A DNA stretch of 64,000 bases. It comes from Kutzneria kofuensis (GTDB lineage Bacteria; Actinomycetota; Actinomycetes; Mycobacteriales; Pseudonocardiaceae). Under the pieces are notes generated by a model, which saw nothing but the letters and a program-made list of their open reading frames with translations, was not told the origin of the DNA and made no database searches. Made by a program: the position numbers and the translations under genes. Location: contig NZ_JACHIR010000001.1 in NCBI RefSeq assembly GCF_014203355.1, positions 3,102,038 through 3,166,037 of the forward strand, in the 5' to 3' direction. Shown piece by piece: positions 1 to 64,000 of this stretch. The number at the start of each line of letters is the position of its first letter. The first letter of the stretch is position 1.

Positions 1-639
1 GAGGTCGTCGAGAAGCTGTGGACCGACCAGGTCCGGCGGCTCGACGTCGACCTCGTGCTCGGCGCGGGCGACCTGCCGTTCGACTATCTGGAGTACCTGG
101 CGAGCGCGCTGGACCGGCCGTGCGTGTTCGTGCCCGGCAATCACGACCCGGACCTCGGCGGCTACACGAACGTGCGCGGGCTGTGGACCCGGGCCGGCAT
201 GCCGGCGGACTGGCCGGGGCCGGCCGGCGGGGTGAACGTGGACGGGGCCGTGGTCGACGTGGCCGGGCTGCGGATCGCCGGCCTGGGCGGCTCGGTCCGC
301 TACCGCGGCGGCCCCAACCAGTGGACCGAGCGGCAGCAGGCGCGGCGGGCCCGGCGGATGGCCCGGCTGGCGGGCTGGCGCCGGCTGCGGGACGGTCGCG
401 GCGTGGACGTGCTCCTGACGCACTCGCCGCCGGCCGGCTGCGGCGACCTGCCGGACGACCCGCCGCACCGGGGCTTCGCCTGCCTGCACGACACCGTGCG
501 GCGGCTGCGGCCGAAGTTGCTGCTGCACGGCCACATCCACCCGCACGGCGCCGCGACGCCGGACCGGCGGCTCGGCGACACGCGGGTGGTCAACGTGGTC
601 GGCTACCAGGTGTTCGAGGTGGTGCCCGATGGCCCGTGA
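1..639 (+). CDS. Metallophosphoesterase, 5' end cut by window edge
   Basis: Calcineurin-type metallophosphoesterase, probably hydrolysing phosphomono- or diesters with two bound metals. The frame is open from base 1, so the gene starts outside the window and the first metal motif (DxH) is missing here. Visible motifs in order are GAGDLP (the GD motif), VPGNHD, LLTHSPP and LHGHIHPHG (GHxH), which are the remaining metal ligands of the family. A GTG at 55 exists but the residues before it continue the same fold, so it is not the start. The 3' end overlaps the next gene by 11 nt, implying coupled translation with the ParB-like gene. Substrate unknown. Confidence 0.85.
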   Translation, partial: EVVEKLWTDQVRRLDVDLVLGAGDLPFDYLEYLASALDRPCVFVPGNHDPDLGGYTNVRGLWTRAGMPADWPGPAGGVNVDGAVVDVAGLRIAGLGGSVRYRGGPNQWTERQQARRARRMARLAGWRRLRDGRGVDVLLTHSPPAGCGDLPDDPPHRGFACLHDTVRRLRPKLLLHGHIHPHGAATPDRRLGDTRVVNVVGYQVFEVVPDGP

Positions 640-1477
640 CACCGGATTTCCCCGCGCCGACGCGGAGAACGACTTCCTGCGGGCCCGGCGCGGGCAGGTG
701 CTGTCCCGCCTGGCGGCGTGGCTGCGGCGGGAACCCGACGACGTCAACATCATGCTGCCCTACGGCGAGGTCGTCGACGCCCTCGGCTATCTCGGTGAGC
801 GGCGGCTGGGGATGCGGGTGATCCCGCTGGACTCGATCGTCGGCAGCGTGGACCGCACCCGCGACTTCGACCGCCGGTTCCGGCCGACCTCGGCGCGGGT
901 GCGGGAGCGCTGGGAACGGCTGGCGCTGGCCCAGCGGCGCGGCGAGGCGGTGCCGCCGATCGAGGTGTACCGGGTCGGCGAGCTGCATTTCGTGCAGGAC
1001 GGGCATCACCGGGTGTCGGTGGCGCACGCCCTCGGGCTGGACGTGATCGAGGCGTACGTGACGGAAGTGCGCACCCGGTTGTCGGCGCACGGAATTCGCT
1101 ATCGCGGCGATCTGATCGTGAAGGACCACCGGCGATTGTTCCTGGAACGCGTTCCACTGGCCGGCGCGGCCCGCGCGGCGATAGTCGTCGGTGATCCGCT
1201 CGACTACGCGCGGCTCGGCGAACACGTCGAGGCATGGGGATTCCGGCTGATGCAGGACGAGAACACATTCCTCGACCGTTCGGTGATAGCTCGGCGCTGG
1301 TATGCCGAGGAGTACCTGCCGGTTGTCGCCATGCTCCGCGCCGCCGACCTGCTCGACGGCCGCACCGAGACGGAGACCTACCTGCGGGTGGCCGGCGAGC
1401 GGTATCGGCTCATGCGCACCCACCGCTGGGACGACGACGTGATCGCCGCCCTCCGGTCAGCGCGAGACCTCGGGTAG
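629..1477 (+). CDS. ParB/sulfiredoxin-fold nuclease-like protein
   Basis: 282-aa protein with a ParB-like N-terminal fold. The motif DGHHRVSVA at residues 124-132 is the phosphate/nucleotide-binding signature of this superfamily, preceded by the strand VPPIEVYRVGELHFV. There is no HTH or chromosome-segregation context, so it is not ParB itself. The ATG lies inside the end of the phosphoesterase gene (11-nt overlap), which suggests the two work on the same nucleotide or nucleic-acid substrate (inference). Its 3' end overlaps the convergent membrane-protein gene by 21 nt. Function unassigned beyond the fold. Confidence 0.75.
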   Translation: MARDTGFPRADAENDFLRARRGQVLSRLAAWLRREPDDVNIMLPYGEVVDALGYLGERRLGMRVIPLDSIVGSVDRTRDFDRRFRPTSARVRERWERLALAQRRGEAVPPIEVYRVGELHFVQDGHHRVSVAHALGLDVIEAYVTEVRTRLSAHGIRYRGDLIVKDHRRLFLERVPLAGAARAAIVVGDPLDYARLGEHVEAWGFRLMQDENTFLDRSVIARRWYAEEYLPVVAMLRAADLLDGRTETETYLRVAGERYRLMRTHRWDDDVIAALRSARDLG

Positions 1478-2431
1478 CGGGCGGACGTGGTCCATCACCC
1501 GATCCGCGTAGTTGTCGAGCAGCCGCGTGCCCACCTGCTGCGAGTAGCCGAGCAGCGCCGCCCACAGCAGCAGCGCCGCCTGCGACGTGATGCAGGTCAG
1601 GCCCTCGGCGACGCCGGCGCTGAGCGCGAGCACGCCGATCACCGCGAACGCGGCGCCGAGCAGCACCTTGATGGCGGCCTGGTAGCCGATCAGCACGTAC
1701 GGGGACAGGCTCGGCCTTCGTCGCAGCAGTAGGACAACGGCCGCGACCATCGCCCCGAACGCCCCGAGCAGCTGCACCAGCCAGACGTCCAGTGGCCCCG
1801 GCGTCTTCGCGCCGGCGGCGCAGGCCTGGATGTGCTCGTTCGACGGCAGGTGGGCGCACATCGGCAGGAACTCCGGCCGCAGCAGGCCGACAATGCCCAG
1901 CGCGGTGTTGACCACGAACAACAGCACTGCCGCCGCGACCATCTTGTTCCGCAAAGCCCGCGCCGCCGCGTGGGCGTCGTCGGAGGCGTCGAACGCCGCC
2001 CGCAGCGCGTCCACCACGATCGCCCGGTCCGCCGTGTCGGCCGGCCGTCCTGGTTGCAGCATGTCCAACGCCTGCCGGCGCAGGTCGTCCTCGGGCAGGT
2101 AGGCCGCCACCCGCTGGCGCAGGCTCGGCATGCGGCCGGCCAGGTCCGGCAGCGCCGCCTCCGTGCAGACCTCGGCCTCGTGCAGGGCCCGCCAGGCCCG
2201 CTCGATGTGCCAGCCCGACCACCACGCGGCCGGCAGCCGCCACCACCGCTCCTGCAGCTCCAGCACGCGGTCCACCACCGCCAGCGACTCGGCCGCCGAC
2301 CGGCGCTCCCGCTCCGTGCCGGCGATGCCGTCCAGCTCGGCCAGGTCCGCCCGGGTCCGCCGGGCCCTGGCCTCCACCGTGAGCTGCCAGTCCGTGAGCC
2401 GGGCCCGGTCGCCGATCGCCATGTGGATCAC
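1457..2431 (-). CDS. Four-helix membrane protein of unknown function
   Basis: 324 aa. Residues 1-160 are soluble, helical and charged; four hydrophobic segments follow at about 165-184, 216-236, 245-272 and 284-297, with a Cys-containing loop (C192, C204) between the first two. No motif I recognise. The ATG at 2431 is the first in frame; a second ATG lies at residue 4. It is convergent with the ParB-like gene and its stop overlaps that gene's end. A role cannot be inferred from context. Confidence 0.7.
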   Translation of the reverse strand: MIHMAIGDRARLTDWQLTVEARARRTRADLAELDGIAGTERERRSAAESLAVVDRVLELQERWWRLPAAWWSGWHIERAWRALHEAEVCTEAALPDLAGRMPSLRQRVAAYLPEDDLRRQALDMLQPGRPADTADRAIVVDALRAAFDASDDAHAAARALRNKMVAAAVLLFVVNTALGIVGLLRPEFLPMCAHLPSNEHIQACAAGAKTPGPLDVWLVQLLGAFGAMVAAVVLLLRRRPSLSPYVLIGYQAAIKVLLGAAFAVIGVLALSAGVAEGLTCITSQAALLLWAALLGYSQQVGTRLLDNYADRVMDHVRPLPEVSR

Positions 2432-2477
2432 CCCGGTTCGATGGTCGCACCGGGACGGACCGGAAATCAGCGGCCAA

Positions 2478-2506
2478 CCGGGGCTTTCCTCGCGGGAAAG
2501 CCCCGG
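2478..2506 (-). terminator. Terminator hairpin after sugC
   Basis: Perfect 12-bp inverted repeat (arms 2478-2489 and 2495-2506, 5-nt loop) immediately downstream of the sugC stop on the minus strand. There is no long U tract, as is common for actinomycete terminators. Confidence 0.75.
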
Positions 2507-2516
2507 TCAGCGCGGC

Positions 2517-3701
2517 TCAATCCGCCGAATAGGTGAGGTTCGCTCCAGAAGCCGGGTCGAACAGCTGCACCTTGTCGGTGTCGAACCAGACCTTCGCCGG
2601 CTGGCCCTCGGCCACGTTCGAGGCCGCGGAGAGCCGGGTGACCACCTGGTTGCCGCTGTCCGGCACGCCCGCGGAGCCGGCGTCGGCGGCCAGGTCGGCG
2701 AGGTCGCCGGCCTGTGCCCCCTCCCCCTCGACCGAGAAGTACGCGTACTTCTCCGAGCCCATCGACTCCAGGACCTCGATCTGCGCGTCGAACACCGCGC
2801 CCCGCGCCTGCGCCGCGGGGTCGAGCAGGGCGGCGTCCTCGAAGTGCTCAGGCCGCACGCCCATGATCACCTCACGCGGCGCGTTGGCGGCCTCGGCCGC
2901 TCGCCGCACCCGGTCGGTCAGCGCGACCTTGCCCAGCGGGGTGGACAGCGCCCCGTCCTCCAGCGTGGCCGGCAGGAAGTTCATCGACGGCGCGCCGATG
3001 AAGCCGGCCACGAACAGGTTCGCCGGGTGGTCGTAGAGGAACTGCGGGGCTCCGATCTGCTGCACGACCCCGCCGCGCAGCACCACGACCCGATCGCCGA
3101 GCGTCATCGCCTCGGTCTGGTCGTGCGTGACGTACACGGTGGTGGTGCCCAACTGCTTCTGCAGCCGCGACACCGACGTCCGCATCTGCCCACGCAGCTT
3201 GGCGTCCAAGTTGGACAGCGGCTCGTCCATCAGGAACGCCTTGGGGCTGCGCACGATCGCCCGCCCCATCGCGACCCGCTGCCGCTGCCCGCCGGACAGG
3301 TTGGACGGCTTGCGGTCCAGGTGCGCGGTCAGGTCGAGGATGCGCGCCGCCTCCTCCACCTTGCTCTTGACCGTCGCACTGTCCACTTTGGCCAGCCGCA
3401 GCGGGAAGGCCATGTTCTCCCGCACGGTCATGTGCGGGTACAGGGCATAGGACTGGAACACCATGGCGATGTCCCGGTCCTTCGGCGCCCGCTCGTTCAT
3501 CCGCTGGCCGCCGATGCGCAGCTCGCCGCCGGTGATGTCCTCCAGCCCGGCGATCATGTTGAGCGTGGTGGACTTGCCGCAGCCCGAGGGCCCGACCAGG
3601 ATGATGAACTCGCCGTCGGCGATCTCGATGTTCACCTCGGAGACGGCCAGCGCGCCGTCCGGGTACCGCTTGGTCACCTTGTCCAGAACGATCTCGGCCA
3701 T
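2517..3701 (-). CDS. sugC: Trehalose ABC importer ATPase SugC
   Basis: 394-aa ATPase of the MalK/UgpC/MsmK type that energises sugar uptake. Walker A GPSGCGKST at 37-45, Q-loop Q83, signature LSGGQ at 135-139, Walker B FLMDEP at 156-161 and the H-loop THDQTEA near 194. The C-terminal third is the extra TOBE/regulatory domain of MalK-type ATPases. It is the last gene of the lpqY-sugA-sugB-sugC run, 7 nt after sugB. The neighbours (Rv1234-type gene upstream, mrp/sigE block nearby) match the M. tuberculosis trehalose-recycling locus, so I assign SugC rather than a shared MsiK-type ATPase. Confidence 0.85.
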   Translation of the reverse strand: MAEIVLDKVTKRYPDGALAVSEVNIEIADGEFIILVGPSGCGKSTTLNMIAGLEDITGGELRIGGQRMNERAPKDRDIAMVFQSYALYPHMTVRENMAFPLRLAKVDSATVKSKVEEAARILDLTAHLDRKPSNLSGGQRQRVAMGRAIVRSPKAFLMDEPLSNLDAKLRGQMRTSVSRLQKQLGTTTVYVTHDQTEAMTLGDRVVVLRGGVVQQIGAPQFLYDHPANLFVAGFIGAPSMNFLPATLEDGALSTPLGKVALTDRVRRAAEAANAPREVIMGVRPEHFEDAALLDPAAQARGAVFDAQIEVLESMGSEKYAYFSVEGEGAQAGDLADLAADAGSAGVPDSGNQVVTRLSAASNVAEGQPAKVWFDTDKVQLFDPASGANLTYSAD

Positions 3702-3708
3702 CGCGGCC

Positions 3709-4545
3709 TCACCCCTTCACGGCGCCGGAGGTCAGCCCCGCGACGATGCGGCGCTGGAAGAACAGCACGAACAGCACGATGGGAATCGTGATCACCACGG
3801 CCGCCGCGCAGATCTGCCCGGTCGGGTCCTCGAACTGGGAGGCGCCGGTGAAGAACTGGAGCGCGGCGGGCACCGTGCGGGAACGGGTGGTCGCCGTCAG
3901 CGAGATGGCGAACAGGAAGTCGTTCCAGCAGAAGATGAACACCAGGATCGCGGTGGTGAACACGCCCGGCGCGGCCAGCGGCGCGATCACCCGCCGGAAC
4001 GCCTGCCCCGGTGTCGCCCCGTCCATCTTGGCCGCCTTCTCCAGCTCCCACGGGATCTCCCGGAAGAACGCGGACAGCGTGTAGATGGCCAGCGGAAGCG
4101 CGAACGTGATGTACGGCAGGATCAGGCCCGGCCAGGTGTCGAACAAGCTCAGCGACCGCTCGATGGAGAACAGCGGCGACACCAGCGACACCTGCGGGAA
4201 CATGGCCACCAGCAAGGAGAAGCCGACCAGTGCCGTCTTGCCGGGGAAGTCGAGCCGGGCGATGGCGTAGGCGGCCATCGTGCCCAGCACCACGGCGATC
4301 GCGGTGGCGATCAGCGCGATGCCGATGGAGTTCACCAGCGCCAGCAGGAAGTCGTTGGTCTGGAAGATGTCGAGGTAGCTCTGGAAGGACCATTCCTGGG
4401 GGATGAAGTAGCCGTCGCCGATCGTCGCCTTGGACTTGAACGACAGCGACAGCGTCCACAGCACCGGCACCAGCGCGTAGACGACCACGATGACGTCGAT
4501 GACGGTCCACTGGACGCGCTTGCCGGTCGTGATGACTGCCATCAT
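3709..4545 (-). CDS. sugB: Trehalose importer permease SugB
   Basis: 278-aa MalG-type permease with about six membrane helices, starting [22 protein letters not shown]. It carries the EAA loop [20 protein letters not shown] that docks on the ATPase. The start is an ATG pair at 4545/4542; the first overlaps the sugA stop as ATGA, so translation is coupled. It forms the channel together with SugA. A longer open frame upstream in the same phase is only the shadow of sugA. Confidence 0.85.
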
Positions 4546-5489
4546 CGCCTCCCCGTGTCGGAGCCGGGCGCGGCCGTGCCGAACACCTTGATGAACACGA
4601 ACGCGATGATCGCCACCGCGATGAAGATCAGCACCGACATGGTGGAGCCGATGCCCAGGTTCAGGCCGCGGATCAGGTTGTCGTAGGTCTGCATGGACAC
4701 CGAGCCGGTGCCCTGCGAGCCGCCGGTGAGGATGAAGATGTTGTCGAAGATGCGGAACGCGTCCAGGGTGCGGAACAGCAGCGCCACCAGGATCGCCGGC
4801 TTCATCACCGGCAGCATCACCTTGGTGAACCGCTGCCACGCCCCGGCGCCGTCCATCGACGCCGCCTTGAGCAGGTCGTCCGGCACCAGCGCCAGCCCGG
4901 CCATCAGCAGCAACGCCATGAACGGCGTCGTCTTCCACACCTCGGCCAGCACGATGGCGCTCAGCGCCGACGCCTTCTCGGTCAGCACGGCGGTGTTCGG
5001 CCCGACCAGCGTGGCCAGGTAGCCGGTGCTCGGCGTCCAGGCGAACTTCCAGCTGAACGCGGCGACGACGGTCACGATGCCGTACGGGATGAGGGAAACC
5101 GTTCGCACCAGGCCGCGGCCGACCAGCGTGCGGTGCATGATCAGCGCCAGCGCCATGCCCAGGAACAGCTCGATCACCACGGAGATCACGGTGATCAGCG
5201 CGGTGGTGCCGAACGCGGTCCACCAGTAGCCGTTGGACAGCACGGTGGCGTAGTTGTCCAGCCCGACGAACTCCTGCTTGGCCGGGAACCTCAGGTCGTA
5301 GCGCTGCAGCGACAGCCAGACCGAGTAGATGATCGGCCAGCCGGTGACCGCCAGCATCACGATCGCCGCCGGCGCGCACAGCAGCAGGCCCAGCCGCCGC
5401 TCGGCCCGCTTTCCCTCACTCAGCACCGGTTTCGTCTTCGCGCGGTGGGTCGTCGCGGCGGGCCGCGGCGCCTCGGTGGTCTGACTCAC
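4542..5489 (-). CDS. sugA: Trehalose importer permease SugA
   Basis: 315-aa MalF-type permease. A Ser/Thr/Lys-rich cytoplasmic N-terminus (about 35 aa) precedes six membrane helices; the EAA loop reads [19 protein letters not shown]. The GTG start at 5489 overlaps the lpqY stop as GTGA, and its own stop overlaps sugB, so all three genes are translationally coupled. Start chosen for this overlap; residues upstream in the same phase belong to a shadow of lpqY. Confidence 0.85.
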
Positions 5490-6763
5490 GGGAGCACCCC
5501 CTTGGAGTCCAACGCGTCCTGGATCGCCTGGCGCATCTTGTCGGCGGTCGACTGCGGGTCGATGGCCGACGGCGGCGAGAGCAGGTTCTGCATGATGGTG
5601 GAGACGTTCTGGTAGGCGGGCGTGATCGGCCGGCTCGCCGCGGTGGCCAGCTCCGCCTTGATGTCGTCCTTCATCGGGTACGCCTTGGCCATGTCCGGCG
5701 CGTCGTAGACGCTCGCGACGGTCGGCGGCACGCCGTCGTTGACCGCCGAGTAGTCCTGCATCTTCGGGCTGCGCAGGCACAGCGCCGCCTTGAACGCCTC
5801 GTCCTTGTGTTGGGAGTAGGCGCTGATCGCGAGGTTCTCGCCGCCGATGGTGACCCTGGCCTGCCCGCCCGGCGTCATGCTCGGGTAGCGGGTCCACTTG
5901 AAGTGCGGGAACAGGTCCGGCTTGTCCTGCTGCATGGCCGCGTAGACGTACGGCCAGTTCAGCTCGAACGCCGCGTCGCCGTTCTCCATCAGCAGCGCGG
6001 TCTGCTGCTCCTGCGCGCTGGACAGGCCGGCGTCGGTGACGCCCGCGGTGGCGAACTTCTTCAGCATCGCCAGCGCCTGCACCGCGCCGTCGTCCACGAC
6101 CGCCTTCGTGCCGTCGTCGGAGACGAGCTTGCCGCCGGCCGAGGCCGTCAGCGTGTTGAAGCCGACCACGAGGCCCTCGTACTGCGCGCCGGTGAAGCCG
6201 ATCTTGTAGGGCTTCTTCTGGGCCTTGAGCTGCTGCGCGTCGGCGATCATCTCGTCCCAGGTGGACGGTGGCTTGGTCACCAGATCGTCGCGGTACCACA
6301 GCAACTGCACGTTGGTGTGCTTGGTGGCGGCATACAGCTTGCCGTCGTAGGTGGCCGAGGCCAACGGCCCGGCCAGCACGTCCTTTTTCGCCTCCGCCTC
6401 GTTCGCGCCGGTCCACGGCACGATCCAGCCGGCGCCGGCGAACTCCGGCGTCCAGGTCACGTCGACGCCGAGGATGTCCAGGCTGGTGTCCCCGGCGGCC
6501 AGTCTTCGCACCATCTGCTCGCGCTGGCCGTCCGCGTCACGGGGAGCCGTGAGGTTGACGATGTGGTAGGCGCCGCCGGCCTGCTCGTTGCACTGGTCGA
6601 CGACGTTCTGGAAGTGCTGTTCCGGCGGGTAGTAGACGGTGAGCGTGACGCCCCCGCCGGCACCCGTCCCGCAGGCGGCCACCAGCGGTGCGGCCAGTGC
6701 CGCGGCCGCTGTCGCCACCGCGCCCCGACGCCACCACGGGCGTCGGGCGGTCGGCTGTGCCAT
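5486..6763 (-). CDS. lpqY: Trehalose-binding lipoprotein LpqY
   Basis: 425-aa extracytoplasmic solute-binding protein (family 1). The N-terminus has paired arginines, a hydrophobic stretch and the lipobox LVAAC, with the acylated Cys at residue 31. The mature part begins with the strand LTVYYPPEQHFQNVV and contains the hinge sequences typical of sugar binders. In mycobacteria LpqY-SugABC recovers trehalose released at the cell surface, and the identical gene order here supports that role. Another disaccharide is possible. The promoter with a LacI-type operator lies at 6896-6931. Confidence 0.82.
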   Translation of the reverse strand: MAQPTARRPWWRRGAVATAAAALAAPLVAACGTGAGGGVTLTVYYPPEQHFQNVVDQCNEQAGGAYHIVNLTAPRDADGQREQMVRRLAAGDTSLDILGVDVTWTPEFAGAGWIVPWTGANEAEAKKDVLAGPLASATYDGKLYAATKHTNVQLLWYRDDLVTKPPSTWDEMIADAQQLKAQKKPYKIGFTGAQYEGLVVGFNTLTASAGGKLVSDDGTKAVVDDGAVQALAMLKKFATAGVTDAGLSSAQEQQTALLMENGDAAFELNWPYVYAAMQQDKPDLFPHFKWTRYPSMTPGGQARVTIGGENLAISAYSQHKDEAFKAALCLRSPKMQDYSAVNDGVPPTVASVYDAPDMAKAYPMKDDIKAELATAASRPITPAYQNVSTIMQNLLSPPSAIDPQSTADKMRQAIQDALDSKGVLP

Positions 6764-6858
6764 CGGTCCTGCCTCCCTTCGATTCAGGGGGCCGAACCCG
6801 CGCGCCTACCGGCGGGCACCAGGAAGCCCGCCGATCAGTCCCGGCACCCCGATGTGCC

Positions 6859-6888
6859 CCGGCCCGTCGGTATGACCCGACGGGCCGG
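6859..6888 (-). terminator. 12-bp hairpin in the lpqY leader
   Basis: Perfect inverted repeat, arms 6859-6870 and 6877-6888, loop 6 nt. It lies just downstream of the predicted lpqY transcription start and downstream of the stress-protein gene. It could end read-through from that gene or be a leader element of the importer mRNA; sequence alone does not decide. Confidence 0.5.
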
Positions 6889-6895
6889 TGCAGGC

Positions 6896-6931
6896 AACCT
6901 AAGACCGGCGGTTTGCAGCCGCAAGCGATTG
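6896..6931 (-). promoter_or_regulatory. lpqY promoter with LacI-family operator
   Basis: On the minus strand a -35 TTGCGG (6924-6919), 17-nt spacer and -10 TAGGTT (6901-6896). CAAGCGATTG at 6922-6931 fits the LacI-family core CAANCGNTTG and overlaps the -35, as expected for sugar-responsive repression. No LacI regulator gene is in the window. Confidence 0.5.
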
Positions 6932-6985
6932 GGGCAACGATTCAGACACCGGGCGTGCCTATTCCCCGGATGTACCAATGCCCGG

Positions 6986-7513
6986 CTAGGCGGCGCCTCC
7001 CGCGGGCCGCATCGCCAGCTTGGCCAGCAGGTCACGGCCCTGCTCGGCGTTGCGTGGCTGGCAGAGCACGTCGTAGCGGCCGGCCACCAGCTGGCTGGAG
7101 GACTGGAAGTCCCGCCGGCCGCGGGTGGAGGCGTAGCCGACGGCGGCGAACACCATGAAGAACAGCACACCCAGCACCAGGCACACGGCGATCTGCAGCA
7201 GGCCGCCGGTCTGCTGGCCGCCGGTGAACAGGCTCAGCATCACGCCGACGAACAGACCGAACCAGGCGCCCGACGCCGCGCCGGCGCCGAGCACGCGACG
7301 CCACGACAGCCGGCCGGTGACCCGCTCGACCAGCATCAGGTCCACGCCGACGATGGTCACGTCCTGCACCGGGAACTCGCTCTCGGCCAGGAAGTCGACG
7401 GCCCGCTGCGCCTGCCCGTACTCCTCGTAGGAGCCGATCGGCCAGCCGGTCGGCTTGGTGGGCAGTCGCGGTGGGCCGGCCGGCCTGTCCTGCGATGAGA
7501 ACGAACTCGTCAC
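6986..7513 (-). CDS. General-stress (YflT-like) membrane protein, Rv1234 type
   Basis: 175 aa. The N-terminal half resembles the general stress protein 17M/YflT domain (GSYEEYGQAQRAVDFLAESEFPVQDVTIVGVDLMLVERV). Two hydrophobic segments follow (GAASGAWFGLFVGVMLSLF and ILQ-like AVCLVLGVLFFMVFAAVGYA), then a short basic tail. The GTG at 7513 is chosen because a GGGGTGAT-like ribosome site precedes it and the family starts near there; a GTG at 7522 is the alternative. It sits upstream of lpqY exactly as Rv1234 sits beside Rv1235, so it may accompany trehalose import or envelope stress (inference). Confidence 0.7.
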   Translation of the reverse strand: MTSSFSSQDRPAGPPRLPTKPTGWPIGSYEEYGQAQRAVDFLAESEFPVQDVTIVGVDLMLVERVTGRLSWRRVLGAGAASGAWFGLFVGVMLSLFTGGQQTGGLLQIAVCLVLGVLFFMVFAAVGYASTRGRRDFQSSSQLVAGRYDVLCQPRNAEQGRDLLAKLAMRPAGGAA

Positions 7514-7590
7514 CGATATCACCCCGTTCGCGGTCGGTGGCCTCCCATTGTCCTCACCACCGATGAACCACGCGAACCGGGCGCGCCGGA

Positions 7591-8787
7591 TCAGCCCCGG
7601 GATTGGTACTCCCGGAGCAGTCCCCGGCTGATGATGGTCTTCTGGATCTCGCTGGTGCCCTCGCCGATCAGCAGGAAGGGGGCCTCCCGCATGAGGCGCT
7701 CGATCTCGTACTCCTTGGAGTAGCCGTAGCCGCCGTGGATGCGGAAGGACTCCTGCGTCACCTCGGCGCAGTACTCGGAGGCGATCAGCTTGGCCATGCC
7801 GGCCTCGACGTCGTTGCGCTGGCCGGAGTCCTTGAGCCGGGCCGCGTTCACCATCATCAGGTGCGCGGCCTCCACCTTGGTCGCCATCTCGGCCAGCTTG
7901 AAGGCGATGGCCTGGTGGTCGGCGATCTGGTGGCCGAAGGTCTTGCGCTGCTGGGCGTACTCGATGGCCAGCTCGAAGGCGCGGATGGAGATGCCACAGG
8001 CGCGAGCGGCCACGTTGACCCGGCCGACCTCGACGCCGTCCATCATGTGCGCGAAGCCCTTGCCGGTGACGCCACCGAGCACCTGGTCGGCCGCGATCTC
8101 GTAGCCGCTGAACACCATCTCGGTGGTGTCGACGCCCTTGTAGCCCATCTTGGCGATCTTGCCCGGGATGGTCAGGCCGGGCGTCACCTCGCCGTAGCCG
8201 ACCGGCTTGTCCACCAGGAAGGTGGTCAGGTTCTTGTGCGGCTTGTCCGCGCCCTCGTCGGTGCGGACCAGCACCGCGGTCAGGTTGGACGTGCCGCCGT
8301 TGGTCAGCCACATCTTCTGGCCGTCGATGACGTAGGAGTCGCCGTCCCTGCGGGCCCGCGTCTTGATCGCGGCCACGTCCGAGCCCAGGTCCGGCTCCGA
8401 CATCGAGAAGGAGCCCCGGATCTCGCCGGTGGCCATCTTCGGCAGGTAGTGCGCCTTCTGCGCGTCCGTGCCGTGACGGGAGATCATGTGGGCGACGATG
8501 AAGTGCGTGTTGATCACGCCGGAGACGCTCATCCAGCCGCGGGCGATCTGCTCCACGACAAGGGCGTAGGTGAGCAGCGACTCGCCGAGTCCGCCGAACT
8601 CCTCGGGGATGGTGAGGCCGAACAGCCCCATCTCCTTCATCCCCTCGACGATGTCGGCGGGGTAGGCGTCGTCGTGCTCCAGGGCCTGGGCGTGCGGGAT
8701 GATCTCCTTGTTCACGAAGTCGCGAACCGTGTTCAGGATCTCCTGCTGCACCTCGGTGAGACCGGCGGTCTGGGCGAGCCGGGCCAT
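7591..8787 (-). CDS. Acyl-CoA dehydrogenase, candidate methylsuccinyl-CoA dehydrogenase
   Basis: 398-aa FAD-dependent acyl-CoA dehydrogenase of normal length: helical N-domain, beta middle domain (SEPDLGSD, WLTNGGTS) and helical C-domain. The catalytic base is expected to be E376 in IGEGTSEIQ. The substrate-side sequence GYKGVDTTEMVFSGYEI and overall wording resemble actinomycete dehydrogenases found beside malyl-CoA lyases of the ethylmalonyl-CoA pathway. It shares a near-identical 14-bp operator with the lyase gene at 9416-10366, which supports a common pathway. Branched-chain or other short acyl-CoA substrates remain possible. Confidence 0.82.
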   Translation of the reverse strand: MARLAQTAGLTEVQQEILNTVRDFVNKEIIPHAQALEHDDAYPADIVEGMKEMGLFGLTIPEEFGGLGESLLTYALVVEQIARGWMSVSGVINTHFIVAHMISRHGTDAQKAHYLPKMATGEIRGSFSMSEPDLGSDVAAIKTRARRDGDSYVIDGQKMWLTNGGTSNLTAVLVRTDEGADKPHKNLTTFLVDKPVGYGEVTPGLTIPGKIAKMGYKGVDTTEMVFSGYEIAADQVLGGVTGKGFAHMMDGVEVGRVNVAARACGISIRAFELAIEYAQQRKTFGHQIADHQAIAFKLAEMATKVEAAHLMMVNAARLKDSGQRNDVEAGMAKLIASEYCAEVTQESFRIHGGYGYSKEYEIERLMREAPFLLIGEGTSEIQKTIISRGLLREYQSRG

Positions 8788-8813
8788 GGTGGTCCCCTTG
8801 TCGTCGCTGACTG

Positions 8814-8827
8814 GTTACCGGTGAGTA
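8814..8827. promoter_or_regulatory. Operator copy 1 (acyl-CoA dehydrogenase)
   Basis: GTTACCGGTGAGTA, 27-40 nt upstream of the dehydrogenase start. Its complement TACTCACCGGTAAC differs at one position from the site at 10382-10395. The ACCGGT core with TAC/GTA arms looks like a TetR-family site of acyl-CoA catabolism. Confidence 0.5.
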
Positions 8828-8876
8828 TCCCCAACCCCGCGACGTCTCACCCTGTGAAGGTGCTCACCCGATCGGT

Positions 8877-9038
8877 TCAGCTGGCGCGCACCTGCACCGC
8901 GTCACCGCAGGACCGGCACTGCTCCGCGAACACGTAGACCGACTGGCCGCATCCCGTGCAGGACACGAAGCTGCGCTCCAGCAGATCGTCACGACGACGC
9001 CGGCGGAACAGGTGGATCCCCTTCGAGTGCTTGGACAT
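8877..9038 (-). CDS. Small zinc-ribbon protein
   Basis: 53 aa. An Arg-rich N-terminus (HLFRRRRRDDLLERS) is followed by two CxxC pairs (CTGC and CRSC) spaced like a zinc ribbon. The ATG at 9038 begins MSKHSKG; an upstream in-frame start at 9080 would add 14 residues without family character. It lies between the dehydrogenase and lyase genes on the same strand. Likely a nucleic-acid- or protein-binding accessory; function unknown. Confidence 0.6.
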   Translation of the reverse strand: MSKHSKGIHLFRRRRRDDLLERSFVSCTGCGQSVYVFAEQCRSCGDAVQVRAS

Positions 9039-9080
9039 GGCACCAGCCTGAACCGATACCGGGGGTCCGACGCAAACCAA

Positions 9081-9415
9081 GGTTGCCTTCTGTGTGTTAT
9101 CTCACCGTGATCAAACACGTCCGGTAACCGAATACCGCGATTTCCGTAGTCTGATCTTTGATCCGGCTCACAAACGGTAACACGTTCCTAGCGGCGCGCC
9201 GAATGCCCGGCCCCGCTCGGAACGCGTTACACAACCGCCCATGCGGCACCGAAAGGCTGCCCCGAACACCATTGCGCAAACAAGATTCGAGGCATACGGG
9301 TGCCGTTGCCCCGGCGCGGGAAGGCGCCGGGGCACGACCGCCCGCCGGGGCATTCGGGTGTCGTTGCCCGGCGCGGGGAGGCGCCGGGGCATGGCCGTCC
9401 CGTCAGGGCCTCCGG
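9081..9415. other. Non-coding gap with duplicated hairpins
   Basis: No convincing gene. The left half (9090-9240) is lower in GC and probably carries the promoter of the zinc-ribbon gene. The right half holds the two tandem hairpins described at 9297-9391. Confidence 0.6.
9297..9391 (-). repeat. Tandemly duplicated terminator hairpin
   Basis: Two imperfect copies of a unit with 58-bp period (CGGGTG at 9297 and 9355). Each contains a strong GC hairpin: arms 9307-9317/9324-9334 (11 bp) and 9365-9374/9381-9391 (one bulge). They sit just past the stop of the malyl-CoA-type lyase on the minus strand, so they probably act as a double terminator that arose by local duplication. Confidence 0.6.
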
Positions 9416-10366
9416 TCATTCCGCCGGCGGCGTCCACTTGTCCGTGCGGGTCATGCCCGCCGCCCGGCCCTTTCCGGCGATCACCAGCGCCATCTTCCGG
9501 GACGCCTCGTCGATCATTTCGTCGCCGAGCATCACGGCGCCGCGCTTGCCGCCCTTGTCGGACGTGTAGAACTCGTAGGCGTCGAGGATGTTCTCGGCGT
9601 GGTCGTAGTCGGCCTGGCCCGGGCTGAACACCTCGTTGGCGGCCTCGATCTGGCCGGGGTGCAGCACCCACTTGCCGTCGTAGCCGAGCGCGGCGGCCCG
9701 GCCGGCGACGCGGCGGAAGCCGTCGACGTCGCGGATCTGCAGGTACGGCCCGTCGATCGCCTGCACGTCGTTGGCACGCGCGGCCATCAGGATGCGCATC
9801 AGGATGTAGTGGTAGGCGTCGCCGACGTCGTAGCCGGGCGGCTGCTCGCCGACGACCAGGGACTTCATGTTGATGGAGGCCATGAAGTCGGCCGGGCCGA
9901 AGATGATCGTCTCGACCCGGGGCGACGCGGTGGCGATGGCGTCCACCTCGACGAGACCGCGGGCGTTCTCGATCTGGGCCTCGATGCCGATGCGGCCGAC
10001 CTCGTAGCCCATGGTCTTCTCGATCTGGGTGAGCAGCAGGTCCAGCGCCTGCACCTGCTGCGCGGTCTGCACCTTGGGCAGCATCAGACAGTCCAGGTTC
10101 GCGCCGGCGCCCTCGACGACCTCGACGACGTCCCGGTAGGTCCACTCGGTGGTCCAGTCGTTGACCCGCACCACTCGCGTCCGCTCGCCCCAACCGCCCT
10201 CGTTGAGCGCGGCCACGATCGTCTTGCGGGCGTCCGGCTTGGCCAGCGGCGCGCAGGCGTCCTCCAGGTCCAGGAACACCTGGTCGGCCGGCAGCGTCCG
10301 GGCCTTGTCGATCATCTTCTGGCTGGAGCCGGGGACGGCGAGACAGGATCGGCGGGGACGCGGCAC
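9416..10366 (-). CDS. HpcH/HpaI (CitE-like) malyl-CoA lyase
   Basis: 316-aa TIM-barrel lyase. It begins RRSCLAVPGSSQKMIDKA, typical of CitE/Mcl proteins, and carries LPADQVFLDLEDACAP, VRVNDW (the CoA/substrate Arg), IEAQIENARG (metal Glu) and GPADFMASI (metal Asp). This subtype in actinomycetes cleaves L-malyl-CoA or beta-methylmalyl-CoA, as in the ethylmalonyl-CoA pathway. GTG start with an AGGAGG site 7 nt upstream. Its operator at 10382-10395 matches that of the acyl-CoA dehydrogenase. The other pathway genes (ccr, ecm, mch) are not in the window. Confidence 0.78.
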   Translation of the reverse strand: MPRPRRSCLAVPGSSQKMIDKARTLPADQVFLDLEDACAPLAKPDARKTIVAALNEGGWGERTRVVRVNDWTTEWTYRDVVEVVEGAGANLDCLMLPKVQTAQQVQALDLLLTQIEKTMGYEVGRIGIEAQIENARGLVEVDAIATASPRVETIIFGPADFMASINMKSLVVGEQPPGYDVGDAYHYILMRILMAARANDVQAIDGPYLQIRDVDGFRRVAGRAAALGYDGKWVLHPGQIEAANEVFSPGQADYDHAENILDAYEFYTSDKGGKRGAVMLGDEMIDEASRKMALVIAGKGRAAGMTRTDKWTPPAE

Positions 10367-10381
10367 GGCGGTACCTCCTCG

Positions 10382-10395
10382 TACTGACCGGTAAC
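10382..10395. promoter_or_regulatory. Operator copy 2 (malyl-CoA-type lyase)
   Basis: TACTGACCGGTAAC, 16-29 nt upstream of the lyase start, between promoter and ribosome site. It matches the dehydrogenase operator (8814-8827, complement) at 13 of 14 bases. Confidence 0.5.
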
Positions 10396-10474
10396 TTACG
10401 GCGATGCTGGCACGGCCGCGGGATGCCCGCCATTCGCTGAGTCACCCGTCACAGCCCCGTGCGAAGCTGAACCG

Positions 10475-10843
10475 GTGGAGATGACCCGCCTGCTCGACAA
10501 CGCCCTACGCAAGGCCGCCGCCGTCTGGATCACCGTCGACGACCGCCCCCGGCTGGTCTGGGCGCTGTGGCGGGACGGCGCGCTCTGGGTCGCCGTCGGC
10601 GGCGACGAGCAGCAGGTCCCGGGCCTTCGTGACGGCGTGACCTGCACGATCACCGTTCGCTCCCCCACCACGCACTCGCACCTCGCCGACGTGCCCGCCA
10701 CCGCCTCGCTGGTCGAGCGGGAAAAGGAGGTGACGGACGCGCTCCGGGCCGCCAGACTCAATGCCGAGCCGGCCTGGACTGAGGTGTACCGACTTGATCC
10801 GGATTCCCAAGGACTTCGCGGAGACGGTGCTGAGCTGGGGTGA
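10475..10843 (+). CDS. Hypothetical protein
   Basis: 122 aa, possibly starting at ATG 10481 instead of GTG 10475. Strand-rich pattern (VWITVDDRPRLVWALWRDGALWVAVGGDEQQVPGL) reminiscent of split-barrel flavin-binding folds, but no diagnostic motif, so no function is given. Its end overlaps the following kinase-like gene by 50 nt (measured from the TTG start chosen for that gene). Both read in the same direction, suggesting co-transcription. Confidence 0.55.
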   Translation: MEMTRLLDNALRKAAAVWITVDDRPRLVWALWRDGALWVAVGGDEQQVPGLRDGVTCTITVRSPTTHSHLADVPATASLVEREKEVTDALRAARLNAEPAWTEVYRLDPDSQGLRGDGAELG

Positions 10844-11648
10844 CGATCACGCCACCCGCTGGCTGCTCGGATTGCCCGAGCTGGCCGCCGAATACCTCGA
10901 CCGCTGGGACCTGACCCCCGACGGCGCCCCGCTCAACGGCTTCGTCAGCGTCGTGCAACCCGTCCGCCGGGCCGACGGCACCCCCGCCATGCTCAAACTC
11001 GGCCTGACACATGAGGAATCCGAGCACGAGTGGTACGCGCTGTCCATCTGGGACGGTGACGGCGCCGTCCGCCTGCTCGACCACGATGCCGACGACGGCG
11101 TCCTGCTCCTGGAGCGGCTTCGCCCGGAAACCCTTGCCACGCAGCCGATTTCCGACGCGCTCACCATCGCCGGCACCCTGCGTTCACGCCTGCTTCGGCC
11201 GGCCCCTTCCCCCATGCGCACCCTTCGAGCCAACGCCGCCCGCTGGGCCGAGGAGCTGCCCCAGGCCACCGGAATCCCCTCGCGCATCCTCGACGAGGCC
11301 GTCGACATCTGCCGTTCCCTCGGCCCGCACGCCCAGCGCCAGATGGTCAACGAGGACCAGCACTTCCACAACATCCTCGCCAGTGACCGCGAGCCGTGGC
11401 TCGTCATCGACCCCAAGGTCATCGCCGCCGACCCCGAGTTCGGGCTGGCCACGCTGCTGTGGAACCGGTTCGAGCCGGACCGGATCGAGCACCGGCTGGA
11501 CATGCTGGTGGAGATCGAGGGCCTGGACGCGGACAAGGCCCGGGCCTGGACGTTCGTCTCGGCCGTGGTGAACTGGGCCGACGCCGACAACGACAGCTGG
11601 ACCGCCGAACGCTGCCAGGTGATCGCCACCACCCTGGCCACCACCTGA
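10794..11648 (+). CDS. APH(6)/hydroxyurea-type phosphotransferase
   Basis: 284-aa kinase-like protein of the streptomycin 6-kinase/hydroxyurea phosphotransferase family (PF04655 type). Family features: the opening IRIPKDFAETV, VQPVRRADGTPAMLKL (nucleotide Lys), LLLERL hinge, catalytic VNEDQHFHNIL and LVIDPK for Mg binding. I chose TTG 10794 because the family starts with (M)IRIP and a TGAGGTG site lies about 8 nt upstream; ATG 10761 would add 11 unrelated residues. Resistance is not implied: such proteins are common housekeeping kinases in actinomycetes. Confidence 0.72.
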   Translation: MIRIPKDFAETVLSWGDDHATRWLLGLPELAAEYLDRWDLTPDGAPLNGFVSVVQPVRRADGTPAMLKLGLTHEESEHEWYALSIWDGDGAVRLLDHDADDGVLLLERLRPETLATQPISDALTIAGTLRSRLLRPAPSPMRTLRANAARWAEELPQATGIPSRILDEAVDICRSLGPHAQRQMVNEDQHFHNILASDREPWLVIDPKVIAADPEFGLATLLWNRFEPDRIEHRLDMLVEIEGLDADKARAWTFVSAVVNWADADNDSWTAERCQVIATTLATT

Positions 11649-11768
11649 CCCCCGCGAGTCCCGCTCAGCGGCACACCGAAATGTATGAATCGTGCAGAAC
11701 TGAGCCTCGGGCCTCACTTCTGCACGAAACCGCATTTCGGTGTGCCTGAGAGCGGGACTCGCGGGGGT
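11648..11768. repeat. 121-bp imperfect palindrome between convergent genes
   Basis: The whole gap between the convergent kinase and phzF-like genes is one long inverted repeat. Three blocks pair exactly: 19 bp at the outer ends, 14 bp in the middle (GGCACACCGAAATG) and 9 bp nearer the centre (CGTGCAGAA), separated by short mismatched bulges, with an 18-nt centre. It would fold into a very stable cruciform or RNA hairpin. It probably serves as a bidirectional terminator; it may also be a small dispersed element. Confidence 0.75.
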
Positions 11769-11771
11769 GTG

Positions 11772-12599
11772 TCAGCCGGTCCAGTTCAGCTGGCCGCTGG
11801 CGACGTGCACGACGTCGCCGCGGACCGTGGCGGCTTCCGGGGTGATCGAGCAGTACAGAGTGGACGGTCGGCCCATCTCCACGCCCTGACGCACCACGAT
11901 GTCCGCCGTCTCACCGATCAACCCACGGTCGTTGGCGAACACACACAGGCCCAGCGCGGCGGACCCCGTTGCCGCGTCCTCGCCACCGTCGACGAAGACC
12001 CGAACGTGCGCGTGGTTGTCGACGAGCGAGAAGATCTGCAGACCGTGGTCGGCGCCAGCCGCGATCATGGCCCGGCGGTCGGGCACGGCCCGGCTCACGG
12101 CGTCCGGTTCGACCCCCAAATAGGCGAATTCGAGGCCGCAACCCGCGACACCGGAGTCCACATCGGACAGATCGTCGACGGTGAGGCCGACGGCGGCGGC
12201 CAGGGCGGCCCGGTCCAGCCGATGGCCGACGGTCCGCGCGCCGCCGCTGATCCGGGAGCCGCGCTCGTCGACCACCACCGGCAGCAGGCCGGCGCCACAC
12301 TCCTGGACGGCCGGCCCAAGGCCGATCACGCCGTCGCGGGCCAGCAGCCACGAGGTTCCGACGCTGGGATGGCCGGCGAACGGCAGTTCCTCGGCGACGG
12401 TGAAGATCCGGACCCGGTAGTCGGCGCCGGGCTGCGTGGGCGGCAGCGGGAAGGTCGTCTCCGAGTAGCCGAACTCGGCGGCGATGGTGCGCATCGCCTC
12501 CGCCGACAGGTCGTCGGCTCCGTGCACGACGGCGAGCTGATTGCCGGTGAACGGAGTGTCGGTGAACACGTCGAGGACGTCGAAACGCAGCGTCGGCAC
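11772..12599 (-). CDS. PhzF-family isomerase
   Basis: 275-aa protein of the PhzF/diaminopimelate-epimerase-like fold. Motifs: FTGNQLAV near the start, catalytic Glu47 in GYSETTF, AGHPSVGT at 75-81 and the second-domain EDAATGSAA. PhzF itself rearranges DHHA in phenazine synthesis; no other phenazine genes are here, so a general isomerase of unknown substrate is more likely. The GTG start is preceded 6 nt upstream by TAACGT, consistent with a leaderless mRNA. Confidence 0.78.
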   Translation of the reverse strand: MPTLRFDVLDVFTDTPFTGNQLAVVHGADDLSAEAMRTIAAEFGYSETTFPLPPTQPGADYRVRIFTVAEELPFAGHPSVGTSWLLARDGVIGLGPAVQECGAGLLPVVVDERGSRISGGARTVGHRLDRAALAAAVGLTVDDLSDVDSGVAGCGLEFAYLGVEPDAVSRAVPDRRAMIAAGADHGLQIFSLVDNHAHVRVFVDGGEDAATGSAALGLCVFANDRGLIGETADIVVRQGVEMGRPSTLYCSITPEAATVRGDVVHVASGQLNWTG

Positions 12600-12605
12600 G
12601 GGACA

Positions 12606-12615
12606 ACGTTAGCCT
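12606..12615. promoter_or_regulatory. Overlapping divergent leaderless promoters
   Basis: Only 22 nt separate the divergent GTG starts at 12599 and 12622. Minus strand: TAACGT at 12611-12606, then 6 nt to GTG. Plus strand: TAGCCT at 12610-12615, then 6 nt to GTG. The two -10 elements share the TA at 12610-12611. Confidence 0.6.
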
Positions 12616-12621
12616 TTGCGT

Positions 12622-13896
12622 GTGGCAGCCACAGACCGGATTTTTGTCGCCCAACTGGCCGGATTGCCGGTATTCGGCCCGGACGGTGAGCCGATCGGCA
12701 AGGTTCGCGACGTCGTGGCCAGCCTGCGGACGGACCGTCAGCCGCCCCGGGTGCTGGGCATCGTCGTGGAACTGGTGACCCGGCGGCGCATCTTCGTGCC
12801 GATGCTGCGGGTGGCCGGCATCGAGCCGCACGCGGTCGTGCTCTCCACCGGCTCGGTGAACATGCGACATTTCCACCAGCGTCCCAACGAGGTTGTTGTC
12901 GTCGGGCAACTGTTGGACGCCCGCGTCGGCATCGAGGGCGGCGGGGTCAGCGCGGTCGTGGTGGACGCCGCCATGGAGCCGACCAGGACCCGGGACTGGG
13001 AGATCAGCCGGGTCGCCGTGCGCGAGCGCACGGGCCGGCTCGGCCGCCGCGGTCCGGTGCAGGTGCTGCGCTGGGAGGACGTCGTCGGTCTCGGCATGGC
13101 CGAGCTGTCCTCACAACCGCAGGGCGCGCAGCAACTACTCGCCCAGTTCGACCAGATGCGCGCCGCGGACGTCGCCAACGCGCTGCGCGACCTGCCGGCC
13201 AAGCGCCGCTACGAGGTCGCCGACGCGCTCGACGACGAGCGGCTCGCCGACGTGATCGAGGAACTGCCCGAGGACGACCAGAAGGACCTGCTGGCCCACC
13301 TGGACGACGAGCGCGCCGCCGACATCCTCGAGGCGATGAACCCGGACGACGCCGCCGACCTGCTGGCCGAGCTGTCCGAGCCGGACAAGAACCGGCTGCT
13401 GGAGCTGATGGAGCCGGAGGAGTCCGCGCCGGTCAAGCGGCTGCTGGAGTACTCGTTCGACACCGCAGGCGGTCTCATGACGCCCGAGCCCGTCGCGCTC
13501 ACCCCCGACGCCACCATCGCCGAGGCGCTGGCCCGGGCCCGCAACCCCGAGCTCACGCCGGCGTTGTCGAGCATGGTCTTCGTCTGCCGGCCGCCCACGG
13601 CCACACCCACCGGCCGCTATCTCGGCTGCGTCCACCTGCAGCGCCTGCTGCGCGAGCCGCCGTCCGATCTTGTCGCCGGGGCCCTGGACACCGACCTGCC
13701 CCGGCTGCGACCGACCGCGTCACTCCTCGAGGTGACCAAGTTCTTCGCGACCTACAACCTGGTGTGCGCGCCCGTGGTGGACGACGAGGACCACCTGCTC
13801 GGCGCCGTCACCGTTGACGACGTGCTGGACCATCTGCTGCCGGAGGACTGGCGGGAGACCCTGCACCACGAGGAGGAGGGCGTCGCCAATGCCTGA
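12622..13896 (+). CDS. MgtE N-domain/CBS regulatory protein, Rv1232 type
   Basis: 424 aa, cytoplasmic. N-terminal PRC-barrel-like region (LAGLPVFGPDGEPIGKVRDVVAS), then an MgtE N-type superhelical domain at about 175-270 (repeated LPEDDQKDLLAHLDDERAADILEAM units), then a CBS pair from about 290. No membrane domain follows, so it senses rather than transports Mg2+ or nucleotides (inference). GTG 12622 chosen because homologues start just before LAGLPVFGP and a -10 lies 6 nt upstream. Its stop overlaps the DUF1003 gene by 8 nt. Confidence 0.8.
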   Translation: MAATDRIFVAQLAGLPVFGPDGEPIGKVRDVVASLRTDRQPPRVLGIVVELVTRRRIFVPMLRVAGIEPHAVVLSTGSVNMRHFHQRPNEVVVVGQLLDARVGIEGGGVSAVVVDAAMEPTRTRDWEISRVAVRERTGRLGRRGPVQVLRWEDVVGLGMAELSSQPQGAQQLLAQFDQMRAADVANALRDLPAKRRYEVADALDDERLADVIEELPEDDQKDLLAHLDDERAADILEAMNPDDAADLLAELSEPDKNRLLELMEPEESAPVKRLLEYSFDTAGGLMTPEPVALTPDATIAEALARARNPELTPALSSMVFVCRPPTATPTGRYLGCVHLQRLLREPPSDLVAGALDTDLPRLRPTASLLEVTKFFATYNLVCAPVVDDEDHLLGAVTVDDVLDHLLPEDWRETLHHEEEGVANA

Positions 13897-14458
13897 GCTG
13901 ACCTCACGACGGCGGCTCGACCAGCCCCGGGCGCCGCGCCGGTGGGCCATCGAGGTGGATCCCGAGGCGTTCGGCCGGTTCTCCGAACGGCTGGCCCGGT
14001 TCCTGGGGACCGGGAAGTTCCTGTTCTGGCAGACGCTCGTCGTGGTCGTCTGGATCGCGCTGAACCTGTTCGCCGTCAGCCTGCAGTGGGATCCGTACCC
14101 GTTCATCCTGCTCAACCTGGCCTTCTCCACCCAGGCCGCCTACGCCGCCCCGCTCATCCTGCTCGCGCAGAACCGGCAGGACGACCGGGACCGGATCTCG
14201 CTGGAGGAGGACCGGGCCCGGGCGGCCCAGACCAAGGCCGACACCGAGTTCATGGCCCGGGAGCTGGCCGCCCTGCGGCTGGCCGTCGGCGAGGTCGCCA
14301 CCCGCGACTACCTGCGCAGCGAGCTCGACCGCCTGCGCGCCGAGCTCGCCGGCACCAAGAAGCGCGAGCGGACCCGCAAGTCCTCCAACCCCTCCGCCGA
14401 GCAGATCCGCGACGATCCGAGGTGGGACGACGAGGAGTCCGTCGCCCACAAGAGTTGA
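13889..14458 (+). CDS. DUF1003 membrane protein, Rv1231 type
   Basis: 189 aa. Two membrane helices (FLFWQTLVVVVWIALNLFAV and FILLNLAFSTQAAYAAPLILLA) match DUF1003, followed by RQDDRDRISLEEDRARA and a charged coiled-coil tail. Start ATG overlaps the end of the MgtE-N/CBS gene, so the two are probably a functional pair, the CBS protein acting on this membrane partner (inference; the pairing is conserved in mycobacteria). Confidence 0.8.
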   Translation: MPELTSRRRLDQPRAPRRWAIEVDPEAFGRFSERLARFLGTGKFLFWQTLVVVVWIALNLFAVSLQWDPYPFILLNLAFSTQAAYAAPLILLAQNRQDDRDRISLEEDRARAAQTKADTEFMARELAALRLAVGEVATRDYLRSELDRLRAELAGTKKRERTRKSSNPSAEQIRDDPRWDDEESVAHKS

Positions 14459-14476
14459 CCTTCGATCGGAGCCGCG

Positions 14477-15289
14477 ATGCAGGCGTCGGAGTTCCGGCGG
14501 GCGGTGGCGGTGGCCACGTCGACCGCCTCCGCACTCGGCCTGGCCGCCGATGACGCAGTCGTACTCAACAACTCGAACAAGCTCAGTCTGCGGCTGCTGC
14601 CCGGTGACGTCCTGGCCCGGGTGGCGCCGGTGGCGCAGCAGGTCGCCCAGTTCGAGATCGAGCTGGCGCAGCGGCTCGGCGGGAGTCCGGTGGCGGCGCT
14701 CGACCCGCGCGTGCCGGCAAGGGCCTATGAGCGTGATGGCTTCGTGGTCACGTTCTGGAGCTACTACGAGCCGGGATCGCCGGCCTCGCCGGAGGAGTAC
14801 GCGGATGCGCTACGGAGGCTGCATGAGGGCATGCGCCGACTGGACATCCCGGCGCCGCACTTCACGGAACGGGTGGAGCAGGCCCGACGGCTCCTGGCCG
14901 ACCGCGAGCGCACACCGGAACTGGCGGACGCGGATCGGGCGCTGCTCGGAGAGGTCCTCGACAACCAGGGCCGTGTGAACGGCCCTGAGCAGCTGCTGCA
15001 CGGCGAGCCGCACCCCGGCAACCTGCTGACCACGGACAACGGACCGCTGTTCATCGACTTCGAGACGTGCTGTCGCGGGCCGGTGGAATTCGATCTGGCT
15101 CATGCGCCCGAAGACATGAGCCAGCACTACCCGGGCGTCGATCACGAGCTGCTGCGGCGGTGCCGGCTGCTCGTGCTGGCGATGATCACCACCTGGCGCT
15201 GGGATCGCGACGACCAGCTCCCGGACGGGCGACGGCTGGCCGCGCAGTGGCTCGGTGAGATCCGCACGGTTCTGACCGGCCGGGACTGA
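14477..15289 (+). CDS. Aminoglycoside-phosphotransferase-fold kinase with Glu in the catalytic motif
   Basis: 270 aa. APH/choline-kinase fold: catalytic loop LLHGEPHPGNLL and metal motif LFIDFE. The usual HGD has become HGE, so the catalytic Asp is replaced by Glu while the Asn is kept. N-terminal lobe is present but the nucleotide Lys is not obvious. Nineteen nt downstream of the DUF1003 gene on the same strand. Substrate unknown; the altered base may reduce or change activity. Confidence 0.68.
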   Translation: MQASEFRRAVAVATSTASALGLAADDAVVLNNSNKLSLRLLPGDVLARVAPVAQQVAQFEIELAQRLGGSPVAALDPRVPARAYERDGFVVTFWSYYEPGSPASPEEYADALRRLHEGMRRLDIPAPHFTERVEQARRLLADRERTPELADADRALLGEVLDNQGRVNGPEQLLHGEPHPGNLLTTDNGPLFIDFETCCRGPVEFDLAHAPEDMSQHYPGVDHELLRRCRLLVLAMITTWRWDRDDQLPDGRRLAAQWLGEIRTVLTGRD

Positions 15290-15302
15290 ACCGGCCGGTC
15301 AG
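15272..15302. terminator. Convergent terminator kinase/mrp
   Basis: Perfect 12-bp stem (15272-15283 with 15291-15302, 7-nt loop) that overlaps the stop codon of the kinase-like gene and precedes the mrp stop at 15310. Likely works in both directions. Confidence 0.7.
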
Positions 15303-15309
15303 AGCCGGG

Positions 15310-16446
15310 TCAGCGGCCGGCGGGGCTCACCGACAGCAGCCGGCCGGCCAGGCCGCGGGAACGGACCGTGAGCTTGGCGGCCACGTCGGACAGGACCTTC
15401 GACGCCGGGGCCTCGGGATCGGCGAGGACCAGGGGCGTGCCGGCGTCGCCGCACTCCCGCAGGCGCGGGTCGAGGGGGACCTGGCCGAGCAGCGGCACCT
15501 CGGAGCCCACGGCCTTGGTCAGCGAGTCGGCGACGGTCTTGCCACCGCCGGAGCCGAACAGCTCCATCCGGCTGCCGTCGGGCATGTCCATCCACGACAT
15601 GTTCTCGATGACGCCGGCCACCCGCTGCCGGGTCTGCATGGCGATGGCGCCGGCCCGCTCGGCGACCTCGGCTGCGGCCTGCTGCGGCGTCGTGACGACG
15701 AGGATCTCGGCGTTGGGGATGAGCTGGGCGACGGAGATGGCGATGTCGCCGGTGCCGGGGGGCAGGTCGAGCAGCAGCACGTCCAGGTCGCCCCAGAAGA
15801 CGTCGGCGAGGAACTGCTGGAGCGCCCGGTGCAGCATCGGCCCGCGCCACACGACGGGGGCGTTGTTCTGCACGAACATGCCGATGGAGATCACCTTCAC
15901 GCCGTTGGCCTGCGGCGGCATGATCATCTTCTCGACCTGGGTGGGCCGGGTGGTGGCGCCGAGCATCCGCGGCACGGAGTGGCCGTAGATGTCGGCGTCG
16001 ACGATGCCGACGGACAGGCCCCGGGCGGCCATGGCGGACGCCAGGTTGACGGTCATGCTCGACTTGCCGACGCCGCCCTTGCCGGACGCGACGCAGTAGA
16101 CCCTGGTCAGCGAGCCGGGCTGGGCGAACGGGATGACCGGCTCGGCCGCGTCGCCGCGCAGCGACTTGCGCAGTTCGGAGCGCTGCTGGTCGCTCATCAC
16201 GTCCAGCTCGACCAAGACGGCGGTGACGCCGTCGACCTGGCCGACGGCGGCGGTCACGTCCGCGGTGATCTTGTCGCGCAGCGGACAGCCGGCCACGGTG
16301 AGGTACACCGCGACGGTCACCACGCCGTCTTCGCCGATGGTGACGTCCTTCACCATGCCAAGCTCGGTGATCGGGCGGCGGATTTCTGGATCCTGGACGC
16401 CGCCGAGGGCGGCCCGCACGGCGTCGGCACTCGGGAGAGAAGTCAC
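15310..16446 (-). CDS. mrp: Mrp/ApbC iron-sulfur carrier ATPase
   Basis: 378-aa P-loop ATPase that carries Fe-S clusters to apo-proteins. N-terminal MIP18-like domain (VQDPEIRRPITELGMV, GCPLRDKI) and a deviant Walker A CVASGKGGVGKSS, then DADIYGHSVPRML, LLLDLPPGTGD and PNAEILVVTTPQ. The CxxC that binds the cluster in many Mrp proteins is not evident (the expected place reads ENMSWMDMPDG), as in other actinobacterial members. GTG 16446 chosen because TAGCAT (16459-16454) lies 7 nt upstream, which puts the ATG at 16455 inside the -10. Confidence 0.85.
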   Translation of the reverse strand: MTSLPSADAVRAALGGVQDPEIRRPITELGMVKDVTIGEDGVVTVAVYLTVAGCPLRDKITADVTAAVGQVDGVTAVLVELDVMSDQQRSELRKSLRGDAAEPVIPFAQPGSLTRVYCVASGKGGVGKSSMTVNLASAMAARGLSVGIVDADIYGHSVPRMLGATTRPTQVEKMIMPPQANGVKVISIGMFVQNNAPVVWRGPMLHRALQQFLADVFWGDLDVLLLDLPPGTGDIAISVAQLIPNAEILVVTTPQQAAAEVAERAGAIAMQTRQRVAGVIENMSWMDMPDGSRMELFGSGGGKTVADSLTKAVGSEVPLLGQVPLDPRLRECGDAGTPLVLADPEAPASKVLSDVAAKLTVRSRGLAGRLLSVSPAGR

Positions 16447-16453
16447 GAGTCCC

Positions 16454-16459
16454 ATGCTA
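16454..16459 (-). promoter_or_regulatory. -10 of leaderless mrp mRNA
   Basis: TAGCAT on the minus strand followed by 7 nt and the GTG at 16446; a CTGAC-like -35 lies about 16 nt further up. Confidence 0.45.
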
Positions 16460-16540
16460 CGAGCCGTTGTTACCGGTCGGTCAGCCGGCGTTCGCCGGCA
16501 GCACGATAGGGGCACTGCGCGATCATCTGGACGCGTTCCG

Positions 16541-16546
16541 TAACAT
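16541..16546 (+). promoter_or_regulatory. -10 of leaderless marR mRNA
   Basis: TAACAT followed by 8 nt and GTG at 16555. The intervening GGTGGG could alternatively be read as a ribosome site. Confidence 0.4.
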
Positions 16547-16554
16547 GGTGGGTC

Positions 16555-17034
16555 GTGCTGGACACAGGTAGGACCCGACTTCCCACCCGGACCGAGTTAG
16601 CCGTGTGGCGGTCATTCCTGCGGGCGCACGCCCGCATCGTCCGACATCTGGAGACCGAGCTGGTCGCCGAGCAGAGTCTGTCGCTGGCGTCCTATGACGT
16701 CCTGGTGCAGCTCGCCGAGGCGCCCGGGCGTCGGATGCGGATGACGGAACTCGCCGACGCCGTGCTGCTGTCCCGCTCCGGCGTCACCCGGCTGGTCGAC
16801 CGCCTCGAGCGGACCGGCCTCGTCAGCCGCGAGCGGGCCGACGGCGACGGCCGCGGCGTCGTGGCCGTGCTCACCCAGACGGGACTGGACCGGTTACGCA
16901 GCGCGTCCGGCGTCCATCTGGCCGGCGTGGTCCGCCACTTCGTCGAGGCCCTGGACGAGACCGCCATCGCCGCCTTCGGCCGCACCTGCGAGCAGCTCGC
17001 GGCCGCGTCGCCGCCGCTGCCCGAAGGTCCCTGA
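16555..17034 (+). CDS. MarR-family transcriptional regulator
   Basis: 159 aa. Central winged helix: SYDVLVQLAEAPGRRMRMTELADAVLLSRSGVTRLVDRLERTGLVSRERADGDGRGVVAVLT, with the wing Asp/Arg pair (D, R) typical of MarR. Dimerisation helices at both ends. It is divergent from mrp with 108 bp between starts, so it may control itself or mrp; ligand unknown. Confidence 0.82.
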   Translation: MLDTGRTRLPTRTELAVWRSFLRAHARIVRHLETELVAEQSLSLASYDVLVQLAEAPGRRMRMTELADAVLLSRSGVTRLVDRLERTGLVSRERADGDGRGVVAVLTQTGLDRLRSASGVHLAGVVRHFVEALDETAIAAFGRTCEQLAAASPPLPEGP

Positions 17035-17200
17035 CGGGCCGTTCGCCGGGCTCCGCCCCCGGCCTCGCCCGCCACGAAGGCGTGCCTCCTGGCCGTCAAC
17101 GCCAGCAGAGCCGCCTCGCCGGGCCCCGTCCCCGGGTGGTCGAAGTCCGCCAAGCAATCGTTCGCATCAGCCCAGGTCCGAGCACAGCACGTCAACCGAA

Positions 17201-17235
17201 CAGAAGGGGCCTTCCCGCCGGGAAGGCCCCTTCTG
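17201..17235. terminator. Bidirectional terminator marR/tatB
   Basis: Perfect 16-bp stem (17201-17216 with 17220-17235) with a 3-nt loop, between the convergent marR and tatB genes. The preceding 17035-17200 shows no gene. Confidence 0.8.
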
Positions 17236-17246
17236 TCATGTGGGGA

Positions 17247-17633
17247 TCAGGTGGCGTCCGGGTCGAACGGGGGGCGCTCCCCCGGCGACAGGGGGCGCTG
17301 CTCCCGCTGGTTCGTCGGCGGGGTCGTCGCCGCCGGGAAGCCGTTGGGCTTGTAGCTGTTGTCCTCGGGATAGTCGTCCAGCAGGTGCCGGGTGATGGCG
17401 CGCTTGGGGTTGAACTCGCGCAGCTGGCGCAGGTCCTCCAGCGGCTTGCGCAGCTCGTCGAACTCGGGCCCGAGCTCGGAGCGGAGCTGGTCGCGGGCCC
17501 CGTTGGCGTAGTCCCGCACCTGACGAATGCCCTTGGCCAGCCAGGCGGCAGCGCCGGGCAGTCGCTCGGGCCCGAGGATGAACAGGCCGGCGACGATCAG
17601 GACGAGGAGCTCGCCCCCGCTGATTCCGAACAC
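17247..17633 (-). CDS. tatB: Twin-arginine translocase subunit TatB
   Basis: 128 aa. One N-terminal membrane helix ([27 protein letters not shown]) with the GPERLP hinge, then an amphipathic helix ([30 protein letters not shown]) and a disordered Pro-rich tail. The Glu after the first Gly pair and the length support TatB rather than TatA. GTG start 9 nt after the htrA stop. It completes the sigE-rseA-htrA-tatB order conserved in actinobacteria. Confidence 0.88.
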
Positions 17634-17642
17634 GTCTCCAGC

Positions 17643-19196
17643 CTAATCCGACTGCGTGGTGACCTGTAGCACCATCTGCCGCCCTTGCCTGACGATCTCC
17701 ACCGGCACCGTCTCGCCGATGGCGCGTTCGATGATGGCGACGTTGAGCTCGTCGGCGGTCCGGATGGGCCGGCCGGCGAACTTGGTGATGACGTCGCCCT
17801 CGGCGATGCCGGCCTTGGCCGCGGCCCCGCCCTGCTTGACGTTCTGGACCTGGGCGCCGTCGGTGGAGACGGCGGACACCGAGCGGGCGTTGAGGCCGAT
17901 GTCGGCGTGCTTGACCTGGCCGTCCCGGATCAGGCCCTCGGCGATCCGTCGGGCGAAGTCGATGGGGATGGCGAAGCCGATGCCGATGGAGCCGGTGTCG
18001 CTGGGCGACAGGATGGCGCTGTTGATGCCGACCAGCGCCCCCGTGCTGTCCAGCAGCGCGCCGCCGGAGTTGCCGTGGTTGATGGCGGCGTCGGTCTGGA
18101 TGGCGTCGTAGGTGACGGGCGGGTCGCCGCCCTCGCCGGCGGCCTGCAGCGGCCGGTTGACGGCGCTGACGATGCCGCTGGTCACGCTGCTGGACAGGCC
18201 GAGCGGCGAGCCGATGGCGATGACCTGGTCGCCGACGGACAGCGAGCTGGACTTGCCGAGCTGGATCACGGTCGGGTTGGTCACCGACACCTTGATCACG
18301 GCGAGGTCGGTCTTGGGGTCCCGGCCGACGATCTTGGCGTCGGTCTTGGTGCCGTCGGCGAACACGACCCGCAGCGTGGCCGACGGGTCGGACGCGGCGG
18401 CGGACACCACGTGGTTGTTGGTCAGGATGTAGCCGCCGCTGTCGATCATGACGCCGGAGCCGAGGCCGCCGCCGTTGCCGACCTGCACCTCGATCTGCAC
18501 GACGGCGGCCTGCGCCCGCTTGACGATGTCGGCGACCGAGCCGGGCACCTGCTCCTTGCCCGGCTCGACCTGGCTGAGGGTGACGGAGCTGGTCAGCGGG
18601 TTGCCGGACTGCGCGATGGCCCAGCCGGCGACACCGCCGCCGACGCCGATGAGCAGCGCGACACCGGCCAGGGTGGCCAGCGCGACGGGCTTGACCCGGC
18701 GGCCGAACAGCAGCTCGGGCACGGACAGCAGCGGGCCGGGGCTGCCGGCCGGCTTGCCCTCATCGTCGCCGTCCTTCTCGGACTCGCCGGCGGGCGGGCC
18801 GAGGATCGCGCCGGCGCCGGGGTCGCGCCACGGGTCGCGGTCGGCGGAGTCCTGCCAGAACACGGGCTCGACCGCCGGCTCCGAGCCGTACGGAAGCGAA
18901 CCGGGCGCGCGCTGCAGCACCACGTCGCCGGCGCTGTCGGGGCGGCCGAAGGCCATGCTCAGGGCCTCGGGCGGCGGCGGGGCGAGCGCGATGGAGCCGT
19001 TGGTGGCGGGAGTGGTGGCGCGCGGCGCGAAGGCGCTGTCCACGCCCTGGGGGCGACCGAACTCGGCGGCCAGCGACGGATCGACGGCCGGCCGGTCCAG
19101 CGGCCGGGGACCGATGCGGCGGCCCTGACCGTCGTCGACACCCGAGACCGGTGTGGCCGGCGGCTGCTCGGGACTGGGCTGCTGCTCGTTCATCAC
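17643..19196 (-). CDS. htrA: Membrane-anchored HtrA/DegP-like serine protease
   Basis: 517 aa. Long Pro-rich cytoplasmic N-terminus (about 1-168), one membrane helix at about 170-195, trypsin-like domain with the triad H262 (NNHVV), D297 (KTDLAV) and S377 (HGNSGGAL), and a C-terminal PDZ domain from about 430 (GLNARSVSAV, AGIAEGDVI). It degrades or refolds envelope proteins and in mycobacteria cleaves the anti-sigma factor pathway. Located directly after rseA, probably in the SigE operon or regulon. Confidence 0.88.
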   Translation of the reverse strand: MMNEQQPSPEQPPATPVSGVDDGQGRRIGPRPLDRPAVDPSLAAEFGRPQGVDSAFAPRATTPATNGSIALAPPPPEALSMAFGRPDSAGDVVLQRAPGSLPYGSEPAVEPVFWQDSADRDPWRDPGAGAILGPPAGESEKDGDDEGKPAGSPGPLLSVPELLFGRRVKPVALATLAGVALLIGVGGGVAGWAIAQSGNPLTSSVTLSQVEPGKEQVPGSVADIVKRAQAAVVQIEVQVGNGGGLGSGVMIDSGGYILTNNHVVSAAASDPSATLRVVFADGTKTDAKIVGRDPKTDLAVIKVSVTNPTVIQLGKSSSLSVGDQVIAIGSPLGLSSSVTSGIVSAVNRPLQAAGEGGDPPVTYDAIQTDAAINHGNSGGALLDSTGALVGINSAILSPSDTGSIGIGFAIPIDFARRIAEGLIRDGQVKHADIGLNARSVSAVSTDGAQVQNVKQGGAAAKAGIAEGDVITKFAGRPIRTADELNVAIIERAIGETVPVEIVRQGRQMVLQVTTQSD

Positions 19197-19224
19197 CGCG
19201 AAGCGTGCCCCACCAGCGGTGAAC

Positions 19225-19845
19225 TCACCGTGTGGGCAGCTGGGTGACGGTCGTCGGCGTGGTGGAGGTGGTCGGCTGCACCTGGGCGATCGAGTTGGCG
19301 TCCACCGGCACGCTGGAGGTGTCGTTGGCGGCCGGGGTGTCCCCGTGCATGGTCACGATGGCGATCGCGCCGAGCACGAGCCCGGACACGACCACGCCCG
19401 CGCCCTGCTTGGTCCGGCGGGACACCCGGTTGCCGAGCACGTTGTGGCCGCTACCGAGGGGCTGCGACGACCCGAACGCGGGAGCGCTGCCGAAAGGGCG
19501 GAGCTTCTCGCCGGCCTTGCCGGGGCGCTGCACGGTGACCAGCTGGCCGTCCTCGGTGACGGCGAGGTTGTCGGGGCCGCTGGGCAGCTCCACGTCCTGC
19601 GGGATGGACATCAGGGACGCGAGCAGGCCGGCGGGCGCGGACGGCGTGGGCGCGGCCTTCATCGCGGTCCGGGCGTGCCGCTGGGTGGCGGCCTCGGCGG
19701 CGCAGTAGGGGCAGCGAGCCAGGTGCGCGGCGGCGCGGTCGTGGGCGGTCGGCGACAGCTCACCGTCGACGAAGGCCACCACCGCGTCGGGCAGCAGATG
19801 CTGCTCCGGCAGGCTCGGCAGACTCCACCCGCGCAGCTCGGTCAT
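19225..19845 (-). CDS. rseA: Anti-sigma-E factor RseA (ZAS type)
   Basis: 206 aa. Zinc-binding anti-sigma motif H41xxxC45xxC48 in [10 protein letters not shown], one membrane helix at about 148-166 and a short Thr-rich outer tail. Start ATG overlaps the sigE stop by 4 nt (ATGA), so sigma and anti-sigma are made in fixed ratio. It holds SigE inactive until redox or envelope stress releases it, as known for mycobacterial RseA. Confidence 0.87.
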
Positions 19846-20519
19846 CCAACGTCCTTCCGTGCGAGCTCGGCGCGGCGCTCCAGGCTCGCGCGCAGGGCCT
19901 GCCGGCCCCGGTGGATGCGGCTGCGGACGGTGCCCAGCTTCACCCCGAGCGTGGCGCCGATCTCATCGTAGGACAGGCCCTCGACGTCACAAAGCACGAC
20001 AGCGGCACGGAATTCCGGCGGCAGCTCGTCCAGCGCGGCCTGCAGGTCCGGGTCCAGGTGGGTGTCCGAGTAGACCTGCTCGGGGCTCGGGTCGTCGCCC
20101 ACGATGCGATCGGTGTCGTCGGGCAGGCCCTCCATGCGCAGCCGCGAGCGGCGGCGCGCCATGTCCAGGAACAGGTTGGTGGTGATGCGGTGCAGCCAGC
20201 CCTCGAACGTGCCCGGCTTGTACGAGGCCAGCGACCGGAACACCCGGATGAACGTCTCCTGGGTGAGGTCCTCGGCGTCGTGCTGGTTGCCGGACAGTCG
20301 GTAGGCCAGCCGGTAGACGCGGTCGGCGTGCTCGCGCACGACCTCGTCCCACGACGGCGGTGTCCAGGCGGCCTCCACCGGCGCAATCGCGACGGGAGCG
20401 GCGGCGACCGGCTCCGTGGCCGGTTCAGTCGTCTGCGTGCGCATCGGTGTAGCGGCACCTCCAGCGGGCGGCTGCCCTTCGGTGGGGACAACGTGGCGGA
20501 CGTCCCCGTTGTTCCCCAT
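19842..20519 (-). CDS. sigE: ECF sigma factor SigE
   Basis: 225 aa from ATG 20519. Region 2 reads [65 protein letters not shown]; region 4 reads [41 protein letters not shown]. Both are nearly word-for-word those of mycobacterial SigE. An earlier ATG at 20546 is open, but the predicted -10 (TATAAG, 20541-20536) lies downstream of it, so it would not be transcribed from that promoter. Three TCTCAG-type half-sites precede the -10, suggesting control by a two-component regulator. Confidence 0.88.
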
Positions 20520-20535
20520 AACTGTCGCGGCCACG

Positions 20536-20575
20536 CTTATAACCATCGTGAGAGACGCCTGAGAGCAGTCTGAGA
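20536..20575 (-). promoter_or_regulatory. sigE promoter with three 11-bp-spaced TCTCAG half-sites
   Basis: Reading toward sigE: TCTCAG (20575-20570), N5, TCTCAG (20564-20559), N5, TCTCAC (20553-20548), 6 nt, then TATAAG (20541-20536). The middle half-site occupies the -35 place with a 17-nt spacer. This is the layout of an OmpR-type activator site, and the same half-site occurs around 60182-60270. Confidence 0.6.
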
Positions 20576-20620
20576 ATGCTCCGATGCGGGTTGTTCACCC
20601 AGAACGGCCCTCCACGCCGC

Positions 20621-20626
20621 TAACCT
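20621..20626 (+). promoter_or_regulatory. -10 of leaderless O-methyltransferase mRNA
   Basis: TAACCT followed by 8 nt and GTG at 20635. Confidence 0.4.
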
Positions 20627-20634
20627 CGCACCTT

Positions 20635-21252
20635 GTGACGCTCCGGGAGTACGTGGACGGCTACGCCGTCGAGGACGAGGTCACCTCGGCCGCGCGGGCC
20701 CGGGGGCTCGAGCTGGGCTGTGTGCCCATCGGCGTCACCGGCGGGGCCGCGCTGCGCTTCCTCGCCGCGTCCCTGCAGGCCAAGGCGGTCGTGGAGATCG
20801 GGACCGGGGCCGGCGTGAGCGGCCTGTGGCTGCTCGGCGGGATGGCCCGCGACGGCGTCCTGACCTCGATCGACGTGGAGCCGGAGCACCAGCGGGTGGC
20901 CCGGCGGGCCTTCACCGACGCCCGGATCGGCCCCGGCCGCACCCGGCTGATCATGGGGCAGGCCCTGGACGTGCTGCCCCGGCTCACCGACGGCGGCTAC
21001 GACCTGGTGTTCGTGGACGCCGCCAAGCAGGAGTACCCGAGCTACCTGGAGCACGGGGTGCGGATGCTGCGGCCCGGCGGCGTCATCGCGTTCGACAACG
21101 TCTTCTGGAAGGGCAAGGTCGCCGATCCCGCGGAGCGGGACGCGGAGACGCAGGCCATCCGGGAGACCAACCGGGCCGTCCGGGAGGACGACCGGCTGGT
21201 GTCGATCATGCTCCCGGTCGGCGACGGCCTGCTCGTGGCGGCCAAGCGCTGA
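20635..21252 (+). CDS. SAM-dependent O-methyltransferase, Rv1220 type
   Basis: 205 aa, catechol-OMT-like (methyltransferase family 3). SAM motif VVEIGTGAGVSGLWLLGG, acidic residue in TSIDVEPEH, and DLVFVDAAKQEYPSYLEHGVRMLRPGGVIAFDNVFWKGKV with the metal-binding D and DN. GTG 20635 is preferred to ATG 20584 because of the -10 placed 8 nt ahead and because homologues begin about 30 residues before GAALRFLA. Divergent from sigE, as Rv1220c is from Rv1221. Substrate unknown. Confidence 0.82.
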   Translation: MTLREYVDGYAVEDEVTSAARARGLELGCVPIGVTGGAALRFLAASLQAKAVVEIGTGAGVSGLWLLGGMARDGVLTSIDVEPEHQRVARRAFTDARIGPGRTRLIMGQALDVLPRLTDGGYDLVFVDAAKQEYPSYLEHGVRMLRPGGVIAFDNVFWKGKVADPAERDAETQAIRETNRAVREDDRLVSIMLPVGDGLLVAAKR

Positions 21253-21265
21253 CCTGGCGGTTGCC

Positions 21266-22483
21266 CTACTCCGCCCGAGCGCCCTTGCCCAGCACCACGA
21301 CGCCGCTGGCGCTGACGGTGTAGTGCTCGAGGTCGTGCCCGCGGTCCACGCCGATCATCGCCCCGTCGGCGACGACCACGTTCTTGTCCAGGATCGCCCG
21401 CCGCACCACGGCACCCTTGCCGACCCGCACGCCCGGCAGCAGCACGCTGCCCTCGACGGTCGCGCCGGACTCCACCACCACGTCCGAGCTGACCACGGAC
21501 TCCCGCACCGAGGCGCCGGAGATGATCGACCCGGGGCCGACGATGGACTCCTGCGCCATGCCGGCGTTGACGAACTTGGCCGGCGGCAGCGGCGGCGTCG
21601 CGGTCCGGATCGGCCACGCCTGGTTGTAGAGGTTGAACACCGGGTGCACGGACACCAGGTCCATGTGCGCGTCGTAGTAGGCGTCCAGGGTTCCGACGTC
21701 CCGCCAGTAGCCGCGGTCCCGCTCGGTGGCGCCGGGCACGACGTTGTCGTCGAAGTCGTAGACGTAGGCGCTGCCGGCGTCGACCAGCATGGGGATGATG
21801 TTGCCGCCCATGTCGTGGTCGGAGTCGGGGTCGGCGGCGTCGGTGCGCAGCGCGTCCAGCAGGGCCTCGGTGGTGAACACGTAGTTGCCCATGGACGCGA
21901 ACGTGACGTCCGGGTCGTCGGGCACGTGCGGCGGGTCGGCCGGCTTCTCCAGGAACCGGGTGATCCGGCCCTCGGCGTTGGAGTCGATGCAGCCGAACGC
22001 CTTGGCCTCGGCCCGCGGCACCCGGATGCCGGCGACGGTGACCCCGCAGCCGGACTCGATGTGCTGCTCGACCATCTGGCCGGGGTCCATCCGGTACACG
22101 TGGTCGGCGCCGAACACGACGATGTAGTCGGGCTTCTCGTCGTGCACGAGGTTGAGCGACTGGAAGATCGCGTCGGCGCTGCCGGTGTACCAGCGCGGCC
22201 CGAGCCGCTGCTGCGCCGGCACCGGCGTGATGTATTGACCGAGCACGCTGGACAGCCGCCAGGTGGTCGAGATGTGCCGGTCGAGCGAGTGCGACTTGTA
22301 CTGGGTCAGCACGCACAGCTTGGACATGCCGGCGTTGACCAGGTTGGACAGCACGAAGTCGATAAGTCTGTAGTTGCCGCCGAACGGCACCGCAGGCTTG
22401 GCGCGGTCCGCGGTCAGGGGCCACAACCTTTTGCCCTCGCCGCCGGCCAGCACGATTCCCAGAACGTGGGGCTGCCCCTTCAC
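21266..22483 (-). CDS. glgC: Glucose-1-phosphate adenylyltransferase GlgC
   Basis: 405 aa. Makes ADP-glucose from Glc-1-P and ATP. Nucleotidyltransferase motif [16 protein letters not shown] at 9-24 with KPAVPFGG, then [31 protein letters not shown] and a left-handed beta-helix C-terminus ([23 protein letters not shown]). Leaderless GTG start with TAGGGT 8 nt upstream. Divergent from glgM, which uses its product. Confidence 0.92.
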
Positions 22484-22491
22484 GATCAGTG

Positions 22492-22515
22492 ACCCTATCC
22501 GCCGGGCACTAGGTT
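22492..22515. promoter_or_regulatory. Divergent leaderless promoters glgC/glgM
   Basis: Minus strand TAGGGT (22497-22492), 8 nt before GTG 22483; plus strand TAGGTT (22510-22515), 7 nt before GTG 22523. Unlike the phzF and dap pairs, these -10 elements do not overlap. Confidence 0.5.
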
Positions 22516-22522
22516 GTCAGCT

Positions 22523-23674
22523 GTGCGGATCGGATTACTGACACGCGAGTACCCGCCCGAGGTGTACGGCGGGGCGGGCGTCCACGTCGGATTCCTCGTG
22601 CCACGGCTGCGCGAGCTGGTCGACGTCGACGTGCACTGTTTCGGTGGTGACCGGCCGGATGCGGTCGCGCACCAGCCGGCGCCGAACCTCAGGGACGCCA
22701 ATCCGGCGCTGTCCACGCTGTCGGTCGACCTGGAGATCACGGCCGCGGTGGCGGGCGTGGACCTCGTGCATTCACATACGTGGTACGCCAACTTCGCCGG
22801 TCATCTGGCGAAGGTGCTGCACGGCGTGCCGCACGTGATCACCGCGCACTCGCTGGAGCCGCGGCGGCCGTGGAAGGCCGAGCAGCTCGGCGGCGGCTAC
22901 CGGTTGTCCTCGTGGGTGGAGCGCACGGCGTACGAGGCGGCGGACGCGATCATCGCGGTCAGCGACGGCATGCGGGCCGACGTCCTCGACTGCTACCCGG
23001 CGCTGGATCCGGCCCGAGTGCACGTTGTCCGCAACGGAATCGACACAACGCTCTACGAATCCGTGACCGGCACGGACGCGCTGACCAAGCACGGCATCGA
23101 CCCGTCGAAGCCGATCGTGGCGTTCGTCGGCCGGATCACCCGGCAGAAGGGTGTCGGGCACCTGGTCGCGGCGGCGCACCGGATCACCGAGGACGCGCAG
23201 CTGGTGCTGTGCGCGGGCGCGCCGGACACGCCGGAGATCGCGGCGGAGACGGAGGCGGCCGTCGCCGAGCTGGCCAAGGCGCGGCCGGGCGTGTTCTGGA
23301 TCCAGGAGATGCTGCCGACCGAAGAGGTCAAGCAGGTGCTCAGCCACGCCACGGTGTTCGTCTGCCCGTCGGTGTACGAGCCGCTGGGCATCGTGAACCT
23401 GGAGGCGATGGCCTGCGGCACCGCCGTGGTCGCGTCCGACGTGGGCGGCATCCCGGAGGTCGTGGACGACGGCGTGACCGGGCTGCTGGTGCACTACGAC
23501 GAGGCCGACGTGGAGACGTACCGGAGCGAGCTGGCGGCGGCGATCTCGCGGCTGCTGGCCGATCCGACCCGGGCGGCGGCGATGGGGCAGGCCGGTCGGG
23601 AGCGCGCGGTGCGGGAGTTCTCCTGGGGCGGCGTGGCGGCGCAGACGGTCGAGGTGTACCGCAGTGTGATCTAG
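22523..23674 (+). CDS. glgM: Alpha-maltose-1-phosphate synthase GlgM (GlgA type)
   Basis: 383-aa GT4 glycosyltransferase. It starts VRIGLLTREYPPEVYGGAGVHVGFLVPRLR, the mycobacterial GlgM opening, and has HSHTWYANFAG, VRNGIDTTLY, FVGRITRQKGV and the donor-binding CPSVYEPLGIVNLEAMACGTAVVASDVGGIPEVV. In actinobacteria it joins ADP-glucose to Glc-1-P to give maltose-1-P for GlgE. TTG 22514 is an alternative start, but the -10 and the family favour GTG 22523. Confidence 0.88.
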   Translation: MRIGLLTREYPPEVYGGAGVHVGFLVPRLRELVDVDVHCFGGDRPDAVAHQPAPNLRDANPALSTLSVDLEITAAVAGVDLVHSHTWYANFAGHLAKVLHGVPHVITAHSLEPRRPWKAEQLGGGYRLSSWVERTAYEAADAIIAVSDGMRADVLDCYPALDPARVHVVRNGIDTTLYESVTGTDALTKHGIDPSKPIVAFVGRITRQKGVGHLVAAAHRITEDAQLVLCAGAPDTPEIAAETEAAVAELAKARPGVFWIQEMLPTEEVKQVLSHATVFVCPSVYEPLGIVNLEAMACGTAVVASDVGGIPEVVDDGVTGLLVHYDEADVETYRSELAAAISRLLADPTRAAAMGQAGRERAVREFSWGGVAAQTVEVYRSVI

Positions 23675-23715
23675 GTCACACTTGGTCACGGCAACCCGGG
23701 ACCCCGGCCGGCCAC

Positions 23716-23750
23716 CTATCCCGATAGAGCGACTTTGATCGAGCTATCGG
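23716..23750 (+). promoter_or_regulatory. Candidate operator before the lipoprotein gene
   Basis: Three CTATC half-sites in alternating orientation: CTATC-CC-GATAG at 23716-23727 and CTATC at 23744-23748, the outer pair forming CCGATAG...CTATCGG. It ends against the ribosome site (AGGA, 23751) of the gene at 23758. It could bind the LysR protein encoded downstream or form a leader hairpin. Two GGTCAC direct repeats 10 bp apart lie just upstream (23674-23689). Confidence 0.4.
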
Positions 23751-23757
23751 AGGACCG

Positions 23758-25239
23758 GTGTCACTCACGGTGCACGGGCCTGGGGGCCGTGCCGCGCTCC
23801 TGCTGTCGGTTGCCGCGCTGCTGCTGGGCGTGGCCGGTTGTTCGACGTCCCACGCGGGCAGCGCGAACGAGCCGACCCTGACCGTCGAGGGCAAGCAGGT
23901 CATCGACCCGGCGCGGCTGCAGGCCGAAGGGGAACGCGAGTTGGCCTACACGGTCGGCTTCGGCTACGTGTCGCCGTCCGGCACCGGGCTGCCCCGCTGC
24001 TGGTTCGCCGCGGTCGGACTCTCCGGCCAGGTGGACGGGCGGCTGTGGTGCGGCCCGGTGCAGGTGCCGGGCAGCCCGCCGACCAACGCGTGGGTGCCGA
24101 TCGCGATGAAGAAGACCGGCGAGAACGCGAGCCAGATCCAGCTGGCGGTGCAGCCGCCCGACGTGCCGATCCCGGGCAACCGCAGCACGCCGGTCAGCGA
24201 CACGCTGATCCGCGCCGACGGCACGACCACGAACCCGAAGGCCGTGGTCAACCGCACCGCGAGCGCCAACTTCGTCGCGGTGCTGGCCGACACCGAGCAC
24301 AAGTCGAACGCCGAGCTGGGCCTCACCGACCAGGTGTCCGTCCGGGTGCACGACGACCTGCTCGCGGTGACCGCCACCGGCTACGGCCGGCCGAGCAGCT
24401 TCCCGATCGGCGACGGCGCGACCCTCGTCCCGGGCAAGGACATCGAGCTGCGGGTGCTGCGCCTGCACGTGGACCGTCCCGGCAAGACCGATCCGGCGTT
24501 CGGCGCGCAGCAGTGGGCCGGCTGGCGGCCGCAGCAGTCGACGTTGTCGCTGGTGGTCGAGGGCCGGCGGACCGTGCTGTCGCCGGACCGGCTGCCCGAT
24601 TCCGGCGACGTGTTCCTGATCTACGCCGTGCCGGTGAAGCCGGATCCGGCGAAGTCGCTGGTCCTCGGCAGCGTCGGCGCGAACTCGCTGGAGCAGCAGG
24701 TGGACGTGCCCAGCGGCAAGCGGACCAGCCAGGCGCCGGACGCGCTGCTGACGGCGAGCGGCGTGAGCAAGGTGCCGGCCAACGCCAGCCAGAAGATCAC
24801 CGTCAAGACGGCCGTGCCGTACGGCGGCGTGGCCGCCGGCGACCACGCCGCCGAGCTGGCCGTCACCGGCGTGCGGCTGGGCCGGCAGCGGCCGATCAAG
24901 CTGGACAGCGGCGACTACCAGCTCGTCACCGAGGCGGCCAAGGACAAGGCGCTGCTGGAGGTGGCGATCAAGGCCACCGGTCAGCTCCCGGCGATCATGG
25001 GCGGGCCGGTCACCAGGAACTCCTTCGCGCTGACGCTGCCGGACAACTCCAAGGCCAAGCTGGTCGGCGTCCGCTACGACGGCGATCTGCTGCCGGCCGC
25101 GCTGGTGTTCGAGGTGCCGGCGACCGTGAAGTCGGTGAAGATCGGGGTGAGCACCGGTTCCGTACAGGTCTCCGCCCTCGGCCGGGTGGACCTGACCGCC
25201 ACCGGCGCGCCGATCGACCTGCCCCTGGACTTCGGATGA
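23758..25239 (+). CDS. Large predicted lipoprotein of unknown function
   Basis: 493 aa. Signal peptide with lipobox LGVAGC, Cys28 acylated. The mature part is beta-rich with repeated short domains, two Cys (RCWF, LWCGP) likely disulfide-bonded, and a domain repeated loosely across about 40-210 and 215-400 (strands beginning LTVEGKQVIDPARL and LSLVVEGRRTVLSPDRL). No family recognised. GTG start after AGGACC. It overlaps the LysR gene by 4 nt (ATGA), so regulator and lipoprotein are co-expressed. Confidence 0.7.
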   Translation: MSLTVHGPGGRAALLLSVAALLLGVAGCSTSHAGSANEPTLTVEGKQVIDPARLQAEGERELAYTVGFGYVSPSGTGLPRCWFAAVGLSGQVDGRLWCGPVQVPGSPPTNAWVPIAMKKTGENASQIQLAVQPPDVPIPGNRSTPVSDTLIRADGTTTNPKAVVNRTASANFVAVLADTEHKSNAELGLTDQVSVRVHDDLLAVTATGYGRPSSFPIGDGATLVPGKDIELRVLRLHVDRPGKTDPAFGAQQWAGWRPQQSTLSLVVEGRRTVLSPDRLPDSGDVFLIYAVPVKPDPAKSLVLGSVGANSLEQQVDVPSGKRTSQAPDALLTASGVSKVPANASQKITVKTAVPYGGVAAGDHAAELAVTGVRLGRQRPIKLDSGDYQLVTEAAKDKALLEVAIKATGQLPAIMGGPVTRNSFALTLPDNSKAKLVGVRYDGDLLPAALVFEVPATVKSVKIGVSTGSVQVSALGRVDLTATGAPIDLPLDFG

Positions 25240-26138
25240 CGCACGAGCAGCTGGCCGCGGGCCTGGCCCCCAGGCTCGCGCTGCTGCGGGCGCTCGCCGC
25301 CGAACAGCACGTCACCAGGGCCGCCGACCGGCTCGGCGTGCCGCAGCCGACGGTCAGCCGCTGGCTGGCCGCGCTGAGCGCGGAACTGGGCACGCCGGTG
25401 ATCGTGCGCAACGGGCGCGGCGTGCGGCTGACCCGGGCCGGGCAGATCCTCGCCGAGGCCGCCGAGCAGGCGCTGGGCGTGCTGGAGACGGGCTGCCGGC
25501 GGGCCATCGGCGAGGCGGATCCGGAGCGTGGGCAGGTGGTGCTGGCGTTCCTGCACACCATGGGCGGCGTGCGGGTGCCCGAGTTGCTACGGGCGTTCCG
25601 CGCCCAGCATCCCGAGGTGCGCTTCGCCCTCGAACAGGCCGCGCACGAGGAGATGCTGGCCCGGGTCCGGGCCGGGGACGTCGATCTCGCGCTGACCGCG
25701 CCGCTGCCCGTCGACCAGCCCGACCTGGAGTGCCAGCCGCTGTACGAGCAGCCGCTGCTGCTGACCGTGCCCACCGGGCACCCACTCGCCGGCCGCCGCC
25801 GGGTGCGGCTGGCGGAGCTGGCCGACGAGCAGTTCGTCGGCATGAAGGCCGGCTACGGGCTGCGCCGCATCACCGACGGCCTGTGCGAGCAGGCCGGCTT
25901 CCTGCCCGTGCTGGCGTTCGAGGGCGAGGAGGTCGACACGGTGCGCGGGCTCGTCGCCGCCGGCCTCGGCGTCGCCCTGCTGCCACAGTCCGACACGGCG
26001 TTGAACGGCGTGGTCGAGCTCGCGCTCTCCCCTTCGGCCAGTCGCACCATCGGCCTCGTCTGGTCGGCGGCCGCGCCCCTGCCACCGGCGGCGGAGCTGT
26101 TCCGAGCTTTCGTCAGCGGTAGTTCTGAGCGAACCTGA
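25236..26138 (+). CDS. LysR-family transcriptional regulator
   Basis: 300 aa. N-terminal HTH APRLALLRALAAEQHVTRAADRLGVPQPTVSRWLAALSAELGTPVIVRNGRGVRLTRAG, then the LysR substrate domain (VRVPELLRAFRAQHPEVRFAL, GDVDLALTAPLP, VAAGLGVALLPQS). ATG overlaps the lipoprotein stop. Its end overlaps the convergent pepA by 26 nt. It may regulate this pair from the palindromic site at 23716-23750 (inference); effector unknown. Confidence 0.82.
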   Translation: MTHEQLAAGLAPRLALLRALAAEQHVTRAADRLGVPQPTVSRWLAALSAELGTPVIVRNGRGVRLTRAGQILAEAAEQALGVLETGCRRAIGEADPERGQVVLAFLHTMGGVRVPELLRAFRAQHPEVRFALEQAAHEEMLARVRAGDVDLALTAPLPVDQPDLECQPLYEQPLLLTVPTGHPLAGRRRVRLAELADEQFVGMKAGYGLRRITDGLCEQAGFLPVLAFEGEEVDTVRGLVAAGLGVALLPQSDTALNGVVELALSPSASRTIGLVWSAAAPLPPAAELFRAFVSGSSERT

Positions 26139-27549
26139 CCAAGGTTCGTGCCGCGAAGCCGGTGGCGCCGGGGACGACCTCGTCGTAGGTGGTCTCCGAG
26201 CGGGCCGGGCCGGCGATGTCGAGGTGCGCCCACGGCACGTCGCCCCGGAACTCCCGCAGGAACAGTGCGGCGGCGATCGCGCCGGGACCGCCGGGGGTCT
26301 GCTTGACGTCGGCGATCTCGCTGCGCACGGAGTCGGCGAGGTCCTCCAGCAGCGGCATCCGCCAGTGCGCCTCGCCGACCTGCTCGCCGGCGGTGATCAG
26401 CTGGGCGGCGAGCTCGTCGGAGGTGGCGAACAGGCCGCCGGTGCGCACGCCGAGGGAGACCTTCATCGCGCCGGTGAGGGTGGCGACGTCGACGAGCACG
26501 TCCGGGGAGTGCTTGCGCACGGCCCAGGTCATGGCGTCGGCCAGCACCATGCGGCCCTCGGCGTCGGTGTTGGCGACCTCGGTGGTCTTGCCGCCGTAGT
26601 GCCGCACGACGTCACCGGGCCGGTAGGCGGAGCCGGACACGTGGTTCTCCGCACACGGCACGAGACCGGTGACCCGAAGGGGCAGTTTCAGCGCGGCCAC
26701 CGCAAGCAAGGCGGCGATGACGGCGGCCCCGCCGGCCATGTCGGTGCGCATGAGGTGCATGCCGTCGGCGGGCTTGATCGAGATACCGCCGGTGTCAAAT
26801 GTGATGCCCTTGCCCACGAAAACCAGGTGTGGGGCTTTCGCGGAGCCACGTGGACGCCACGTCAACTCCACGAAGCGCGGCGGCCGGGAGGAACCGCCGC
26901 CGACGGCGAGCACGCCGCCGAAGCCCTGCTCGGCCAGCCACGCCTCGTCCCGCACCTCGGCGGTCAGCCCGGTGACGCCGGCGGCCAGCCGTGCGGCGGT
27001 GCCGACGAGCCAGGCCGGGTCCTTCACGTTGGACGGGGTGTTGGCGAGGTCACGGGTGAGCGCGGTCGCGGCGGCGAGCGTGACGGCCTCCGCGACGGCG
27101 TCGGCGACGGAAGCCGGTGTGACGAGCAGCACGGATTTGGTTCGGGCGGCCGGCGTGTCGCCGGTGACCTTGAACTTGTAGCCGCCCAGCGCCAGGCCCA
27201 GCGCGAAGGCGCCGGCCTGCTCGGCGGTCACGTTCTCGGGCAGCAGCACCTGGTAGCGGCCGACCTCACGCTCGTCGGCCGCCCGGACCAGCGCGGCGCC
27301 GGCGGACCGCCAGTCCCTCGCGGCGCCGTCGCCGACACCGACGAGCCAGTTGCGGCCGATCTGCCGCACCTCGCCGGTCTTGCCGGTCGGCTCGAACGTG
27401 GCCAGCGCGGCGTCGTCGAGACGGTCACGCCCCGGCCCGTAGTCGGGGCCGTCGGCGACCACCACCACGGCGGGGAGGCTGCGGTGCGGGGTCGCGGCGA
27501 CCTCGATCGCGGGCAGCGGGGTGGGCACGGCAGGCGCCGTCGAGCGCAC
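26113..27549 (-). CDS. pepA: Leucyl aminopeptidase (M17)
   Basis: 478-aa cytoplasmic di-metal aminopeptidase. Metal and catalytic residues lie in FVGKGITFDTGG (Lys, Asp), RTDMAGGAAV (Asp) and the signature NTDAEGRMVLADA (Asp, Glu, Arg). The N-terminal domain is the usual hexamer/regulatory region. Normal length. It is not part of the mycobacterial gene order at this place and is convergent with LysR, with a 26-nt 3' overlap. Confidence 0.9.
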   Translation of the reverse strand: MRSTAPAVPTPLPAIEVAATPHRSLPAVVVVADGPDYGPGRDRLDDAALATFEPTGKTGEVRQIGRNWLVGVGDGAARDWRSAGAALVRAADEREVGRYQVLLPENVTAEQAGAFALGLALGGYKFKVTGDTPAARTKSVLLVTPASVADAVAEAVTLAAATALTRDLANTPSNVKDPAWLVGTAARLAAGVTGLTAEVRDEAWLAEQGFGGVLAVGGGSSRPPRFVELTWRPRGSAKAPHLVFVGKGITFDTGGISIKPADGMHLMRTDMAGGAAVIAALLAVAALKLPLRVTGLVPCAENHVSGSAYRPGDVVRHYGGKTTEVANTDAEGRMVLADAMTWAVRKHSPDVLVDVATLTGAMKVSLGVRTGGLFATSDELAAQLITAGEQVGEAHWRMPLLEDLADSVRSEIADVKQTPGGPGAIAAALFLREFRGDVPWAHLDIAGPARSETTYDEVVPGATGFAARTLVRFAQNYR

Positions 27550-27577
27550 GGGAACCTCCAGCAGGGAAACGAATTCT

Positions 27578-27605
27578 GCCCCGGCTCCACGTGGGAAACC
27601 GGGGC
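27578..27605 (-). terminator. Possible terminator after the DUF3117 gene
   Basis: GCCCCGG at 27578-27584 pairs with CCGGGGC at 27599-27605 (14-nt loop), just past the stop at 27629 on the minus strand. Also upstream of pepA, so it could instead lie in the pepA leader. Confidence 0.4.
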
Positions 27606-27628
27606 TGGGAACACACGGGGCGGCAGCG

Positions 27629-27796
27629 TCAGTTCACGACGCCCTTGAGGGCATCGCCCAGTTCGCTCGCCTCCTCCGCCGACATCTCGACGACGAGGCG
27701 CCCACCACCTTCGAGGGGCACCCGCATCACGATGCCTCGCCCCTCCTTGGTGACCTCAAGGGGACCGTCGCCGGTCCTGGGCTTCATGGCCGCCAT
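27629..27796 (-). CDS. DUF3117 protein, Rv1211 type
   Basis: 55 aa: begins MAAMKPRTGDGPLEVTKEG and continues RGIVMRVPLEGGGRLVVEM, nearly identical to the very conserved actinobacterial DUF3117. ATG 27796 is chosen over upstream starts because the family begins there and GGAGGGAG precedes it at good distance. Function unknown; always near tagA/gpgS in this order. The 211 nt upstream (27797-28007) hold no gene. Confidence 0.85.
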   Translation of the reverse strand: MAAMKPRTGDGPLEVTKEGRGIVMRVPLEGGGRLVVEMSAEEASELGDALKGVVN

Positions 27797-28007
27797 AGCG
27801 TGCTCCCTCCATCTGTCCAGCTCGGCCCGACCGCCTCCCAGCCTGTCGGGTCCCGTCCATTCTCCCCCATCCGTCATCGGGCGTGAAACCGAACCGATCT
27901 TTTCGGCCCCACGTCACCGACACCATCTTGGCAAGTCAGGCCCCCTGCCGCCGAGTCGGCACGCCGGTCGGCGGCGGGACGGTCCCGCGCCGGTCCCCTG
28001 TGGACGG

Positions 28008-28559
28008 TCAGCGGCGGGCCCGCCAGCAGGTGGCGACGTGGTCGTCGACCATGCCGGTCGCCTGCATCAGGGCATAGCAGGTGGTCGGGCCGATGAACAC
28101 GAAGCCGAGCTTGCGCAACGCCTTGGCCATCGCCGTCGACTCGGGCGTGACCGCCGGCACGTCGGCCACGGTGCGCGGGCGGCGGCGCCGGCCGGTCGGC
28201 GCGAACGACCACAGCAGCTCGTCCAGCGGCTGGTCCAGACCGGTCACCACACCGGCGTTGCGGACCGCCGCGGTGATCTTCTGCCGGTTGCGCACGATGC
28301 CGGTGTCGGCCATCAGCCGCTCGACGTCGGCCTCGTCGAACGCGGCGACCTTCTTCGGGTCGAAGTGCTCGAACGCGGCCCGGAACGCCTCGCGCTTGCG
28401 CAGGATGGTCAGCCAGGACAGGCCCGACTGGAAGCCCTCCAGGGTGAGCCGCTCGAACATCTCGGGCACACCGCGCAGTTCGACGCCCCACTCCTCGTCG
28501 TGGTAGCGCTGGTAGTCCTCTGTGGAGTCACCCCACGGGCAGCGGACCAGCTCGGTCAC
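28008..28559 (-). CDS. tagA: 3-methyladenine DNA glycosylase I
   Basis: 183 aa. Removes 3-methyladenine from DNA. TagA signature: RCPWGDSTEDYQRYHDEEWG, LEGFQSGLSWLTILRKREAFRAAFEHFD and C-terminal KALRKLGFVFIGPTTCYALMQATGMVDDH with zinc-binding Cys/His. GTG start overlaps the stop of the DivIVA-like gene (GTGA). Upstream sequence in the same phase is a shadow. Confidence 0.9.
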   Translation of the reverse strand: MTELVRCPWGDSTEDYQRYHDEEWGVELRGVPEMFERLTLEGFQSGLSWLTILRKREAFRAAFEHFDPKKVAAFDEADVERLMADTGIVRNRQKITAAVRNAGVVTGLDQPLDELLWSFAPTGRRRRPRTVADVPAVTPESTAMAKALRKLGFVFIGPTTCYALMQATGMVDDHVATCWRARR

Positions 28560-28867
28560 CGCGCGTTCTCCTCCACCGACAGCCGCTCCTCCAGCTCGGC
28601 CACCCGGGCGCGCAGCTCGGTCACCTCGCGGCCGAGCCGGTCCAGTGCCCAGTCGACCTCGGACATCTTGTAGCCGCGGAACACCTGCTGGAACCGCAGG
28701 TCCTGGATGTCCTGCTCGGTGACCGCGTCGGCGGGCAGCCGCGTCGGCGACGCGCCCGGCGGCAGCGGGGCCAGTTCCTCGCCGCGGCCGAAGACCAGCG
28801 ACGCGACCAGGAACACCACGCCGGCCACCACGGCCATCACGACGAGGTAGATGAGTACGGTGGTCAC
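28556..28867 (-). CDS. DivIVA-domain membrane protein, Rv1209 type
   Basis: 103 aa. N-terminal membrane helix (VLIYLVVMAVVAGVVFLVASLVFG), then DLRFQQVFRGYKMSEVDWALDRLGREVTELRARVAELEERL, the DivIVA/Wag31-like motif (F-RGY--EVD-L) and a coiled coil. Probably a small polar-growth or septum-associated protein. Overlaps by 4 nt with both gpgS (upstream) and tagA (downstream), so the run folP2-gpgS-divIVA-like-tagA is one coupled operon. Confidence 0.82.
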   Translation of the reverse strand: MTTVLIYLVVMAVVAGVVFLVASLVFGRGEELAPLPPGASPTRLPADAVTEQDIQDLRFQQVFRGYKMSEVDWALDRLGREVTELRARVAELEERLSVEENAR

Positions 28868-29838
28868 GGCATCGATCGTGGCACGTCCGGGGCCACCCGT
28901 GCACGGGGGTCGTCCGAAACCCGCCCGCCGGGCCCGCGCAGCGTCCGCATCGGCGGCCGGTCGGCGGTCGACACGGTGGTCGAATCCGGCAGCCATTCGC
29001 CGTCCACCTGCACGAACTGGGTCAGCACGGTGGCGTCGCCGACGTCCGTACCACATCTGGCCAGGGCCGTGCCGAGGATCTGGCTGGCCATCGCGCCCAG
29101 CTGCAGCAGTGATCGGTTCCGGTGCTTGCGCACGCCCAGATTCACCTGTGCCAGGCCGTCCAGCCCGTACGCCGCGTGCGTGTCGATCAACAACCCGATC
29201 TCCACGCCGTAGCCGGCGGCGAACGGCACCGACTCCAGAAGTTCGCGCGTGGCGGCGTACTCGCCGCCGAGCGGTTGCACCACGCCGGACAATTCCGGCC
29301 GTAGCGCGGCCAGCACCGGACGGGCCAGCAGCTCGGTCACGCGGCCGCCGCCGGTGCTCTCCAGCCGCAGCGGCCGCCGGTAGAAACCCTTGACCAGCTG
29401 CACTCCCGGCGCCGTCAGCAGCGGGCCGAGCAGTGCCGGCACGAACGCCGGGTCGGGGTCGACGAGGTCCGAGTCGAGGAAGACGACCACATCCCCGGCG
29501 GTCGCGGCGAGCGAGCGCCAGAGGACTTCTCCCTTGCCCGGTAACGGTTCCAGCTCGGGCAGCACGTCGGTGCGCAGCACCACCCGGGCGCCGGCGGCCC
29601 GGGCCGCCTCGACGGTCCGGTCGGTGGAACCGGAGTCGATCACGACGAGTTCGTCCACGAGCGAGCCCAGCAGCGGCCGAACGGCGGCCACCACACCGCC
29701 GACCGTCGCCTCCTCGTCGAGGGCCGGAAGCACCACGCTGACGGTGCGATCCCCCTTGGCGCGCACCAGTTCCGGCACCGTCCACGCGGGTTCCTGCCAG
29801 GTGCGGTCACGGAACCACCGCTCGGTGACAGGCAACAT
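28864..29838 (-). CDS. gpgS: Glucosyl-3-phosphoglycerate synthase
   Basis: 324-aa GT81 enzyme that makes glucosyl-3-phosphoglycerate, the first step of methylglucose lipopolysaccharide. Motifs: VVLPALDEEATVGGVV, LVVIDSGSTDRT, PGKGEVLWRSL, the metal-binding FLDSDLVDPDP, and GYGVEIGLLIDT. ATG 29838 shares one base with the folP2 stop (TGATG). Suggests this organism makes polymethylated glucan, fed by the same glucose phosphates as GlgC/GlgM. Confidence 0.88.
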   Translation of the reverse strand: MLPVTERWFRDRTWQEPAWTVPELVRAKGDRTVSVVLPALDEEATVGGVVAAVRPLLGSLVDELVVIDSGSTDRTVEAARAAGARVVLRTDVLPELEPLPGKGEVLWRSLAATAGDVVVFLDSDLVDPDPAFVPALLGPLLTAPGVQLVKGFYRRPLRLESTGGGRVTELLARPVLAALRPELSGVVQPLGGEYAATRELLESVPFAAGYGVEIGLLIDTHAAYGLDGLAQVNLGVRKHRNRSLLQLGAMASQILGTALARCGTDVGDATVLTQFVQVDGEWLPDSTTVSTADRPPMRTLRGPGGRVSDDPRARVAPDVPRSMP

Positions 29839-30716
29839 CAGGCGAGCGCCCGCAGCACCGCCGCCGGCGGTCGGGTGCCGGCGATGCTGGCGACCATCTC
29901 CAGCACCCGCCGGGTCTGCTTGACCTGGTGCGCGCGGAACACCCGCGCGCCGCCCCAGGCCGCGACGGCCGTGGCCGCAAGCGTGCCGTCGACCCGCTCC
30001 TCCAGCCCGACGCCGAGCGTCTCGCCGACGAAGTCCTTGTTGGACAACGCCATCAGCACCGGCCATCCGGTGCCGACGAGTTCGTCCACCCGGCGCAGCA
30101 GTTCCAGTCCGTGCCAGGTGTTCTTGCCGAAGTCGTGGGTGGGGTCGATGAGCACGCCGTCGGCCGGCACGCCCAGCGACACCATGCGCTCCGCGGCCGT
30201 GACGAGTTCCTCGACCACCGCGGCGACGACGTCTCGGTAGCGCGGGCGGAACGGGTCGGTGCGCGGCGGCAAGCCCCCGGTGTGCGAGCAGACGATGCCG
30301 ACCTGGTGTTCCGCGGCGACCTCGGCCAGCTTCGGATCCGCGCCGGCCCAGGTGTCGTTGATCAGGTCCGCGCCCTCGCGGCAGACCTGCGCGGCGACCT
30401 CGTGCCGCCAGGTGTCCACACTGATCACGATGTCCGGGTGGCGCTCGCGGACCGCGGCGACGAACGGGACCACGCGGCGGGACTCCTCGGCCGCGTCCAC
30501 GGTCTCGCCCTGGGAGCCGGCGCGCACGCCGCCGATGTCGATGATGTCCGCGCCGTCCGCGACGGCGGCGTCCACCGCGGCCATGGCGGCGTCCTCGGCG
30601 AAGGTGGCGCCGCGGTCGTAGAAGGAGTCGCGCGTCCGGTTGACGATGGCCATGACCAGCGCGCGGTCCGCGCCGACCTGCCTTGTTCCGAATCGCAACG
30701 GTCGCACAGCGGTCAT
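29838..30716 (-). CDS. folP2: Dihydropteroate synthase homologue FolP2
   Basis: 292 aa. TIM barrel with ALVMAIVNRTRDSFYD, ADIIDIGGVRAGS, VISVDTWRHEVA, LINDTWAG and LSNKDFVGETL. It is the mycobacterial FolP2 (Rv1207) subtype by sequence wording and position beside gpgS. FolP2 lacks dihydropteroate synthase activity in mycobacteria, so its true substrate is uncertain. Start MTAVRPLRFG at 30716; the open frame extends to 30818 without family similarity. Confidence 0.83.
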   Translation of the reverse strand: MTAVRPLRFGTRQVGADRALVMAIVNRTRDSFYDRGATFAEDAAMAAVDAAVADGADIIDIGGVRAGSQGETVDAAEESRRVVPFVAAVRERHPDIVISVDTWRHEVAAQVCREGADLINDTWAGADPKLAEVAAEHQVGIVCSHTGGLPPRTDPFRPRYRDVVAAVVEELVTAAERMVSLGVPADGVLIDPTHDFGKNTWHGLELLRRVDELVGTGWPVLMALSNKDFVGETLGVGLEERVDGTLAATAVAAWGGARVFRAHQVKQTRRVLEMVASIAGTRPPAAVLRALA

Positions 30717-31061
30717 CGTGCCACGACGCGCGGGCTCCACCTGTTCGGAGTAATGTCCATCACTGTTGCGGAAACAAACAAACGGGGTCGGCAACGCCGC
30801 AACCCTCCTGTATGCCACAGGCTCCCAAGGGCGGGCAAATCACGGCCGGATGATCATGATCCAGGAGGTCCCCCGGCCGGGTATTCCGTCCGAGTCCCTC
30901 ACCCGCGCTTTTACCCGTTCGGTCTAGCAAATCGCCACCAGCGGGTGACACCGAGGACCGATTATTTGTCCACCCGAACGAGGGCACACCCCGTGACAGC
31001 GCCGTTTCCGGGGCTAGCCTCGGTCCGGCCGAGACGATCGACGAGCTGAAGGGGGCGCACC
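30717..31061. other. 345-nt gap, relatively AT-rich, no gene seen
   Basis: Lies between divergent folP2 and the secreted-protein gene. Contains a 10-bp palindrome GATCATGATC (30852-30861) inside a weak CGGCCGG/CCGGCCG stem, and a stretch of lower GC. No promoter is clear enough to call. Confidence 0.5.
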
Positions 31062-31364
31062 GTGGCCAGGAAGGCACTTGTCCTGACGGTGACCGCCACC
31101 GGAATGCCGACCATCGGGACATCGACATTCGCGGCGGCAGCGCCGGCGGACAAACCACTTTTCCACACGCCACTCGTTTCCAACGTGAATGTCCCCAGGC
31201 AGAACGTGGCGCCGACCGGCAATGTCAACGTCGGAAACGGAAACAACGCCGACCAGGGCAATGTCGACAGCAACGGAAACAGCAACGACGGTTCCGGGAA
31301 CACGGTCGACGGAGGCAACTCCGGCGGCGTCGGAAATCGCCGAGGGATGACCTTCGGGGCATGA
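31062..31364 (+). CDS. Small secreted Asn/Gly-rich protein
   Basis: 100 aa. Weak signal peptide (MARKALVLTVTATGMPTIGTSTFAAAA), then a low-complexity region rich in N, G, V and D with repeats such as NVNV, GNVNVGNGNN and GNVDSNGNSN. Such composition suggests an extracellular, possibly amyloid-like or surface protein; it is not a chaplin (no GNSVSVI core or paired Cys). GTG start with AAGGGGG upstream. Own terminator at 31370-31402. Base composition is less GC-biased than neighbours. Confidence 0.6.
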   Translation: MARKALVLTVTATGMPTIGTSTFAAAAPADKPLFHTPLVSNVNVPRQNVAPTGNVNVGNGNNADQGNVDSNGNSNDGSGNTVDGGNSGGVGNRRGMTFGA

Positions 31365-31369
31365 CAAAG

Positions 31370-31402
31370 GGCGGTGTCACCGGCGCGGGCGGCGACACCG
31401 CC
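31370..31402 (+). terminator. Terminator after the Asn/Gly-rich gene
   Basis: 9-bp stem GGCGGTGTC/GACACCGCC (31370-31378, 31394-31402), 6 nt past the stop codon. Confidence 0.6.
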
Positions 31403-31410
31403 GTTCGGCC

Positions 31411-31490
31411 GTGACGCGCGTCACAGCCCATTGCTACTCCAGAGTAGGTCCAAGTTAACTGCCGAGTAGCCAAGTCGTGACCGAGGTCAC
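31411..31490 (+). promoter_or_regulatory. Palindrome-rich promoter region of the S15-like gene
   Basis: Two CRP-like sites of form GTGA-N6-TCAC at 31411-31424 (a perfect 14-bp palindrome, followed by A) and 31477-31490, with centres 66 bp apart. Between them CTACTCCAGAGTAG (31434-31447) is a perfect 14-bp inverted repeat and GAGTAG recurs at about 31464. The second CRP-like site is 13 nt from the GTG start, so it would repress; the first could activate or repress. Confidence 0.45.
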
Positions 31491-31502
31491 TCTGGAGGGC
31501 AA

Positions 31503-33005
31503 GTGCGCAGGTCAATGGCGACTCTGCTGCTGGTGACGGCAACGATCCTGGGGCCGGCGGGCACGGCCGCCGCAGCCCCGACCGCCGGCTTCAGCACGAG
31601 CTATCAGGCGATCACCGGCGACGGCGGCACCACGCTGCACGCGTTCGTGGTCCGCCCGACCGGCCGCGGCGACGGGCCGTTCCCGCTCGTCGTGCTGCCG
31701 AGCAGCTGGGGCATCAACGACATCGAGTACGTGGGCGCCGCCGCGAAACTCGCGTACCAGTCGGGTTACGTGGTGGTCAGCTACACCGCCCGCGGCTTCT
31801 GGGACTCCGGCGGCCAGATCGAGGTGGCCGGCCCGGAGGACGTGGCCGACGCCAGCAAGGTGATCGACTGGGCGCTGGCCAACACGAACGCCGACCCGTC
31901 CCGCATCGGCATGGGCGGCATCTCCTACGGCGCCGGCATCAGCCTGCTCACGGCCGCCGCCGACCCGCGGATCCGGGCCGTGGTGTCGATGAGCGGCTGG
32001 ACCGATCTGGCGGCATCGCTGTACCCGAACGAGACCGTCAGCTCGCAGGGCGTCGACCTGCTGCTGGCGGCCGGGCACCTGACCGGCCGCCCCGGCAAGG
32101 ACCTCCAGGAGGCGGAGCGCGACTACCTGGCCGGCGACTTCGCCGACGTGCTGCCGATCGCGCCGCCGCGCTCGGCCGCAACCAAGATCGACGCCATCAA
32201 CCGGCACGGCACCGCCGTGATGATGGCGAACGCCTGGGAGGACTCGCTGTTCCCGCCCAGCCAGCTCGTCGACTTCTACGGCAAGCTGACAGGCCCCAAG
32301 CGGCTCATGCTCACGCCCGGCGACCACGCGACGCCCGAGGTGTTCGGCGCGGCCGGACTGCCCAACGAGGTGTGGGACGCGACGGACCGCTGGTTCGACC
32401 ACTACCTGCTCGGCGTGGACAACGGAATCGACCGCGAGCAGCCGATCCAGGTGAAGGCGGCCAACGGCGGCGGCTGGCAGGGCTCCGACGCTTGGCCCTG
32501 GCAGCAGCAGACGATTCCCTTGCCGGAGAACAGTTTTCACGCCGGCGTCGACACGGTCGCGAACAGCGGCACCGTGTTCGTGAGCGGCATCCTGCAGGGC
32601 TATCTGGGCATTCCCACCGGCGTCTCGGTCCCGCTGGTGTCCCGGTCCGCGGCGGCCGTGTGGTCGGGTCCGGTGGCGGGCAAGGGTTTTGAGGTGGACG
32701 GCGCGCCGCACGCCCGGCTGGCCGTCACGCCGAGCGCCGCCGACACGACGCTGTTCGCGTACCTCTACGACGTGGGGCCGCTCGGTCTCGGGTCGCTGAT
32801 CACGCACAAGCCGTACTCGCTGCTCGGCGCGACTCCGGGCGTGGCAAGGACAATCGACCTCGGGCTGGAGCCCATCGCCTGGAACGTCCCGGCGGGGCAC
32901 CATCTCGCGCTGGTCGTCGACACCGTCGACCCGCGCTACCTGACGTCCAGCAAGCCCGGCAGCACGGTCGCGCTGTCCGGCACGCTGACGGTTCCGGTGA
33001 ACTAG
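31503..33005 (+). CDS. Secreted CocE/NonD or X-Pro dipeptidyl-peptidase S15-like hydrolase
   Basis: 500 aa. Signal peptide about 1-25 (ATLLLVTATILGPAGTAAAA). Alpha/beta-hydrolase domain with predicted nucleophile S141 (GGISYGAG), D247 (NAWED) and H275 (GDHATPE), followed by the jelly-roll C-terminal domain typical of S15/CocE proteins. An extracellular peptidase or acyl-esterase. GTG start after TGGAGGGC. It sits beside two sedolisins and is probably co-regulated with extracellular protein use (inference). Confidence 0.78.
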   Translation: MRRSMATLLLVTATILGPAGTAAAAPTAGFSTSYQAITGDGGTTLHAFVVRPTGRGDGPFPLVVLPSSWGINDIEYVGAAAKLAYQSGYVVVSYTARGFWDSGGQIEVAGPEDVADASKVIDWALANTNADPSRIGMGGISYGAGISLLTAAADPRIRAVVSMSGWTDLAASLYPNETVSSQGVDLLLAAGHLTGRPGKDLQEAERDYLAGDFADVLPIAPPRSAATKIDAINRHGTAVMMANAWEDSLFPPSQLVDFYGKLTGPKRLMLTPGDHATPEVFGAAGLPNEVWDATDRWFDHYLLGVDNGIDREQPIQVKAANGGGWQGSDAWPWQQQTIPLPENSFHAGVDTVANSGTVFVSGILQGYLGIPTGVSVPLVSRSAAAVWSGPVAGKGFEVDGAPHARLAVTPSAADTTLFAYLYDVGPLGLGSLITHKPYSLLGATPGVARTIDLGLEPIAWNVPAGHHLALVVDTVDPRYLTSSKPGSTVALSGTLTVPVN

Positions 33006-33012
33006 GAACTCG

Positions 33013-33048
33013 GAAGGCGGGGGCCCCGGCGCGGGAGCCCCCGCCTTC
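33013..33048. terminator. Bidirectional terminator
   Basis: 12-bp perfect stem (33013-33024 with 33037-33048) between the convergent S15-like and sedolisin genes. Confidence 0.75.
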
Positions 33049-33052
33049 TGGC

Positions 33053-34327
33053 CTACCTGAGCGCCTTCACCAGCGCCGGCACGAACTTCGAGGCGTCGAG
33101 CGTGCCCCAGCCGGACACGATGTCGAAGCCGGCCGCCGCGGTGTAGCCGGGGACGGCGCCGTAGCTGTTGTCACCGCTGGTCACGTCGACGATGCCGGAC
33201 TTGGCCGCCTTCGGGCCGAGCTTGCCGTACAGCACCGGGTTGATCTGGCCGAGCCGGTGGCCGCCGTTGGCCTGCACGGCCAGCGCCAGCACGCCCGCGA
33301 ACAGCGGCGCGGACTCGGAGGTGCCGGAGATGCCCTCCATGCTGATGTCCGGGAAGGAACGGAACTTGCTGCCGGTGATGGACTTCACCGAGTTCTGCCA
33401 GCTCGGGCGGGCGTAGGTCTTGGAGACGCCACCGCCGGACCGCGGCCACAGCACGTCGGGCGAGGTGCGGTTGCCGTTGGCGTCCATGCTGAGGATCGTG
33501 CCGCCGAGCGAGGTCACGTTCGGGTCCGACGCCGGCCAGCTGGCCACCCGGTACGGGAACGTGCCGTCGCCGATGAGCACCGGGTTGGTGGCGCCGTAGT
33601 CGCCGGAGGAGGCGACCAGCGTGATGCCGGCCTTGCTGGCCCGCTCCAGCGCCGGGTCGAGGGTCTTCACCGAGTCGATCGACGGGAAGGTGTCCTCGGC
33701 CGTGCCGAAGCTCATCGAGATGACGTCGGCGAGCTTGTGCTTGGCCACGTAGTCGACCGCGGCCATCATCTCCGGCAGGCCGGTGAAGCCCTGGGTCTCG
33801 GCGATCGGGGTCGCGATGATCACGATCTTGGCGGCCGGCGCCATGGTGTGGAACATGGCCACGTCCAGGTCGGTCTCGCCGCCCCAGCTCTGGCAGGTCG
33901 CGGTGTCCACGCCCGAGTCGGTGCAGCCCGGCACCGCGCCGGCCGGCGTGATCACCGAGATGTCGGCCGGCGGCAGGCCGTAGCGCTGGTCGTAGGCGTC
34001 CATCACGGCCTTGATGTCGGCGTCCCCGTAGGACACCAGCGTGGCCACCGTCGAACCGGCGCCGGTCAGGCCCTGGTTCCACAGCGCCGGCGTGTTGTAC
34101 GCCTTGGCCAGTCGCGGCAGCGACGCCGTCGCCGCGGCCAGGCGGTCCACCTTCTGCTGGACCGTCGCCGCGCCGACGAAGGACGACGCCGCCGCGCTGA
34201 ACACGTGATGCGCCTGCTGAGCAGCCTTCGGCTGCGTGCTCGCCGCCGCCGGCACCGCCGCCACGGCGGTCGCGGCTAACGCCGCCCCCACCACCACAGC
34301 CGCCAGAGATCTACCGCTCATCATCAC
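33053..34327 (-). CDS. Secreted sedolisin (S53) protease, copy 1
   Basis: 424 aa. Signal peptide about 1-30 (SLAAVVVGAALAATAVAAVPAAAS). Sedolisin catalytic set: E151 and D155 (GGETDLDVAMFH), D243 (SSGDYGA) for the oxyanion and S337 (SGTSESAP). The C-terminus YTAAAGFDIVSGWGTLDA carries the usual calcium-site context. The long propeptide of classical sedolisins is reduced to about 45 residues. About two thirds identical by eye to copy 2, hence a tandem duplicate. Confidence 0.85.
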   Translation of the reverse strand: MMMSGRSLAAVVVGAALAATAVAAVPAAASTQPKAAQQAHHVFSAAASSFVGAATVQQKVDRLAAATASLPRLAKAYNTPALWNQGLTGAGSTVATLVSYGDADIKAVMDAYDQRYGLPPADISVITPAGAVPGCTDSGVDTATCQSWGGETDLDVAMFHTMAPAAKIVIIATPIAETQGFTGLPEMMAAVDYVAKHKLADVISMSFGTAEDTFPSIDSVKTLDPALERASKAGITLVASSGDYGATNPVLIGDGTFPYRVASWPASDPNVTSLGGTILSMDANGNRTSPDVLWPRSGGGVSKTYARPSWQNSVKSITGSKFRSFPDISMEGISGTSESAPLFAGVLALAVQANGGHRLGQINPVLYGKLGPKAAKSGIVDVTSGDNSYGAVPGYTAAAGFDIVSGWGTLDASKFVPALVKALR

Positions 34328-34350
34328 TCCTAGTCACCATTTTGAGACGC

Positions 34351-34395
34351 GGAACGGACCATTCCTCAACTCCGAGTAGAGGAATGGTCCGTTCC
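34351..34395. repeat. 45-bp palindromic repeat, copy 1
   Basis: Perfect 17-bp arms (34351-34367 and 34379-34395) beginning GGAACGGACCATTCC, 11-nt loop containing AACTCCGAGTA. The same element recurs at 38529-38573. It lies just downstream of sedolisin copy 2 on the minus strand, where it probably ends transcription. Confidence 0.8.
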
Positions 34396-34413
34396 CAAAC
34401 TGTGCGGTTACGT

Positions 34414-35640
34414 TCAGCGAAGGGCCGCCACGAGGGACGGGACGAACTTGGCGGCGTCGATGGTGCCCCAGCCGGACACGATGTCGAAGCCCTTGGCCGC
34501 GGCGAAGCCGGTGACCCCGTTGAAGGTGTTGTTGCCGCTGGTCACGTCCACGACACCGGCCAGCTTGCCGGTGTAGAGGGCGGTGTTGACCTGCCCCAGC
34601 CGGCCGCCCTTGGCCTGCGCGGCCAGCGCCAGCACGGCGGCGAACAGCGGCGAGGACTCGGAGGTGCCGCTGGTGCCCTCCATGGTGATGTCGGGGAAGG
34701 ACCGCTTGGTGCTCTTGGTGATCCCCGAGACGCTGTCCTGCCAGCTCGGCCGGTTGTACACCTTGGACAGGCCGCCGCCGGAGTCCGGCCACAGCGTGGT
34801 GTTCGGCACGTTGCGCACCGAGTTCGTCCCGCCGACGGCGGTCACGTTCGGGTCGGACGCCGGCCAGCTCGCGGTGCGAGTCGTGAAGTAGCCGCCGGAC
34901 TTCTTGTGGTTGGTGGCGCCGGAGTCGCCGGAGGAGGCCAGCAGCGTGACGCCGGCGGCGCTGGCGCGCTCGAACGCCGGGTCGAGGCCGGTGATCTGGC
35001 TGTTGGAGTCGAAGTTGTCCTCGGCCGTGCCGAAGCTCATCGAGATGATGTCGGCGACCTTGTTGGTGGTCATGTAGTCGACGGCCCGCATCATCTCGGG
35101 CAGGCCGTCGATGCCCTCGGTCTCGGCGACCGGCGTGGCCGCCACGACGATCTTCGCGCCCGGCGCCAGGGTGTGGATCATCTCCACGTCCAGGTCGGTC
35201 TCGCCGCCCCAGGCCTGGCAGGTCGCGGTGTCCACACCGGCGTCGTGGCAGCCGGGCACGTGCCCGACCGGGGCGATCACCTGCACGTTGGCCTTGGGCA
35301 GGCCGTTGCGCTGGTCGTAGTCGTCGATGACGGCCTGGATGTCGGCGTCGCCGTAGGACACCAGCGTCGCCACCGTGATGCCGGCGCCGTTGGTTCCCTT
35401 GTCCCACAAGGGCTTCACGTCGTACGCGGCGGCCAGCCGGGGCAGCGCGGCGAGCGCCGTCTCCATCCGCTGGACCTTCTGCGCCACGGTGTCGGCGCCG
35501 ACGAAGGACGCCGCCGCGGCACTGAACGTGTGGTGGCTGGGCGCGGGCGCGGCACCGGCGGGCGCGGCGGCGACGCCGCCCAGCGCCAGCGCGGCCCCGA
35601 CCACCAGCACGCCCGCGGACTTGACCGTTCGTCGCCCCAT
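34414..35640 (-). CDS. Secreted sedolisin (S53) protease, copy 2
   Basis: 408 aa from ATG 35640, which has AGGAGG 6 nt upstream; an earlier ATG at 35676 lacks this. Signal peptide about 1-32 (KSAGVLVVGAALALGGVAAAPAGA). Catalytic residues E147, D151 (GGETDLDVEMIH), D239 (SSGDSGA) and S327 (SGTSESSP). Shares with copy 1 the Cys pair (PGCHDAGVDTATC) and short propeptide. Likely an acid-active extracellular endopeptidase. Confidence 0.86.
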   Translation of the reverse strand: MGRRTVKSAGVLVVGAALALGGVAAAPAGAAPAPSHHTFSAAAASFVGADTVAQKVQRMETALAALPRLAAAYDVKPLWDKGTNGAGITVATLVSYGDADIQAVIDDYDQRNGLPKANVQVIAPVGHVPGCHDAGVDTATCQAWGGETDLDVEMIHTLAPGAKIVVAATPVAETEGIDGLPEMMRAVDYMTTNKVADIISMSFGTAEDNFDSNSQITGLDPAFERASAAGVTLLASSGDSGATNHKKSGGYFTTRTASWPASDPNVTAVGGTNSVRNVPNTTLWPDSGGGLSKVYNRPSWQDSVSGITKSTKRSFPDITMEGTSGTSESSPLFAAVLALAAQAKGGRLGQVNTALYTGKLAGVVDVTSGNNTFNGVTGFAAAKGFDIVSGWGTIDAAKFVPSLVAALR

Positions 35641-35717
35641 GACTTTCCTCCTGCTCAGCCGACCCCGCCCATTCAAGGGGGTGGCGCGTGCCGGCCGTCA
35701 GGTCCGAAAGTTGGGAA

Positions 35718-36485
35718 TTAGTGGACCTGTTCCCATGCCCGATAGGCGTCCTGGACCACCCGAACGGCGTCATCGATGTCGTCCGTCAGATGTAGCAGCT
35801 CCATGTCCTTGGCCCCCACCTTTCCACCGCCTTCCACCGAATCGTGTAGCCAGTCGTAGAGACCCTGCCAGTAGGACCGTCCGAACAGGACGACCGGGAA
35901 CTTGGTGACCTTCTTGGTCTGCACCAGGGTCAGCGCCTCGAACAGCTCGTCCAGCGTGCCGAAGCCGCCGGGCAGGCAGATGAAGGCCTGGGCGTACTTG
36001 ATGAACATGGTCTTGCGGGCGAAGAAGTAGCGGAAGTTCACCCCGAGGTCCACCCACGGGTTCAGGCCCTGCTCGAACGGAAGCTCGATGCCCAGCCCGA
36101 CGGAGTAGCCGCCCGCCTCGGACGCGCCGCGGTTGACCGCCTCCATCGCGCCCGGCCCGCCGCCGGTGATCACCGCGAAGCCGGCCTCGGCCAGCGCGCC
36201 GCCGAGCTTGCGGCCGATCTCGTACTCGGGGTGGTCCTGCTTGGTGCGGGCGGAGCCGAACACCGTGACCGCCTTGGGCAGCTCGGCCAGCGCGCCGAAG
36301 CCCTCCACGAACTCGGCCTGGATGCGTAGCACCCGCCACGGGTCGGTGTGCACCCAGTCGGACGGGCCGCGGGAGTCCAGCAGCCGCTGGTCGGTGGTGG
36401 TGGACTCGCTGGAGCGGTCCCGGCGCAGCGTCACGGGGCCGCGCTGCCGTTCCTTCGGCGGCTGCTCCTGGTTCTCGTTCATCAT
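35718..36485 (-). CDS. LOG-family Rossmann protein, Rv1205 type
   Basis: 255 aa. Lysine-decarboxylase-like/LOG fold with [34 protein letters not shown] and the signature [18 protein letters not shown] enzymes release cytokinin-type free base from nucleotide 5'-monophosphates; in M. tuberculosis Rv1205 does this. N-terminal 45 residues are charged and disordered. Its ATG overlaps the dapE stop by 4 nt (ATGA), so it is in the dapE operon. Confidence 0.86.
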
Positions 36486-37567
36486 GAAACCCTACTCAGG
36501 AAGCGACGCAGCACCTGCTCGCACCGCACGATGTGGGCCGCGGGCACGTTCTCCTGCTGGGTGTGGGCCAGGGTGGGGTCGCCGGGTCCGAAGTTGACGG
36601 CCGGAATGCCCAGCGCCGCGAACCGGGCCACGTCCGTCCAGCCCAGCTTGGCCACCGGCGTGCCGCCCGCGGCCTCGACGAGCTCACGGGCCGTCGGCGC
36701 GGACAGACCCGGCAACGCGCCCTCGGCCGAGTCGACAACCGTCAGGTCGTAGCCCTCGAAAAGCACCCGGAGGTGATCGGCCGCCTGCTCGGCCGTGCGG
36801 TCCGGGGCGAAGCGGTGGTTGATCGTCAGCACGCACTCGTCCGGCACCACGTTGCCCGCGACGCCGCCGGTGATCTTCACGGCCTGCAGGCCCTCGCGGT
36901 AGTGGCAGCCGTCGATGTCCACGTGGCGCGGCTCGTACTGGTCCAGCTTGTGCAGGGCTCCCGCCATCGCGTGGATCGCGTTCTCCCCCATCCACGCGCG
37001 GGCCGTGTGCGCGCGGATTCCCTTGGTACGCAACTCGATCCGCAGCGTCCCCTGGCAGCCGGCCTCGATCACCCCGTTCGACGGCTCGCCGACGATCGCC
37101 AGGTCGCCCTGGAGCCACTCGGGAAGCTCCCGCTCGATCCGCCCCAGCCCGTTGCGGGCGGCGTCGATCTCCTCGCAGTCGTAGAAGATGAAGGTGAGGT
37201 CGTGCACCGGCTCGGCGATGGTCGCGGCCAGGTGCAGGAAGACGGCGTCGCCGCCCTTCATGTCGACGGTGCCGCAGCCGTGCAGCACGAGGTCGTCCCG
37301 TGTTCCCGTACGGCGCAGCGGCAGGTTGTCGTTGATCGGCACGGTGTCGAGGTGGCCGGCCAGCACCACCCGGGACGGGCGGCCGAGGTTCGTGCGGGCC
37401 AGAACCGTGTTCCCGGACACGGCGAGCTCCAGGTGCGGCGCCTGCTCGGCCAGCGCCGCTTTGACGGCCCTGGCCAGCGCTTCCTCGTCGCCGGAGACGC
37501 TCGGCACGTCCACCAGCGCGGCGGTCAGCTCGACGGGATCGGCGGTCAGGTCCAGGCTTGTCGTCAC
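36482..37567 (-). CDS. dapE: Succinyl-diaminopimelate desuccinylase
   Basis: 361-aa M20 zinc hydrolase of lysine/mDAP synthesis. Metal motifs: [11 protein letters not shown] (His, Asp), [18 protein letters not shown] (Glu base/ligand), VGEPSNG. Normal length. GTG 37567 is chosen because TAACGT (37580-37575) lies 7 nt upstream; GTG 37576 would place the start inside the promoter. Divergent from dapD, the gene two steps earlier in the pathway. Confidence 0.87.
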
Positions 37568-37574
37568 GACCGGC

Positions 37575-37584
37575 ACGTTACCGT
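37575..37584. promoter_or_regulatory. Overlapping divergent leaderless promoters dapE/dapD
   Basis: Minus strand TAACGT at 37580-37575, 7 nt before GTG 37567; plus strand TACCGT at 37579-37584, 6 nt before GTG 37591. The two -10 elements share TA at 37579-37580, the same layout as at 12606-12615. Confidence 0.6.
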
Positions 37585-37590
37585 TGTGCC

Positions 37591-38508
37591 GTGACCACCA
37601 GCGCTTACGGCACCGGCCTCGCCACCATCGCCGCCGACGGAACCGTCCTGGACACCTGGTACCCGTCGCCGACCCTCGGGTCCCCCGCCGCGGACAAGCC
37701 CGACTTCGCCGACCTCGTCGGCGAGGACAAGGCCCGTGGCGTGCAGGTCGTCGTGGTCGACACCGCGATCGAGGACCTGTCCGCCGCGCCGGTCGACACC
37801 CACGACGTGTACCTGCGGCTACACCTGCTCTCGCACCGGCTGGTCCAGCCGCACGGGCTCAACCTGGACGGCATCTTCGGCAAGCTGGCCAACGTCGTGT
37901 GGACCAACTTCGGGCCGTGCGCCGTCGCCGACTTCGAGGCCACGCGCCTGCGGCTGCGTTCGCGCGGCCCCGTCACCGTGTACGGCGTGGACAAGTTCCC
38001 GCGCATGGTCGACTACGTGCTGCCCGCCGGCGTTCGCATCGCCGACGCCGACCGGGTCCGGCTCGGCGCGCACCTGGCCGCCGGCACCACCGTCATGCAC
38101 GAGGGTTTCGTCAACTACAACGCCGGCACCCTCGGCACCTCCATGGTCGAGGGCCGGATCTCCGCCGGTGTTGTCGTCGGCGACGGCTCGGACGTCGGCG
38201 GCGGCGCGTCGATCATGGGCACGCTGTCCGGCGGCGGCAAGGAGGTCGTCAGCCTCGGCGAGCGCTGCCTGATCGGCGCCAACGCCGGCATCGGCATCCC
38301 GCTCGGCGACGACTGCGTGGTGGAGGCGGGCCTCTACGTCACCGCCGGCACCAAGGTCACGCTGCCGGACGGCACCGTCGTCAAGGCCCTTGAGCTGTCG
38401 GGTCAGTCGAATCTGCTGTTCATCCGCAACTCGGCCAACGGCGTCGTCGAGGTTCGGCCCCGCAAGGGCCAGGGCATCGAGCTCAACGCCGCCCTCCACG
38501 CCAACTGA
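37591..38508 (+). CDS. dapD: Tetrahydrodipicolinate N-succinyltransferase
   Basis: 305 aa, actinobacterial DapD subtype. N-terminal domain [24 protein letters not shown], then a hexapeptide-repeat left-handed beta-helix ([46 protein letters not shown]) and the conserved C-terminal [19 protein letters not shown]. Transfers succinyl from CoA to tetrahydrodipicolinate. The GTG fits the leaderless promoter; a TTG at 37558 is not supported. Confidence 0.9.
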
Positions 38509-38528
38509 CCTTGTCACTTTCCTCGTTA

Positions 38529-38573
38529 GGAACGGACCATTCCTAAACTCCGAGTAGAGGAATGGTCCGTTCC
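38529..38573. repeat. 45-bp palindromic repeat, copy 2
   Basis: 16-bp arms (38529-38544, 38558-38573) and a loop with ACTCCGAGTAG, matching copy 1 at 34351-34395 except near the loop base. Placed between convergent dapD and the oxygenase gene, so it can act as a bidirectional terminator. Confidence 0.8.
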
Positions 38574-38595
38574 GAACGCTGGGGCCGGCCCATGG

Positions 38596-39573
38596 TCAGC
38601 CCACGGAGATGGCCGCCAGCTTCTCCTTCAGGTACGAGCCCCAGTTCGTCGGCGGGTAACTGCGGCGGCCGATCGGCGGTGCCAGCGACTCCACCACGGC
38701 GTCGTGGTTGGCCTCGTAGAAGAAGACCAGTGACACCAGGTCCTCGGCCGGGGCCTCGGCCGGCGGCGGCAGCACGCGGTGCCGGGTGGAGCGCCAGCGG
38801 TCACCGGTCCAGCGGGCCATCAGGTCGCCGATGTTGACCGTGAACGCGGCCGGGTCGTACGGGGCGTCGACCCACTCGCCGTCCAACGTGTAGATCTGCA
38901 GCCCGCCGAGGCCGGGCTCCCGGTCCAGCACGGTGACGGTGCCGAAGTCGGTGTGCGGCCCGATCCGGAACTGCCCGTCCGCGGCCGGTCCGACGCGGGT
39001 CAGCGGCGGGTACCAGTTGATGTTGAAGCCGTAGGTGGGCTCGCTCAGGAACGGCTCGAAGTAGTCGACGTCCAGACCCAGCGCGACGGCGCAGAGGGCC
39101 ATCAGCTCGTCGGACAGGGCGTGCATCTCGTCCAGGTACTCGCCGACGACCTCCCGCATCCGGGGCAGCTCGGCGTCCGGCCAGACGTTGGGCGCGAACC
39201 ACTCGGCGTCGACGGCCGGATCGCCGGTCGGGGTGTCGCAGGCCGCGGTGAAGGACTCCTTCATGTCCGGCGGCGTGGGCGTGCCCTCGGCGTAGCCGTT
39301 GGCCTCGGCGCCGGGCGGCAGCCAGCCACGGCCGCCGACGGCGGTGGCGTAGCTCTGCTTGACGTCCTCGGGCAGCGCGAAGAACTCCCGCGCCACGGCC
39401 CGGGTGTTGTCGCGCAGCTCGGTGCTCACCTCGTGCCCGGTGATCAGCAGGAAACCGGCGGTCTGCAACGCCTCGTCGACGCGGGCGGCCACCTCGGCGC
39501 GGTCCCGGTCGTCGCCGTGGAACCACGGCTGGAGGTCGATGCTGGGCACTGATTGATGAGCCTTGGCGCTCAC
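38596..39573 (-). CDS. Isopenicillin-N-synthase-like Fe(II) oxygenase
   Basis: 325 aa. N-terminal DIOX_N domain (PSIDLQPWFHGD, GFLLITGHEVS) and jelly-roll core with Fe ligands H207 and D209 (GPHTDFGT) and H265 (RSTRHRV). The Arg of the usual RxS that holds the 2-oxoglutarate carboxylate appears as Leu279 (LVS, residues 279-281), so cosubstrate use is uncertain. GTG overlaps the deaminase stop (GTGA), so the two enzymes are coupled. Beta-lactam synthesis is not implied; thymine-7-hydroxylase is a relative in this superfamily. Confidence 0.75.
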   Translation of the reverse strand: MSAKAHQSVPSIDLQPWFHGDDRDRAEVAARVDEALQTAGFLLITGHEVSTELRDNTRAVAREFFALPEDVKQSYATAVGGRGWLPPGAEANGYAEGTPTPPDMKESFTAACDTPTGDPAVDAEWFAPNVWPDAELPRMREVVGEYLDEMHALSDELMALCAVALGLDVDYFEPFLSEPTYGFNINWYPPLTRVGPAADGQFRIGPHTDFGTVTVLDREPGLGGLQIYTLDGEWVDAPYDPAAFTVNIGDLMARWTGDRWRSTRHRVLPPPAEAPAEDLVSLVFFYEANHDAVVESLAPPIGRRSYPPTNWGSYLKEKLAAISVG

Positions 39574-40019
39574 GGAGTCTCCCCGATGTCCTCGAACCAC
39601 AGCTGCGGTTCGGCCGCGATGAACTCGGTCATCATGTCCACGCACTCGGCGTCGTCCAGCACCGTCACGGCGACGCCGTGCTCGGCCAGCCAGTCGTGGC
39701 CGCCGTGGAAGGTGCGGGCCTCGCCGATCACCACGCGGCCGATGTTGAACTGGCGGACCAGGCCGCTGCAATACCAGCACGGCGACAGCGTCGTCACCAT
39801 GACCGTGTCGCGATAGGTGGGTCGCCGGCCGGCGTTGCGAAAGGCGGCGGTCTCCGCGTGCATCGACGGATCGCCGTCCTGCACGCGGCGGTTGTGGCCG
39901 CTGCCGAGCAGCGTGCCGTCCACGTGGAACAGCGCGGCCCCGATCGGGATGCCGCCCTCGGCACGGCCCGCGCGCGCCTCGCGCACGGCGACTTCGAGCA
40001 GTTCAGCGTCCATCCGCAT
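39570..40019 (-). CDS. Fungal-type cytosine deaminase
   Basis: 149 aa. CDA-fold zinc deaminase with H54/E56 (MHAETAAF) and C81/C84 (LSPCWYC). The C-terminal FIAAEPQLWFEDIGE and the GGIPIGAALF start match yeast cytosine deaminase (FCY1) far better than TadA or bacterial CodA (a TIM barrel). Predicted to deaminate cytosine, possibly 5-methylcytosine. ATG 40019 has GAAGGG upstream; ATG 40013 is the alternative. Coupled to the oxygenase gene. Confidence 0.76.
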   Translation of the reverse strand: MRMDAELLEVAVREARAGRAEGGIPIGAALFHVDGTLLGSGHNRRVQDGDPSMHAETAAFRNAGRRPTYRDTVMVTTLSPCWYCSGLVRQFNIGRVVIGEARTFHGGHDWLAEHGVAVTVLDDAECVDMMTEFIAAEPQLWFEDIGETP

Positions 40020-40056
40020 GCATCCCTTCGGGGGAGCCATCCATCCGCACGTCACC

Positions 40057-40062
40057 TACCAT
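40057..40062 (+). promoter_or_regulatory. -10 of leaderless CHAD mRNA
   Basis: TACCAT followed by 6 nt and ATG at 40069, the same geometry as the dapD promoter. Confidence 0.4.
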
Positions 40063-40068
40063 GCATCG

Positions 40069-41004
40069 ATGAGCACGTCCATCGCCCGAGCTCGCCGGCC
40101 GGTGACGCCGCAGCGGCTCGGCCTGGCGCCGCTCCCGGTCCCGGCCACCGCGAAGGACCCGGTCGCCCGCCACGTCCGAGCGGCCCTGCACACGCAGACG
40201 TTGGCCATGCTGCACTACGAGCCCGGCACCCGCACCGGCGAGGATCCCGAGGACCTGCACCAGATGCGCGTGTCGGTGCGGCGGCTGCGAGCCGTGCTCA
40301 AGTCCGCGCCCGAAAGTGTGCCCGAGAGTGCCACCCTGCGCGTCGAACTGGGCTGGCTCGGCGGCGCGCTCGGGCCCGTACGGGACCTCGACGTGCTCAT
40401 CGACCGGCTGCGCGCCGAGTCCGACGACTTCCCGGATGACGAACGCGCCGTCGCCACCACACTGCTGGACGGTCTCGTCACCGAGCGCCTCGCCGCCCGC
40501 GAGCGTCTGACCTCGGCCCTGAACAGCTCGCGCTACCGGACCCTGCTGACCCACCTCGCGCAGGCCGCCAACTCCGAGGTGAACGAGACCGTCCAGCCGA
40601 AGCTGATGGACCTCGTGCGGGCCCCGTACCGGAAGCTGCGCCGGGCGGTCCGGGCCCTGCCCGCCGACCCGCCCGACGAGCAGCTGCACCGCCTCCGCAT
40701 CCTCGGCAAGCGTTTGCGGTACGCCGCCGAGCTGGTCAGGCCCATCACCGGCAAGCGGCTCCGGGAGCTGGTGCGGGCGACCAAGGAGCTGCAGGAGGTG
40801 CTCGGCGAGCACCAGGACGCCTGCGTCGCCGAGCAGGAGGTCCGGCGACTGGTCGCGGCCCAGGGCGACGTCGTCGACTGGGACCTGGTCTTCGTCGCCG
40901 GCCGCCTGGTGGAACGCGAGCACATCCGCCGGATGGCGACGCGCGACCAGTGGCCCGACGCCTGGCTCGCCGTCGAACGCCACGCCAAGGCGGCGCTGCG
41001 CTGA
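40069..41004 (+). CDS. CHAD-domain protein
   Basis: 311 aa, all helical. CHAD domain with conserved His and basic residues (EDLHQMRVSVRRLRAVLKS, LGPVRDLDVLIDRL, LHRLRILGKRLRYAAEL, LGEHQDACVAEQ). CHAD domains bind inorganic polyphosphate; no CYTH triphosphatase domain is fused or adjacent. ATG supported by the -10; an earlier frame start at 39817 is antisense to the deaminase. Convergent with dapC, 2 nt apart. Confidence 0.85.
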   Translation: MSTSIARARRPVTPQRLGLAPLPVPATAKDPVARHVRAALHTQTLAMLHYEPGTRTGEDPEDLHQMRVSVRRLRAVLKSAPESVPESATLRVELGWLGGALGPVRDLDVLIDRLRAESDDFPDDERAVATTLLDGLVTERLAARERLTSALNSSRYRTLLTHLAQAANSEVNETVQPKLMDLVRAPYRKLRRAVRALPADPPDEQLHRLRILGKRLRYAAELVRPITGKRLRELVRATKELQEVLGEHQDACVAEQEVRRLVAAQGDVVDWDLVFVAGRLVEREHIRRMATRDQWPDAWLAVERHAKAALR

Positions 41005-41006
41005 CG

Positions 41007-42110
41007 TCAGGCGGCCAACCGAGCGGCCGCCGCGGCGACGCGTTCGTCGGTGGCGGTGAGGGCGATCCGGACGTGCTTGCCGCCGGCCGGTCCGTAGAAC
41101 GTGCCGGGGGCGACCAGGATGCCGAGCGACGCCAGCCAGGCGACGGTGTCCCACGCGTCCTCGTCCCGGGTGGCCCACAGGTACAGGCCGGCCTCGGAGT
41201 GGTCGATGCGGAAGCCGGCGCCGAGCAGCGCCTCCCGCAGGACCTTGCGCCGGGCCTCGTAGCGGGCCCGCTGCTCGGTGACGTGCTGGTCGTCGCGCAG
41301 GGCGGCGGTCATCGCCGACTGCACGGGCCGGGGCACGATCATGCCGGCGTGCTTGCGGATCTCCAGCAGGCGCTTGACCAGCGCGGGATCGCCCGTGACA
41401 AAACCGGCGCGGTAGCCGGCGAGGCTGGACGACTTGGACAGCGAGTGCACGGCCAGCAGGCCCTCGGTGCTGCCACCGCTGACCCGCGGATCCAGCACCG
41501 AGACGGCGTCCGATTCCCAGGTCAGGGACAGGTAGCACTCGTCGGAGGCGACGATGGTGCCCCGCTCCCGCGCCCAGTCGACGACCTTGCGCAGGTGGTC
41601 GATGGGCAGCACCCGACCCGTCGGGTTGGACGGCGAGTTCAGCCAGAGCAGCGCCGGCCGGCGCGGGCCGAGCTCGGTGAGCCCCTCCACCCGCGCCACC
41701 TCGGCGCCGGCGAGCAGGGCCCCGACCTCGTAGGTCGGGTACGCCAGCCGGGGAATGGCCACCAGGTCGCCGGCGCGCACGCCGAGCAGCGTCGGCAGCC
41801 AGGCCACCAGCTCCTTGGACCCGATGGTCGGCAGCACCGCGGCCGGGTCGAGCCCGGTCACGCCGAAACGCCGGGCCATCGCCTCGACGGCGGCCTGGCG
41901 CAGTTCGGGAGTGCCGTGCGTGGTCGGGTAGCCGGGCTGGTCGGAGACGGCCGCGAGGGCGTCCCGGATCAGTTCCGGCACCGGGTCGACCGGCGTGCCG
42001 ACGGACAGGTCGACCACACCGTCAGGGTGCGACCGCGCGGTGGCGGTGTGGTCGGCCAGCGAGTCCCACGGGAAGTCCGGCAGCGCCGGCCCCGTCGTGA
42101 AACCGGTCAC
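41007..42110 (-). CDS. dapC: Succinyldiaminopimelate aminotransferase DapC
   Basis: 367-aa PLP aminotransferase, class [49 protein letters not shown] and the PLP-lysine region [20 protein letters not shown]. Position next to the ferredoxin identifies it as the Rv1178 type that makes N-succinyl-L,L-DAP, the step between DapD and DapE. GTG 42110 overlaps the ferredoxin stop (GTGA). Confidence 0.87.
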
Positions 42111-42433
42111 TCGTGCGCGGCCTGCTGCGGCAGCGCGGCGATGAACGCCGGGTCGTTGCTGGTCTTGCCGATCTTCGCCGCGCCGCCGGGCGAGCCCAGC
42201 TCGTCGAAGAAGTCCGCGTTCGCCTTGGTGTAGTCCTTCCACTGGTCGGGGACGTCGTCCTCGTAGTAGATGGCCTCCACCGGGCAGACCGGCTCACAGG
42301 CACCGCAGTCGACGCACTCGTCGGGGTGGATGTACAGCATCCGGTCACCCTCGTAGATGCAGTCGACGGGGCACTCCTCGATGCACGCCTTGTCGAGTAC
42401 ATCGACGCAGGGCTCGGCGATCACGTAGGTCAC
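42107..42433 (-). CDS. fdxA: 7Fe ferredoxin
   Basis: 108 aa. Clusters bound by [17 protein letters not shown] (3Fe/4Fe type) and [16 protein letters not shown]. The C-terminal extension ([27 protein letters not shown]) is the usual actinobacterial FdxA/FdxC tail. GTG with GGAG upstream; residues from 42484 are not part of the family. Electron donor partner not evident here. Confidence 0.9.
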
Positions 42434-42619
42434 TGCGTTCTCCTGCTTCCCTCTTCGTCCATCCGCCGCGGCACAACCCCTCAAAGTCCCGCGCGCACGT
42501 GGTCAGTATCCCCCGGCTGGCAGGTCAGGTTCGCACCTGGTCACCTCAAGCGCCACGGTACGTCCCGAGTGCCGGGAAAAATGCTGGATCGGCCATGTGG
42601 CCCCGGGCACAGTCACGGG

Positions 42620-43321
42620 GTGGACTCGATCACGGAGCTGGAGCTGCTGTGCGCCGACGCCTGGCCGGCGCTGGTCGACGAGGGCCTCGGCCAGTGGCGC
42701 CTGCGAGCCGCCGGCGGCTTCACCGGACGGGCCAACAGCGCCCTGACCACCGGCGATCCCGGTGTGCCCATCCCCGAAGCCCTCGCCACCACGTCCGCCT
42801 TCGCGGCGCGACACGGCATCGAACCGGCCGCTCATGTCACCCAAGGGACCGAGACCGAACGGCGTATTCGGGAGGCCGGGTGGCAACCAGCCGCCGACCA
42901 CCCCGGCGGCGTCGAGTCGATGGTGATGACCGGCCCGCTGCCCGACGGGGATCCGCTGGGCGAGGTCCTGGACAAGCCGACCCGGCAGTGGTGGGACCTG
43001 GCCGTCGGCGAGCCCACCGCCGCCCAGCGACACGTCCTCGGCACCGGTCCCCTGCTCGGCTTCGGCTACGTCGAGGCCGCGGCCGTCGTCCGGGGCTGCA
43101 TCGTGGACTCGACGCTCCACATCTCACGGCTGTCGGTGCGGCCCGCGCTCCGCCGCCAGGGCACCGCCCGGCGGCTTCTGGCGACGCTGGGCGCCTGGGC
43201 CCGGGACTGCGGCGCGCAGGATGCCGTGCTCCAGGTCGCCACGCACAACACCGCCGCGATCCGGCTGTACGAGGGGCTCGGCTTCACCGAGCACCACCGG
43301 TACGGCTACTGGCGGCCGTGA
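42620..43321 (+). CDS. GNAT acetyltransferase
   Basis: 233 aa. N-terminal region ITELELLCADAWPALVDEGLGQWRLRAAGGFTGRANSAL, conserved in an actinobacterial GNAT group, and a C-terminal acetyl-CoA site SRLSVRPALRRQGTARRLLATLGAWARD with LYEGLGFTEHHRYGYWRP. GTG 42620 follows the family start; ATG 42581 is possible. Divergent from the ferredoxin gene. Substrate unknown. Confidence 0.78.
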   Translation: MDSITELELLCADAWPALVDEGLGQWRLRAAGGFTGRANSALTTGDPGVPIPEALATTSAFAARHGIEPAAHVTQGTETERRIREAGWQPAADHPGGVESMVMTGPLPDGDPLGEVLDKPTRQWWDLAVGEPTAAQRHVLGTGPLLGFGYVEAAAVVRGCIVDSTLHISRLSVRPALRRQGTARRLLATLGAWARDCGAQDAVLQVATHNTAAIRLYEGLGFTEHHRYGYWRP

Positions 43322-43348
43322 ACCCGCCTCGCCCGGCAGCGGGTGGGG

Positions 43349-43516
43349 CTAGCGGCCCTGCGGCTTCTTCTTGTCGGTGTGACGAAGATCACCGACGATA
43401 CGGAACTGGGGCCCGCCGGTGCTGGGCTTGGCCTTCTCGTTCTCGCCGTCGACCAGGGCCTTGATGGCGTCGACCGGATCGTTGGAGTGCCGGTCGTCTT
43501 TGCGCTGCACACTCAT
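43349..43516 (-). CDS. 55-aa conserved-looking protein, last gene of mshB operon
   Basis: 55 aa beginning MSVQRKDDRHSNDPVDAI and ending with a Lys-rich tail. No membrane segment or known motif. ATG overlaps the previous stop (ATGA) and a GGGGGAGG ribosome site sits upstream, so it is real and coupled. Function unknown. Confidence 0.65.
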   Translation of the reverse strand: MSVQRKDDRHSNDPVDAIKALVDGENEKAKPSTGGPQFRIVGDLRHTDKKKPQGR

Positions 43517-44127
43517 GACTGCCTCCCCCGCGGGTCCCACCGGACCGCGCTCTGCTCCCGCATCCACCGCCGCGCCCGCTTGCGCAGCCGCCACAGCACC
43601 AGCCTGCCACTGATCAGGGGCCCGGTGCGCCCGTCGATGGTCGCCAACAGGTCGCCGAGGCGCTGCATGGTGACGGCGAGAGCCCGGACGGTGACCCGGC
43701 TGTGCCGCCGCAGAGCCTCGGTGAGCTCGGCGAGCAGCCAAGCAGTCTGGCCGTCCTCGTCGCCGCCGACGGAGGCGGCATTGACGTCACGGTCGTAGAG
43801 CACGGCGGCGAGCACCCGCACCCGAAGCTCGACGGTGTCGGCCTCGGCGGAGACGACGAGGCTCTGCGCGGCAAGGGCCAGGGGGCGGCGGTCGACGCCG
43901 GTGGAGGCGACCAGCAGCGGCACGAGGGCGGCGACGCGGCTGGGGAGGTCGGTGGGCAGTGCGCCGAGGCGGGCCAGGAACTTGGGGTCGACGCCGTCGA
44001 TGTTGGCCACGGCGCCGATGGCCCGGCCGTGCAGCCGGAAGGGATCGGGCTCGGTGAGCACGGCGAGTACCAGCGCCGCGGCACGGGCGAACGGCCGTAG
44101 CGCGGCGACGACCTCGGCGTCATCCAC
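43513..44127 (-). CDS. Hypothetical helical protein in mshB operon
   Basis: 204 aa from GTG 44127 (ATG 44160 is an alternative). Predicted mostly helical, Leu/Ala/Arg-rich, with a basic C-terminus (LVLWRLRKRARRWMREQ). No known family. Overlaps the upstream membrane-protein gene by 8 nt and the downstream 55-aa gene by 4 nt. Confidence 0.65.
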   Translation of the reverse strand: MDDAEVVAALRPFARAAALVLAVLTEPDPFRLHGRAIGAVANIDGVDPKFLARLGALPTDLPSRVAALVPLLVASTGVDRRPLALAAQSLVVSAEADTVELRVRVLAAVLYDRDVNAASVGGDEDGQTAWLLAELTEALRRHSRVTVRALAVTMQRLGDLLATIDGRTGPLISGRLVLWRLRKRARRWMREQSAVRWDPRGRQS

Positions 44128-44518
44128 CGGCGGCGGGCAGCTTGGCCCGACCGAGCGCATTGCCGAGAACCACGGCCGACGGCAGCGTGCCGGCGGCGAG
44201 CAGCGCGAGGATCCGCCAGTCCGGGTAGACGAGGAAGTTGCCGCCGGGCCCGCCGACGGTGAGCCACAGCGTCACGATGAGCCACGCGAAGGCGGGCATG
44301 CCGCCGATCAACGTCACCGGGCGCAGCCGGGCGGCGGCCCGCACCAGCAGGGGCGTGGTCAGCGCGGCGATGACGATGGTGATCGGGAACGGGAAGCCGC
44401 CCAGGTCCGGCAGCACGGTGCCGTCGAACCGGGCGGGCAGGAACACGAGGTCGACGACCGCGAGCAGGATCGCGTCGAGCACCAGCACGACGAGCACCAC
44501 CCAGTCGCCGGGCCTCAT
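44120..44518 (-). CDS. Membrane protein next to mshB, Rv1171 type
   Basis: 132 aa with four hydrophobic helices (WVVLVVLVLDAILLAVVDLVF, FPITIVIAALTTPLLV, LIGGMPAFAWLIVTLWLTVG, WRILALLAAGTLPSAVVLG). Starts on ATG overlapping the mshB stop (ATGA). Mycobacteria also have a small membrane protein right after mshB, which suggests a function linked to mycothiol or its precursor (inference). Confidence 0.75.
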   Translation of the reverse strand: MRPGDWVVLVVLVLDAILLAVVDLVFLPARFDGTVLPDLGGFPFPITIVIAALTTPLLVRAAARLRPVTLIGGMPAFAWLIVTLWLTVGGPGGNFLVYPDWRILALLAAGTLPSAVVLGNALGRAKLPAAGG

Positions 44519-45381
44519 CGCGCGCGTTCCACGTCGTTCAGGCCGCCGAACAGGTCGGTCTCCGCGCCGTCGGCAGGACCGGCGGCGAGCACGTAGTACT
44601 CGGTGCCGATGACGGGCTGGGTGATGCCGTTGGACAGGGCGTAGCAGGCGGCGCCCTCGCCGTTCTCCCAGACGCTGACCTGGGTGGCATGCGCCCGCAG
44701 CGCGCTCAGCTTGGCCGGCACGTGGTCCTCGATGGCGACACGGGTGGTGATGATCTCGTCGTCGACCACGGGGAGCTCGCCGGGCTCGGGCATCCGCCAC
44801 GGCACGCCCTCGACGCCGCGAAGCTTCTTCAGGCCGGCGGCGACGGCGTCGCGCGAGGTGACGGAGTGGAAGACACGCAGCACGTCGGGCACCAGGGCGG
44901 CGGCGGCAGTGGTGATCTCGTGTGCGCGGATGTGGTCGGGGTGGCCGTAGCCGCCGTTGCTGTCGTAGCTGACGACAACCTGCGGCTTCACCTCGCGCAG
45001 GACCTCGGCGAGCTGCTCGGTCTGCACGGCGATGTCGCCGCCGACGAAGGCCCGCGGGTGGTTGTTGGCCTCGACGCCCACCATGCCCGAGTCCCGCCAG
45101 CGGCCGATGCCGCCGAGGAAGCGGTGATCGTTGACGCGCAGCCGCGCGCAGGCGGAGCGCAGCTCGCCCACGCGGTAGCCGCCGAGCTGGTCGGCGGCCT
45201 CGGCGCGCAGTTCGTTCAGGCTGGCGGGGATGATCTCGCCCTCCTCACCGAGCGTGCAGGTGACGACGGTGACGTGCACGCCGAGCGAGGCGTAATGGGC
45301 GATGGTTCCCCCGGTCCACAGGCTCTCGTCGTCGGGGTGCGCGTGCACCAGCGCGAGCCGTGGTGGGGCGGTCAGGGTCAC
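44515..45381 (-). CDS. mshB: GlcNAc-inositol deacetylase MshB (mycothiol synthesis)
   Basis: 288-aa zinc deacetylase that makes GlcN-inositol, second catalysed step to mycothiol. Zinc ligands H15 and D18 in VHAHPDDES and the third His in GYGHPDH; catalytic Asp17. Close to the M. tuberculosis enzyme (VVTCTLGEEGE, DQLGGYRVGEL, GGIGRWRDSGM). GTG 45381 chosen: TACGCT lies 6 nt ahead, so it is leaderless; upstream residues to 45495 are unrelated. Confidence 0.9.
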   Translation of the reverse strand: MTLTAPPRLALVHAHPDDESLWTGGTIAHYASLGVHVTVVTCTLGEEGEIIPASLNELRAEAADQLGGYRVGELRSACARLRVNDHRFLGGIGRWRDSGMVGVEANNHPRAFVGGDIAVQTEQLAEVLREVKPQVVVSYDSNGGYGHPDHIRAHEITTAAAALVPDVLRVFHSVTSRDAVAAGLKKLRGVEGVPWRMPEPGELPVVDDEIITTRVAIEDHVPAKLSALRAHATQVSVWENGEGAACYALSNGITQPVIGTEYYVLAAGPADGAETDLFGGLNDVERAR

Positions 45382-45387
45382 TCGACA

Positions 45388-45393
45388 AGCGTA
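45388..45393 (-). promoter_or_regulatory. -10 of leaderless mshB mRNA
   Basis: TACGCT on the minus strand, 6 nt before GTG 45381. Confidence 0.45.
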
Positions 45394-45706
45394 GAGCGCG
45401 GGCCTGACAGGCACCGGCGGTGGGGAGGCCGAGACCGCGTCCGAGGACTGGGGAATCAGCGGACGCGGCCTCGTTTCCCCCCTTGTGACGTCCACGGCAA
45501 AGCGCGCCGAGTTCCCCCCTGCCGCGAGGCCGGCAGCGACTCGGTGCGCCCTGTCGTCGACAAGTCACAGCTAACCAAGGGGGCGTGACGTCTCCGTGAC
45601 GCGAAGGTGGCTCAGTGGTCCAGACCTGACGTCGCGGCGTCACGAAAATGTCAGACCCCCTCGCTAGGGTCGAAGACACCGTGGGGAGGAACACCGGTGA
45701 ACGGCT

Positions 45707-45747
45707 CGTGGGCCGTCCGACGAGGGGGAGTCGTCGAACGGCCCACG
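45707..45747 (-). terminator. Terminator of the peptide importer operon
   Basis: Two-part stem: 10 bp (45707-45716 with 45738-45747) and inner 6 bp CGACGA/TCGTCG with a 7-nt loop, just past the last importer gene. Confidence 0.7.
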
Positions 45748-45761
45748 TGGCCAACACCTGC

Positions 45762-46811
45762 TCAGGCGACGGGCATCTCCTCGGCGAAGTGGCACGCCGA
45801 CAGCAGCTCGCTCTCGCCGCGCTTCTTCAGCTCCGGGGCCTCGGTGGCGCAGATGTCCTGCGCCTTCCAGCACCGGGTCCGGAACCGGCAACCCGAGGGC
45901 GGGTTCACCGGGCTGGGCACGTCGCCGGTCAGCACGATCCGGTTGCGCTGGCGCTCCCGCTCCCGCTTGGGATCGGGGACGGGCACGGCCGACAGCAGGG
46001 CCTGCGTGTACGGGTGCATCGGCCGGCTGTAGATCAGCTCCCGCGGCCCGACCTCGACCAGCGACCCCAGGTACATGACGGCGACCCGGTGCGAGATGTG
46101 CCGCACCACGGACAGGTCGTGCGCCACGAACAGGTACGCCAGGTTGAGCTCCTGCTGCAGCTCCTCCAGCAGGTTGACCACGCCCGCCTGCACGGACACG
46201 TCCAGCGCGGACACCGGCTCGTCCAGCACGACCAGCTTCGGGTTCAGCGCCAGCGCCCGGGCGATGCCGATGCGCTGCCGCTGGCCGCCGGAGAACTCGT
46301 GCGCGTAGCGGTTCCGGTGCTCCGGGTTCAGGCCGACGATCTCCATCAGCTGGTTGATCCGCTGCTGGATGACCTCGGCGCTGCCGAAGCGGTGGATCCG
46401 CAGCGGCTCGGCGATGATGTCGTTGACCTGCCACCGCGGGTCCAGCGACGCGTACGGGTCCTGGAACACGATCTGGAGGTCCCGGCGCATGGCCTGGAGC
46501 TCCTTGCGGTGCATGGTGGTCAGCTCGCGACCCTCGAACTTCACCGAGCCCGAGGTGGGCTTGTGCAGCTGGAGGATGGCCCGGCCGGTGGTCGACTTGC
46601 CCGAGCCGGACTCGCCGACCAGCCCCAGCGTCTCGCCGGCGGCCAGGTCGAAGCTGACGCCGTGCACGGCCTGCACGTGCCCGACGGTGCGCGGGATGAT
46701 GCCGCCGCCCCGCACCGGGAAGGACTTGTAGAGGTCCTTCACCTGGAGCAGGGGCGAGCCCGTGGTGCCCGCGCCGCCGGTCGCCGGCCTGGTCTCGGTG
46801 CCGGTGCTCAC
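45762..46811 (-). CDS. Peptide ABC importer ATPase, OppF/DppF type
   Basis: 349 aa. Walker [11 protein letters not shown]-loop [12 protein letters not shown] (OppF signature), [15 protein letters not shown], Walker [13 protein letters not shown] and [13 protein letters not shown]-terminal oligopeptide/dipeptide extension with a Cys cluster ([14 protein letters not shown]) that may bind a 4Fe-4S cluster, known in DppD/DppF homologues. Overlaps the OppD-type gene by 4 nt. Confidence 0.88.
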
Positions 46812-47950
46812 GACGCGGCCTCCTTCTGCTGGTCACCGCTGTCCGCGAGATGCTCCTCGACGACCACCTCGGGGTTGTCGATCATGAGCGCGGCGATCGG
46901 CTCCTCGGCGCCGATCTCCTTGCGGGCGAACAGCTTCTTCGGGTCCTCGTAGCCGGCCAGGTCGTTCCACCGGTGGCAGCGGGTCAGGTGCGCCGTGGCG
47001 CCGCCGCCCGCCTCCACCAGCTCCGGCTCCGACTCGTGGCACACCGGCGCCACCAGCGGGCAGCGCGGCGAGAACGCGCAGCCGGACGGCAGGTTGACCA
47101 GCGAGGGCGGCGCGCCGGTGATCGGGGTCAGCCGCTGGCCGATCAGGCTCGGGTCCGGGTTGGAGCCGAGCAGGCCGACCGTGTACGGCATGCGCGGGGT
47201 CTCGAACACCTCGTCCACCGAACCCGACTCGACGACGGTGCCGGCGTACATCACCTGCACCTTGTCCACCATGCCGGCCACGACCCCCAGGTCATGGGTG
47301 ATCATGATGATGGCCGCGTTCGTCTCGTCCCGGATCCGCAGCAGCGTCTCCAGGATCTGCGCCTGCACGGTCACGTCCAGCGCGGTCGTCGGCTCGTCCG
47401 CGATGATCACGTCCGGGTCGTTGATGATCGCCATGGCGATCACCACGCGCTGCCGCATGCCGCCGGAGAACTCGTGCGGGTACTGCTTGGCCCGCCGGTC
47501 CGGCTGCGGGATGCCGACCTGCTCCAGCGCCTCGACGGCCTTGGCCCACGCCGCCTTCTTGGACACCTTGTGGTGCTCCAGGTAGGCCTCGGCCAGCTGG
47601 GCCCCCACGGTGAACACGGGGTTCAGCGAGGTCATCGGGTCCTGGAAGATCATCGAGACCGAGTTGCCGCGGAACTTGCGCATCTCGTTGTAGCTCAGGC
47701 CGTTGAGCTCCTGGCCGCGGTAGGCGATCGAGCCCGACACCCGGGCGGTCTTGGGCAGCAGGCCCAGGATCGCCATCGAGGACACCGACTTTCCGGAACC
47801 GGACTCGCCGACGACGCCGAGCACCTCGCGGGGCTTCAGCTCGAAGGACAGGTCGCGGACCGCGTGCACCACGCCGTCGTCGGTCGGGAACTCGACCGTC
47901 AGGTCGGACACCCGAAGCAGCGGCTCGTTCGTGTCGATCCCGTTGGTCAT
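46808..47950 (-). CDS. Peptide ABC importer ATPase, OppD/DppD type
   Basis: 380 aa. Walker [68 protein letters not shown]-terminal Cys motif [17 protein letters not shown] 47950 overlaps the permease stop as TGATG; GTG 47953 is an alternative. Pairs with the OppF-type ATPase. Confidence 0.88.
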
Positions 47951-48873
47951 CACGCACGCACCTTCGTCTGCCGCGGGTCGAACGCGTCACGCAGTCCGTC
48001 ACCGATGAAGCTGATGGTCATCGAGATCAGCACGATGGCCAGGAACGGACCCCAGAACAGCCACGGCCGCAGCAGCACCTGGGTGTAGTTGTCCTGCACG
48101 ATCAGGCCGAGCGAGGTGTCCGGCAGCTGCACGCCCAGGCCGATGAACGACAGCGCGGCCTCGGTCAGCACCGCCGTGGACACCGACAGCGTCGCGTTCA
48201 CGGTGATGGTGCCGACCATGTTCGGGATGAGGTGCTTGAACACGATGTGCCAGGTGCCGGCGCCGGCCGCGCGGGAGGCCTCGACGAACTCGCGAGCCGA
48301 CAGCGACAGCGCCTCGCCGCGGGTGATGCGGGCGATCTGCATCCAGTTGAACAGTGCCAGCACGATGGCCACCACCCACCAGGTGCTCGACCAGGCGTGC
48401 ACCAGGATCGCGGCCAGCGCGATCTGCGGCACGATCAGGAACAGGTCGACCAGCCGCATCAGGGCGTTGTCGACGAAGCCCTTGAGATAGCCGGCGACGG
48501 CGCCGACGAGCACGCCGACGATGGTCGAGCTGATCGCCACCGTGAACGCGATGGCCAGCGAGAACTGGGTGCCGCGCAGCAGCTGCGCGAGCGCGTCCCG
48601 GCCCAGCTGGTCGGTGCCGAGCAGGTGGCCGCCGCCGGGCCGCAGGTAGCCGCCCGCGCTGGTGTCGGAGTAGTTGTACTTCAGGAACAGCGGCACCACG
48701 AACGAGGCGATCGCCAGCAGGATGAGCACGCCGAGGCTGGCCATGGCCAGGCGGTGCCGCACGAACCGGCCGAAGATGATCGACGTCTGGGACCGGGCCT
48801 TGGCGTCGAACTCGTGGCGCACGGCGTCGGCGGCGGGGCCGTCGACGGTGGCGGTCTGGGTTGCGTTAGCCAA
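47950..48873 (-). CDS. Peptide ABC importer permease, OppC/DppC type
   Basis: 307 aa. N-terminal cytoplasmic tail, OppC_N helix, then about five helices with the signature HLLGTDQLGRDALAQLLRGT and EAA loop EASRAAGAGTWHIVFKHLIPN. Starts with TTG, overlapping the OppB-type stop by 8 nt. Confidence 0.88.
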   Translation of the reverse strand: MANATQTATVDGPAADAVRHEFDAKARSQTSIIFGRFVRHRLAMASLGVLILLAIASFVVPLFLKYNYSDTSAGGYLRPGGGHLLGTDQLGRDALAQLLRGTQFSLAIAFTVAISSTIVGVLVGAVAGYLKGFVDNALMRLVDLFLIVPQIALAAILVHAWSSTWWVVAIVLALFNWMQIARITRGEALSLSAREFVEASRAAGAGTWHIVFKHLIPNMVGTITVNATLSVSTAVLTEAALSFIGLGVQLPDTSLGLIVQDNYTQVLLRPWLFWGPFLAIVLISMTISFIGDGLRDAFDPRQTKVRA

Positions 48874-49864
48874 GGCGGATCCTAGGGTCGAGAAGGCCGT
48901 AGAGCACGTCGGCGATCAGGTTGAACACGACGACGACTGTCGCGGTCACCGCGAACCAGCCCATCAGTGTCGGCGGGTCGAAGTTGGTGACGGACTTGAC
49001 CAGCACGGTGCCCATGCCGCTCCAGCCGAACACGTGCTCCGTGATGATCGCGCCGCCGATGATGGCGCCGATGTTGAGCGCGAACAGGGTCGTGACGGGG
49101 ATGAGCGCGTTGCGCATGGCGTGCCGGAAGATCACCCGGCTCTGCGAGAGGCCCTTCGCCCGCGCGGTCCGCACGTAGTCGGCGTTGAGCGTCTCCAGCA
49201 TGGAGGCGCGCTGGAACCGGCTGTACGCGGCGAAGCTGATGGTCATCAGCGAGATCGTCGGCAGCAGGAAGGTGCCGGAGTAGTTCACGATGATCTGGCC
49301 GAGGTTGTGGCCGAAGCCGCTGGTCGGCGGGCCTGCCGTGGTCAGCCAGCGCTTGAGGTGGAACGACTCCAGCACGTTGTTGAACTGGATGCCGTAGTTC
49401 TTGATCACGACGGCGACGCAGCTGATCGGCATCGAGAACATCAGGAACGCGATGCTGGTGGCGATGTAGTCGAAGATCGAGTACTGCCGGACGGCGGAGA
49501 ACACGCCGACGGCGATGCCCAGCACGAGCGCGATCAGCTCGGCGCCGATCACCAGGCGCATGGTCACCCACAGCGCGTTGGAGATGGTGTCGATGACCGG
49601 CGTCTGCGCCTCGCCGAGGGCGACGCTGACCCCCCAGTTGCCGGTCACGAAGCCGGTCAGCCACGACCAGTACCGGGCCAGGATCGGCTTGTCCAGACCG
49701 AGCGAGACGGACAGCGTGTGGATCTGCTCCGGGGTGACGCCGGGCTTGCCTTTCAGGCCCGCCAGCGGGTCACCGGCCGAGGCCACGAGCAGGAAGAGGA
49801 GGAAGCTGCCGATCAACAGGATGGGTATGGAGATCAGCAACCGTCGAATCAGGTATTGGAACAC
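48866..49864 (-). CDS. Peptide ABC importer permease, OppB/DppB type
   Basis: 332 aa. Starts MFQYLIRRLLISIPILLIGSFLLFLLVAS, classic for OppB, with six helices and EAA loop TARAKGLSQSRVIFRHAMRN. First permease after the binding protein; the 161-nt gap to that gene includes a perfect 12-bp palindrome GTCAGTACTGAC (49945-49956) and a GC stem (49966-50002) that may attenuate or process the mRNA. Confidence 0.88.
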   Translation of the reverse strand: MFQYLIRRLLISIPILLIGSFLLFLLVASAGDPLAGLKGKPGVTPEQIHTLSVSLGLDKPILARYWSWLTGFVTGNWGVSVALGEAQTPVIDTISNALWVTMRLVIGAELIALVLGIAVGVFSAVRQYSIFDYIATSIAFLMFSMPISCVAVVIKNYGIQFNNVLESFHLKRWLTTAGPPTSGFGHNLGQIIVNYSGTFLLPTISLMTISFAAYSRFQRASMLETLNADYVRTARAKGLSQSRVIFRHAMRNALIPVTTLFALNIGAIIGGAIITEHVFGWSGMGTVLVKSVTNFDPPTLMGWFAVTATVVVVFNLIADVLYGLLDPRIRLG

Positions 49865-50025
49865 GGGTTGCTCCTCGACGACCTCACCGGGAGCTGGTCG
49901 GGTAGCCGGCTGGAGCGAGGTCTGCCTGGACGGGTGGGGACGGGGTCAGTACTGACACGGGTGCGCCCCGGCGCCGATCGCGAGCCGCGACCGACGCCGG
50001 GGAGCCGACAACCGTGGTGCTGGAA

Positions 50026-51828
50026 TCAGGAGTTCGGCTTCTGCCACTCGTTGGCGTTCCACAGGGCGCCGAAGTAGCTCTGGAAGTACGCCCGGTCGAT
50101 GTCACCGGTGTACGCCCACATGTTCGGCGGCTGGAAGAGCGGGAACGTGGAGTACGTCTCCGACAGCGCCTTGTCCGCGGCCTGGTAGAACGGCACGGCC
50201 GCAGCGGGGTCGGTCTGCTTGACCGCCTGGTCGAACGCGTCGTCGGCCGTCTTGTCGCTGATGCCGTTCCAGTTCTGGCCCTGACCGGTGTGGTAGGTGG
50301 CCACCGAGGACGAGTGGAACGGCGGCACCGACCACGCGAACAGCGCCACGTCGTAGTCACCGTCGCTGACCCGCTTGTCCAGGAAGTTCGGGTCGGTGTC
50401 GTCCTGGACGTCGATGCCGGCCGCCTTGCACTCGCTCTGGATCAGCGCGACGGTCTGCTTGCGGCGGGGGATGTCGGTGTGGCTGATCTTGAAGCTCAGC
50501 TTCTGGCCGTTCTTGGCCATGATGCCGTCCGGACCCAGGGCCCAGCCGTCGTCGGTCAGCGTCTTCTTCGCGGTGTCCGCGCTGGCGGTCAGCTTGTCCG
50601 AGTAGTTGTCGGCGTAGCCGGGGCTACCCGGGAAGAACAGCAGGCTGTTGAACGGCTTGGCGTCCGGCTGCACCTGCTTGATCAGCTTGTCCACCAGCTC
50701 GTTGCGGTTGATGCACTCGCCGAACGCCTTGCGGACCGCGATGTCCTGGAAGATCGGCCGCTTGAGCTGCAGGTCGAGGTGCTCGAAGTTCAGGCCGGCG
50801 TTGGCGCCGTAGGTGATGCCCGACGAGCCGAGGCCCTGCAGCGTGGTCGCCGCGTTGCTGTCCGGCTGCGCCGAGGACAGCACCTGCTCCTCGTTGTTCT
50901 GCAGCGCCTGCACCTGGGCGTTGGAGTCGGGGATCGCCTTCAGGGTGATCTGCGACGGGCCGCCCGGGTTGCCCGCCCACTTCGGGTTGCGGACCAGCGT
51001 GATCGACGAGCCCTGGGCCCAGTCCTTGATCATGTACGGGCCGGAGGCCGGCGCGAGGTCCGCCTTGAAGCCCTTCCACCCGGTGTTCCAGAAGTCGGAG
51101 ACCTTGGTCAGCACGTCGGCCGAGCTCTGCGGGGTCACCTGGGTGATGTCCGAGACGCCGGTCTGCTTCTCCAGGATGTGCGCCGGGAGCAGGTCGTCTG
51201 AGAAGCCGAACAGGCTCTTGTAGTCGGCGAACGGCGTGCTGAACGTGGTGACCATCGTCTGGTCGTCCTGGCACTTGGCCGAGCTGATCTGGCTGTACCC
51301 CGTGGTGCTGGCGGCGTTGAAGTAGGCCGTCTTGCCGTCGGGCTTCATGGCCAGGCCGCTGTCGGCCAGGTAGGTCAGGTAGAAGTCCTTGCAGTTCCAG
51401 GGCGCGCCGTCGGACCAGGTGACGCCCTTCTTGATCTTCCAGGTGATCGTCTGGGGGTTGGTCGAGGTGACGTCGACCGAGTCCATGACGTCCTTGTTCA
51501 GCAACACCTTGTTGTTGCCGTCAGGGATGAACGGACGGGCCAGAACCTGGATCAAGGCGAAAGTGTTGTATGACTGATTCGCGTCGGCCGTCGCGTTGTT
51601 GTACGCGGTGAACGGCTTGTCCGTCGAAACGGTCACCGGGCCAATGTCGCTGACCTTCGGCGCGGTGTACGTGTCACCTGATTCGCCCTTGGCAACCGCC
51701 GCGCCGGCGAGGCCACCGCCGTTGGACCCGTTGCCCTGATCGCCCCCACCGGAGCCACCACATGCGGTCAGCATGAGCGCGGCGCCAGCCATCACCGCGA
51801 TCGCGGGGATCGCTTTGGATCTCCTCAT
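50026..51828 (-). CDS. Peptide-binding lipoprotein (family 5)
   Basis: 600 aa. Signal peptide with lipobox, Cys23 (AALMLTAC), then a Gly/Ser/Asn linker. SBP family 5 pattern (ITWKIKKGVTWSDGAPWNCKDFYLTY, AFGECINRNELVDKLI). ATG 51828 is 9 nt after AGGAGGG; GTG 51834 is too close to it. First gene of the importer operon; peptide class unknown. Confidence 0.87.
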   Translation of the reverse strand: MRRSKAIPAIAVMAGAALMLTACGGSGGGDQGNGSNGGGLAGAAVAKGESGDTYTAPKVSDIGPVTVSTDKPFTAYNNATADANQSYNTFALIQVLARPFIPDGNNKVLLNKDVMDSVDVTSTNPQTITWKIKKGVTWSDGAPWNCKDFYLTYLADSGLAMKPDGKTAYFNAASTTGYSQISSAKCQDDQTMVTTFSTPFADYKSLFGFSDDLLPAHILEKQTGVSDITQVTPQSSADVLTKVSDFWNTGWKGFKADLAPASGPYMIKDWAQGSSITLVRNPKWAGNPGGPSQITLKAIPDSNAQVQALQNNEEQVLSSAQPDSNAATTLQGLGSSGITYGANAGLNFEHLDLQLKRPIFQDIAVRKAFGECINRNELVDKLIKQVQPDAKPFNSLLFFPGSPGYADNYSDKLTASADTAKKTLTDDGWALGPDGIMAKNGQKLSFKISHTDIPRRKQTVALIQSECKAAGIDVQDDTDPNFLDKRVSDGDYDVALFAWSVPPFHSSSVATYHTGQGQNWNGISDKTADDAFDQAVKQTDPAAAVPFYQAADKALSETYSTFPLFQPPNMWAYTGDIDRAYFQSYFGALWNANEWQKPNS

Positions 51829-52136
51829 TGACACGTGCCCTCCTAGCACAGGGCGGCCGCGACCGGATCAGTCGACGCGCACACCCGGGGACCATAGCGC
51901 GCCACAAGCTACTCGACCTGCGCGCTGTGCCAGGCACCGTAAGAAGAGGAATACCCACGGGTCACTGGTGACACGGCGATCGTGACCAAAGGGTGACACG
52001 GTGACAGCGCGTAGCGATTGAGCAGTTACCGGGCGGGATCGTTCGCTACCCGAACGGGGGAAAAATCTGTCAAGAGTTGAAATCGGCAGGTCGCGCCGAG
52101 TCGCCCGAATTAACAGCAATTAACAACACGAACGGG
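51829..52136. other. 308-nt gap upstream of the peptide importer
   Basis: No gene. Carries the candidate promoter and direct repeats described at 51967-52073 and a comparatively AT-rich stretch at 52080-52130 near the lpqW-like stop. Confidence 0.55.
51967..52073 (-). promoter_or_regulatory. Peptide importer promoter with GTGAC direct repeats
   Basis: Minus strand: TTGACA (52073-52068), 19-nt spacer, TAGCGA (52048-52043). Downstream, on the plus strand, GTGAC recurs in GGTGACAC 51967, CGTGACCA 51981, GGTGACAC 51992 and GGTGACAG 52000; the middle two are 11 bp apart, as in response-regulator sites. Being downstream of the start they would repress. Confidence 0.4.
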
Positions 52137-53885
52137 TCACCGACGAACTGCTCGGCGCCACGTCGGCGCGCCGGCAAAGGGTCCGACCAAGGGTGGCCCG
52201 CCGTTCACACCAGTGATCTCGGAACCGGTCGCGAGGACATCGGCGAGTTGGAACAACGGCATCGCGACATGGTGTTGCCACAACGCCGGCTCAACCGTCG
52301 ACAGCGCGTCCGGCAGTGACATCGCGCCGGTCAGGGCCGCTTCGATGGTCGGCTGCAGGCCGGGGTCGCAGAACCCGGCCGGGTTGGCCGCCGGCAGCGC
52401 CGTCGTGCCGTCCGGCAGCGCGCCCCGGCAGCCGAACGCCGCCGCCAGCACGCTGGCCGGGTCACCCCCCACCGCCTGCGGGACGATCGCGACATCCACC
52501 GAATTGACGGGGTCGCCGCCCTGGTCGTTGGCCGGGGAGGTGGTGGTGGTCACGGTCGGCGTCGTGGTCGTGGTGGCCGGCAGAACCTGCCCGAACAGCT
52601 GGTCGCCGGAGGTGTTGAGGATCGTCGCGCCGATGCCGGCCGCCTCCAGCTGCTGCTGCAGCACGCCGGCCAGCTGTGAATAGGGGGCACGGTCGTTCGG
52701 CGCGCCGATCACGAGGTTGAGTGGCACGCCGTCACGGATCCACGAGCCGTTGGTCTTCGTGTAACCCGCCTGGGTGAGCAGCTGATTCACCAGGTCGTGG
52801 TTGGGCGTGCCCACGCCGGCCGGTATCGACGGCTTGTAGCCCGGCTGCGACGGGGCCAGCACCAGCGAGTCGGCGCGCAGCGAAGCCGACGGGCCGCCGC
52901 CCGAGCCGATGGAGATCAGGGCGTCCCGGTCGATCGCCGCGAACACCGCGGCGCGCAGCGTCGGGTCGGACAGCCGTGGGGCGGTCTGCCGCAGCAGCAC
53001 CTCCACCACGACCGGATTGGGCACCGTGGTCAACGTGACCGACTTGCCCAGTTCGTTGAGCGCGCGCATCGTGCTGTCGCCCGGGTCGAGCACGGCCAGC
53101 TGGTCGTCGGCCGACTTGAGCGCGCCGACCAGGTCGGCCGGCCCGGCCTGGCGCAGCACGATCTGCTGCAGCTTGGTCGACTGGCCCCAGTAGCGGTCGT
53201 TGCGCTGCAACAGGATCTCGCCGCGGTCCTGGTCGATGTTGCGGATGGAGAAGGGCCCGCCGGCGGCGGGGAACGTCTCGCTGAGCGCGCCGGTCCAGCC
53301 GCCGGGCGCGTCCTTGAGCACGTGCGCCGGCAACAGGTCGTTGAACAGCGACCGCCAGCCCGGATAGGGCTGGCTGAAGGTCACGTCCGCGACGCGGCCG
53401 CCGTCGCGCGCCGACACGCCCGTGATGAGGCGGTAGCCGGCCGGGTCGACCACGCCGGGCTGGCTGCGCATGTTCTGCCACAGGTAGGCGAAGTCCTCGG
53501 CGGCGATCGGCGCGCCGTCACCCCAGGCCGCCTGCGGCTGGATGGTGTACGTGACCGTGTACGGATTGGCCTTGGTGACCTCGGCCGACACCATCAGCGT
53601 CCGGTCCAGCAGCGGGCTGCCGTCGACCCCGGTGTGGAAAACCGAGGGGAGCACGAGTTCGCCGAGCGCGCGGGTGACGGTGGTCTGGTTGGCGATCAGG
53701 TGCGGGTTGTAGCCGCCCTTCACGCTGTCCACACCGACCACCAGCTGGGTCGGATCCGTGGGACGCGTCGGCGTTACGGTGGTCGGTGGGGCGCTGACCA
53801 GCGGAGGCGGCGGCGAATCCGTGCACGCCGTCAGCAGCGCGCAGACCGCCGCCGTAAGGGCGAGCAGCGCCGACCTGCCGCGCAC
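52137..53885 (-). CDS. lpqW: LpqW-like lipoprotein
   Basis: 582 aa. Lipobox LLTAC, Cys21, a Pro/Thr linker, then an SBP family 5 fold (LLDRTLMVSAEVTKANPYTVTYTIQPQAAWGDGAPIAAEDFAYLWQ) interrupted near 440-470 by a Thr-rich insert (TTTTTPTVTTTTSPAND). It has no own permease and sits next to typA, as Rv1166 does; LpqW steers phosphatidylinositol mannoside/lipomannan synthesis in mycobacteria. Same role here is inference. GTG start. Confidence 0.75.
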   Translation of the reverse strand: MRGRSALLALTAAVCALLTACTDSPPPPLVSAPPTTVTPTRPTDPTQLVVGVDSVKGGYNPHLIANQTTVTRALGELVLPSVFHTGVDGSPLLDRTLMVSAEVTKANPYTVTYTIQPQAAWGDGAPIAAEDFAYLWQNMRSQPGVVDPAGYRLITGVSARDGGRVADVTFSQPYPGWRSLFNDLLPAHVLKDAPGGWTGALSETFPAAGGPFSIRNIDQDRGEILLQRNDRYWGQSTKLQQIVLRQAGPADLVGALKSADDQLAVLDPGDSTMRALNELGKSVTLTTVPNPVVVEVLLRQTAPRLSDPTLRAAVFAAIDRDALISIGSGGGPSASLRADSLVLAPSQPGYKPSIPAGVGTPNHDLVNQLLTQAGYTKTNGSWIRDGVPLNLVIGAPNDRAPYSQLAGVLQQQLEAAGIGATILNTSGDQLFGQVLPATTTTTPTVTTTTSPANDQGGDPVNSVDVAIVPQAVGGDPASVLAAAFGCRGALPDGTTALPAANPAGFCDPGLQPTIEAALTGAMSLPDALSTVEPALWQHHVAMPLFQLADVLATGSEITGVNGGPPLVGPFAGAPTWRRAVRR

Positions 53886-53921
53886 GAATCCGCCTCCAAG
53901 TGTCTGCGACCGGGGCGAAGC

Positions 53922-53971
53922 CCCGTGTGGTCCACAGCCGGGCTTCCGCCGTCAACTATGGACCACACGGG
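53922..53971 (-). terminator. Stem-loop between typA and lpqW
   Basis: Perfect 13-bp stem (53922-53934 with 53959-53971) and 24-nt loop, downstream of typA on the minus strand and upstream of the lpqW-like start. Probably the typA terminator. Confidence 0.6.
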
Positions 53972-54002
53972 TGAATAGACGTGTGCGGGGTACTGCGGGT
54001 TG

Positions 54003-55904
<1,902 letters not shown>

Positions 55905-56007
55905 GCGAAACTCCTAGAGCGTTGCGAGTGGGAGGTGGGCACCGGCGGCCGTCCATACCCGCGCGTGTCCCCAACCATCGTACCTTTTCCGGGCCGCGGG
56001 TTCCGAC

Positions 56008-56029
56008 TTAGGCGAGCCTCACCTATCCT
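56008..56029 (+). promoter_or_regulatory. Probable DtxR/IdeR iron box overlapping a -10
   Basis: TTAGGCGAGCCTCACCTAT (56008-56026) matches 15 of 19 positions of the iron-box consensus (TTAGGTTAGSCTAACCTAA). The -10 TATCCT (56024-56029) overlaps its right end, and TTCCGA 17 nt further up can serve as -35, so a bound repressor would block the promoter. Confidence 0.55.
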
Positions 56030-56049
56030 GGTCGGAGTCGAGGACGGGA

Positions 56050-56160
56050 GTGCGCCGGGTGGGCAAGGTCAAGGTGAAGAAGAAGTGCTGCCGGTCCAAG
56101 CCGAGGTGCAAGCGCTGCCCGGTGGTCGCCCTGCTCAAGGCCAAGAAGAAGGCCGCGTGA
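56050..56160 (+). CDS. 36-aa basic Cys-rich protein
   Basis: GTG 56050 follows GAGGA by 5 nt. The protein is MRRVGKVKVKKKCCRSKPRC... ending in an Ala/Lys tail: 36 aa, about 15 Lys/Arg and four Cys arranged CC-x5-C-x2-C (residues 13, 14, 20, 23). The pattern suggests a metal site or nucleic-acid/ribosome binding. It has promoter, ribosome site and a hairpin-T4 terminator (56161-56177) of its own. I believe similar short proteins occur in other actinobacteria, but cannot check. Confidence 0.7.
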   Translation: MRRVGKVKVKKKCCRSKPRCKRCPVVALLKAKKKAA

Positions 56161-56177
56161 CGCGGATCTCCACCGCG
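56161..56177 (+). terminator. Terminator of the 36-aa gene
   Basis: CGCGG/CCGCG stem with 7-nt loop directly after the stop codon, followed by CTTTTC. Confidence 0.5.
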
Positions 56178-56250
56178 CTTTTCGATCTTGTTCCGCATCG
56201 TCGCCGACGGTCGTACTAGGCGTTTCCCTAGTGACAGGCTTCACACCTGA

Positions 56251-57126
56251 TCAGTGCGTGGCTGCGATCACCTTCACGTCGTAGAAGACGCCGTTGTGGT
56301 CGGGAAAGACCAGCGCACCCGTCGCGTCCACCATCTTCCACAGGACATGGCACACGCCGACGGCCATCGGCGTCACCGGCACGCTCACGGCGACCATCTG
56401 GCCGGGCTCGGCGTCGGGCACCGGCACCCGCGACGGCGAGACGCACTGCATGGTGGTGCCGCCGGCGATGTCCAGGAACCGGCCGTGCCACGGCACCGTG
56501 CCGGTGTTCTTGATCCGCCACACCTTCGTGAAGGTCTGCCCCAGCGGCACCTGCGAGCCGTCCGGGTACGTCATGTCGCCGGACAGGCCGTCGCCGCCGA
56601 AGCCGGAGGCGTCGCCGGGCAGCGGGTACGGGTCGTGGGATCCCCAGGACGGCAAGTGCCGGAACAGGCGCGGCGCCAGCACGGCGGCGGCCACGAGCAC
56701 CACCACCGCGGCGATCGCGAGAACCGCCCGGCGGGCCTTGTTCTTCGGAGCAGGCGGTTCCGCTACGGCCTTTTCTTCTTCCCGTACAAGGACATTCGAC
56801 TGCTTCGACGCTTCGGCGAGTTCGGCGTTGGCCGTCTCCCAACGGAACCGCCACTCCCGGCGGACGTCGTCACCGGGACCGGCGAGACTGCGCACGAACT
56901 CCCAGGTGGTCTCCCAGGACGGCAGCACGCGGCCGCGGGTGGCCGCCGACAAGGTGGATTTCGACGCCGCCGCACCGAGTTCGGCGCGCATCCGGTCATA
57001 GGACGGGTTCCCGGCGAGTTCCTTGAGCTCCAGGAGGTCGCGGGCGAAGCGGGCCGCCGGACCGTCGCCGGCGTCGGGAACGATGTGCTTGCGCCCTCGT
57101 CGAGCCTGATTCTGAGGACCGGTCAC
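56251..57126 (-). CDS. XRE-like HTH, membrane and NBR1-Ig domain protein
   Basis: 291 aa. Cytoplasmic N-terminal helix-turn-helix-like part (FARDLLELKELAGNPSYDRMRAELGAAASKSTLSAATRGRVLPSWETTWEFVRSLAG), one membrane helix (AVLAIAAVVVLVAAAVLAPRLF, about 135-156) and an outer NBR1-like Ig domain (QTFTKVWRIKNTGTVPWHGRFL, PGQMVAVSVPVTP, FYDVKVI). This looks like a transmembrane DNA-binding sensor. GTG 57126 is 6 nt after TATATT; an in-frame TTG at 57159 lies in the -35. Confidence 0.72.
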   Translation of the reverse strand: MTGPQNQARRGRKHIVPDAGDGPAARFARDLLELKELAGNPSYDRMRAELGAAASKSTLSAATRGRVLPSWETTWEFVRSLAGPGDDVRREWRFRWETANAELAEASKQSNVLVREEEKAVAEPPAPKNKARRAVLAIAAVVVLVAAAVLAPRLFRHLPSWGSHDPYPLPGDASGFGGDGLSGDMTYPDGSQVPLGQTFTKVWRIKNTGTVPWHGRFLDIAGGTTMQCVSPSRVPVPDAEPGQMVAVSVPVTPMAVGVCHVLWKMVDATGALVFPDHNGVFYDVKVIAATH

Positions 57127-57132
57127 GACGGG

Positions 57133-57159
57133 AATATAAACCACCCGGGGGTATGTCAA
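57133..57159 (-). promoter_or_regulatory. Strong leaderless promoter of the XRE/NBR1 gene
   Basis: Minus strand TTGACA (57159-57154), 15-nt spacer, TATATT (57138-57133), then 6 nt to GTG 57126. Shorter than ideal spacing, but both boxes are near consensus. Confidence 0.55.
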
Positions 57160-57180
57160 CGATGCGTGACGGGACGTGCG

Positions 57181-57214
57181 AGGCGGGTGACCCCTCCCCC
57201 GGGGTCACCCGCCT
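57181..57214 (-). terminator. Terminator of the 114-aa secreted protein gene
   Basis: Perfect 14-bp stem (57181-57194 with 57201-57214), 6-nt C-rich loop, downstream of the stop at 57241 on the minus strand. Confidence 0.75.
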
Positions 57215-57240
57215 TTCACCTCAGACGGCGCAGTCCCGCG

Positions 57241-57585
57241 TCAGAGGCTGCAGCCCTTCTGGATACGGACGACGGTCTCGTCGACACCGATGTCGAACTT
57301 CTTCTTGCCCGAGGTGCCGCCGTTGGTGACCATGCAGTAGACGGACAGGCGGTCGTCCTGGTCCTTCGTGACGATCCCGGCCGACACCTTGTGCGAGCAG
57401 TGGTTGTTGAAGTAGACGGTCACCGTGGTGAAACCGTCGCCCCACGAGTAGTTCGCCTTCGCGTCACTGGGCGAGGTGCACTTGATGCTCGCGCGGTGCG
57501 TGTCCGCCATCGCGGCCGGAGCGGCTGCGGCCATCAGGCCCAGACCCAGCGCGGAAGTGACAACAGCGGCAATTGCCTTGTTCAT
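57241..57585 (-). CDS. Small secreted protein, possible disulfide-bonded beta fold
   Basis: 114 aa. Signal peptide cleaved near AMA-DTH (residue 27). Mature part has four Cys (KCTS, NHCSH, VYCMV, KGCSL) and alternating hydrophobic strands. No family recognised. ATG with GAGGGGAA upstream. Monocistronic: own terminator and about 120 nt of non-coding sequence upstream (57586-57706). Confidence 0.68.
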   Translation of the reverse strand: MNKAIAAVVTSALGLGLMAAAAPAAMADTHRASIKCTSPSDAKANYSWGDGFTTVTVYFNNHCSHKVSAGIVTKDQDDRLSVYCMVTNGGTSGKKKFDIGVDETVVRIQKGCSL

Positions 57586-57706
57586 GTTTTCCCCTCATGA
57601 CATGACCGGGACTCCGGTGCACACATCACAGCCCGGCGGCCGCATCCGGTTCAAGCCGGAAATGTGCGAAGTCTCGTTCGCGCAGGTCAGGGAATTGTTC
57701 GGCGGT

Positions 57707-58096
57707 CTAGCCGAACAGTTTCCGAAGGTCCGGAAGGAACGCCAGGTCGGCTTCGAGCCACGGCAGGTCGTCGAATTCCTCGATGCCGACCCACCTCACC
57801 GCGCTGTGCTCGACCGCCACCGGCTCCGCGTTGTCGTCGACAAGTGTGGCCGTATAGAGCCGCAGCACCATTCCATTCCGCAGCGGCACATCCGGCCCGA
57901 CACTCGGCCCGGCTTCGACCTCCACACCCAGTTCTTCACGGCATTCCCTGACGACCGCCGCTTCTTCGGACTCGCCGGGCTCGACGCGTCCGCCGGGGAA
58001 TTCCCACCGGCCGGCGTCGGCGCTGGGATACGCCCGCTGCTGGGCCAGCACCTGCCCGTTCCGCATGATCGCGGTGGCGACGACAATCTGGGTCAC
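57707..58096 (-). CDS. Nudix hydrolase, MutT type
   Basis: 129 aa. Nudix box [26 protein letters not shown] (G-x5-E-x7-REUxEExGU) is complete; flanking WEFPGG and the C-terminal [20 protein letters not shown] resemble MutT/CTP pyrophosphohydrolases. Cleans oxidised nucleotides or cleaves NTPs. GTG 58096, 2 nt after the kinase stop, so it is the last gene of the regulator operon. Confidence 0.83.
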
Positions 58097-58098
58097 AC

Positions 58099-59451
58099 TC
58101 AGATCCTGCCCCACATCGCCAGCCCGGCCGCCTGCCACCGCACCTCGAACCGCGCACCGCCCTCCGGCGAGTCCGTCACGCGCACGGTGCCGCCGCGCCG
58201 CCGCACGGCCTCCGCCACCAGCGCCAGCCCCAGCCCCGCGCCGCCGGTGCCCCGGCCACGGTCGTCCTGCACGCGGTAGAAGCGGTCGAACAGCCGGGTG
58301 CGGTGCTCCACCGGCACGCCGGGGCCGTCATCGTCGACGAGAAGCCGCACAGTCGCGCCCGCCGGCAGCACGGACACCCGCACCTGCACACGTGCGTAGC
58401 GGATGGCGTTGTTGAGCAGGTTGTTCAGCACGAGCGCCACTTCGCCGGGGGCGCACAGCACCACCGCGCCGGCGCGCGGGGCGTCCACCCGGATGCGAGG
58501 GCCGCCGTTGGTTGACAGGCGCTCCGCCGCGGCGATCGCCGCCTCGCTCACGTCGACACGGCCCACCGGCTGCGCTTCTCCGGCGTCGGATCGCGCCAGC
58601 GCCAACAGATCGTCCACGAGAGTCGACATGCGCTCCGACTCGTCCGTGACGGCCGCGAGGACCTCCTGCGCGAACTCCGGATCCGGGTGCGCCACCGCGA
58701 CCTCCGCCTGCGCACGGATGGACGCCACCGGCGACCGCAGCTCGTGCGCGGCGTCCCCGGTGAAGCGCCGCAGTCGCTGGACCGCCTCGTCGCGCCGTAC
58801 CAACAGGTCGTTCATCGCCTCCGCCAGCGAGCGCAGCTCGTCGTGCGCCTCCGGCACCGGCAGCCGTTCCCCCGGCGGGAGTGCGCCCGCCGCCGCGTGC
58901 ATGCGCCGTACCGGCCACAGCGACCAGCCGACAACGAACCACGTCGCCACGCCGATCAGCAGCGACGCCAACACCGCCGCGACCGACAGCCAGTCCGCGC
59001 CCTCCCTTACCGCCTGGTTGTAGCCGACGAGGTCGGCGCCGGCCGCGACGAGCCGTGGCAGGCCGGTGGGGTCGTAGACGACCTGGCCGATCCAGCGGTG
59101 CGGCGGGTCGTCGTCGATGCGCAGCACGTCCCGTCCGGACATCAGCGCGTCGACGTCGTGCGGGCTCAGCATCGGCGGCGGGCCGCCGTCGGCCGGAGCG
59201 CCCTCGGAGTCCAGGACGCGCAGCTGCACGTCGACGAGCGCCGAGTGCACCGGCTTGCCCTCGGCCACCGCCGGCACGGCGTCGCCCAGGGCGTTGTGCA
59301 GCTCAGAATCCGCCGCGCCGACCAGCAGCTGCCCGATCGCGCCTCCGGCCAGGCGGGACAGCACCAGCAGGCACACCATCGCGAACAGCGTGGCGGAGAC
59401 GGTGATCTTGGAGCGCAGCGATCGACGCCGCCACCACGCGCGAGGATTCAT
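58099..59451 (-). CDS. Sensor histidine kinase
   Basis: 450 aa. Two membrane helices (about 15-37 and 160-180) bracket an extracytoplasmic sensor of about 120 aa; then HAMP, H-box [20 protein letters not shown]-box [14 protein letters not shown], and G-boxes VDDDGPGVP and [12 protein letters not shown]. Start ATG overlaps the response-regulator stop by 4 nt. Likely reports envelope stress, given the half-sites before sigE and the LolA-ABC genes. Confidence 0.9.
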
Positions 59452-60152
59452 CGACGCAGCGCTGCGTCCAGCTCCGGAGAGCTGGCCATGTAGCCGTGGC
59501 CACGGATCGTCCGCACCACGTCACCCGCGCCCACGGCATCCAGCTTGCGCCGCAGGTAGCCCACGTATACCTCCACCGCGTTGCGGGTGGCCGCCAGCTC
59601 GTCACCCCACACCGTGCGCAGCAGCTCGTCCTTCGTGACGACCGCTCCCGCGCGGCTGGCCAGCACCTCCAACACCGCGAACTCGCGGGGGCTCAGCGCC
59701 ACCGTCTCCCCGGCCCAGCGCACCTCCCGGCCCGCGCGGTCGATCACCAGCTCCCCCACCTTGAGCTGCGCCGCCGCCTCGGCCGACGCACCACGGCGCA
59801 GCACCGCCCGCACCTGCGCCACCAGCACCATGAAGGAGAACGGCTTCACCAGGTAGCCGTCCGCGCCCAGGTCCAGGCCGTCCGCCTGGTCCACCTCGCC
59901 GTCCTTCGCCGACACCAGCAGCACCGGCGTGTCCACCTGCTCCGCGCGCATGTGCTGCAGCACGCGGTAGCCGGACAGGCCCGGCAGCATGATGTCCAGC
60001 AGCACCACGTCGAAGCTGCCGGTCAGCGCCGCCCGCAGGCCGCTCGGGCCGTCCGCCGCGCACACCACGTCCATCCCCTCGGCCGTCAGTCCGCGTTCCA
60101 GCGCCCGACGCACCCCGATCTCGTCGTCGACTACGAGCACCCGTGGTCTCAC
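59448..60152 (-). CDS. OmpR-family response regulator
   Basis: 234 aa. Receiver with VLVVDDE, phospho-Asp in VVLLDIMLPG, Ser in VSAKDG and Lys in LVKPF; C-terminal winged helix (ALSPREFAVLEVLASRAGAVVTKDELLRTVWGDELAATRNAVEVYVGYLRRKL). GTG 60152 is leaderless: CATACT ends 6 nt ahead, with CTGAGA repeats as its -35. MprA- or CseB-like in its predicted targets; orthology not proven. Confidence 0.9.
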   Translation of the reverse strand: MRPRVLVVDDEIGVRRALERGLTAEGMDVVCAADGPSGLRAALTGSFDVVLLDIMLPGLSGYRVLQHMRAEQVDTPVLLVSAKDGEVDQADGLDLGADGYLVKPFSFMVLVAQVRAVLRRGASAEAAAQLKVGELVIDRAGREVRWAGETVALSPREFAVLEVLASRAGAVVTKDELLRTVWGDELAATRNAVEVYVGYLRRKLDAVGAGDVVRTIRGHGYMASSPELDAALRR

Positions 60153-60158
60153 CAGGCC

Positions 60159-60198
60159 AGTATGGCCACGGCGAAGGCCGCTCTCAGGCATCTCTCAG
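60159..60198 (-). promoter_or_regulatory. Response-regulator promoter with TCTCAG pair
   Basis: Minus strand: CTGAGA (60198-60193), N5, CTGAGA (60187-60182), 17 nt, CATACT (60164-60159), 6 nt, GTG 60152. The inner half-site fills the -35 position, so the regulator probably controls its own gene. Confidence 0.6.
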
Positions 60199-60234
60199 CA
60201 GCTCGGTCCGTCGGCCGGCGCGATGCGGCCCCCG

Positions 60235-60270
60235 TCTCAGCGTTCTCTCAGCTCCTCAGCCCGGTCTCAG
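60235..60270 (+). promoter_or_regulatory. TCTCAG half-site cluster before the LolA-like gene
   Basis: TCTCAG at 60235 and 60246 (11 apart), then CCTCAG at 60254 and TCTCAG at 60265 (11 apart). Two OmpR-type tandem sites 19 bp apart facing the LolA-like gene. The -10 is unclear (TTCACC at 60277-60282 has the right spacing but poor match). Confidence 0.55.
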
Positions 60271-60324
60271 CTGGCCTTCACCAAGCTCGAAGCGTTCACT
60301 GGAGACGTGACCGGGAGGGGACCC

Positions 60325-61422
60325 ATGAACGGGAAGAAGGCAGGTCTGGTCGTCGGGGCGGCCGGCGTGCTGGCCGGCGTGGTCGGGCTGGGGGTGCTCG
60401 CGATGCCGGCCGGTGCGGGACCCGCCCCCGTGCTGCCGCAGGTCAGCGCTCAGGACCTGGTGCAGTCCGTGCTGACCACCAAGTCGGTGCCGGCGCTGGC
60501 CGGCACCGTGACCGCGACCAACAACCTGGGGCTGCCGGCGATGCCGTCGCTCGGGCAGGCGGCGCGGTTCCTCAGCAACGGCTCGACCAGCACGCAGGTC
60601 TGGACCGACGGCCAGGGCAAGGGCCGCATCTCGCTGCCCAACGGAACGTCCGAGGAGACCGTTGTGTTCGACGGCACCACGGTGTGGGACTGGACGTCGT
60701 CGAACAACACCGTGCGCAAGGAGACCGGCGCGCCGGACAAGGCGCACCCGGAGAAGCCCTCCAGCGGTGAGGTCGCCACCGACCCGGCGCAGGCGGCCAA
60801 GCAGGTCATCGCGCTGATCAACAAGGACAGCACGGTGAAGGTGGACGGCACCGCGACCGTCGCCGGCCGCTCCGCGTACGAGCTGGTGCTGGCGCCGAAG
60901 CCGACCGAGCGCACGATGCTGCGCGAGGTGCGCATCGCCGTCGACTCGGAGACGAAGATTCCGCTGCAGCTGAGCGTGCTGGCCAACGGCAACGCGCAGC
61001 CGGTGGCGCAGATCGGCTTCTCCAAGCTGGAGATCGGCAAGCAGGACCCGGCGCTGTTCACCTTCACGCCGCCGGCCAACGCCAAGGTCGTCACCGGCGA
61101 CGCGCAGAAGCAGGCCGACAAGGCGGCCGGCGCGGCCAAGGACCTGCCGGAGCCTCAGTTCGTCGGCACCGGCTGGGACACCGTGCTGGTGCAGAAGCTG
61201 CCGGCCGGCACCCTGGGCTCCTCGGGCAAGGCCAAGGAGGGCCAGAGCATCGACCCGTCCAAGCTGCTCGGCCAGCTGGGCAAGCGCGTCAGCGGGCCGT
61301 GGGGCTCGGGCTACGAGATCAGCACCGCGGTCGGCACCGCGCTGATCCTCGACGACGGCCGGGTCGCCGTCGGCGCCGTGCCCCAGCAGGTTCTGGTCGA
61401 CGCCCTGGCGAGCGTGAAGTGA
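60325..61422 (+). CDS. LolA-like envelope lipid/lipoprotein carrier
   Basis: 365 aa. Signal peptide or N-terminal anchor (GLVVGAAGVLAGVVGLGVLAMPAGAGPA), then a LolA/LppX-like beta fold (LAGTVTATNNLGLP, ETVVFDGTTVWDWTSSNNTVRKE, REVRIAVDSETKIPLQLSVLA, AQIGFSKLEIGKQDPALFTFTPP). The C-terminal part (from about 270) continues WDTVLVQKLP. It would bind a hydrophobic envelope molecule. ATG with GGGAGGGG. Stop overlaps the ABC ATPase start (GTGA). Confidence 0.78.
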   Translation: MNGKKAGLVVGAAGVLAGVVGLGVLAMPAGAGPAPVLPQVSAQDLVQSVLTTKSVPALAGTVTATNNLGLPAMPSLGQAARFLSNGSTSTQVWTDGQGKGRISLPNGTSEETVVFDGTTVWDWTSSNNTVRKETGAPDKAHPEKPSSGEVATDPAQAAKQVIALINKDSTVKVDGTATVAGRSAYELVLAPKPTERTMLREVRIAVDSETKIPLQLSVLANGNAQPVAQIGFSKLEIGKQDPALFTFTPPANAKVVTGDAQKQADKAAGAAKDLPEPQFVGTGWDTVLVQKLPAGTLGSSGKAKEGQSIDPSKLLGQLGKRVSGPWGSGYEISTAVGTALILDDGRVAVGAVPQQVLVDALASVK

Positions 61423-62387
61423 CCAGCACCTCCCTCGTGGAGCCGGGAGTGGGGGCGGCGCTGGCCGCCCCCACCCTCGCGGCGCGGACTCGGGGCCTGC
61501 GCAAGACCTACGGCAGCACGGTCGCCGTCGACCAGGTGGACCTGGACGTGCCCGAAGGCGCCGTGCTGGGGATGCTGGGCCCGAACGGGTCGGGCAAGAC
61601 GACCACCATCCGGATGCTGCTCGGGCTCGTGCAGCCGACCGACGGCGAGGTGGAGCTGCTCGGGCATCCGATGCCGAGCGGGGCCCAGATCACGCTGCCG
61701 CACGTCGGCGCGCTGGTCGAGGGGCCCGGCTTCCACCCGTTCCTGTCCGGGCGGGAGAACCTGCGCCGCGTCGCCTCCGCCGAGCCGCTGATGGAGACGC
61801 CGGCGATCGCGTCGTCGGTCGAGGAGGCGTTGGCGCGAGTCGGCCTTTCCGACGCGGCCGACCGCCGGTACCGCGGCTACTCGCTCGGTATGAAGCAGCG
61901 GCTGGGGCTCGCCGCCGTGCTGCTGCTGCCCCGGCGGCTCGTCGTGCTGGACGAGCCCACCAACGGCCTCGACCCCGCCGGCACGCGGGAGATCCGGCGG
62001 GTCATCGCCGAGCTGCACGGCGCCGGCACCACCGTGCTCGTCAGCTCCCACCTGCTGGCCGAGATCGAGGCCACCTGCACGCACGTCGCCGTGCTGCACA
62101 AGGGTTCCGTCGTCGCCCAGGGCGAGCTGGCCGAGCTGCTCGAGGCCGGCGCTCCCGCGCTGATCGTGTCCACTCCGGACGTCGAGCTGTCGCTGGACTC
62201 GCTCCGTGACAACGGGATCGCCGCACGGTCCACAGAGGACGGACTGTTCGTCGAGCTGATCGGCACCACCGCGCCGCAGGTGGTTCGGGTGCTGGTCGAG
62301 GCCGGTGCCGGCGTGCACGAGGTGCGTCGGCGGCGGACCGGGCTGGAGGAGCTGTTCGCCCAGCTCACCGAGGGGGAGACGCAATGA
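61419..62387 (+). CDS. ABC exporter ATPase
   Basis: 322 aa. Walker A GPNGSGKTTT, Q-loop region VGALVEGPGFHPFLSGRENLR, signature YSLGMKQRLGLA, Walker B LVVLDEPTNGLD, and a C-terminal DrrA-like domain. This subtype resembles bacitracin/lantibiotic-immunity and DrrA exporters. GTG overlaps the LolA-like stop. Confidence 0.87.
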   Translation: MTSTSLVEPGVGAALAAPTLAARTRGLRKTYGSTVAVDQVDLDVPEGAVLGMLGPNGSGKTTTIRMLLGLVQPTDGEVELLGHPMPSGAQITLPHVGALVEGPGFHPFLSGRENLRRVASAEPLMETPAIASSVEEALARVGLSDAADRRYRGYSLGMKQRLGLAAVLLLPRRLVVLDEPTNGLDPAGTREIRRVIAELHGAGTTVLVSSHLLAEIEATCTHVAVLHKGSVVAQGELAELLEAGAPALIVSTPDVELSLDSLRDNGIAARSTEDGLFVELIGTTAPQVVRVLVEAGAGVHEVRRRRTGLEELFAQLTEGETQ

Positions 62388-63253
62388 CCGCCGCCGTTGT
62401 GGACCGGCCCGCGCTGGACCGCCCGGTCCGGGCGCCGCTGGGTCGGCTGCTCGCGTCCGAGCTGCGCTGGGTGCTTCGCCGGCCTCGGACCATCATCGCC
62501 ATCGTGCTGCTGTCCCTGGTGCCCGTGCTCATCGGCGTCGGCACCGTCATCGCCGGCAACGCCGGGGCCGGTCCCGGCGGGAACGGGCCCGGCTCGTTGT
62601 TCACCATCTTGATCGGCAACGGCTTCGTGCTGCCGGTGCTGTCGTTGACGCTGCTGCTGGCCATGCTGCTTCCGCTGCTCGGCGCCATGTCCGCCGCCGA
62701 CGCCCTCGCCGGCGAGTCCGCCCACGGCACCCTTCGGGGACTGCTCATCGCCCCCGTCAGCCGGGCCCGGCTGCTCGGCGTCAAGGCCTTCGGCGTCGGC
62801 GCCGTCGTGTTCATCGCCGCCCTGTCCATCGCCCTCGTCGGCCTCGTCACCGGCGTCGTGCTCGTCGGCACCGACGGGCTGATCACCCTGACCGGCAACA
62901 CCCTCAGCTTCGGCGACGCCCTCGCCCGCATCGGGCTCGCCGTCGGATGGGTCACCTTCCAGGTCTGGGCCGTCGCCGCCATCGCCCTGGCCGTGTCCGC
63001 CTTCACCGAGCACCCCCTGGTGGTCATGGCCGCCACCCTCGCCGGGGCCCTGGTGTTCGCCATCCTCACCGTCATCCCCCAGCTCGACTGGATCCAGCCG
63101 TACCTGCTCACCAGCAGCTGGGGCACCATGACCGACGTCCTCCGCGACCCCATGCCGTGGGACGGCCTGCTCGACAGCACCCTCAAGGCCGCCTGTTACC
63201 TCCTCATCGGCCTCTCCGTCGCCTACGCCCGCCTGTCAAGCAAGGACGGCTAG
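62384..63253 (+). CDS. ABC-2 exporter permease
   Basis: 289 aa, six membrane helices (IIAIVLLSLVPVLIGVGTVIA, FVLPVLSLTLLLAMLLPLLGAM, VVFIAALSIALVGLVTGVVL and three more), with ESAHGTLRGLLIAPVSRARLLG, the ABC-2 loop. Overlaps the ATPase stop by 4 nt. With the LolA-like protein it makes an envelope-lipid or toxic-compound export unit under the two-component system (inference). Confidence 0.86.
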   Translation: MTAAVVDRPALDRPVRAPLGRLLASELRWVLRRPRTIIAIVLLSLVPVLIGVGTVIAGNAGAGPGGNGPGSLFTILIGNGFVLPVLSLTLLLAMLLPLLGAMSAADALAGESAHGTLRGLLIAPVSRARLLGVKAFGVGAVVFIAALSIALVGLVTGVVLVGTDGLITLTGNTLSFGDALARIGLAVGWVTFQVWAVAAIALAVSAFTEHPLVVMAATLAGALVFAILTVIPQLDWIQPYLLTSSWGTMTDVLRDPMPWDGLLDSTLKAACYLLIGLSVAYARLSSKDG

Positions 63254-63258
63254 TTGTC

Positions 63259-63294
63259 CACAGGGTGGCTGGGCTGGTCCACAGCCACCCTGTG
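63259..63294. terminator. Convergent terminator
   Basis: 12-bp perfect stem (63259-63270 with 63283-63294), 12-nt loop, between the exporter permease and the convergent phosphotransferase gene. Confidence 0.75.
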
Positions 63295-63300
63295 CGGAGA

Positions 63301-64000
63301 TCACAGCCGGGCTCTCAGCACGTCGACCTCGCAGCCCGGCGCGGCCGGGTCGAAGCCGTGCTCGACCAGCCAGCGGACCGCCACCAGGCTTCGCAGCGAC
63401 CACCAAGCGCGGATCACGTCGAGGTCGACGTCGGTGCCGTAGCCGGCGACGACGTCGCCAAGGCGCTCCTCGTGCCCGAGCGTCAAGATGGCGAGGTCGA
63501 ACAGGGCATCGCCCTGGGCCGCCTCGGACCAGTCGATCACGCCGGTGATCTCGTCGCCGTCGACGAACACGTGGGTGAGCTGGAGGTCGCCGTGCGTGAA
63601 CACCGGTGTCCACGGGCGGAGCGCGGCCTCGGCGACCTGGCGGTTGCGCGTGACCAGGTCGGCGGGGAGGACACCATTGGTGACGAGCCACGCGCATTCG
63701 CCGTCGAGCCGCGCCGCGATCTCGTCGAGGCTCCGACCGGGCCACGGCGGCAGCGGCGCGTCGTGCAGCATCCGTGCGGCGGCACCCGCCGCGGCCCACG
63801 CCGCCGACGACGCGGTCGACGGCTCGCCGAGGCGGCCGAGTGCCGTGCCTGAGAGGGCGGCGAGTGCGAGCACGGGCGGCTTGCGCCAGAGGACCTCCGG
63901 AGTCGGGATCGGCGCCATGGCCATCGCCTCGACCTCGACGTCGATGCGCGTCTGATCAGGGTCGATCTTCAGGAACACGTCGCCGACACGCAGGGTCGCA
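63301..64000 (-). CDS. APH-fold phosphotransferase, 5' end cut by window edge
   Basis: At least 233 residues; the frame stays open to the last base with ATLRVGDVFLKIDPDQ, the typical nucleotide-lysine strand, so the start lies beyond 64000. Catalytic motif THGDLQLTHVFV keeps HGD but has His in place of the usual Asn; metal motif GVIDWSEAAQGD is intact. Substrate unknown. Confidence 0.78.
   Translation of the reverse strand, partial: ATLRVGDVFLKIDPDQTRIDVEVEAMAMAPIPTPEVLWRKPPVLALAALSGTALGRLGEPSTASSAAWAAAGAAARMLHDAPLPPWPGRSLDEIAARLDGECAWLVTNGVLPADLVTRNRQVAEAALRPWTPVFTHGDLQLTHVFVDGDEITGVIDWSEAAQGDALFDLAILTLGHEERLGDVVAGYGTDVDLDVIRAWWSLRSLVAVRWLVEHGFDPAAPGCEVDVLRARL

Follow-up and report, generated by a model that had tools for sequence, protein, structure and literature searches.

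In PhoB-type class II activation, a direct-repeat operator stands in place of the -35 element, its lower edge some 10 nt upstream of the -10, and in Streptomyces the two-component system CseBC acts on an ECF factor named sigE. The mycobacterial MprAB network takes in sigE, sigB and pepD. According to the accessible part of PMC11173970, phosphorylated MprA of Mycobacterium tuberculosis switches the sigE promoter P1 off and P2 on. M. tuberculosis PhoP, as described in the accessible text of PMC4832192, contacts bases through N212, V213, E215, S216, Y217 and Y220. The MprA motif of C. glutamicum given in the accessible part of PMC12113857 (TKTTAAGAAM) is a different word from the TCTCAG half-site described here, and in a partly accessible literature searched for MprA together with TCTCAG or CTCAG, we recognised no motif paper among the matches listed.

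We analysed a 64,000-nucleotide stretch of Kutzneria kofuensis DNA (the window) together with its genome and related genomes. The results showed a likeness to the mycobacterial MprAB network in an MprA with its own box, a boxed PepD-like protease and a boxed sigE with a SigE-type promoter. Unlike the mycobacterial system, a second regulator, the response regulator (RR) in the window, seems to use the same word. The operator layout matched that of PhoB class II activation, with a different word and envelope targets. As in the PhoP operator of the accessible part of PMC4832192, the site is a direct repeat of 11-bp period (for PhoP, a 7-bp motif plus a 4-bp spacer) that would suit a tandem dimer, and the PhoP contact residues N, E, Y and Y match those here; PhoP differs in its word (TCACAGC, against TCTCAG) and in V213 and S216, where A and V are found here. 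We consider it probable that two old envelope-stress systems, MprA and the window's RR, share one operator code, with binding predicted from sequence.

The TCTCAG repeat and its distribution

The sequence-only reading had reported TCTCAG half-sites at 11-bp steps in three promoters of the window, and the repeats were found as described. On the plus strand, the half-sites at 60182, 60193, 60235, 60246 and 60265 were exact and that at 60254 read CCTCAG. Before sigE, on the minus strand, TCTCAG lay at 20570-20575 and 20559-20564 and TCTCAC at 20548-20553. The genome scan proposed with that reading returned six exact copies of TCTCAG-N5-TCTCAG in the 10.4-Mb genome and none of the reversed-pattern control, compared to 0.40 exact 17-mers expected from the window's base composition (P(≥6) = 4e-6); the window itself held three, against 0.0025 expected by composition, a post hoc comparison. 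Exact sites were located before sigE, between the RR and the LolA-like gene, before an MprA orthologue and before a PepD-like protease. Another, near a DUF998 gene (C1:2518375), was oriented away from the gene and lacked the -10 pattern, and was set aside.

With at most one mismatch, the genome contained 18 matches (reversed control: 4), about the 18.8 expected by base composition, so we rejected a wider regulon built from one-mismatch sites in this genome. With at most two mismatches, the window contained 6 matches compared to 3.36 in shuffles, and 15 of 100 shuffles reached 6. Matches with one or two mismatches were thus, by some measures, no more than chance would give, and only exact or conservation-backed sites carry weight. 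Across 20 genomes of the family, 62 exact sites were found against 2 control matches. Assigned by hand from position and locus reading, 51 of the 62 fell at sigE (16), RR/lolA (17), mprA (10), pepD (7) or a sigB-like gene (1) and the other 11 elsewhere. Half-sites were conserved across tens of genera, and spacers were little conserved. A search of plasmids with the operator gave no match, and the whole window gave no tRNA and no Rfam match.

The word was oriented towards sigE and lolA and away from the RR. The distance from the lower edge of the half-site to the -10 was 10 nt at mprA, pepD and sigE and 11 nt at lolA, and this spacing held at 34/35 mprA, 30/30 lolA, 40/40 sigE and 7/7 pepD loci; on the RR side, a spacing of 17 or 28-29 nt held at 29/30 loci. 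A direct-repeat site at a fixed distance above the -10 is the arrangement of an OmpR/PhoB class II activator, and the sequence-only reading is supported in so far as sigE and the RR/LolA region have an OmpR-type operator in common, set at fixed distances from the -10 of the RR.

The sigE operator and MprA

The sigE gene (19842..20444, minus strand) scored 356.4 bits with the NCBIfam SigE model NF007229 (cut-off 265) and was followed by an rseA-like zinc-finger anti-sigma factor gene (19225..19845, minus strand; PF13490; NF041468 RseA 60.8 bits, below the cut-off of 165) and an htrA-like serine protease gene with a PDZ domain (17643..19196, minus strand; Pfam Trypsin_2/PDZ; NF050055 440 bits, below the cut-off of 800). 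The model match and the gene order sigE-rseA-htrA identify the factor as SigE of the mycobacterial type. Its start is likely the ATG at 20444 with GGAGG upstream, as the longest reading frame (from 20546) begins above the -10. The operator (20537..20575, minus strand) comprised four half-sites at 11-bp steps, the fourth being a decayed TTATAA at 20537-20542. Ten nucleotides below it lay the -10 of the upstream promoter, GACAGT (20521..20526, minus strand), whose second base was A and sixth base T in 40/40 loci. A half-site 17 nt from the -10, as had been proposed for both promoters, was found at the RR (CATACT) but not at sigE, where the TATAA taken for a -10 is the register of the decayed fourth half-site. 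Just downstream, GGAAC-N17-CGTT (20490..20515, minus strand), which we assign to SigE by its consensus, is probably an autoregulatory second promoter; it was present in all 30 sigE loci scanned (of 40).

The first two sigE half-sites were exact in 34 of 40 family genomes, with one mismatch in 4 and two in 2, so that a box with at most two mismatches occurred in all 40, including 13 without a window-type RR. Exact boxes were about equally frequent in the RR-less genomes (10/13) and the RR-bearing ones (24/27; Fisher 0.37). The third half-site was exactly TCTCAC in 18/27 genomes with the RR and 2/13 without (P = 0.006) but, counted by genus, in 13/20 and 2/7 (P = 0.19), and was not taken as a mark of the RR.

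The MprA orthologue (G000:C1:3453847), so named presumptively, was located 290 kb away, downstream of an exact box of its own. It showed 81-84% identity to matches in another family (f8), and a boxed PepD-like HtrA protease was encoded about 10 kb away, traits that fit an MprA. MprA was present in 40/40 family genomes searched, its own box being exact in 28, one mismatch off in 5 and degenerate (2-3 mismatches) in 7; the box was also exact in 3/3 genomes of family f8. With a box in all 40 genomes, 13 of them RR-less, and MprA in every one, sigE looks like an inherited MprA target, most likely so. The sigB-like gene, a member of the mycobacterial network, was a weak candidate target in this genome, where its site had one mismatch and lacked a -10 at the 10-nt distance; in one other genome, G005, the site was exact.

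The response regulator and the LolA-ABC unit

The two-component system of the window consisted of a sensor histidine kinase (58099..59451, minus strand; HisKA, HATPase_c) and the RR (59448..60152, minus strand; Response_reg, Trans_reg_C). From the conserved CATACT and the coding sequence, the RR start is likely a leaderless GTG at 60152. The -10 CATACT (60159..60164, minus strand) lay 17 nt from the nearest half-site of an exact RR-proximal box (60182..60198, plus strand; reversed relative to the RR). The distance from the RR-side CAT..T to the half-site was 17 nt in 5/30 loci and 28-29 nt in 24/30, with none found in 1/30, and the RR-proximal box was limited to part of the genus (5/7 same-genus loci, L022-L028).

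On the divergent side, an exact distal box (60235..60251, plus strand) and a proximal box with one mismatch (CCTCAG-N5-TCTCAG, 60254..60270, plus strand) preceded the lolA -10 CAAGCT (60282..60287, plus strand), 11 nt below the last half-site; its second base was A and its sixth T in 30/30 loci. Scanning 59400-63300 for consensus promoters gave no match. The LolA/MucB-RseB-like exported protein (60325..61422, plus strand) matched PF03888 (24.1 bits, cut-off 22.3) and, by profile search, PDB LolA chains (E = 0.00076), and fell below the NCBIfam lolA cut-offs (TIGR00547 20.3 vs 112 bits; NF053572 27.4 vs 100 bits). It was followed by an ABC transporter ATPase (61416..62387, plus strand; PF00005; putative start) and an ABC-2 type permease (62384..63253, plus strand; PF12679). 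Literature searches covering few subscription papers yielded no account of such a LolA-ABC unit among the matches listed.

Reading the region before LolA in 94 family genomes showed at least one box (at most one mismatch) in 84. With the LolA and RR identities rechecked in the counted loci, the box was present in 81/85 genomes with the RR and in 1/7 where the RR was sought and not found (Fisher 2e-6), and within genus g5 alone in 16/19 and 0/5, respectively (P = 0.0013); as the genomes are related, these counts overstate independence, and the six RR-less, box-less LolA loci come from only two genera. In four genomes (G004, G211, G264, G188) the RR and LolA occurred together with no box passing this threshold. 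The reverse case, G138, had two exact LolA boxes and no RR found, in an 87% complete draft whose contig starts 1 kb upstream of LolA. In G112 and G268, which stand outside the comparison, the LolA box adjoined a MarR-like gene; a search of G048 yielded no RR.

Two regulators and a probable common operator word

The RR shared 41% identity with the genome's MprA and occupied a separate branch of the tree (split 100/99, 32 rows), and it was not accepted as an MprA orthologue. Like CseBC-sigE, the arrangement here combines a two-component system with an ECF sigE; unlike it, both the RR (162.2 bits) and MprA (202 bits) fell below the CseB cut-off of 350 (NCBIfam NF041733). At the PhoP contact positions, the RR and MprA both read N, A, E, V, Y, Y, and this identity suggests that both probably read the TCTCAG word.

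TCTCAG-N5-TCTCAG would then be the operator word of an OmpR/PhoB-type response-regulator group with the recognition helix N-x-[VL]-E-V-Y-[VI]-G-Y-L-R-R-K and two old members in this genome. MprA is predicted to bind before mprA, pepD and sigE, and the RR at the divergent promoter between its own gene and LolA. A dimer of the phosphorylated regulator would sit head-to-tail on two half-sites and, with its lower edge 10-11 nt above the -10, would replace the -35 and recruit sigma-A polymerase, presumably activating rather than repressing. At sigE, four half-sites would feed the first promoter, with the SigE-type promoter just below, comparable to the mycobacterial P1/P2 scheme. This spacing looks like activation of P1, whereas M. 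tuberculosis phosphorylated MprA switches P1 off in the accessible part of PMC11173970, which makes P1 activation here uncertain. The RR would respond to an envelope signal by regulating its own gene and the LolA-ABC unit. Since the reading residues equal those of MprA, some overlap at sigE is likely and the RR possibly acts there too.

The sequence-only reading proposed instead a single controller: the RR would govern its own promoter, the LolA unit and sigE, as a rebuilt MprAB/CseBC circuit with LolA as a new target. The same word at all three promoters, the shared reading residues, a shared contig for lolA and sigE in several genomes (about 38-53 kb apart) and the third sigE half-site counted by genome fit this proposal. 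It is nevertheless improbable: the sigE box was kept in 13/13 RR-less genomes (10 exact), and an MprA orthologue was found in 40/40 family genomes. The claim of one regulon is supported for the common word at RR/LolA and sigE; the RR as regulator of sigE is not supported, the sigE box being about as conserved in genomes that lack the RR. Other families of the same order also have LolA homologues and the box, against a new target. Equally little can be said for MprA as sole reader of all boxes, the RR using another site. MprA is in all 40 genomes, most of which carry the word before mprA, yet in G005, with MprA and exact mprA, sigE and pepD boxes, the RR-less LolA had no box; three genomes without LolA kept boxes beside the RR; and 11 genomes of other families had a LolA box (at most two mismatches) with no MprA match at E 1e-85, a strict limit under which a weaker relative could exist. 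Chance or promoter composition without a regulator could account for the near-chance mismatch counts, and has next to no likelihood given the exact sites, reversed controls, half-site conservation and fixed -10 distance.

Returning to two systems with one code, the sites before the LolA-like exporter genes appear to be those of the neighbouring, little-studied RR. A further reading, possible but doubtful, is that Actinobacteria of this order have a two-component system of the envelope that is linked to LolA, distinct from MprAB and uses the same code, the two converging physically on the four-half-site sigE array as a two-input envelope-stress switch. For the envelope-stress circuit of MprA and sigE in Pseudonocardiaceae, the analysis yields an operator word whose spacing is fixed; it also marks the conserved LolA-ABC unit as part of envelope-stress biology, and offers a paralogous two-component pair, seemingly reading the same DNA, in which insulation or cross-talk is testable. 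Against the two-system explanation, another response regulator of this genome (L008), with a different helix type (VESYISYLRRK), also had a one-mismatch site upstream.

Occurrence of the box in the source genome

The half-site positions (TCTCAG) named in the sequence-only reading were all confirmed, with 60254 reading CCTCAG. As that reading had proposed, we scanned the 10.4-Mb source genome for the direct repeat TCTCAG-N5-TCTCAG (the box). The scan returned six exact 17-mers compared with none for the reversed pattern, all six being extragenic or at gene starts: two at the pair formed by the response regulator (RR; 59448..60152, minus strand) and the divergent LolA-like gene (lolA; 60325..61422, plus strand), and one each at sigE (19842..20444, minus strand), an MprA-like RR about 290 kb away (L006), an HtrA/PepD-like protease (L005) and a gap adjoining a DUF998 gene (L001). 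The sites at 60182 and L006 overlap the longest reading frame of the respective RR gene, but are above its probable start. At up to one mismatch, 18 genome matches were found against 4 for the reversed pattern, yet 18.8 were predicted by base composition; two-mismatch matches within the window showed no clear excess.

The exact box beside the DUF998 gene (L001 1501-1517; G000:C1:2518375) is also kept in genome G142 (L087). It is directed away from that gene; some 110 nt further in this direction lies a hairpin, possibly a small or antisense RNA. Exact boxes also adjoin an emb-type arabinosyltransferase gene (PF04602) in two genera (L107 1501, L095 1501), reversed relative to that gene.

The sigE operator and its probable owner

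The window carries the gene order sigE-rseA-htrA, which is the mycobacterial one, with an O-methyltransferase gene divergent. Nearby, Pfam matched nothing in a small gene (17247-17633), which looked TatB-like by eye only. To follow the sigE operator (20537..20575, minus strand), 40 genomes of the family (f1, by inference Pseudonocardiaceae, as the named loci are from Kutzneria sp. CA-103260 and Amycolatopsis arida) were selected to cover many genera, with LolA-negative ones included on purpose. The sigE box was present in 40/40 (34 exact, 4 with one mismatch, 2 with two). The orthologue of the window's RR was absent (best match worse than E 1e-75) from 13 of them, and the exact sigE box occurred in 10/13 genomes without the RR versus 24/27 with it. 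MprA orthologues were found in all 40, with a box at mprA's own promoter that was exact in 28, one mismatch away in 5 and worse in 7; this box also occurred in 3/3 genomes of family f8. Beyond the family, sigE mostly lacks the box: across the whole of 26 sigE loci there was no exact box, and a one-mismatch match anywhere in the locus appeared in three (L248, L251, L259).

In mycobacteria, MprA is described as acting on sigE and sigB (excerpts of PMC4867592, PMC10027907, PMC11173970), and in C. glutamicum on sigE, sigB and htrA, with a motif that, as excerpted, differs from the TCTCAG word here (PMC12113857). The sites behind the single regulon claimed earlier are real and deeply conserved; its sigE branch most likely represents the known MprA circuit.

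The lolA boxes and the neighbouring regulator

LolA homologues were found in 269/297 family genomes and in 160/298 of the order sample. We read the lolA upstream stretch of 94 genomes from the family (the 30 best-scoring, 14 selected by way of their RR, 4 more, 18 of genus g5, 20 covering further genera, G154 and G138, and 6 without the RR), and 84 carried a box that was exact or one mismatch away. Where the RR lay beside LolA or was found by genome search, the box was present in 81/85, compared with 1/7 where the RR was searched for and not found (G138, an incomplete draft; Fisher 2e-6). Within g5, the counts were 16/19 with the RR versus 0/5 without. G112 and G268, two genomes outside the RR search in which a MarR-like gene stands opposite LolA, both had the box. 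On a tblastn recheck, the loci picked by way of the RR and those of g5 had their RR and LolA sides in the expected places, and none of the six RR-less loci had an RR adjoining LolA. Three genomes with the RR but without LolA retained boxes, and G030, with about 1.2 kb between RR and LolA, had one on both sides. The LolA side appears to form a conserved regulon of the two-component system next to it; the literature searches made for this analysis turned up no description of such a regulon.

Of 20 LolA loci of other families, 19 carried the box at up to two mismatches (up to one in 12), compared with a chance expectation of about 1.4 from the density in the window scan. MprA had no match at E 1e-85 in 11 of these boxed genomes, a strict limit, and G321, of the same genus as one of the 11 (G308), has a match. 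In a midpoint-rooted tree of 32 rows (36 chosen, 4 could not be cut out), with some forks open and long-branch warnings, LolA-linked RRs of the family and of other families clustered apart from MprA.

The LolA-like protein (nearest named relative Kutzneria sp. CA-103260, 85%) missed both NCBIfam LolA cut-offs, matched MucB_RseB at 24.1 bits and reached a PDB LolA in a profile search at E 0.00076, and is LolA-like only remotely. Its putative cargo, at a guess, would be a lipid or lipoprotein exported from the stressed envelope. Among single loci, those of genus g25 (L171, L175, L176) showed no LolA, a short gene, pterin dehydratase-like by eye, adjoining the RR, and kept boxes; in G168, a gene transposase-like by eye (L274 1216-2100) separates RR and LolA, with the boxes staying LolA-side. 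The window also encodes a 302-aa protein (56254-57159, minus strand) whose C-terminal part matches the NBR1-type Ig-like domain (PF16158) at E 9e-16.

Promoter geometry and the reading helix

At mprA, two half-sites are followed after 10 nt by xAxACT in 34/35 rows (30 family, 5 outside), and at the pepD-like gene by CA[CGA]AGT after 10 nt in 7/7. At sigE, four half-sites at 11-bp steps precede, again by 10 nt, a hexamer whose A2 and T6 are present in 40/40. The fifth base of the fourth half-site is A in 40/40; this half-site reads CCTCAC in 8 loci, and in the window it shows the decayed form TTATAA. Below the sigE -10, GGAAC-N17-CGTT, by consensus a SigE-type promoter, occurred in 30/30 loci scanned (window 20490-20515, minus strand). 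At lolA, box and A2/T6 hexamer are 11 nt apart in 30/30 loci, with box-to-box steps of 19, 29-30, 39, 58 and 95 bp; on the RR side of 30 loci, CAT..T lies at 17 nt in 5 (with the extra box at 60182) and at 28-29 nt in 24. Such half-site-to-hexamer spacing is typical of PhoB-type activators replacing a -35; from sequence, activation and repression would look alike.

The code apparently common to both systems is the point of interest. In the PhoP-DNA crystal structure, as excerpted, N212, V213, E215, S216, Y217 and Y220 read bases, and S216 reaches the third base of TCACAGC through a bridging water (PMC4832192). With the helices aligned on the N, E, Y, Y, R and R that they have in common, the window's RR and MprA alike carry N, A, E, V, Y, Y at these positions. 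The change from S to V relative to PhoP accompanies the change of the third base from A to T, a correspondence that represents a fit rather than a test. In 11/19 boxed LolA loci outside the family (L223-L241), the second half-site is TCACAG, halfway to PhoP's word; the neighbouring RR helix was read at 15 of the 20 loci. Among the other own-genome RRs read, three with differing helices (VEVYVSALRRK, VELYISYLRKK, VETYVYYLRRK) had no box within two mismatches. Upstream of L008 (VESYISYLRRK) lies a one-mismatch site, and the second MprA-like RR of this genome (NSLDVYIGYLRRK) has one in reversed orientation.
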